Below, one piece after another: positions 1 to 33,403 of a DNA stretch of 33,403 nucleotides. The translations under genes were made by a program, and so were the position numbers. Each line of letters starts with the position of its first letter. Within the stretch, counting starts at the first letter, position 1. The DNA comes from Bacilli bacterium (GTDB lineage Bacteria; Bacillota_I; Bacilli_A; RF39; UBA660): the NCBI GenBank assembly GCA_007117695.1, contig SKFZ01000018.1:1-33403 (forward strand), written 5' to 3'. The notes beneath the pieces are model-generated. The model saw nothing but the letters and a program-made list of their open reading frames with translations, searched no databases and was not told the origin of the DNA.

Positions 1-98
1 TAATCGATAGGTATATAACAGAAACTTAAAATATAAAAATTAAGTCTAAAAAATATACCATACATATAACTTTTTAATCATGCAATTTAGGAGGATAT

Positions 99-1835
99 AT
101 GTGTGGAATAATAGGATATGTAGGTAGCAAAAATGCACCTGCAATTTTAATCGAGGGATTAAAAAAATTAGAATATAGGGGTTACGATTCTGCGGGAATC
201 GCTGTTTTGAAAAACAATAAAACAATTATTACAAAAGAAAAAGGTACCATTTGTAAGTTAGAAGAAAAACTAAAAGAAAATATGAGTACTACAGGTATCG
301 GTCATACAAGGTGGGCAACTCATGGAGTTCCAAATAAAATAAACTCACACCCGCATAAAGTTGAAAACATCACAATAGTACATAACGGGATAATAGAAAA
401 TTATTTAGAGTTAAAAGAAAAATTGATTAATAAAGGATATAATTTTAAATCAGATACCGATAGTGAAGTTGCTTGTGCTTTAATTTGTGATCTTTTTAAA
501 GAAAAAAATGATATGCAAAAAGTTCTTGAAGAGTTTAAAAAAATAACACGAGGAGCTTATGCAATTGGGGTATTAATCGATGGTGTTGAAGACAAAATTT
601 ATGCGATTAGAAATAAAAGCCCATTAATTATTGGCGTTAGCGAAGAGGAAAACTTCATAGCATCTGATGTACCAGCAATATTAGAATATACTAATAAATA
701 CATTTTATTAGAAGATATGGATATTGCAATAATAGGAAAAAATGATATATCTATTTTTAGATCTAATAAAAAGATTAAAAATGATATTAAGATATTTGAT
801 AAGAAAGTAGATAAAATTGATAAAAATGGTTACAAACATTTTATGTTAAAAGAAATTAATGAACAACCAGATGTAATTAGAAGAACTATCGAGTCTTTTA
901 GCAAAAAAGATTTACCAAATTTAACTAAATACGAAAAAATAGATATTGTAGCTTGCGGAAGTGCATATCATGCTGGGTTAATTGGTGAGCATCTGCTTTC
1001 TAAAAAACTAAAAGCAGTCATCACAACCCATATTGCTAGTGAATATAGATATAAGGATATAAACCCTAACTTTAAAACGCTAGTTATAGTTATTTCTCAA
1101 TCTGGTGAAACTGCAGATTCACTAGAAGTAATAAAAAAAGCAAATGAGAAAAATATAGATACACTTGGAATAATAAATGTTTATAAATCATCTATTGCAA
1201 GAGAAGTTAAATACTTAGTTTATACAAAAGCAGGTTTTGAAATTTCTGTTGCAACTACTAAGGCTTATTTATCTCAAATAACTACTTTTGCACTAATGGT
1301 AAATTCAAAACTAAATAAAGAAGAAATTGTAAAAGCAATAAATAAAACATTAAAACTTGAACAAGACTGCATTAATATTGCTAAAAAAATTAAAAATCAA
1401 GAAAATTTATTTTTTATAGGAAGGGGAATAGATCATTATATCGGGCTAGAAGGTTCACTAAAGTTAAAAGAGATATCATATATACATAGTGAAGCATACC
1501 CTGCTGGTGAATTAAAGCATGGTACGATTTCACTAGTTAGCAAAAACACACCTTTCATAGCCACAATAACTGATGAGGTTATTTCTGAAAAAACAATAAG
1601 TAATATTAAAGAAGTTAAGGCAAGAGATGGAAACATAACTTTAATTGCAACTGAAGATATTAAAGTTAATGAAGATTATTACGATAGCTTAATTCAAATA
1701 CCTAAGGTTCAAAAAGATTTACAACCACTGCTAGCAATCATAATACTTCAATTGATTTCTTATCATACCGCTAGATTAAGAGGTTGTGATATTGATAAGC
1801 CTAGAAATTTAGCTAAATCTGTTACCGTAGAGTAA
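99..1835 (+). CDS. glmS: Glutamine--fructose-6-phosphate aminotransferase (isomerizing)
   Basis: N-terminal MCGIIGYVG with Cys nucleophile, EYRGYDSAGIAV, HTRWATHG; SIS domains (ISQSGETADSLE, ATTKAYLSQ); C-terminus NLAKSVTVE; SD aggagg before ATG. Confidence 0.98.
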   Translation: MCGIIGYVGSKNAPAILIEGLKKLEYRGYDSAGIAVLKNNKTIITKEKGTICKLEEKLKENMSTTGIGHTRWATHGVPNKINSHPHKVENITIVHNGIIENYLELKEKLINKGYNFKSDTDSEVACALICDLFKEKNDMQKVLEEFKKITRGAYAIGVLIDGVEDKIYAIRNKSPLIIGVSEEENFIASDVPAILEYTNKYILLEDMDIAIIGKNDISIFRSNKKIKNDIKIFDKKVDKIDKNGYKHFMLKEINEQPDVIRRTIESFSKKDLPNLTKYEKIDIVACGSAYHAGLIGEHLLSKKLKAVITTHIASEYRYKDINPNFKTLVIVISQSGETADSLEVIKKANEKNIDTLGIINVYKSSIAREVKYLVYTKAGFEISVATTKAYLSQITTFALMVNSKLNKEEIVKAINKTLKLEQDCINIAKKIKNQENLFFIGRGIDHYIGLEGSLKLKEISYIHSEAYPAGELKHGTISLVSKNTPFIATITDEVISEKTISNIKEVKARDGNITLIATEDIKVNEDYYDSLIQIPKVQKDLQPLLAIIILQLISYHTARLRGCDIDKPRNLAKSVTVE

Positions 1836-1867
1836 ATAAAAAACCACATAAATGTGGTTTTTTATTT
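1834..1867. terminator. Bidirectional intrinsic terminator between convergent glmS and sulfatase
   Basis: Perfect 16-bp stem AAATAAAAAACCACAT / ATGTGGTTTTTTATTT with 2-nt loop; overlaps both stop codons. Confidence 0.9.
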
Positions 1868-3817
1868 GTCGATTTTGGAATAATAATCATTTTCAAGAAT
1901 CATTCTAGAAGTTTGAAAATAATTGTGCACTCTATTATTAATATTATTCACATAATTATCATCAATATCATAACCATAGTTCTTAAGAAATTCATTTCTA
2001 CCACTCAAGTATTTCCCTTCGTTTGTAATCCAACTCCTATCTGAAAATATTACTATTGGATCCTCGTTCGAAAAGATATCCTTTCCCATCATTAACCTCG
2101 AGTCATATTCAAGACCAAAGAGGTTTGATAGTGTAGGAGTTATATCAACACTGCTACCAAGTAAATCAACTTCATAACCATCAAATTCACTATTCCAAAT
2201 TATAAATGGAAGTTTGTCTCTGTTAAATGGTTTCCCTCGATCTTCAGAAGAACGTTCATTCAATTGTTCTATGGTTAGGCCATAAGGCCAATGGTCAGAA
2301 GAAAGTGCAATAACTGTTTCAGACAAAATACCGCGATTATCTAAGTCTTCTATTAAAAGTTCTAATGCTTTATCCAGTTCAATATGTTGGGCCATATAAC
2401 TTCTAATTGTAGAAGAGTATGGTAAATCACGAACTTCATCCCAGTTTTTCACAGCCATTTGATTATATAAATTATGTCTCAAATGACCACTTACGGTTAA
2501 AAAATAAGTGAAAAATGGGTCTTTATCCATGTAAAAATCGCTTGATTTTTCGATCATTTCTAAATCACTTTGAGGCCAAAAGTGACAATTGATATCCAAT
2601 CCTTGCCCACATGCATAATAATTATCATACCCTATGTTTGGATAAGATTCATGTCGTCTGTAATATGTTGCTACTCCATTATGAATCGCTGTTGTTTGAT
2701 AATCGATTTTTGAAAATTGATTTGCTAAAGTGAACGGTAGTGCATTTCCCCTAGAGTGCCACATGGACCAAACACCTTCTTTAGGTAAAAGACCCATCTT
2801 GGTCATATACTCTCCATCAATTGTGCTAATAAATATTGGAGTATAGAAATTTGTGAAATTTAACCCTTCTGAACTTAACTTGTATAATGTCGGCGTTATA
2901 TTTTTATCTATTGCAATATGATCAAAACTTTCTGCAACTATCATAATTAAATTTTTATTTTCAAAGATTCCTGTCATTTCATTCTGCTTTGTTGGGTTAA
3001 TACCATTAAAATAAGAATGTAGTGTTTTTACTTTTTCGTTGTCTTCACTTTCAATTAATTTATCAAAATCAATCTCCATTACATTATAATCAAAATCTTC
3101 TTTTTCATCCCCTTGTTCATTATCCACATCATCCTTATCATCATTATCATCAATTATTATCAATTCAGAACTGCTACTAAATCCAAAAAGAAGTCTACTA
3201 AAATCTAATCTCATAGTTGTATTTAATCCTAATTTTCTTACTGTAGGGTTTGGTGAATTTGTTTTATAATATAGTTCATGAGCTGAATTAATTCCTTCTC
3301 TAGGTAAAATAATTAAATTTGCCGTGTATAGAAGTAAAATCATACATAATAATAAGATAATATTACTAGCAGAAAAGGTTGTAGAGTTGATTCCTTTTTT
3401 TAAGAAATATATTAACAAAATTATTGGGAAAATATATAAAGTATAATAAGGGAAATTTTTCCAAACTACCGTCAATAAAAATGAGAAAAATTCGAAAGCT
3501 GCACCTGCACCGCTAGTTAATGAAAATGAATAAATTGAGTCATATATTAAATAAAAGGTTACCTGACTTATATATATAAACCAAGTAAATAACGTGATTA
3601 TTGCAACTGCTACTTTCCATAAGTTATTTTTTAAAAACATCGTTGAAAGAGAAATGATAAGTCCATATGATATTGAAAATAAAATTATATTAATTATCGC
3701 AAAAGTAAAATAAGAAGTATTTAAAGCCAACCTAAAAATTAATTCCAAATATATTAACAAGATAGGGAAAAACGCTATCTTAATAATTTTATCTTTCATT
3801 TTATCACCCACATTCAA
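1862..3817 (-). CDS. LTA synthase-family membrane sulfatase/phosphoglycerol transferase
   Basis: Several N-terminal TM segments; LIMIVAESFDHI, FISTIDGEYMTKMGLLP (candidate catalytic Thr), ALSSDHWPYG metal-site motifs. Confidence 0.85.
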   Translation of the reverse strand: MNVGDKMKDKIIKIAFFPILLIYLELIFRLALNTSYFTFAIINIILFSISYGLIISLSTMFLKNNLWKVAVAIITLFTWFIYISQVTFYLIYDSIYSFSLTSGAGAAFEFFSFLLTVVWKNFPYYTLYIFPIILLIYFLKKGINSTTFSASNIILLLCMILLLYTANLIILPREGINSAHELYYKTNSPNPTVRKLGLNTTMRLDFSRLLFGFSSSSELIIIDDNDDKDDVDNEQGDEKEDFDYNVMEIDFDKLIESEDNEKVKTLHSYFNGINPTKQNEMTGIFENKNLIMIVAESFDHIAIDKNITPTLYKLSSEGLNFTNFYTPIFISTIDGEYMTKMGLLPKEGVWSMWHSRGNALPFTLANQFSKIDYQTTAIHNGVATYYRRHESYPNIGYDNYYACGQGLDINCHFWPQSDLEMIEKSSDFYMDKDPFFTYFLTVSGHLRHNLYNQMAVKNWDEVRDLPYSSTIRSYMAQHIELDKALELLIEDLDNRGILSETVIALSSDHWPYGLTIEQLNERSSEDRGKPFNRDKLPFIIWNSEFDGYEVDLLGSSVDITPTLSNLFGLEYDSRLMMGKDIFSNEDPIVIFSDRSWITNEGKYLSGRNEFLKNYGYDIDDNYVNNINNRVHNYFQTSRMILENDYYSKIDK

Positions 3818-3849
3818 TTAAGACAATTATAACAAAAAAAACAAAATAA

Positions 3850-3875
3850 AAAAACTAGTGGTCAAACTAGTTTTT
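3850..3875 (-). terminator. Intrinsic terminator downstream of proS
   Basis: 10-bp stem AAAAACTAGT/ACTAGTTTTT, 6-nt loop, T-rich on minus strand. Confidence 0.8.
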
Positions 3876-3884
3876 CAATAGTAA

Positions 3885-5303
3885 CTAATATTGGATACCC
3901 CAATAAAGCATATGTTTTGCTTTTTTCCCACAACAAATGCATTCATCAGAAATTTTTTCTTGCTTTTCAGGTATACACCTGGACTTCAAACCTCTAATTT
4001 CTTTCATTGTTTCTTCACATTTTGGGTCACCACACCACATAGTTTTAATATATCCTGGTTTAGTTTCCATTATTTCTTTAACTTCTTCTAAAGAAGTACA
4101 AGTATATGTTCTACTCATATTTCTATCATATGCTTTTTTATACATATTATTTTGTATATCACTCATCAAATTAGAAATTTCTTCAACAAATTTATCATTT
4201 TTTGTGATTTTCATTTTTTCTCTAGTATCTCTTCTTGCTACTACAAATTCATTTGATTCTATTTCTTTTTTGCCAAGTTCAATTCTAATAGGTATCCCAT
4301 TCATCTCATGCTCTGCGAATTTAAAACCTGGTGATTTGTCTGTTTTATCAACAAATGAAGTGATGCCTGCTTTACTTAATTCATCACTTAATTCATCTGC
4401 ATATGAATATATCTCTTCTTTTATAGGTACAATCACAACTTGGATTGGCGCAATATTCGGTGGTAAGATTAATCCATTATCATCACCATGAACCATAATT
4501 AATCCACCAATTAATCTAATAGATACACCCCAAGAAGTTTGATAGGCATATTCTTGTTCATTTTTATCATTTGAAAATTTAATATCAAAAGCTTTAGCAA
4601 ACTTCTGACCAAAATAATGTGAGGTTCCAGATTGCAAAGATACACCATCATACATTAATGCCTCAACAGAAAGCGTGAACTCTGCTCCTGCAAACTTTTC
4701 ACTCTCTGTTTTAAGACCGGTAATAACAGGTATAGCCATATAATCTTCTATAAACCTCTTATAAACTTCTAGCATTTGGTGAGTTTCTGATATAGCCTCA
4801 TCAGCACTAGCATGAACTGTGTGACCTTCCTGCCATAAAAATTCACGCGCTCTAAGAAAAGGCCTAGTTTCTTTTTCCCACCTTACAACACTACACCACT
4901 GATTATATAACATTGGTAAGTCTCTATATGATTTAACTTTTTTAGAGTAATAGTCTCCAAAAAGAGCTTCCGAAGTTGGCCTAACACAAAGTCTTTCTTC
5001 CAACTCTTTAGAACCGCCATGTGTGACCCATGCAACTTCTGGTGCAAAACCTTCGATATGATCGTTTTCTTTTTGAAGCAAACTTTCATTAATAAAAAGC
5101 GGCATAGAAACATTGACGTGCCCTAGTCTTTTAAATTCTTTATCTAAAATATTTTGAATTTTTTCCCAAATAGCATAACCTCTAGGCTCTAAAATCAAGC
5201 ATCCTTTAACACTTGAGTAGTCTGCTAAATTTGCATTTCTTACTATATCAGTATACCACCTTGCAAAATCAACGTCTCTTGAAGTAATCATTTTATTTTT
5301 CAT
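3885..5303 (-). CDS. proS: Prolyl-tRNA synthetase (short archaeal/eukaryotic-like type)
   Basis: ITSRDVDFARWYTDIV, EGFAPEVAWVTHGG, RPTSEALF, FLWQEGHTVHA, C-terminal Cys cluster and WGIQY end. Start placed at ATG 5303 with SD ggagag; upstream in-frame extension overlaps the T-box terminator. Confidence 0.95.
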   Translation of the reverse strand: MKNKMITSRDVDFARWYTDIVRNANLADYSSVKGCLILEPRGYAIWEKIQNILDKEFKRLGHVNVSMPLFINESLLQKENDHIEGFAPEVAWVTHGGSKELEERLCVRPTSEALFGDYYSKKVKSYRDLPMLYNQWCSVVRWEKETRPFLRAREFLWQEGHTVHASADEAISETHQMLEVYKRFIEDYMAIPVITGLKTESEKFAGAEFTLSVEALMYDGVSLQSGTSHYFGQKFAKAFDIKFSNDKNEQEYAYQTSWGVSIRLIGGLIMVHGDDNGLILPPNIAPIQVVIVPIKEEIYSYADELSDELSKAGITSFVDKTDKSPGFKFAEHEMNGIPIRIELGKKEIESNEFVVARRDTREKMKITKNDKFVEEISNLMSDIQNNMYKKAYDRNMSRTYTCTSLEEVKEIMETKPGYIKTMWCGDPKCEETMKEIRGLKSRCIPEKQEKISDECICCGKKAKHMLYWGIQY

Positions 5304-5320
5304 ATTATCTCTCCTTTTTA

Positions 5321-5520
5321 ACAAAAAAAGAATGGTTTAAGGAGCGAGTTAACGCGGTACCATCCTTTCATTTACTTAATTGATTTAACGAGTCACCCCG
5401 GGAAGTATTAATTCCGCTCATAGATAGGAATTGTTATAGATTATAATTAGGTTCTCACTATTCCTAAATCACTTAGTATAAGGGCTATAACAATTATGTT
5501 CTATTCATCGCTTTAAATGT
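5321..5520 (-). promoter_or_regulatory. T-box leader (proline) upstream of proS
   Basis: Minus strand AGGATGGTACCGCG T-box core at about 5353-5367; terminator alternative GGATGGT...ACCATTC followed by T7; Stem I-like 11-bp pairing AATTGTTATAG (5495-5485)/CTATAACAATT (5439-5429); specifier-like GAA-CCT-A with CCT (Pro) at 5451-5449. Confidence 0.88.
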
Positions 5521-5526
5521 AATGAA

Positions 5527-5556
5527 ATTATAACACTATTTATCTTTTTTAGTCAA
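5527..5556 (-). promoter_or_regulatory. Sigma-70-type promoter for T-box/proS
   Basis: TTGACT (5556-5551), 18-bp spacer, TATAAT (5532-5527). Confidence 0.8.
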
Positions 5557-7086
5557 ATCATTTTTTTCGATTGTTTCATAAAGTGTTGTAAATTCTTTTA
5601 ATTTTTCAAAATTTAAGTTTTCTAAATTGTTTAAATAATGATATTTTAAAATTTGATCAGTTTGATTAATAATTTTTTCTAAGTTATCAGGCTTTAGCAT
5701 TTCCATAGTAACATTCAAACCGTCTAATTTATACTTATCACTAACAATCATAGGAATATCATATTCCTCGAAAGCATTCAAGTTATTAACAAGATTATTA
5801 TACGGATTCATTAAAAATTTAATCAACTTTTCCACTTTATCATTAATTTCTTCATCAGTTATATTTTCAATTTCCTTTTTTAAAGATTTAACCATATAAA
5901 TATAATAAGATGAGGAGATTTTAAAAACATCATATATTTTTGAATCGGCCTTTATTCTATCATTAACTTTTTCTCTAAAAATCATATCATCTAATTCTTG
6001 ATACTTGATTTTTAATTCATCTATTATTTTACTATAATTAGATTCGCTTTTTTTGAATTTTGCTAAAAATCCGCTCTTTGTAAAAGAATTTTCAAGTTGC
6101 GACTCAAGTTTTTGAATCTCTTTTAATTTAGATTTACTGTTTTCTTTCTTTTCCTCACTTTTGTCAACTATCTCTTTTATGTTGTTAATAACAAACTTAA
6201 ACTCCAAATAATTTCTATACTCTTTTAATGTTCCATTCAACTTTAAAATAACGCTTGTATTTATGTAACTCGGCTGCTTCTCATAAGAAAAGTGACTATA
6301 AATTTTTAATATAGATTCTTTGTTATAATCAGCTAATTTAAATTTCTTATTTTTTAGTTCTTCTAATACATTATAATCACTTTTATTTGAAAGACTATCC
6401 ATCTCTTTTACTGTTTGTCTATATTCGCTTAAATAATCTTGTTTATTTGCATGCCCATTTTCAGTATATGCTTTCTGTTTTTTATCAATATAGCTTTCAA
6501 ATTGTTTTTCATGCTTATAATATAGTTTTCTAAAGTTAAGTTCAATGTCTAAAATTATATTGGGCCTTTTCCAATAAAGTTTTTCAAATGTTCTTTTCAA
6601 ATTAATAGATTCAATGTCAGAAATTTCTTCAAAGAAAACTTTCATATAACTATTTGCACACTCACTATAATCAAAATCATCTTTATCCAAAGTAACACCA
6701 ACATCTTTAAAAACATTAATTGCTTTTAAAATATCATTATTTACTTTAGATAAGTTACCTTTATAGTACTTGCTTATGCTATATATTATTTTATCAAGCC
6801 CGGTTTTTTCAAAAGGAGAATTAACACTGTTAAAGTACACCGATTCTGTTTCTAAATCTTTTAACTTGTCTTCTAACTTGTTTATTTCAGGATTTTTTTC
6901 AAAAGCATTAAAACTATCAAATCTATTTTTTATTTCGGCTAAAATTTTTGCTTTAAATTCATCATAGGTCTCATAAATTGAATTTGATTTTTCAATATAT
7001 TTGCTAACATTTTTTTCGTTATTTTTAGGAAGAGCAGATAAAATTTCTTTGTTAATTTCGATTTTCTCTTGTATGCTATTTCTCAT
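5536..7086 (-). CDS. Predicted cytoplasmic coiled-coil protein, unknown function
   Basis: 516-aa ORF, Lys/Glu-rich heptad-like sequence, no signal peptide; overlaps upstream small ORF. Confidence 0.8.
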   Translation of the reverse strand: MRNSIQEKIEINKEILSALPKNNEKNVSKYIEKSNSIYETYDEFKAKILAEIKNRFDSFNAFEKNPEINKLEDKLKDLETESVYFNSVNSPFEKTGLDKIIYSISKYYKGNLSKVNNDILKAINVFKDVGVTLDKDDFDYSECANSYMKVFFEEISDIESINLKRTFEKLYWKRPNIILDIELNFRKLYYKHEKQFESYIDKKQKAYTENGHANKQDYLSEYRQTVKEMDSLSNKSDYNVLEELKNKKFKLADYNKESILKIYSHFSYEKQPSYINTSVILKLNGTLKEYRNYLEFKFVINNIKEIVDKSEEKKENSKSKLKEIQKLESQLENSFTKSGFLAKFKKSESNYSKIIDELKIKYQELDDMIFREKVNDRIKADSKIYDVFKISSSYYIYMVKSLKKEIENITDEEINDKVEKLIKFLMNPYNNLVNNLNAFEEYDIPMIVSDKYKLDGLNVTMEMLKPDNLEKIINQTDQILKYHYLNNLENLNFEKLKEFTTLYETIEKNDLTKKDK

Positions 7087-7210
7087 TGCTGTCCAACAAC
7101 TTTCTAGCTTCTTCTTGCTCTTTTTTCAAATAACTTAAAAATTCATCTAAATCATTTAAAAGTTCTATTAGTTCTTTTGTTTTTGTATCAGTCAAATTAA
7201 TGTCATTCAT
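7076..7210 (-). CDS. Small 44-aa acidic helical protein (not in ORF track)
   Basis: MNDINLTDTKTKELIELLNDLDEFLSYLKKEQEEARKLLDSNEK; SD AGGGGAG overlaps stop of 7224 gene; 11-nt overlap with start of the 7086 gene. Confidence 0.7.
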   Translation of the reverse strand: MNDINLTDTKTKELIELLNDLDEFLSYLKKEQEEARKLLDSNEK

Positions 7211-7223
7211 TTTATCGTCTCCC

Positions 7224-10200
7224 CTATTTTATTATAACATATTTACTTACTTCGCCAATATAATTGTTACCATCATAAACTGAAAAAATAACTTTGTATG
7301 TTCCACTAACTAAGTTTTCTTCTAAATTTAAAGTGAAAGGTTGTGATGGTAGCGGATAAGTTCTAAATAAATATTCTTTTTTCTCGCTATCCATTAAAAT
7401 TAAGTTATTAATAATATAATCAGATAAGTCTACTAATTCAAATTCTGATGAGTAAACGTCTGTATATAACCTTCTTTTAAGCGATACTCTAATAGCTGGT
7501 TCTGCCAGACCTGATGAAAACTCTATATTGAAGTTTAACCTTTTTTCACCTAATGAATTTTGCCCTGTGTTTTTGTCGATTATAACATTATTATCAGGCA
7601 ATTCAACGTTTAGGCCGTAAATGTTGTTCAAAATATTTAAGTTTTGTTCACTTGTATCAGATGACTCTAACCCAAAATATATACCATCTGGTGATCCAAA
7701 CGAATCTACTACAATTGTATAATCGTCTGAGGGCAAATCAGAGTTTGTAGTATCAATTGTAATTCTCGAACTTACATTTGCAACTCTTGGTGCAATGTTC
7801 ATTCTAATTGTACCGTCCATTCTAGGATAATATGTTTTTCCTGAATGTACAAAATCAACACCCATCAAACTAGGTCCATCAACAGGGTTTCCATTACTAT
7901 CATATATTGATAGTTTAAGACCTAATCTGTTGTCATAATACTCTGTGTCATGTATTGTTCTTGAATTATGGCTTTGTTGAACAAAGTTTGTAGTCACATC
8001 TAAGTTTACAATGTCTCCCAAGTAAATATTTTCTTTATTCAATGTAGTATTCAATTCTATTACGGCGTTTTTATCGTGGAATAAATTATATGTCATATCT
8101 GAATGTTGAATACCTAAAACATTAACTAAAGTTTGCGATTCTTCATTCCGTAATTCTATTAATAAAGTGTTGTTCATTTTATCTTCTTCAATACTAGATA
8201 ATGAAAAGTCTAACATAAAGACAAACTCTTCATGGGCGAAATTTAATTCATCGTTATAATACTCATTGTTTTTTTCTTCATCATTATAATTATTAGAACC
8301 CGAAGTTGAACCCATCCTTATAAACCTCGAAAGTGGATAGGAGGCCTCCCCATACATTGCATATTCGCTTTGAGCCTCAGAAACATCTTGTGAACTAACA
8401 ACATAGTAATAGTATTCTGGAGTTTCTGGAGTCAAATCTATCATTGTTAGCTTTGTATTTTCTGGAAGAACAAAGGATGAAACCATTGCCCTATGGTCAC
8501 CTACTTCATAATATGGGTCTTCACTGCTAACGAATAATGAATAATACGCACTTAATGTTGAACTCGTTGTAATGTCGGTAGAAGTTGTAACAAACATATC
8601 ATGTTCTTCACCCGGCGTCATTGCACCTTCATATTGATCTGTAGTATATAGGATTCTAGATAAATCTAAATTGATGTTTATTCTTTCAACCTCATTAGTT
8701 AAATCATCAATTGGTGTTACCGCTAAAAGTGATAACGTAACTAGTCCCATATCACCATCGGTTTCTAAGTTTTTCGAATGATAAATGTAAAATAACAAAC
8801 TAGGAACTACAGAAGAGTTCTCACTTACGTAATCTACTGTCCCATATATAGGATTTTCTTCCTCTGTTAAAAAGTTAGTTTCACCTACAGTTAACCAACC
8901 TGTATTACTCGTTTTCATAACCAAACTCATAACTGAGTCAGCGTTTCCTTCCATATTAATACGGGGAACATCATTTTGTCTAATTAACTCTATTTCAGGA
9001 TCTAAATAATCATAATTTACACCAAGTAATGTAAATGTGGTATTAGGTTCTGAAAAATTAATTAGTGGTAATTCATGTGTTCCTAGTGTTGAATACTTTG
9101 ATGCAGTCAGTGTTACATCGTATGAAGATATTGCCTCACCAATTACCCACATATAGTAATTTGAATCTTCTGGAGTAGGTATAATGTAATCCATTTGAAT
9201 TACACCCTCGTTTTCCTCATCTTCATAACTTGTATAAAACCCATCTACATTTATATCATGATTTGTTTTATGTCTTCCAAGAACATATGAACCGTCAGCA
9301 AAGTGATAAAACTCTCCTATTCCAACAGTGTCACCATTCTCATAATCATGTGAATAAAAAGCCTCATTAACATTTCCTTCAAAGTCTCTAGTATACATAC
9401 CAAAGAAAGTCATTCCGTCCACTTCACCATAAGATGTTACTGCCTCATTAGTTGCTATATTTAAATTTCGACCAGACAACATATAAATTCTGTTATCCAC
9501 ATTTCTAGTTACTGTACCGTTTTCATCTATAGTAACTTCTGCTTTTACTTCTTCATCATTAACATCGACTAAACTTGAAACTTTTTCAAGTAAGTTAGCT
9601 CCCGTTTCTAAGTAAATGCTAGAATTGTTTTTTAATTTCAACTCTTTAACCCTACTTATACTAAACAGAACACTCGAATATTCATTAGTTCTATCTGTTG
9701 CACCAAATAATTCAATATAAGAATTATCAATTACAACTTCATCTGCTCTTTGAATAGATATATTTTGTTTATTATTATTAACAGAACCATAATTAGAGAT
9801 GTTAATTTCACTAAACCCTGTTGTAGAAGATGCATTACCACTACCGAATATTGAACCTAATATATCTAAAGAGTTTGGTGAATCGCCATCTATATTAATT
9901 GATATTCCGTTAGTAACACTAATAAATGAAAAGTCATACTCTTCAGACCCTTCGGCATTAGCTTCACCACCACCAAATACAGTTCCTTCAATCAATATTT
10001 CTGCTTCTTCTAATGTTTCTTCAAATATGCCAAAACCTATATTAATTTCGGTTGTTCCATAAAGTACTGATGTATTAGCACCGCCATATACATTACCTAA
10101 TATTGTAGCACCTGAAATATTTAAAGTTCCTTTAGAATTATTATATGTTTGGGTCCCTGTTGCAGCAGCATTCCCACCACCAAATACGTGTTCTTGAACA

Positions 10201-13200
10201 AAGGTTGAACCTTCAACATTAAGTGTGGTATCTCCTTCAACAATCGCAGTTTGACCATTACCACCAGCATACACGCTTGCTCCTATGTGGGCATCAACTA
10301 TTCTAACAATGGTGCTGTCACCTACAATAGCTTCATTTCCTCCACCATATACATATTCGTTAACAGTTGTTTCATTAATCAATAAGTTTGTGTCATTAGT
10401 AACTTCGGCTTGATTTCCTCCACCATATACGTTTTGAACTTCACCTAATCTCAACTCCACATTAGTTTCTCCGGTTTGGCCACCTAAATTGTTTCCACCA
10501 TATATATCACCTAATGTAACACTTGAACCATCTACTAATACATTTGACGATGATACAACTCCAGATTGGTTTGAGCCACCATATATAGTACCAATTGATC
10601 CACTAAATACATCTACATTTGTCTCACCAACACCGGCTTGGTTTCCTCCGCCGTATATATAATCAATGACTCCTGAACTTAGGTTTATGTCTATATTAGA
10701 CACTCCAGTATCAGCTTCATTTCCTCCGCCGTATATATTAGTATAATTACCGCTTAAAACTTCTATGTTCGTAGTTGTTGTTTGACCACCTAAATTATTT
10801 CCTCCATATACATTTGTTGAACTACCACTGCTTAATATAATATTTGATTCATGTATATTGCCATCTAAGTTTGATCCTCCATATATATTACTTAAACTAG
10901 GTCCATTTAAATTTATGTTAGTTGAAACTAAAACATCTGCTTCAGCTCCTCCACCATACACATTGTTTATACTACCACTGTTTAAGCTTATGTTTGTAAT
11001 GTCGACTTCGGCTAAATTACCACCACCATATATGGTGCTTGCACTACCACTGTTTAAGCTGATGTTAGTCTCACTAGTTTTCCCACCAGCATTATTTCCA
11101 CCATAAATGGTTTCAACACTACCATTATTAATAGTTATGTTGGCCTCTGGAATGTTACCACTTAAGTTTGACCCTCCATATATAGTAGTTACATCTGTAT
11201 CATTTAAAACTATATTTGATGCTTCCAACACATCTGCTTCGGCTCCACCACCAAATACAGTAGTAACTACTCCGGCATTTAAATTTATACTCGTATTATC
11301 AACTGTAGCTTGATTTCCACCACCATATATAGTACCAATGGTTGGACCTTCACCTTCCTCTGGTATTGGCATTTCACCTGTAAATGTTCCTTGAACACAA
11401 CGAATTGCAAAACCAAATGCTTGTGATAAAGTACTCCTATTTATATTTGCATTAGTATCATGCATATAACGTCCCCAAGCATCACTACCTGATTGCGAAG
11501 ACGTCCACCAAAGGGCAAAAGCATCAACACCAGTCGTAGCACCTGTAGTACTCTGATATCCAGTTGGCAGCGCTGAAAATCCATAATCATTAGTACCATT
11601 CCAGTTTTGATCATCCTTTATCATTGTTCCTTGACCGCTTCCACGATAACCAGTAGAATCAATATCTCCTTGAGACATACCTAACGCCGCCTCCAACTCT
11701 TTATAACCATCATCACTTGGTATGTACCAATCAACAGGACACAAACCTCTTGAATTTTCTCCTGATTGGCCATTCATTGCGGCCGCCCATTGGTATGTAA
11801 TTTGTGTTCCATAAGGTGTTGAATGACTTCTACATGCATTGTACGGAGCTCCAGTTGTCCAACTATTTGATAAACAGCCATTTCCAGTATAGTTTAAATT
11901 ACTAGCCATAAAACATTGATTATTTATTTGTGTTACCGGATATGTTGTACCATTTCTTTTATCTGTAATATGGGTAAACTCCATACCTTCAACTTCACAT
12001 GGCGTAGTATTATTTGGAAGATCTGGGGCAGACGGATTGTAAATGTATGCAATATTTTCATCTTCTGGTAAAGATGCTTCTCCTGAAACTGCGGTAGTCT
12101 CAATATTAGTTTCGTTAGTTTTTCCACCTATATTGTTTCCACCATATACATTATCAGCAGTCCCTTCGACTAAAGTAATATTAGAAACTGGGATATCCCC
12201 ACTTAAATTTGATCCTCCATATATGTTTGTTATTGATCCACCATTTAGAATTACATTAGAAGAAACCATTACGCTTGCCTCAGCTCCTCCACCATATACA
12301 TTCGTAGCACTTCCACTAGTTAAATTAATGTTAGTAGTATCAACATCAGCTTGATTTCCGCCTCCAAAAATATTTTGAATCGTTGCACCTTCAAGGGCAA
12401 TATTTGTAGTTGATGTTTTCCCACCTATATTATTTCCACCATACACATTATCAGAGGTTCCACTTATTAAATATATATTTGATGAAGGCACGTCACCACT
12501 AAGGTTTGAACCACCATGTATACTATTAACAGTTGAACCATCCAAGTATATATTAGTTGCTGATGATCCAACTTGATTTCCTCCACCATATACATTATCA
12601 ACTATTCCATTGTTTAAATGTATTGTTGGACCACCTAATACTTCACCAGATAAATCATTTGCACCAAATACAGAAGACATCTCTCCACCATTTATAGTTA
12701 AATAAGTACGTCCTGCAACATATGGATGATGTGAAGCATCTCCTTTTGCACCACCATATATAGAACCACTTATTTGTCCATTATTAATATTTACATTAAT
12801 TATGTCAGAAGAAAATGAAGGGCTATTTGATGTTGAATTAACAGTACCATAAGCACTTCCACCATACACATCTCCTAATATTTCAGGACCCGTACTTTCG
12901 TTTCCGACATTTACTTCAATATTGTTTCTAACATATGTTCCTTGATTAGATGAGTCAACATAACCACCACGGCCACCGCCGTATACTGATTCTTCAATCA
13001 ACCCACTAATAACATCAATATTTACATCACCGTATATGGTACCTGAAACATTACTACCACCATATACTGAGCCTGATACACTTCCACCATTAAGCACCAT
13101 ATTGATCGTAGCATCAACTGAAGTATTACCAGCCCCGTTATTATTTCCACCACCATATATAGAACCTAAAACACTACCATTTAAGACTGTTATATTCGAA

Positions 13201-15569
13201 TTAGTAGTTGACGATGTTGATGAAATCCCCGTTGCACCAAAGTTTCCACCACCATATACATTGTTATTAACAACTGCATTTCCATCTATTATTATATTAG
13301 AGTTTACCATTGATCCAATCGATGAAAAACCTGAACGGCCATTCCCAATGCCAAAAACAGACCCTGCTTCAGCTCCGTAAATAGTACTGGATGAAGATAC
13401 TAAATTAGGATCTCCAACAACTCCATAACCACCTAAATATATGAAAGAATCTCCAATAACAGTACCATCAGACCCTGAACCTTCAACACCGTTACTTCCT
13501 CCAAATATTGCATAATTTATTTGACCACCTGTAACTTGAATAATTCTATGTCCGTAAGTAGCACTTCTTCCAGCACCACCTGTAATAGCATCTATTTCTC
13601 CACCTACAACATTAATATATGAATCATTAAGATTCCCTCTATTAGATGCAGTTAAGGGACCGCCTATAAGGTTGTAAATCCAACCACCCTCTACTTTTAC
13701 TCTTCGAGCAGCATAGTGTGTTCCACCTCGTCGACCACCTACATATATCCCGGTTGTATAGTCAAATTGACTACTACCATAACTACCGCTTTTTACTACA
13801 AGATCAAATATTATTCCAGTATTTGATGAGGCATATACATTACCTCCCCAACTTCCAGAAGCACAATAATTCAAATCAAGATTATCATTATTATTAGTAA
13901 CTTTATCATAATCATTACCATATATAGCTCTAGCTTCTAAGTGATTAGTAGCAGTTCCTCCGCCATTACCTATAGAAAATGTACTATAATTACCAGATTC
14001 TATAATTAATCTATATTTTGTTATATTCCCTGAACTACCAGTAGCATTGTTATTGCCACCTAAAACGGTCTGGAAAGTCGCGTTGTTTCCGCTTTGAATT
14101 CCTCTTCCAAGTCTAACATTTTGCCAATTTCCATAAAATGTTCTAATCGTACCTGTTCCAGTTGGTGGATCAGAGTTGTTTTGTGACTGACTAGTAAGCG
14201 CATTGATATTCTCAATATTAGTATCATTAAAAGCTCTAACAACTACATTTGTTGACCAAGTTGCATTATGGTTAGTTCCGTTATGAATGCCTGTTAGGGT
14301 AAACGGTTTATCTTCACTTGAACTCCACGCATCACTTCTATTTCCTGTCATTACAATTATATTTGTGTCTCTTGTAGATAAATAATAATAATCTTCTTCT
14401 CTATCTAGTGTTTCAAGTTCGTCTTCATCATTCCTATAACCTATCAGTTCGTACCTATCACAACCCCCTGCACTATTACAAGTCCCTGATGATAAATATT
14501 CACCATCTTCAGTATAAAAGCCTGCTAAGGAACCCGAGTTAGGAATTGTAACAATTCTAAAAAGACCAGTCATCAAAGAATCATCATTATAATCGTTAAA
14601 AAATGCTTCTTCTGTTTCAAAAGGTAACCCTGAGGGGTCTACCACTTGCATTGAACCATTTAATTCATAATAAGTAATATTTTCATCATAGTATTCACTT
14701 TCAACAAGCTCATAATATGTACAACCTCCCCAATCACGACAACGACAGTTACCTGTTTGAAGATTACCATTTGCGTCATACATGCCATTACATTGACCGT
14801 TCCATCCTAAAATAGTTTGAGTAAAGTACCCTGTCATATCCAACGGCAAATGTTCAATAGAGTAAGTTTCTAGATATTGCATACCATAATCAGCTAGATC
14901 ATTGAATGCGGAAGCCCAACCGTTTCCACCATTAACTTCAGAAATTCTAGCCGCAACCCATGAAGCATTAAACTCTATTTCAACTTTTTCTGCAACATCT
15001 CCATCATAAGATACTGGGACTCTTGCAGATCTTATATAATAATCTTTATCAAAAGTAAATTCTACGTTGTTATTCTCAGTTGTCCAACCATTAAATCCTT
15101 TATCTTCAGGACGGTTTGTAAATGGGTTTTCTATTAATTCGATTTCTACGTAATCACCATTTGGACCACTTTGTATAGGTAGTATTTTATAATATATAAA
15201 AGTATCTTGGAGTTCCGTTAAAGAAACATAGCCTACTTCTCCAAAGTTGAGGTCCTCTGAACTATAAACGATTTCAACTTCTACTAATTGATCATCTGTA
15301 TAAAGGTTTTGATTTTCTCCAGAAGGTAAAGTACCAGTAGAGCTTTCTGTATAATTTAAACCTTTATAGTAATAATAGTTCGCATCTAAATCGTTTATAT
15401 GAACAACGTTTTCAACAACACCACTTAATTTATCGTTGTCATAGTTCAAAAAGTTTTGTGGGTCTTGCCCAAACGTTATTACAAAGGTAATAGCTGTGAA
15501 CAAAAACACAAAAAACAAAAACGATATTGAAATTATTCTTTTATAATTTTTTTGTAAGTTTTTTTTCAA
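7224..15569 (-). CDS. Giant secreted repeat protein: beta-solenoid-like YGGG repeats with inserted FISUMP-like domain
   Basis: 2781 aa, hydrophobic N-terminus (ISISFLFFVFLFTAITFVITF); >30 [IV][YF]GG repeats; TTG start with SD AAGGAGG; no LPXTG or C-terminal TM. Confidence 0.9.
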   Translation of the reverse strand: MKKNLQKNYKRIISISFLFFVFLFTAITFVITFGQDPQNFLNYDNDKLSGVVENVVHINDLDANYYYYKGLNYTESSTGTLPSGENQNLYTDDQLVEVEIVYSSEDLNFGEVGYVSLTELQDTFIYYKILPIQSGPNGDYVEIELIENPFTNRPEDKGFNGWTTENNNVEFTFDKDYYIRSARVPVSYDGDVAEKVEIEFNASWVAARISEVNGGNGWASAFNDLADYGMQYLETYSIEHLPLDMTGYFTQTILGWNGQCNGMYDANGNLQTGNCRCRDWGGCTYYELVESEYYDENITYYELNGSMQVVDPSGLPFETEEAFFNDYNDDSLMTGLFRIVTIPNSGSLAGFYTEDGEYLSSGTCNSAGGCDRYELIGYRNDEDELETLDREEDYYYLSTRDTNIIVMTGNRSDAWSSSEDKPFTLTGIHNGTNHNATWSTNVVVRAFNDTNIENINALTSQSQNNSDPPTGTGTIRTFYGNWQNVRLGRGIQSGNNATFQTVLGGNNNATGSSGNITKYRLIIESGNYSTFSIGNGGGTATNHLEARAIYGNDYDKVTNNNDNLDLNYCASGSWGGNVYASSNTGIIFDLVVKSGSYGSSQFDYTTGIYVGGRRGGTHYAARRVKVEGGWIYNLIGGPLTASNRGNLNDSYINVVGGEIDAITGGAGRSATYGHRIIQVTGGQINYAIFGGSNGVEGSGSDGTVIGDSFIYLGGYGVVGDPNLVSSSSTIYGAEAGSVFGIGNGRSGFSSIGSMVNSNIIIDGNAVVNNNVYGGGNFGATGISSTSSTTNSNITVLNGSVLGSIYGGGNNNGAGNTSVDATINMVLNGGSVSGSVYGGSNVSGTIYGDVNIDVISGLIEESVYGGGRGGYVDSSNQGTYVRNNIEVNVGNESTGPEILGDVYGGSAYGTVNSTSNSPSFSSDIINVNINNGQISGSIYGGAKGDASHHPYVAGRTYLTINGGEMSSVFGANDLSGEVLGGPTIHLNNGIVDNVYGGGNQVGSSATNIYLDGSTVNSIHGGSNLSGDVPSSNIYLISGTSDNVYGGNNIGGKTSTTNIALEGATIQNIFGGGNQADVDTTNINLTSGSATNVYGGGAEASVMVSSNVILNGGSITNIYGGSNLSGDIPVSNITLVEGTADNVYGGNNIGGKTNETNIETTAVSGEASLPEDENIAYIYNPSAPDLPNNTTPCEVEGMEFTHITDKRNGTTYPVTQINNQCFMASNLNYTGNGCLSNSWTTGAPYNACRSHSTPYGTQITYQWAAAMNGQSGENSRGLCPVDWYIPSDDGYKELEAALGMSQGDIDSTGYRGSGQGTMIKDDQNWNGTNDYGFSALPTGYQSTTGATTGVDAFALWWTSSQSGSDAWGRYMHDTNANINRSTLSQAFGFAIRCVQGTFTGEMPIPEEGEGPTIGTIYGGGNQATVDNTSINLNAGVVTTVFGGGAEADVLEASNIVLNDTDVTTIYGGSNLSGNIPEANITINNGSVETIYGGNNAGGKTSETNISLNSGSASTIYGGGNLAEVDITNISLNSGSINNVYGGGAEADVLVSTNINLNGPSLSNIYGGSNLDGNIHESNIILSSGSSTNVYGGNNLGGQTTTTNIEVLSGNYTNIYGGGNEADTGVSNIDINLSSGVIDYIYGGGNQAGVGETNVDVFSGSIGTIYGGSNQSGVVSSSNVLVDGSSVTLGDIYGGNNLGGQTGETNVELRLGEVQNVYGGGNQAEVTNDTNLLINETTVNEYVYGGGNEAIVGDSTIVRIVDAHIGASVYAGGNGQTAIVEGDTTLNVEGSTFVQEHVFGGGNAAATGTQTYNNSKGTLNISGATILGNVYGGANTSVLYGTTEINIGFGIFEETLEEAEILIEGTVFGGGEANAEGSEEYDFSFISVTNGISINIDGDSPNSLDILGSIFGSGNASSTTGFSEINISNYGSVNNNKQNISIQRADEVVIDNSYIELFGATDRTNEYSSVLFSISRVKELKLKNNSSIYLETGANLLEKVSSLVDVNDEEVKAEVTIDENGTVTRNVDNRIYMLSGRNLNIATNEAVTSYGEVDGMTFFGMYTRDFEGNVNEAFYSHDYENGDTVGIGEFYHFADGSYVLGRHKTNHDINVDGFYTSYEDEENEGVIQMDYIIPTPEDSNYYMWVIGEAISSYDVTLTASKYSTLGTHELPLINFSEPNTTFTLLGVNYDYLDPEIELIRQNDVPRINMEGNADSVMSLVMKTSNTGWLTVGETNFLTEEENPIYGTVDYVSENSSVVPSLLFYIYHSKNLETDGDMGLVTLSLLAVTPIDDLTNEVERININLDLSRILYTTDQYEGAMTPGEEHDMFVTTSTDITTSSTLSAYYSLFVSSEDPYYEVGDHRAMVSSFVLPENTKLTMIDLTPETPEYYYYVVSSQDVSEAQSEYAMYGEASYPLSRFIRMGSTSGSNNYNDEEKNNEYYNDELNFAHEEFVFMLDFSLSSIEEDKMNNTLLIELRNEESQTLVNVLGIQHSDMTYNLFHDKNAVIELNTTLNKENIYLGDIVNLDVTTNFVQQSHNSRTIHDTEYYDNRLGLKLSIYDSNGNPVDGPSLMGVDFVHSGKTYYPRMDGTIRMNIAPRVANVSSRITIDTTNSDLPSDDYTIVVDSFGSPDGIYFGLESSDTSEQNLNILNNIYGLNVELPDNNVIIDKNTGQNSLGEKRLNFNIEFSSGLAEPAIRVSLKRRLYTDVYSSEFELVDLSDYIINNLILMDSEKKEYLFRTYPLPSQPFTLNLEENLVSGTYKVIFSVYDGNNYIGEVSKYVIIK
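9820..13520 (-). repeat. In-frame [IV]YGG(G/S/N) coil repeat array, ~25 aa per coil, 99-aa (297-nt) four-coil super-repeat
   Basis: Coil order GGGNQA - GGGAEA - GGSNLSG - GGNNxGG recurs; same GGSNLSG position at 10869, 11166, 12207, 12504 (297-nt steps apart from the insertion). Confidence 0.9.
11386..12000 (-). other. FISUMP-like domain (Fibrobacter succinogenes major paralogous domain type) inside the solenoid
   Basis: Translated GTTYPVTQINNQCFMASNLNY...GLCPVDWYIPSDDGYKELEAAL...FSALPTGYQ...ALWWTSSQS...FAIRCVQ. Confidence 0.8.
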
Positions 15570-15581
15570 GCTACTACCTCC

Positions 15582-16583
15582 TTATTCTTGTCTTTGTTCT
15601 ACAGACATTTGTAAATCTATTGAAATTTCTCCAACATTTGCATTATCCTCGCAGTCTACATCCTGACCCTCGATCCAAATGTAAACTCTTATTTTAGAAA
15701 TCCCTGGTTGTAATCTAACAATTTCTTGCAGCGTCGTGAAATTTCTTCTAGTTGCAATATCAACATTAACTCTTTCAAATAAATTAGGGTGAGTTCTGCT
15801 ATTTGCATTTCTAATAAGAACATTATCCCTACTATTAATTTCACTTATAATACCATCATAAGGTATTCTTGCAGCACCTGTTTGACTTGTTTCTATATTA
15901 TATACTTCTCTTGCATTTCTAACCCCAAATTCCGTATGAACATCGTAATTAGGTTCCCATATTATTGCTCTATTTGAGTTTCTTAAATTTTGTATTTGTC
16001 TAACATTTGAATCTACTGGCAAAGTACCTAAATGTAAAAATGCAACTCTAAAAGCATTTTCTATGCCAGTACTTCTATCAGTCATGTGTTCTATACTTGA
16101 CTCTGGTGTTAAAAATAAAGTTTTTTCATAATGATTTTTTAAGAAAAAATCAAAAGCTACAAATTTTCCATCTGAATCATCCCCAAAACCTTCTTCTTCT
16201 ATAACCCTAGTAGCTGTTAAATAAAATTCCGAAGAGGAATCATTAACGTCCGCTACACCATGAAATAATCTAAGTAATCCATCATCAACTCTACCTGAAG
16301 TAGATACCGGTTCCAATGAACTTGGGATTTGATTCAAACTATTTGGATATGTACTTCTAGCATTTATAACGTCACTTAGTGCCAACACCGTTTTCCACTC
16401 AACCGCATCAGTTGAAATATGAATACCACCTTTTGATGCTACATGTAAGTTAAAAGTTCTAAATCCTAAAATTCTATTAGCTGAAAACCACGCATATGAG
16501 CTCATCGTTAAAAGTATTGAAGTAACTAGGGTCCAAAAAAGCAAAACATATTGTCTATTCATTTTCACTTTATTCTTCATCAA
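15582..16583 (-). CDS. TasA/camelysin-like secreted protein with SipW-cognate-type N-terminus and WIEGQDVDC motif
   Basis: Hydrophobic segment then SSYAWFSANR; C-terminal IRVYIWIEGQDVDCEDNANVGEI; clear paralog of 25389..26375. Exact start uncertain. Confidence 0.75.
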   Translation of the reverse strand: MMKNKVKMNRQYVLLFWTLVTSILLTMSSYAWFSANRILGFRTFNLHVASKGGIHISTDAVEWKTVLALSDVINARSTYPNSLNQIPSSLEPVSTSGRVDDGLLRLFHGVADVNDSSSEFYLTATRVIEEEGFGDDSDGKFVAFDFFLKNHYEKTLFLTPESSIEHMTDRSTGIENAFRVAFLHLGTLPVDSNVRQIQNLRNSNRAIIWEPNYDVHTEFGVRNAREVYNIETSQTGAARIPYDGIISEINSRDNVLIRNANSRTHPNLFERVNVDIATRRNFTTLQEIVRLQPGISKIRVYIWIEGQDVDCEDNANVGEISIDLQMSVEQRQE

Positions 16584-17280
16584 TCAATTGAGTCCCTTCA
16601 ATTATTTTCATATGCGCTTTTATTTCTCCACCTATTATGTTATCTACACAGTCAGGGTCATCTCCTTCAATCCATATTACTAAAGTTATTTTATCTATAT
16701 CATTTGGCTGCATATTTTCCCTTTGTTCCAAAACCGGAATTTCTTCTGAGAAAAAAGCAACGGTTCCTGGTTCTTCTTCTCCCGTAACACTGTTTATTTT
16801 AGCGTAAACTTCTCTTTCATTATTTTTTATAATCATTATTCTAATAGCTTCATCTACATTCCTAGTAACTCTTTCAAAATTAATCTGATACCAATATTCA
16901 ACAATAGCGCTGCCGGTATTTTCAATATAAAAAGTGTGCGCAATATAATTTTTTCCATTGTGAGGTCCTCCAGGATGTTCGTGTATATCTCTTGGAAGCC
17001 AATTTATGGAAATATTATCCATAGTTTCAAGTTCTTCAGCTTGCAATCTAAGCCTGCTATCTTTTGTTTCTTCGTTTTCATACATTATTATTCCGCTTTC
17101 TTGCGAAAATCTAGGGTCTAAAGTGATTGAGAACCCTCCACCACTATAAGCGAGAGCCAAAACCAAAAATAATAAAGTTATAAGCGCCAAAATAGCAATA
17201 ATAGCTATTGTAATTCGCTTAATAATATATTCACGTCTGTTAATTTTAGAAGCGGTTTTTTTAACTTTCTTATTTTCCAT
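16570..17280 (-). CDS. Secreted/membrane-anchored TasA-like protein with WIEGDDPDC motif
   Basis: N-terminal TM; ITLVIWIEGDDPDCVDNIIGGEI; SD aggagag before ATG 17280; overlaps the next gene. Confidence 0.75.
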   Translation of the reverse strand: MENKKVKKTASKINRREYIIKRITIAIIAILALITLLFLVLALAYSGGGFSITLDPRFSQESGIIMYENEETKDSRLRLQAEELETMDNISINWLPRDIHEHPGGPHNGKNYIAHTFYIENTGSAIVEYWYQINFERVTRNVDEAIRIMIIKNNEREVYAKINSVTGEEEPGTVAFFSEEIPVLEQRENMQPNDIDKITLVIWIEGDDPDCVDNIIGGEIKAHMKIIEGTQLIDEE

Positions 17281-17317
17281 ATTATAACTCTCCTTTCTCA
17301 TATAATCCTATTACTTA

Positions 17318-17346
17318 ATTTTACCATTTTTAATAGTTTCGTTCAA
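17318..17346 (-). promoter_or_regulatory. Promoter for 17280->5536 transcription unit
   Basis: TTGAAC (17346-17341), 17-bp spacer, TAAAAT (17323-17318). Confidence 0.6.
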
Positions 17347-17373
17347 TACTAATACTTTTAGTTAACAATATAA

Positions 17374-17402
17374 AAAAACATGTGATAGGAACACATGTTT
17401 TT
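17374..17402 (-). terminator. Terminator-like hairpin between divergent promoters
   Basis: AAAAACATGTG / CACATGTTTTT 11-bp stem, 7-nt loop; T-tract on either strand. Confidence 0.75.
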
Positions 17403-17436
17403 AGTATAAAATAGTGTAAACTGGCCCCTATTTTAA

Positions 17437-17465
17437 TTGAAGCAAACAATCTATTCCTATATAAT
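17437..17465 (+). promoter_or_regulatory. Promoter for plus-strand gene 17491
   Basis: TTGAAG (17437-17442), 17-bp spacer, TATAAT (17460-17465); shows the track start at 17437 is too early. Confidence 0.75.
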
Positions 17466-17490
17466 TTATATTATAGGGGGGGAGAATACT

Positions 17491-18081
17491 ATGAATAGAT
17501 TTCAAAGATTTAAAGTATTGACTTTTTTAGTTTCTGTTTTAATTATGTTTTCCCTTATACAAAGTACCTTTGCCAAATATAAAACGGAAGCCGTTGGAAC
17601 TACAAATATGTCCATTGCAAGATGGAAAATCGTAGTTAATGAACAAGACATCATGTCAAATCAATATATTACAAACACGCTAACTCCATTTTTTAGTGGT
17701 AACTCTCATGTTGCTGACGGTGTAATAGCTCCTAATGCTGTAGGATACTTCGACTTACTAATAGATTGTAGCGAGGTAGATGTATCGTTTGATTACACAA
17801 TTTCATCCGAGATAAACGAAACTAGTAGTGTAGATGATTTAAAAATAATAGGTTACACAGTCGATGGCGGCCCGATAATAGATGTTGATGGTTCTTTAGA
17901 AGACATAACTGAAACTATACTATTCGATGATACCGACAAAACAAGAAACATCAGAGTATTTGTGACTTGGGATGATTCAGAAAATAGGACAATGGACAAT
18001 GCTGCAGATACTTTAGCAGCCCTTTCACAAGAAAACGCGAAGTTAGATATAAACATCAACTTCACGCAATTAACCGATTAG
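17491..18081 (+). CDS. TasA-like small secreted protein (SipW-cognate type)
   Basis: Start re-assigned to ATG 17491 behind GGGGGGAGA; MNRFQRFKVLTFLVSVLIMFSLIQSTFAKY; paralog of 28402..28977 (shared AP..xGYF, I.V...W, QLxD end). Confidence 0.8.
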   Translation: MNRFQRFKVLTFLVSVLIMFSLIQSTFAKYKTEAVGTTNMSIARWKIVVNEQDIMSNQYITNTLTPFFSGNSHVADGVIAPNAVGYFDLLIDCSEVDVSFDYTISSEINETSSVDDLKIIGYTVDGGPIIDVDGSLEDITETILFDDTDKTRNIRVFVTWDDSENRTMDNAADTLAALSQENAKLDININFTQLTD

Positions 18082-18680
18082 CTTTCAACTTGAATAGCTT
18101 TTAATTTAAGATTTATTTCAAATCCTGGTTCGCCAGGATTTTCGTCGTTATATAAGTATGCTTGATATCCCCAATAAGTATCTAATTCATCATCACCTGA
18201 CTCAAATGGCCATGTGATATAAATGTTGAAGTCTGATGTTCCTAAATCAGGGTCTAAAGTTGGATTTGTAACTGAAAACTCAACATTAAAAGGATAATTT
18301 TCTTCTAGCATTGTAATTAATTGCTCAGATGTATACTCCTCTGTGTCATATTCATCACCTAAAATTTTAAATCTAGAAACTTCAAAACTAAGGGATGCTT
18401 CTGTTTCACCGTGGTTCAAAACATTTATTGTATTATCATAATCCTCCATCCCGGGATACAAAGAATCTATTTCTATTTCTATAACTTCAGTTACTTCATT
18501 GTCACCATACTGAAAATCTATCCTCCATGCTTTAACGCTTGTAGTTATTCCAGTAGACACTCTTGAAGAATACACAAACCATGCAAAACTATTAAAAGAC
18601 AAGATTATAGCAGTCACTAAAATCAAGTTTATTCTTATCGCATTTTTAGCTAATTTAGGCTTGTCGAAAATGTTTTTCAT
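18078..18680 (-). CDS. TasA/CalY-like secreted protein
   Basis: Hydrophobic segment then NSFAWFVYSSRVSTG; IYITWPFESGDDELDTYWGYQAY; SD aggtgat; downstream of the SipW gene. Confidence 0.75.
   Translation of the reverse strand: MKNIFDKPKLAKNAIRINLILVTAIILSFNSFAWFVYSSRVSTGITTSVKAWRIDFQYGDNEVTEVIEIEIDSLYPGMEDYDNTINVLNHGETEASLSFEVSRFKILGDEYDTEEYTSEQLITMLEENYPFNVEFSVTNPTLDPDLGTSDFNIYITWPFESGDDELDTYWGYQAYLYNDENPGEPGFEINLKLKAIQVES
18120..18142 (+). terminator. Possible intrinsic terminator for 17491..18081 inside the convergent gene
   Basis: AAATCCTGG-TTCG-CCAGGATTT perfect 9-bp stem, UUCG loop, followed by a short T run. Confidence 0.45.
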
Positions 18681-18688
18681 ATTATCAC

Positions 18689-19255
18689 CTAATCTTTTTC
18701 ATCAATTTTATACATTACCTCAGATACAATTAAAATAGCTAAAGGAACCATAACCAAAAACATAAATCCAATAGGATGGCTTACCACCTTGCTAATAAAA
18801 CTCAAAGTGTGACTTTTAAAAAGAACTACCCCGTAAACTTGATCACTCGTGATCGGCGGGTCTTCTTGATGATTGGCTATTCCTTGTGTATGGAAAATAA
18901 GCTCATCACCTGAATCATCAATTTTTATGACTCTATGAGTAACAACCTTGTTTTCAAATCCGCCTTCTTCACCTAAATAAACAACATCATCGCCAACTTC
19001 TATATTTTCTGGTGACCTCTCTTTAGATACAATCACATCTAAAACTTTATATTCTGGTTCCATACTACCAGTAATTATTGTAAATATTCTATATCCACCA
19101 ATAGTTACATTATTATCAAAAATTCTTTGAATAAGAATAACACTAACAATAAACACTACTAGTAATACTACCGCAACTTTAAATACCGCGGTAATTATTT
19201 TAAAAAACTTATTGTTCACTGACGTCATCTCCACTCTCTTCGTTTTCATCTTCAA
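18689..19255 (-). CDS. SipW-type signal peptidase I (S26B-like)
   Basis: ITGSMEPEY (Ser), VVTHRV (His), TQGIANHQEDPPI, VYGVVLF, C-terminal TM. Start uncertain among TTG 19255, ATG 19249, ATG 19228. Confidence 0.88.
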   Translation of the reverse strand: MKMKTKRVEMTSVNNKFFKIITAVFKVAVVLLVVFIVSVILIQRIFDNNVTIGGYRIFTIITGSMEPEYKVLDVIVSKERSPENIEVGDDVVYLGEEGGFENKVVTHRVIKIDDSGDELIFHTQGIANHQEDPPITSDQVYGVVLFKSHTLSFISKVVSHPIGFMFLVMVPLAILIVSEVMYKIDEKD

Positions 19256-20369
19256 TTAAATTTAATTCTTTTATACTTTCAACATAATTATTAATAGCTG
19301 TCTTAAATACTTTTTTAATTGAATCCTCATCAGCCAGGTCTTTATTGCTAATAACAACAAATTCTTTTTCAACTAAATCACTCAACTCTTCTTTGGTTAT
19401 GTTGTTATTAGTAGAAACTACTTTTTGAACCAAATTGGTAACTATTTTTTTTGTAACAACCTTCGCTCTTTCAGGACTCATTTCTTTTTGATTCATTGAA
19501 TTAACTACTAAGTAATTGAGCATAAAAGTTTCATCAATCATCTCCTTTAATCCAACATCATCTTTCAAAACATCTTTCCCTTTGTTAGTTTTTGACATAT
19601 CAGAAACATTGTTTTGCATGTAATTCCAGAGCTTAACAGCATACTGAAAATTTACATTTTTCAAAATAACATTAGTTCTCTTAATAGGTGATTGAACTTG
19701 TGCCACATTTAGCTTTTTTAAAGTTTGGAACAGATTGGAACTTTTAAATTCCATAATATAATCTTCAATTTTTTTAATTCTAACAGCTAAATTTGCTAAT
19801 TCACTATCTTTTTTTTGTCTATTGTCTTGATTAGCTTCAAAATTAACAGAAACATTAACTTCTTCTCCATCAAATTTACTTGATCCAGTATAACTCATGT
19901 TCTTTTTGTTTCTATTATCTGCATCTAAATTTATAAACCTTTTCTGCGTATTTAAATACATATCCATATTTACAATCAAACTATATATAAACCTGTTTTC
20001 GTATGTATTGAAATTTTCTTCTTTGTTAATATTCAAAATTTTAGATGGTCTAACATCACCTGTTTCCTCATCAAAGTCTTGAATAAAATTTGTATTTTTT
20101 GATAAATGTTTTATACTCTCTACAGTGATTCTTCTTGCCAACTCAATTTTTACAACTTCTTCCTCGTTAGCAATAAATCTATTTGGATTTCTTAGTATAT
20201 TATCTATGTATACTACACCTTCTTCAAAGAGTTTAACCCATTCGTCATCATATGAATATTCATCATAGTCATGGATAACTTCTAACGAAGAATCCAAAGA
20301 CTTAGCAAAAGAATCAACTTTTGCTTCATCAGTATTATTATATACATCTAATACTTTTAAATCCTTCAT
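19209..20369 (-). CDS. DUF2357-like protein partner of McrB-like ATPase
   Basis: NTYENRFIYSLIVNMDMYL and SPIKRTNVILKNVNFQYAVKLWNYM resemble DUF2357; no evident C-terminal PD-(D/E)xK. Confidence 0.6.
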   Translation of the reverse strand: MKDLKVLDVYNNTDEAKVDSFAKSLDSSLEVIHDYDEYSYDDEWVKLFEEGVVYIDNILRNPNRFIANEEEVVKIELARRITVESIKHLSKNTNFIQDFDEETGDVRPSKILNINKEENFNTYENRFIYSLIVNMDMYLNTQKRFINLDADNRNKKNMSYTGSSKFDGEEVNVSVNFEANQDNRQKKDSELANLAVRIKKIEDYIMEFKSSNLFQTLKKLNVAQVQSPIKRTNVILKNVNFQYAVKLWNYMQNNVSDMSKTNKGKDVLKDDVGLKEMIDETFMLNYLVVNSMNQKEMSPERAKVVTKKIVTNLVQKVVSTNNNITKEELSDLVEKEFVVISNKDLADEDSIKKVFKTAINNYVESIKELNLIEDENEESGDDVSEQ

Positions 20370-20394
20370 TAGGCACCCCTTCTTTATTTAACTA

Positions 20395-21924
20395 TTAAAC
20401 ATTTTTCTTGAGTCTTAATAAATACTCAATTGACTCTTTCATCTGGTTTTCTCCAAAAGTTTCATTTAAAAACTCAATATATCCATCAACTTCATCTCTG
20501 ATGTATGAAATATTTAATTGCTCAAATTTTCTAAGTATCTTTCTTGCAACAAAATAATCAACACCATCAATTTCTTTCCCACCGCATGCTACATAGACTG
20601 GGACAAATTTTCTAAGATGTGCAACAATACGGTTACCAAAGGCAATCCTAAAATGTTTAATTACATAATCATCCATTATTTCTAATTTATCTAAAGTTTC
20701 TTGCGATACTGCATACTTCTCAACAGCTTCACCAAATAACTTTTCAACATAAGAAAAATTAATATCCTGTGCTTCTATGTCTTTCGCCTCAAAAACTTGA
20801 CCTTTTTCGTTAATATCAATCGGCATAGCACGGTCATAAACTTTATCAGTAACCATAAATGTTGAATCATCATTATTGATTGTTCCGATATACCAAACAT
20901 TAGGTGCAATTTTTAATTTACCATTTTTTATATACTTAGGATCTGTATCCCACTCACTTGAAACAAGTTCAACAATCCATTCATCTTTATCTGGCATCTC
21001 AAGTATCGATAACATCTCAGCGAAATAATATTCAACTCTGGAAATGTTCATCTCATCAAGTATTACTGTGTATATTTCATCTGTGTATCCTGCTTTATAA
21101 ATTTCTTTAAGCACGTCAGTCTCATTAAACTTCTTAGTAAATTCGTTAAAATAACCAAAAAGCTCGGTTCTATCACGCCAAGATGGCTGAACTGATGCAA
21201 TACACGAATCATTTTTCAAAAATTTTCCCCATGCATATGCTAAGGAAGTTTTACCAGTACCAGAAATACCTTGTAATATAATCATTCTTGTTGAAGAAAG
21301 CGCTGCTATAAATAGTCTAATCATATCTTCACGATAATAAAGGCCTAATTGCGATGCTGCAAAATTTCTAAACATATCCACTAATTCTGGCAACGTGAAA
21401 TCATTCCCAAAATTTTCTTTGGTATAATTAGCATATTGTTGATCAAGAACATGAAGTTTAGAAAATCTATGATCATCACTTAAATCTTCAACTTCTTCCC
21501 CGTCTTCATCAAGATTATCAACATTCACTTTTTCACCCGGCTTTAACCCTAATTGGGAAACCTTCATAGAAAGTATATTTTCTTTTTCTTTCATCAACTT
21601 AACAACTTCAGAATTAAGTTTAGTAACTTCTTCTAACAATTCTTCTTGCTCAACTAAACTTGCCCTAAATCTAATATATTTTCTTATCAGAAAATATACT
21701 AGTAGCCCTATTAAAATTGCTAATATTAGAAAAACAGCAATAGTTAAACCAACAAAAATCCACTCTGTACCAGTGAAGTCTTGTTTATAGTAATCTATAA
21801 CACTTCTATATGAAGCAATATCAAAAATTTTGACGATACCTTCGCCAATCGAGCGGATTATAAAAAAAACACCGCTGAAAAACACTGCTAAAAAATCATA
21901 TAAAAATCTTAAAAATGCTTGCAT
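20395..21924 (-). CDS. Membrane-anchored McrB-like AAA+ ATPase
   Basis: Two N-terminal TM segments; Walker A GISGTGKTS, SVQPSWRDRTELFGYFN, Walker B VILDEMNISRVEYYFAEML, VWYIGTINNDDS, DRA. Confidence 0.85.
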   Translation of the reverse strand: MQAFLRFLYDFLAVFFSGVFFIIRSIGEGIVKIFDIASYRSVIDYYKQDFTGTEWIFVGLTIAVFLILAILIGLLVYFLIRKYIRFRASLVEQEELLEEVTKLNSEVVKLMKEKENILSMKVSQLGLKPGEKVNVDNLDEDGEEVEDLSDDHRFSKLHVLDQQYANYTKENFGNDFTLPELVDMFRNFAASQLGLYYREDMIRLFIAALSSTRMIILQGISGTGKTSLAYAWGKFLKNDSCIASVQPSWRDRTELFGYFNEFTKKFNETDVLKEIYKAGYTDEIYTVILDEMNISRVEYYFAEMLSILEMPDKDEWIVELVSSEWDTDPKYIKNGKLKIAPNVWYIGTINNDDSTFMVTDKVYDRAMPIDINEKGQVFEAKDIEAQDINFSYVEKLFGEAVEKYAVSQETLDKLEIMDDYVIKHFRIAFGNRIVAHLRKFVPVYVACGGKEIDGVDYFVARKILRKFEQLNISYIRDEVDGYIEFLNETFGENQMKESIEYLLRLKKNV

Positions 21925-21945
21925 ATTTCTCTCCTATCTAAGGCG

Positions 21946-22929
21946 CTATCTTAAAACAACAACGTTTTTTCTGTCTTTAATTTTCGGGTAATAAATAGAT
22001 TGTGAACTAACCAAAATAAATCTAAAAACGTTTAAAAGTTCTATATTCACATCAGACATCGTAAATGCCTCATCTATTATAACCGCATACTTGTAACCTA
22101 ATCTCATATTTGTGTAATAACTTTCACGATCTTTAATAAATTCTGAAAATTTTATTTTTAAAATAACCTTTTCTTTACAAATGTCATTACTAATAATACC
22201 TAATATTTCACTTTGCTTAACTTTTTTATTATTTAATCCAATAGAGTAATTAACTAAGTACTTTTTCTTGAATTCTCCTTTTATAACGTCTAGCAACACC
22301 CTTGATGAAACTAAATTGTACTCTACTAAATGACTGTCTTCTTTTATATCTTTTGATGTAAAAACTTTATTTATAGCACTATCATTATATAATTTAGGGA
22401 ACTTTAGGTTATGGTTTAGTTGAGTATTATAAAGTCCATCATTATTAACCAAATAAAATTCAATGCTGAAATTTTTACAAATTGTAGAGTCAATAAATGT
22501 TTTTTTCTTTAATAAGTCTTCTTTTACCATTTCAAATATTTTATCTTTAAATTTTTTGCTTTTGATAATACCTAACTCTTTTTCTCTAAAATCTTCAAGC
22601 TGATTAATAACTAATTGAACCGAATCACATTCCTTAACGGCGTCAAAATACAGTAAAAATTTAAACATAGAAAATGTCTTTTTTAAAATATCAAAATTTT
22701 CACATTCTTCTTTCATTTCCTCAAACTTGTTGACCATTGTTAACCCAATATTGTTTTGAAAATCTTCATACTCTTTCAATCCAATATTATAATATCTGAT
22801 ATCTACATAAGTTTTTAAAAGCTGATCAAAAATATCTTGATTAAAATGTTTCGCCATAATAGTAACGGCGTATTTATTTAAGCAGCTTTTTGAAAAAATT
22901 ATATATTCATCCACCAAATTATGTTTCAT
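21946..22929 (-). CDS. Conserved-looking unknown protein, first gene of AAA+/SipW operon
   Basis: ORF with SD GGGGGA before ATG 22929; no recognised domain; 21-nt gap to AAA+ gene. Confidence 0.7.
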   Translation of the reverse strand: MKHNLVDEYIIFSKSCLNKYAVTIMAKHFNQDIFDQLLKTYVDIRYYNIGLKEYEDFQNNIGLTMVNKFEEMKEECENFDILKKTFSMFKFLLYFDAVKECDSVQLVINQLEDFREKELGIIKSKKFKDKIFEMVKEDLLKKKTFIDSTICKNFSIEFYLVNNDGLYNTQLNHNLKFPKLYNDSAINKVFTSKDIKEDSHLVEYNLVSSRVLLDVIKGEFKKKYLVNYSIGLNNKKVKQSEILGIISNDICKEKVILKIKFSEFIKDRESYYTNMRLGYKYAVIIDEAFTMSDVNIELLNVFRFILVSSQSIYYPKIKDRKNVVVLR

Positions 22930-23054
22930 ATGATCCCCCTTATATTCTTGACAATTTATACTTTTATACAAATAAGTTTTAATGTTTAAAGTGTTTTTTT
23001 ATTTTTTTTTCCAAACGTAAAATCACTTTATTTCACTCATATCTTTACTTTATA

Positions 23055-23084
23055 AGTATATCATATTATTTAATTAATGTGCAA
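23055..23084 (-). promoter_or_regulatory. Promoter for 22929->18078 operon
   Basis: TTGCAC (23084-23079), 18-bp spacer, TATACT (23060-23055). Confidence 0.6.
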
Positions 23085-23107
23085 CAAATATGGCGTTTGA
23101 CACAATG

Positions 23108-23136
23108 AAAAAAGATAACAAATCTGTTACCTTTTC
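23108..23136 (-). terminator. Terminator after 23160 LamG gene
   Basis: Minus strand GAAAAGGTAACA-gatt-TGTTATCTTTTTT. Confidence 0.75.
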
Positions 23137-23159
23137 TCCTTTTTTTAAAAGCTGCTTCT

Positions 23160-24776
23160 TTAATCAAGCCATTTTCCACTAATATATTGTTCTAACTGAT
23201 TACGTTCCTCAGTTGACAGAACTGAGTTATATACTATATTTTCTGCAACATCACCAGTAAAATAAGGATAATTAGCTAAATTATTACGTGAACTACCAAT
23301 ATAATAATTTTCTCCTTGATTTCCAGAGGTGCCAACAGGCAAAGTCACACTAGAACCACCATTTAAGTAGCCTCTCGCCACGCTTCCATCCCATGTGACT
23401 AATATGTGATGCCATGTACCTTGAGGAATATTTGAACCAACGGTTTGCAAAGCCCCATTAGTGTTTCCTCTTAATCGTACTCGAACATCATTGTTTTGCA
23501 TGTAAATAGCAAAAGTTGTTGCTCCTCCAATACCACCTGCTGCTCCGGCGATAATACCATCCTCTCCGGTATGTCTAAACACAAGTGATAAGCTCCAAAA
23601 ATTGCTGGAAACCGCATGAAAATTATTAACCTCAGTATTCAAAGAAGTTTCGAAATAATCTTCATTAAATCGAACAAATGGTTTATCCTCCATTTTATAT
23701 GTTGGAACTCTTCCGCCTATTGTTTGAAACGCATCATTTTCATGAGATGATAAATCTGGCCAATCATTAATTGGGTCTCCATCACTTAAACCCGAAATAG
23801 CATAACTATCTAAATGAAGAACCATTCCACTTGTCGGTACAGTTGGTTCAGTAACTTGATCATTTAAAGAATATGTTACTTCAACTATTGAATCTTCATT
23901 AACAAATGGATAAGTATGATCATTTTGATCATCAACTTTATAAAATTTAGTTCTAACACTTGAAATTGCATCTATTTTAAACGAAATAAAGTTAATGTAT
24001 TCATGACCATCTATTGTCTCGGTTTCTATTCTTAAAGACTCAATATAAATATCACTAGTCATATTTAATCTAAGTACGTTTGGATCGAAACTAAACTCAA
24101 CAATAGAAGATGCACACTTTTGTTTATTTTCTTCACTTAAACCTAAATAAGTTTGGATGTCTATAGTATCATATATATCATAACTTTCAAACGGTTCTAA
24201 AACAGTATAGTAATCTAAAGTATTAGTAACACTTAACTCTAAATAAGGATCACCAACTCCATCATCTATTCTATGTGACAATCCATAATGGCCCACTTGC
24301 AAAACAAATTCTGCACTAAGTTCTTTTTCATACGGTGAAGTTGACTTAACCGCCACTTCAATAGAAATAGTATCTTGATCCTGCAAAGTAACATTTGGAG
24401 CAACGGTCGCAATAAAATAATCAGTGCTATTAGAGCTATAAATAGTACCCTCTGATTTACTAACACTACAATTTGCATTTGATGAACATGAGTATGTTAC
24501 ATCATAATCCACGTCAGTTGTTGTTTTTAACATATTATTATCTAATGTATTTAAATTAATAATAATATCATAGGAGTCAACACCATTGTAATCGTTAATT
24601 TGATAATGGGCATGACTTTCGGTTAACTTATCACTTTGGAAAAAGAAGTTTTGTGTCACAAAGAAACTATCTCTGATCTCCACATATACAAATCTACCTA
24701 ATGTCGAAATAACAACAATACTTATTAAAATCAAAAAAATTAATACTGTGTTCATTTTTTTTATTTTTTCAATCAT
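23160..24776 (-). CDS. Membrane-anchored/secreted protein with C-terminal LamG/ConA-like lectin domain
   Basis: N-terminal TM; GMVLHLDSYAISGLSDGDPINDWPDLSSHENDAFQ...QGTWHHILVTWDGS...YFTGDVAENIVYNSVLSTEERNQLEQYISGKWL. Confidence 0.8.
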   Translation of the reverse strand: MIEKIKKMNTVLIFLILISIVVISTLGRFVYVEIRDSFFVTQNFFFQSDKLTESHAHYQINDYNGVDSYDIIINLNTLDNNMLKTTTDVDYDVTYSCSSNANCSVSKSEGTIYSSNSTDYFIATVAPNVTLQDQDTISIEVAVKSTSPYEKELSAEFVLQVGHYGLSHRIDDGVGDPYLELSVTNTLDYYTVLEPFESYDIYDTIDIQTYLGLSEENKQKCASSIVEFSFDPNVLRLNMTSDIYIESLRIETETIDGHEYINFISFKIDAISSVRTKFYKVDDQNDHTYPFVNEDSIVEVTYSLNDQVTEPTVPTSGMVLHLDSYAISGLSDGDPINDWPDLSSHENDAFQTIGGRVPTYKMEDKPFVRFNEDYFETSLNTEVNNFHAVSSNFWSLSLVFRHTGEDGIIAGAAGGIGGATTFAIYMQNNDVRVRLRGNTNGALQTVGSNIPQGTWHHILVTWDGSVARGYLNGGSSVTLPVGTSGNQGENYYIGSSRNNLANYPYFTGDVAENIVYNSVLSTEERNQLEQYISGKWLD

Positions 24777-25281
24777 CTGATTTCACCTCTTTTTTGAATG
24801 AAATCTTTGTCTTTTTAACAATATATAACCAAAACACGAAAAGTGGTAATACTAAAAATGTGAAATATACCGGCCCACTTGTAAGTATTCTAATACAATT
24901 TCCAATTTTAGTTATTTCTCTTACATCATCTGAGTTCGCTATCACGTAACTACTAGATAAATATTTATTATTATCAAGAAAATACGTTGTTTCATTTTTG
25001 CTCACTTCTATAACTTCTAAAACTTTTGCATGCAAAATTTCATTAGAAGCATTATAGCTATTAAAAAACAAAATGTAATCACTAACTTCTATATTTTTTT
25101 TATTTATATCCGCAATTATTAGAGAATGGTTTTCATAAGGATGGTTTTCATTTGCTACAAAAACAACCTTATTCCCAAAATTTGATACACCAAATCCGAC
25201 AAAAGTTAAAAAATATGCCACTAGCATACTAACTAAAACTATATAAGTAATGATGATAGAAATCCACCTTTTTTTTATCAT
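24769..25281 (-). CDS. Signal peptidase I-like membrane protein lacking recognisable catalytic motifs
   Basis: TM-beta domain-TM layout with VSDYILFFNSYN, ILHAKVLEVIEV, TYFLDNNKYLSSSYVIAN aligning to SipW landmarks, but no SMxP or THRV. Confidence 0.6.
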   Translation of the reverse strand: MIKKRWISIIITYIVLVSMLVAYFLTFVGFGVSNFGNKVVFVANENHPYENHSLIIADINKKNIEVSDYILFFNSYNASNEILHAKVLEVIEVSKNETTYFLDNNKYLSSSYVIANSDDVREITKIGNCIRILTSGPVYFTFLVLPLFVFWLYIVKKTKISFKKEVKSDD

Positions 25282-25296
25282 TGTTTCACCATTTTT

Positions 25297-25326
25297 AGTA
25301 TATCATATAAAACCTTTTTTTTGCAA
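25297..25326 (-). promoter_or_regulatory. Promoter for 25281->23160 unit
   Basis: TTGCAA (25326-25321), 18-bp spacer, TATACT (25302-25297). Confidence 0.6.
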
Positions 25327-25350
25327 CTAAATAAAAGCTTCATTCAAAAC

Positions 25351-25378
25351 AAAAAACAACCGAAGTTGGTTGTTTTTT
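25351..25378 (-). terminator. Terminator after 25389 gene
   Basis: AAAAAACAACC/GGTTGTTTTTT stem, 6-nt loop. Confidence 0.85.
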
Positions 25379-25388
25379 AATTGCTTAT

Positions 25389-26375
25389 TTAAGCTGGATC
25401 TATAGTTAATTGAATATCAAATATTGCATTACCGCCTGAAGCAGTATTTTCAGTATCTATATCTTGTCCTTCAATCCATAAGTAAAGTCTCATCTTAGTA
25501 ATTCCTTCGCTTAAGTTGAAAACAGGTACATAATCTGAGAAATCTTCTTCAGTTAAATAATCAGGCGTTACATCTGTGAAAAACTGTGAATAATTAGCTT
25601 CAGTTGCATCTCCAACTAAAACATCATCTTCTGTAGTTATTTCTGAATGTACACCAGAGTATGGCACTGCACTAACACCATCAACTGTAAGTCCATATGT
25701 GTTACTTGCATGAGCTATAGCTGCTGCTGTATGAGAATTATAGTTAGGTTCCCAAATGTATACACTAGCGCCTTCACCTGCATTCAATGATTGAATGTCA
25801 TTTGTTGAGCTACCTATAGCAGTTGTTCCTAAATTAACAAATGCTACACGAGTTGCATTTTTTATACCTGTATCAGTTGCATCTGGTGTAGAAACTCCTG
25901 AATTAGGTGTTAAATACAATTGTTCTGGTGCACTACCATCTAATCTAAAGAATAAATCAAATGCAATGAATCTACCATTTGGATTATTTCTTGTTTCTTC
26001 AAATTGTGTTGTAGTTAAAATGTAGTTACCACCAGTATTTGTTTCAACTACACCATAAAACATTTCCATACGGCCTTCTTCGTTCATATTACCAATTGTA
26101 GAAACAGGTTCTAAAACTTCTGGTATTTGATTAACACTCGATTCATATGTGTCAGCAATGTCTCTTAGTTCTTCAACATCAATAATTGACCTCCAGCTAA
26201 TACCGTCGGCTGACACTTGAATACCACCTTGTGCCTCTACGTTAACTTGAATAGAACTAATAGATACTGTTCTATTCGCAGTAAACCATGCATAAGTTGC
26301 AGTCGATAAGAATACAGCTGTCGAGAACAACATTGTAAGTAACAACAAGACCCTTCTTTTTTGTTTTGTTTTCAT
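25389..26375 (-). CDS. TasA/camelysin-like secreted protein with SipW-cognate signal and WIEGQDID motif; candidate major subunit
   Basis: MKTKQKRRVLLLLTMLFSTAVFLSTATYAWFTANRT; KMRLYLWIEGQDIDTENTASGG; SD GGAGG before ATG 26375; paralog of 15582..16583. Confidence 0.8.
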   Translation of the reverse strand: MKTKQKRRVLLLLTMLFSTAVFLSTATYAWFTANRTVSISSIQVNVEAQGGIQVSADGISWRSIIDVEELRDIADTYESSVNQIPEVLEPVSTIGNMNEEGRMEMFYGVVETNTGGNYILTTTQFEETRNNPNGRFIAFDLFFRLDGSAPEQLYLTPNSGVSTPDATDTGIKNATRVAFVNLGTTAIGSSTNDIQSLNAGEGASVYIWEPNYNSHTAAAIAHASNTYGLTVDGVSAVPYSGVHSEITTEDDVLVGDATEANYSQFFTDVTPDYLTEEDFSDYVPVFNLSEGITKMRLYLWIEGQDIDTENTASGGNAIFDIQLTIDPA

Positions 26376-26420
26376 ATTTCCTCCTTCCACAACAATATGG
26401 TCTTCCATATCATTGACTTA

Positions 26421-26449
26421 ATGATATCATACTGATTTTTTTTTTACAA
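26421..26449 (-). promoter_or_regulatory. Promoter for 25389..26375
   Basis: TTGTAA (26449-26444), 17-bp spacer, TATCAT (26426-26421). Confidence 0.6.
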
Positions 26450-26511
26450 TATTTTTTTTACCATGTTTACACATTAATACAATTTTTTTTAATCTAGAAA
26501 GGCTTTCTAAG

Positions 26512-26534
26512 ACACAAAAAAATGGTTTTGTGTA
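26512..26534 (-). terminator. Probable terminator after 26539 gene
   Basis: ACACAAAA / TTTTGTGT stem just past the stop codon; weak U tract. Confidence 0.45.
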
Positions 26535-26538
26535 AAAA

Positions 26539-27822
26539 TTACCACCCTAACCATTTTTCGCCTAAATAATTTTCTACTATTTTCCGTTCACCTTCCAAAA
26601 GTGATGTTTCATATATGATTATTTCAGCAATATCACCGACCCAGTTTCTAGCAGTTGTGTCAGCTTGTCTACCTATTCCAACAGAAGAATCTTGAGTAGC
26701 TAAACTACTATAATTAACACTTGATGCTTGTTCTATTCCATCAACAAACATATTCATAGTACTACCATCACCACTTACCGTTATCATAGTTGGTTCTGTC
26801 GAAGCATCTGAATCACTTTCAACCGTGCTAGTGCCCATGCTGCTTTGTCTAAACGCCCATTTATTATCCCATTGGACTAACCACCAATTTCTATTAGTGT
26901 GGCCACTTTCCTTGGAAGTTATAGTTCTAATGCTGCCAGTCCCAGTCGTTCTAGACTCTAAGTTTACTACTGCAAAAATGGTTATTTCGGGGTTAATTCT
27001 AAGTGAATCATCATCCAAAATAGACAAATCACTACCTCCATCATAGCGAACTACTGGAAGTCCGTTCATCTGGTTTGTTCGATAAACGGGTCTTTCACTT
27101 GGTGTGGACTGCATTGCATCATTACCTTTACCTGATAAATCACTCCATATTGAAACATAGTCTTGATCAGACAATCCAGAAATCGATGAAGCATCTAAGT
27201 GGAGAACTCTACCTTCTGTAACAGTTAATTTTGAATCCATAACTTGTCTTGAATCAATAGTTATCTCAATACTTTCAATCATATTTTGATAACTGTATGA
27301 TATATATTCTAAAGGAAAATATATTACTAATGTATATTCATTTGTTTCATCATAAAAATAATTAAAATATTCAGTAGGCGTTTCAAACATTCTAAAATAA
27401 GTCCCATGTTCATCTTGTTCCACTACTTCTGTTGCGATCGGGGTTGCTTCAGGCGACTCGTAATCTTCATTCATATAAAGTTCATAAACTAATGGCAAAT
27501 TAGTTGTAGACTTGATTGTTAAATCATACTCCATCACAGTCTCCAGCTTTCTTTCGCCATCATTATTAGAAATCGAGAAATTAAAAACATATGGTGAATT
27601 TGATGGAACTAAATCATGAAGTCTAACGTTATCATGTGTATAACTAGTATCTAAAACATAGTATGCAACAGGAGATTGAACTTCTGATGCAGTGAAAGTC
27701 TCATATCTTGAGTATGTGTATGGAAACATGAAAAGTAGTATTAACAACGAAATAAACAATAGAAAAACTTTGAAAAAGCTAACTTTTATACTAGCGGTCA
27801 AGATTATCACCACATTCCTCAA
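26539..27822 (-). CDS. Secreted LamG/ConA-like lectin-domain protein with matrix-type N-terminus
   Basis: FLLFISLLILLFMFPYTYSRYETF; GRVLHLDASSISGLSDQDYVSIWSDLSGKGNDAMQ...WVGDIAEIIIYETSLLEGERKIVENYLGEKWLGW. Start codon uncertain (TTG/GTG candidates). Confidence 0.78.
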   Translation of the reverse strand: MRNVVIILTASIKVSFFKVFLLFISLLILLFMFPYTYSRYETFTASEVQSPVAYYVLDTSYTHDNVRLHDLVPSNSPYVFNFSISNNDGERKLETVMEYDLTIKSTTNLPLVYELYMNEDYESPEATPIATEVVEQDEHGTYFRMFETPTEYFNYFYDETNEYTLVIYFPLEYISYSYQNMIESIEITIDSRQVMDSKLTVTEGRVLHLDASSISGLSDQDYVSIWSDLSGKGNDAMQSTPSERPVYRTNQMNGLPVVRYDGGSDLSILDDDSLRINPEITIFAVVNLESRTTGTGSIRTITSKESGHTNRNWWLVQWDNKWAFRQSSMGTSTVESDSDASTEPTMITVSGDGSTMNMFVDGIEQASSVNYSSLATQDSSVGIGRQADTTARNWVGDIAEIIIYETSLLEGERKIVENYLGEKWLGW

Positions 27823-28378
27823 TTAAGTTTTCTCTAGAAATTCTAAAATCTTTGCATTTTTTATTAAATTTAACATGCGCTATATTTTCAGGGTTTTTAG
27901 CAAGCAAAAGGTTCAAAATCCCCACAGTTACTACAATTGAAATCAATACCGGCGGGGACATTAAAACTTGTCTCCAAACACCTAATCCAGATGCTACAAA
28001 AACTACTTTTCCCACTACGTTTTCTTTTTCTATTGGTACATCTTTAGAGTTATTTGCGTCACCACGAGTTATATATTGGTCTCTTGACTCCTCAACAACT
28101 CTATGTGTTACAAATGCCTCTTCAGATTTATACGTAATAACATCATCTATTTTTATATCCGAGTCTATTTTGACAAAAATTATATCTTTTTTTTCTATTG
28201 TAGGGGCCATACTGTTACTAACTACCTCAAATACAGAATAACCAAATAAATTTACATAATCCTTATTTTGAACTCTAAGTTGAAAAAAATTGTATGCAAC
28301 TAAAAAAAAAGTTATCGTAATAATAACAATAAGAAAAATTTCTAAGAACAAAAGACTTTTATTTAAGACTTTCTTCAT
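27791..28378 (-). CDS. SipW-type signal peptidase I
   Basis: VVSNSMAPTIEKKDIIFV (Ser), AFVTHRVVEE (His), ITRGDANNSKDVPI (Asp), VVGKVVF, C-terminal TM. Confidence 0.9.
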   Translation of the reverse strand: MKKVLNKSLLFLEIFLIVIITITFFLVAYNFFQLRVQNKDYVNLFGYSVFEVVSNSMAPTIEKKDIIFVKIDSDIKIDDVITYKSEEAFVTHRVVEESRDQYITRGDANNSKDVPIEKENVVGKVVFVASGLGVWRQVLMSPPVLISIVVTVGILNLLLAKNPENIAHVKFNKKCKDFRISRENLIEECGDNLDR

Positions 28379-28401
28379 TATTACCAACCTCTTTTTATTC
28401 T

Positions 28402-28977
28402 TTAATCAACAAGTTGCGACACTCTAACGCTAACAGGAATATTAATTTCAGGTTCATTTTCTAAAATATACTCCGAATCAATATCATTATTAGCTTCATC
28501 ATGAATCCAAACTAAATTTACCCTGATCGTTTCAAATTTATCATCAAGTACATCTTCAACAGATATATCACCTAAAAAAGTATAATCTTCTATCTCTGCT
28601 AAATTTTGGTCATCACTATTAACAACTGATTCCAATTGAATCATATCATTAGTAATATCACCAAAATCAAAAAACAGCTCATATTCTATACCTACTTGAG
28701 TGCCGGCTGGATTAATGATAATCTCAAAGTAGCCTGCAAGGCCGGGAGCAGCCCTCCCTGGTAAAACATTATGGTCTTCTTCCCAATTAATATTATCAAT
28801 AACAAAATTTTCTTCACCGTTTGATACGTCTGTTCCATTTATCATAATTTGCCAGTCTGCAAGTTCCATTTCTACAGGAACTTCAACATCCGTTTCAAAA
28901 ACTGCATATGTCCCCACAATATACATAAATAAAACGACCAAAACAAAAAAAGCAAAAAAAGGTGTAGACCTATTCAT
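28402..28977 (-). CDS. TasA-like small secreted protein, SipW-cognate type
   Basis: FFAFFVLVVLFMYIVGTYAVFETDVEVP; paralog of 17491..18081; adjacent to SipW. Confidence 0.8.
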   Translation of the reverse strand: MNRSTPFFAFFVLVVLFMYIVGTYAVFETDVEVPVEMELADWQIMINGTDVSNGEENFVIDNINWEEDHNVLPGRAAPGLAGYFEIIINPAGTQVGIEYELFFDFGDITNDMIQLESVVNSDDQNLAEIEDYTFLGDISVEDVLDDKFETIRVNLVWIHDEANNDIDSEYILENEPEINIPVSVRVSQLVD

Positions 28978-28987
28978 TGTTTAAAAC

Positions 28988-29494
28988 CTACGCTTCTTTT
29001 TTTAATTCTTTAATCAATAAGTAAATTTGATAAACTAGTAACATCAAAACAGGAAATATAATTAGAAATAAAAATCCCCATCTCGAGCTCATAAAGCTTA
29101 CCACACTTCCCATATTAGACATTGCAATCGCAGTATCATTTTTCCCAATAACATATTGGCTGGAAATCGAATGATTATTATTTAATGTATAAGTTGCTTC
29201 AGTTTCAGTAATTTCTTCAGCTTTATTAACCTTACCATAACTAACAATCTCTTCTTCGGAACTTGTGTTATAAAAGAAAATCTCATCGCCAACTTCTATT
29301 TCAGAATTTGGATTTCTCTCTACTATTACTAAGTCTCCTTTTTCATGTTCCGCAATTTTTTCGTCAATAATTAAAAATGAGTACTTACCAATTTGTGAAA
29401 CACTATAATTATTTAGGTTAAACAAATATACAGTAAGCGATAGTGCCACTAAAATAAATAGTGAAACTAATGTTGTAAAAACTATTTTTTTCAT
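28988..29494 (-). CDS. Signal peptidase I-like protein lacking recognisable catalytic motifs
   Basis: TM-beta-TM; KGDLVIVERNPNSEIEVGDEIFFYNTSS, SYGKVNKAEE, YTLNNNHSISSQYVIGK parallel SipW landmarks; no SMxP or THRV. SD AGGTGAT before ATG 29494. Confidence 0.65.
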   Translation of the reverse strand: MKKIVFTTLVSLFILVALSLTVYLFNLNNYSVSQIGKYSFLIIDEKIAEHEKGDLVIVERNPNSEIEVGDEIFFYNTSSEEEIVSYGKVNKAEEITETEATYTLNNNHSISSQYVIGKNDTAIAMSNMGSVVSFMSSRWGFLFLIIFPVLMLLVYQIYLLIKELKKEA

Positions 29495-29514
29495 ATCCTT
29501 TATCACCTAAAATT

Positions 29515-29543
29515 ATTATATCATTTTGTTTTGAGGTATGCAA
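29515..29543 (-). promoter_or_regulatory. Promoter for 29494->26539 unit
   Basis: TTGCAT (29543-29538), 17-bp spacer, TATAAT (29520-29515). Confidence 0.7.
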
Positions 29544-29548
29544 CGATT

Positions 29549-30406
29549 TTATTTATTTTGCAAGCAAAACAAGCCTATCAATGGCAAAATCGCCAAAAAT
29601 AAATTACGAATTATTAAAAACGAGTAATTACTAGTTAAATTCCAAAAATTTAGAAGTGAGAAGTAAAATATAATGGAATCATCACGCAATAACGAACTAA
29701 CTAAAATACCTAGAAACAGTTCGAAAAATATAACTAAAGTAAAATATATACAAACAAAACTTAGTAATTCTAAATTGAATTTTTTTGTTTTAATAAATAT
29801 AATTTCGGCTATACCTAAAATAAACAAACTAAATAAAAATCCATTTAAAACAAAAAACATCAATATTTTAAATGTCGAAAACAAATGGCTTTGATTTGAA
29901 ATAAAATTTAAATACCAAGTTGTATTTAAGACTTGATCATTTACAAAACCACCAGAATAAATATATGAAGCAACAAACAAAGAAATAACATATATTGGTG
30001 CTAACAAGCTATACTTATATGATCTTTTTAAAAAATCTTTTATGCACACTTCTTTTCTTTTTAATTTTTTTATTTTGTGATCTGTTAACATTGCAAAAAC
30101 CAAAACGAACGGAGTTAAAAAGACAAAATAATTGCCACAGGGCTTAATTGCATCTAAAAAAACATATCTAACATCATACTTATTTATTTGTCCTTCTTCT
30201 AAAACCCTATCACACAATTCATCATATTCTGTATTATTTAAATATTCACCTTCACACTTTTCTATATATTCACCTTGAATTTTTGAATATTCATTGTAAA
30301 ATCGTACATGACGAGTTAAATTATATGTGCCTAATATAACAAAATATACTATCGCAATTATTAGACCTATATTTTTTGTCACCTTTTTTACTTTTTTGTT
30401 TTGCAT
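29549..30406 (-). CDS. Multi-pass membrane protein, unknown function
   Basis: Several hydrophobic segments; SD gaggtg before ATG 30406. Confidence 0.75.
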   Translation of the reverse strand: MQNKKVKKVTKNIGLIIAIVYFVILGTYNLTRHVRFYNEYSKIQGEYIEKCEGEYLNNTEYDELCDRVLEEGQINKYDVRYVFLDAIKPCGNYFVFLTPFVLVFAMLTDHKIKKLKRKEVCIKDFLKRSYKYSLLAPIYVISLFVASYIYSGGFVNDQVLNTTWYLNFISNQSHLFSTFKILMFFVLNGFLFSLFILGIAEIIFIKTKKFNLELLSFVCIYFTLVIFFELFLGILVSSLLRDDSIIFYFSLLNFWNLTSNYSFLIIRNLFLAILPLIGLFCLQNK

Positions 30407-30418
30407 AAAACACCTCAT

Positions 30419-31090
30419 CTATTTGTTAAATTTAATACCTTTTTTATTTGCATATATTTTAGGAACCTGTGATAAGAAGAACAATATTAACCCAGAAAAT
30501 AAAAGTATCCAAAACAATTTAAGAGTTACCCCACTGCTTGCTATTTCTGATGCCATGTATGCATACATTATACACATAGGTATCATTGTAAGTGATGAAA
30601 TAACAAAATAGTCTTTAAACTTTATGTTTGTTATTCCATAAGCATAGTTTTGAGCATTGTATGGAAACGCTGGTACTAATCTTGTGAAAATTAAATAATC
30701 TTTCCCATTTTTAGCAACCCCTTCTTCAATCTTTTTAAAAGCTTCCTTGTCCTTGAAAATTTTAACAATCAGATCTCTAGCTATATATCTTGATGTTAAA
30801 AAAGCAAGTGATGACCCTAAAACGGCACCTATCCAAGCAATAAAAGCCCCTAAAAAGGGACCAAATACAATTCCACTAGTGATCGTCACTATAAATGCCG
30901 GCACCATCAATACTGAAGATATCATATAAGCAACTATATATATGGCATAACCTAAGTTTCCATAGCTTAGCAATAAATCTCTAAACCTATCTAAGTCATA
31001 TAAAATATCTAACACACCAAATTGCCTTAGCAATAATGCTGTCATCAATAATAGAAAAAACAGACCAATCTTAAATACATATTTTTTCAT
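30419..31090 (-). CDS. TVP38/TMEM64 (VTT/DedA-like) family membrane protein
   Basis: MVPAFIVTITSGIVFGPFLGAFIAWIGAVLGSSLAFLTSRYIARD and RLVPAFPYNAQNYAYGITNIKFKDYF are characteristic. Confidence 0.92.
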   Translation of the reverse strand: MKKYVFKIGLFFLLLMTALLLRQFGVLDILYDLDRFRDLLLSYGNLGYAIYIVAYMISSVLMVPAFIVTITSGIVFGPFLGAFIAWIGAVLGSSLAFLTSRYIARDLIVKIFKDKEAFKKIEEGVAKNGKDYLIFTRLVPAFPYNAQNYAYGITNIKFKDYFVISSLTMIPMCIMYAYMASEIASSGVTLKLFWILLFSGLILFFLSQVPKIYANKKGIKFNK

Positions 31091-31113
31091 AATTATCACC
31101 ATTTCTAAATAAA

Positions 31114-31122
31114 ATTATAACA
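31114..31122 (-). promoter_or_regulatory. Possible extended -10 (TGTTATAAT) for 31090 gene
   Basis: TGnTATAAT on minus strand; no clear -35. Confidence 0.35.
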
Positions 31123-31133
31123 TAGTGCCCCGC

Positions 31134-32525
31134 TTACTCACCAATTTTCTTAGCAAAATACATACCATTCATACTAGCTTGCATTAACCCTCTAGTAACT
31201 CCAGCACCATCACCTAATGCATATAAGTTTTTTACATTAGTTTCAAAATTATCATTTAACTTTATTTTGTTTGAGTAAAATTTTACTTCAACACCATATA
31301 ATAATGTCCCATCTGATGCAAACCCTGGCATAAGTTTATCCAATGATTCTATCATTTCTTTTATAGCAAGCATAATTCTGTAAGGGAGCACTAAACTTAA
31401 GTCTCCCGGAACTGCATCTTTTAATGTCGGCTCAGTTATGTTTCTCTCTAACCTTTTTTGAGTAGTTCTTCTACCTCTCTTAAAGTCTCCAAAAGTTTGT
31501 ACTAAAACTTTACCGCCGGCTAGCATATTAGCAAGCCTTGCAACATGAACACCATAATCTATCGGCGTTTTAAATGGCTCGGTAAAGTTTTTTGAAACAA
31601 GTAACGCTAAGTTGGTGTTATTAGTTTTATACTTTTCCTCTTTGTAACTATGGCCATTGGCGAGCGCTAAATTACCCTCATAACGTTCTTCTGAAACCTC
31701 ACCTCTTGGGTTCCAGCAAAAAGTTCTAACTTTATCATCAAATGTTTTAGTATAGTGAACTAGTTTACTCTCGTAACTTATATCGTCTATCTTCTTAGTA
31801 ATAGCACTATCACACTCTACTCTTACACCTATATCAATTACTCCAGGTTCAGTATTAACATTGTGTCTATCACACATTTCGTTTAACCACGCACAACCTT
31901 CTCTACCGACACTAGCAACAATTTTGTCTCCATAATATTTAGAATCCTTACATTCTACTCCTAAAGCTTCACCATTTTCAACGATAAAATCTTTAACAGG
32001 AGATTCAAATTTTATCTCAACACCTAAATTTTCAAGTTCTTCTTGAATCTTACTATATATTTCAAAAGCTTTTTCGGTACCCAAATGTCTAACACCAGTT
32101 TCTATTAATTTTAAGTTACACTTAATTGCTTTTTCTTTAATTTCTGCTATTTCAGCATCACTAGAATTACCATAAACTTTTTCATCAGCACCAAATTTTA
32201 AATAAATATCATCGGTTTCTTTAAGCGTTTTAACATAATTTTTCTTACCGATGTAGTTAATTAAGTTGCCTCCAACTTCACCGTGATCATTTAAACTTAA
32301 TTTCCCATCAGAAAATGCACCAGCTCCAGAAAAACCAGTAGTAATGTTACACGGGTAGCAATCAACACAACTATATGTCTTTCTCTTAGGACAAACTCTT
32401 TTTTTAATAGACTTTCCTTTTTCTAAAATTAATATGTTTAATTTTGAATTATTTTTCTTAAGTTCATAGGCTGCAAAAATCCCCGATGGACCTGCTCCAA
32501 CAATAATAAAGTCATACTTTTTCAT
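31134..32525 (-). CDS. FAD-dependent dehydrogenase / NAD(P)/FAD oxidoreductase
   Basis: DFIIVGAGPSGIFAAYEL; CPKRKTYSCVDCYPCNITTGFSGAGAFSDGKLSL; LYALGDGAGVTRGLMQASMNG; SD gaggag before ATG 32525. Confidence 0.9.
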   Translation of the reverse strand: MKKYDFIIVGAGPSGIFAAYELKKNNSKLNILILEKGKSIKKRVCPKRKTYSCVDCYPCNITTGFSGAGAFSDGKLSLNDHGEVGGNLINYIGKKNYVKTLKETDDIYLKFGADEKVYGNSSDAEIAEIKEKAIKCNLKLIETGVRHLGTEKAFEIYSKIQEELENLGVEIKFESPVKDFIVENGEALGVECKDSKYYGDKIVASVGREGCAWLNEMCDRHNVNTEPGVIDIGVRVECDSAITKKIDDISYESKLVHYTKTFDDKVRTFCWNPRGEVSEERYEGNLALANGHSYKEEKYKTNNTNLALLVSKNFTEPFKTPIDYGVHVARLANMLAGGKVLVQTFGDFKRGRRTTQKRLERNITEPTLKDAVPGDLSLVLPYRIMLAIKEMIESLDKLMPGFASDGTLLYGVEVKFYSNKIKLNDNFETNVKNLYALGDGAGVTRGLMQASMNGMYFAKKIGE

Positions 32526-32615
32526 AATACTCTCCTCACATAGCATTTGTTAACTTTATTATACCATTAATTAGTTCTTTTAAAAGAAAAAAGCACCTAA
32601 ACGCATTGATTTAAA

Positions 32616-33403
32616 TCATTTCAAATTATCTTTTAAAAAGTTATATGCAATATTTTTTTCATTTTCATCAAACTTGTGATCTCCATCAAATTTTATCGAC
32701 TTAAAGTTCGGATTCATTTTGTTTTTTTCCTCTATCCCTTTAATCCCCTCTAAAGGGAAGTGATGACCATCACCTAACCCACTAAGCAACAGTATTGGCT
32801 TTGGTGCTATTTGCGCAATAATATCATCCATATCACATATTTGACCTAAACTAGGTACATAGGCTGCAAAATTATGTAATATTTCATTTTCAAATATACT
32901 CTTATAAAGGCCTACGCCACAAGATGAAACACAAGCTTTTATTCTATTGTCATACCAAGTTATCCAAACGCTTTCTTGTCCACCCATTGAATGCCCTAAA
33001 ACACCTATATTTTCATTGACGTAATTTAAACTTTCTAAAACATCAACCGCTACATTTAAATCGTGCATATACTTTGCTTTTAATGAACTTCCATATTGAA
33101 CACATTCGCAAAACTTCAATCTTTCATAAGCTTTATAATCTTCTCTAGTTTCATTAAAATTTTTAGAAGATCTACTTTCAAAGCATAATAGGTCGGGTGC
33201 AAGAACAACAAATCCCATCTTAACTAAATCTACACCATAAGAAAGCATTACATCACCTTTCAAACCTACAACTTCAGATTTACCTATATCCCACTTTCCG
33301 CCGTGTTGGTGTATTGCTAGTATCGCTGGTGCTTTGCTATTAATTTTTTTAGGAATCAGCAAGTAGCTAGCTACTCTTTCATTTTTCTCAACATTATATT
33401 CTA
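32616..33403 (-). CDS. Alpha/beta hydrolase (dienelactone-hydrolase-like), 5' truncated by window edge
   Basis: AILAIHQHGG, GVLGHSMGGQESVW nucleophile elbow, LLLSGLGDGHHFP, FDGDHKF; reading frame stays open (EYNVEKNERVASYLLIPKK) to 33403. Confidence 0.85.
   Translation of the reverse strand, partial: EYNVEKNERVASYLLIPKKINSKAPAILAIHQHGGKWDIGKSEVVGLKGDVMLSYGVDLVKMGFVVLAPDLLCFESRSSKNFNETREDYKAYERLKFCECVQYGSSLKAKYMHDLNVAVDVLESLNYVNENIGVLGHSMGGQESVWITWYDNRIKACVSSCGVGLYKSIFENEILHNFAAYVPSLGQICDMDDIIAQIAPKPILLLSGLGDGHHFPLEGIKGIEEKNKMNPNFKSIKFDGDHKFDENEKNIAYNFLKDNLK

Follow-up and report, generated by a model that had tools for sequence, protein, structure and literature searches.

A SipW- and TasA-like gene cluster around a membrane McrB-like AAA+/DUF2357 pair: a candidate system for surface-fibre assembly

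The window, a stretch of 33,403 nucleotides, makes up an entire contig in the assembly (548 kb, 81% complete) of a gut-type relative of the wall-less mycoplasmas. Between proS and a membrane-protein gene it contains a block of approximately 24 kb (positions 5536-29506) with 17 genes, many of which overlap or lie a few bases apart (largest gap at most 188 bases). A preliminary description of the locus gave these coordinates correctly and assigned the entire cluster to the minus strand, which is accurate for 16 of the 17 genes; the exception, T1 (17437-18081), reads from the plus strand. A gene for a lipoteichoic-acid-synthase-like sulfatase is located at 1862-3817, between glmS and proS, near the end of the cluster. 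In order of position, the 17 genes are:

CC, 5536-7086, minus: predicted cytosolic coiled-coil protein of 516 aa, no transmembrane (TM) segment.
SOL, 7224-15569, minus: repeat surface protein of 2781 aa (predicted beta-solenoid) with an N-terminal TM segment and a FISUMP domain (PF09603, TIGR02145).
W1, 15582-16583, minus: exported WIEG protein, SipW-type site SSYAWF.
W2, 16570-17301, minus: WIEG protein, probably anchored in the membrane, that lacks a SipW site; predicted structure TasA-fibre-like.
T1, 17437-18081, plus: small exported protein, STFAKY site; homologous to T3.
T2, 18078-18680, minus: small exported beta-sandwich protein, NSFAWF site.
SipW1, 18689-19255, minus: catalytic SipW-type signal peptidase, S-H-I-D (TIGR02228, 5e-22).
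DUF2357, 19209-20369, minus: McrC N-terminal-like protein without a recognisable nuclease domain (PF09823, 3e-10).
AAA+, 20395-21924, minus: membrane-anchored McrB-like NTPase, coiled-coil-like stretch after the TM segment, NNDD motif.
U341, 21946-22971, minus: cytosolic protein, no TM segment; fused to SipW2 in six relatives.
LamG1, 23160-24776, minus: conserved membrane/secreted N-domain and lineage-specific LamG domain (PF13385, 1.4e-12).
dSip1, 24769-25281, minus: SipW-like pseudo-peptidase, Ser and His absent.
W3, 25389-26408, minus: exported WIEG protein, ATYAWF site.
LamG2, 26539-27822, minus: exported N-domain (TYSRY site) and lineage-specific LamG domain (PF13385, 2.4e-10).
SipW2, 27791-28387, minus: catalytic SipW-type signal peptidase, S-H-D-D (TIGR02228, 8.8e-23).
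T3, 28402-28977, minus: small exported TasA/CalY-like protein, GTYAVF site.
dSip2, 28988-29506, minus: SipW-like pseudo-peptidase (TIGR02228, 2.5e-4), Ser and His absent.

Profile searches and inspection of catalytic residues thus bore out the two SipW-like peptidases, two degenerate SipW paralogs, two LamG proteins, and membrane AAA+/DUF2357-like pair of the preliminary description. The two catalytic peptidases are of the ER-type Ser-His-Asp kind; their scores of 72.5 and 54.8 bits were both below the equivalog cut-off of 190 for Bacillus SipW. Of 86 SipW orthologues located after DUF2357, 84 retained the Ser, the His, and the second Asp, and of 34 located after T3, 33 retained all four residues (SHDD). 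The position of the pseudo-SipW that precedes T3 was kept in about 44 loci, in nearly all of which Ser and His were lost. Because the dSip proteins are degenerate yet conserved in position, they are probably functional non-enzymes. A second strong TIGR02228 SipW was found outside the cluster in the source genome (G000, contig C9, about 15261-15620, 397-aa frame).

Three types of gene fusion involved the catalytic peptidases: SipW2 with U341 in six loci (L115, L116, L125, L127, L135, and L136), SipW2 with the LamG2 N-domain in four (L064, L068, L069, and L078), and SipW1 with T2 in two (L085 and L122). Fused genes usually function together, and these fusions tie the peptidase to its presumed substrates and, via U341, to a gene adjacent to that of the AAA+ protein.

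SipW-cognate-like N-termini were analysed with a strict export motif, [TSAIVGN][YFL][AS]x[FY], placed after a TM segment. This motif occurred in 63 of 73 T1, 67 of 71 T2, 29 of 43 T3, 73 of 84 W1/W3, and 39 of 54 LamG2 N-domain sequences, against a background of 43 of 239 in other TM proteins of the same loci. The earlier proposal of such N-termini therefore stands, above background, for at least six proteins. It does not extend to W2, whose family showed the motif in only 4 of 52 members. No window protein was among the matches listed for the NCBIfam SipW-cognate signal model (TIGR04088), which matched one relative weakly.

Sequence comparison identified SipW1/SipW2, dSip1/dSip2 (26% identity, 1e-15), W1/W3 (36% identity, 7e-75), and T1/T3 as true paralogue pairs. 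"Two SipW/TasA-like modules" is a fair description of the cluster. An ancestral duplication of LamG, which had also been suggested, was ruled out by homologues in relatives of ~300 aa (LamG1 N-domain, 71 loci) and ~200 aa, which leave no space for a LamG domain; the two LamG tails are a late, lineage-specific addition. T1 was on the opposite strand in 63 of 77 T1 genes, and in most relatives it is kept there between T2 and W2. This conservation hints at separate control of subunit T1. The giant protein SOL contained about 30 YGG-type motifs; its FISUMP (Fibrobacter succinogenes major) domain, which the preliminary description did not mention, is at residues 1214-1393 (PF09603, 2.8e-24; TIGR02145, 1.6e-27) and lies inside the repeat region. 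A Pfam scan of diverse U341, LamG1 N-domain, and CC members gave no credible match, Pfam and NCBIfam-type scans of window proteins gave no family match for CC, and family scans of the cluster proteins gave no match to a sortase.

Structure prediction and profile comparison were applied to the putative TasA-like subunits. The predicted structure of W2 (pLDDT 90.3), searched against 350,542 PDB chains, gave a TasA fibre (8aur_A) as its top match and as its only match below 1e-3 (E 9e-5, probability 1.00). Since TM was only 0.29-0.30 and rmsd 9.2, this similarity is local or topological, not a clean superposition. For T2, predicted with confidence as a beta-sandwich (pLDDT 88.6), no PDB match below 1e-3 was obtained and TasA was not in the best 50 listed. 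Mature-domain profiles of T3 and T2 matched a TasA/CalY-type profile at HH 84% over 145 columns and 83% over 75 columns, respectively; that profile was built from PF12389 hits and neighbouring motif-bearing ORFs and does not represent a pure TasA family. The small subunits also matched each other (T1-T3 100%, T2-T3 93%, HH probability). W2 showed no sequence-level match to the TasA/CalY-type profile (0.3%), and U341, the one unrelated family used as control, scored at most 0.3% with every profile. A profile search for Peptidase_M73 (PF12389) found none in the source genome; in one relative (G098), a sub-threshold PF12389 match (E 7.4e-4) occurred in the same cluster as the AAA+ gene. Sequence profiles of T2, W2, and the DUF2357 protein yielded nothing useful against the PDB. 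TasA-like folds, as anticipated in the preliminary description, are thus supported but not proven, with the W2 top match and the T3 and T2 profiles in their favour and the low TM and the lack of a significant PDB match for T2 against them.

The AAA+ protein matched the McrB model in profile searches (8e-6) and McrB structures (1.5e-6). Hydropathy indicated hydrophobic segments at residues 5-23 and 62-80, followed by a heptad-like stretch at ~90-125, in whose best register 58% of the a/d positions are hydrophobic. Its invariant N350-N351-D352-D353 contains an NxD motif but, from the ungapped alignment to the NTAD of McrB, also reads as NxxD, and is thus compatible with either the NxD or the NxxD clade. 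No Pfam match to a modified-DNA-binding domain was found on this protein, whose N-terminus consists of the TM and coil segments. For the DUF2357 protein, Pfam returned DUF2357 only and no PD-(D/E)xK nuclease, and there was no conserved acidic/Lys motif after residue 248. It is short in the window's family, with no evident coil in the window's own copy, whereas other families have long, coil-rich versions with Lys/Glu-rich C-terminal extensions. A single in-frame TGA is present within the AAA+ frame of one relative (G304:C72:4440-5960).

The McrB/McrC ancestry of this pair raises the question whether it serves in defence or conflict at the membrane, as a derivative of type IV restriction that watches the envelope with the surface proteins as sensors or bait and with a response set off by the ring. 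The AAA+ protein also matched a PADLOC defence candidate (PDC-M26A, 2.7e-35), and Bell et al. (2024; PMC11090510) place CoCoPALM, in the passages that concern it, among CoCoNuT-like relatives of type IV restriction. However, neither a nuclease nor a HEPN domain was found among the cluster proteins scanned, the DUF2357 protein included, and such a role does not fit a cluster of this length and conserved order that includes export machinery and fusions of SipW. A DUF2357 protein without recognisable nuclease and the lack of an effector argue against simple restriction. Because no effector was found, defence is ranked below assembly, and we regard it as unlikely.

Conservation of the cluster was surveyed in 101 loci that were chosen on the AAA+ gene alone (80 named loci, 20 regions from whole-genome sets, and the window). 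In 97 of 100 loci the gene that immediately follows AAA+ was DUF2357, and a SipW relative was nearby in 96 of 101. Other partners were U341 (77 of 101 loci, in most cases as the gene before AAA+), T2 (74), the LamG1 N-domain (71), T1 (67), W proteins (61), SOL (51), and CC (20); these counts are lower bounds, since many contigs end within the cluster. The relatives, labelled as Mollicutes, Tenericutes, Erysipelotrichaceae, Bacilli, or Clostridia metagenome-assembled genomes (MAGs), represented about ten families of the class, and in families other than the window's the core W2-W-SipW-AAA+-DUF2357-SipW recurred. A weak AAA match in G015 was judged from its genes to be unrelated.

Across the class, the AAA+ gene occurred in 141 of 394 genomes. 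A TIGR02228 peptidase was present in 135 of these 141 and in 148 of the 253 genomes without AAA+ (Fisher 1.6e-17, a value that ignores ancestry, and SipW is often present anyway). This wide occurrence of SipW without AAA+ would be expected if a fibre operon and a restriction-like operon were unrelated neighbours that adjoin in one genome. That explanation, however, is refuted by the order conserved in 101 loci across families, as well as by the gene fusions, and is extremely improbable. The AAA+/DUF2357 unit does not adjoin SipW genes by chance: contrary to the refuting outcome named in the preliminary description, it is kept beside SipW in relatives, near-invariantly in the 101 loci and also in other families and in Acholeplasma laidlawii.

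Some copies of AAA+/DUF2357 occurred without SipW and adjoined giant surface proteins. In two MAG loci (L129 and L131), a SOL homologue of ~2765 aa and a T1-type protein came after AAA+ and DUF2357, and the stretch covered contained no SipW; in L179 a SipW-less copy lay beside a protein with nine cadherin-like repeats. The constant partner of AAA+/DUF2357 seems to be a surface protein. Rings without SipW at surface-protein loci, the cytosolic location of the AAA+ domain, the fusion of U341 to SipW2 in some genomes, and the conserved pseudo-peptidases, which suggest regulation of SipW, would all be compatible with a quality-control or regulatory ATPase in a MoxR/RavA-like role, which extracts, unfolds, or degrades SipW substrates that have failed, or controls SipW activity, outside fibre building itself. 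Family scans of the window revealed no protease or VWA partner, and the near-invariant association is strong for a mere quality-control factor. We consider this role rather unlikely.

One carrier genome outside the window's family was taken as that of A. laidlawii. It contained two AAA+/DUF2357 loci; SipW accompanied one of them, a giant cadherin-like protein the other. The SipW locus was adjoined by two GGDEF-EAL (c-di-GMP) genes and by a gene for a secreted carbohydrate-binding-module (CBM) protein. GGDEF-EAL relatives were found in 13 of ~21 loci outside the window's family, compared to 1 of ~80 inside it. As A. laidlawii is a cultured model organism, the function of the cluster is directly testable.

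Comparison with described systems indicated that the cluster is probably a representative of CoCoPALM, a kind that has so far received very little description (Bell et al., 2024; eLife RP94800, PMC11090510), so that the earlier designation as a new system was overstated. The CoCoPALM passages of that paper describe McrB-like GTPases with an FtsB-like TM segment and coiled coil beside signal peptidases, an NxD motif with D or E as the usual next residue, and a McrC homologue that also has a coiled coil; a link to pilus assembly is predicted there in a few sentences and the rest deferred. The cluster shares the McrB-like GTPase, here with an N-terminal TM segment and a coiled-coil-like stretch, the DUF2357 partner, and the signal-peptidase neighbours, whereas TasA-like substrates, WIEG proteins, pseudo-peptidases, SipW fusions, and a c-di-GMP link do not form part of these passages (PMC11090510). 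The literature collection searched contained no detailed follow-up on CoCoPALM, and no paper that mentions both SipW and DUF2357 or both SipW and Acholeplasma. The present analysis adds to CoCoPALM the secreted subunits, pseudo-peptidases, fusions, c-di-GMP link, and testable host.

The tapA-sipW-tasA operon of Bacillus subtilis (PMC9674648) resembles the cluster in its SipW-type peptidase, GTYAxF-like export sites, and TasA-like subunits, but has no AAA+/DUF2357, pseudo-peptidases, or giant repeat protein, in agreement with the preliminary statement that the AAA+ components are not found in the Bacillus system. In sipW-bsaABCRSD of Clostridium perfringens (PMC7395162), a SipW-dependent subunit likewise forms extracellular filaments without sortase; regulation is by a two-component system and an AAA+ partner is not mentioned. 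Escherichia coli McrBC shares the AAA+ core with P-loop, Walker B, and sensor Asn, as well as the DUF2357 partner, but in the cluster a membrane anchor takes the place of the DNA-binding domain, no nuclease is recognisable, and the neighbourhood is one of export. The cluster further differs from sortase-assembled pili in the lack of a sortase match.

Taken together, we consider it somewhat probable that this is a dedicated cluster of the CoCoPALM kind for export and assembly of surface fibres (matrix or adhesin), in which the ring acts as follows. SipW1 and SipW2 would cleave small TasA-like subunits (T1-T3, W1, W3, and LamG N-domains) exported through Sec. Beyond the membrane these subunits would then form polymers, to which the giant repeat protein and LamG or CBM domains would contribute adhesion. 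W2 and the two SipW pseudo-peptidases would remain membrane-bound and serve as anchors, nucleators, or chaperones. At the cytosolic side of the membrane, NTP hydrolysis by an oligomeric AAA+ ring, tethered through its N-terminal TM segment and coiled coil and activated by the nuclease-less McrC-like partner, would drive or gate export and assembly, and U341 may link the ring to the peptidase. Polymerisation, topology, and the role of the ring are what we infer in this scheme. It is favoured because of the DUF2357/SipW association, the fusions, the motif enrichment, the TasA-type matches, and the c-di-GMP genes, and because SipW-less copies of the ring adjoin surface proteins; the pilus link of Bell et al. 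and the BsaA filaments point the same way. Against fibre assembly stand the low TM to TasA, the absence of a fold match for T2 and of a profile match for W2, the PDC-M26A match, the missing family assignments of U341, CC, and the LamG1 N-domain, and the lack of a nearby SipW in L129 and L131. Moreover, TasA fibres (PMC9674648) and BsaA filaments (PMC7395162) are products of SipW-dependent subunits without a known AAA+ partner, so that fibres of this kind do not require a motor as such.

A wider proposal, which we put forward tentatively, is a new class of surface-filament machines in which a nuclease-stripped, membrane-bound, McrBC-derived ring, acting from the cytosol, powers or gates the export and assembly of SipW-processed TasA-like fibres, under c-di-GMP control in some lineages including the wall-less Acholeplasma. 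If correct, protein export or assembly would have taken over motors of the McrBC type from DNA restriction, and wall-less mollicutes would acquire a defined, c-di-GMP-linked surface filament. TasA-type fibres, currently viewed as self-assembling with the help of small chaperones, would gain an NTP-driven partner across a wide range of Bacilli from gut and environment. A third type of AAA+/DUF2357 locus was observed in L182 and L146 (genomes G202 and G083, respectively). In it, a single DUF2357 gene was flanked by two or three AAA+ genes, and two big surface proteins came next, with a transglutaminase core and MBG in L182, which lacked SipW and where the first AAA+ copy was poorly matched.
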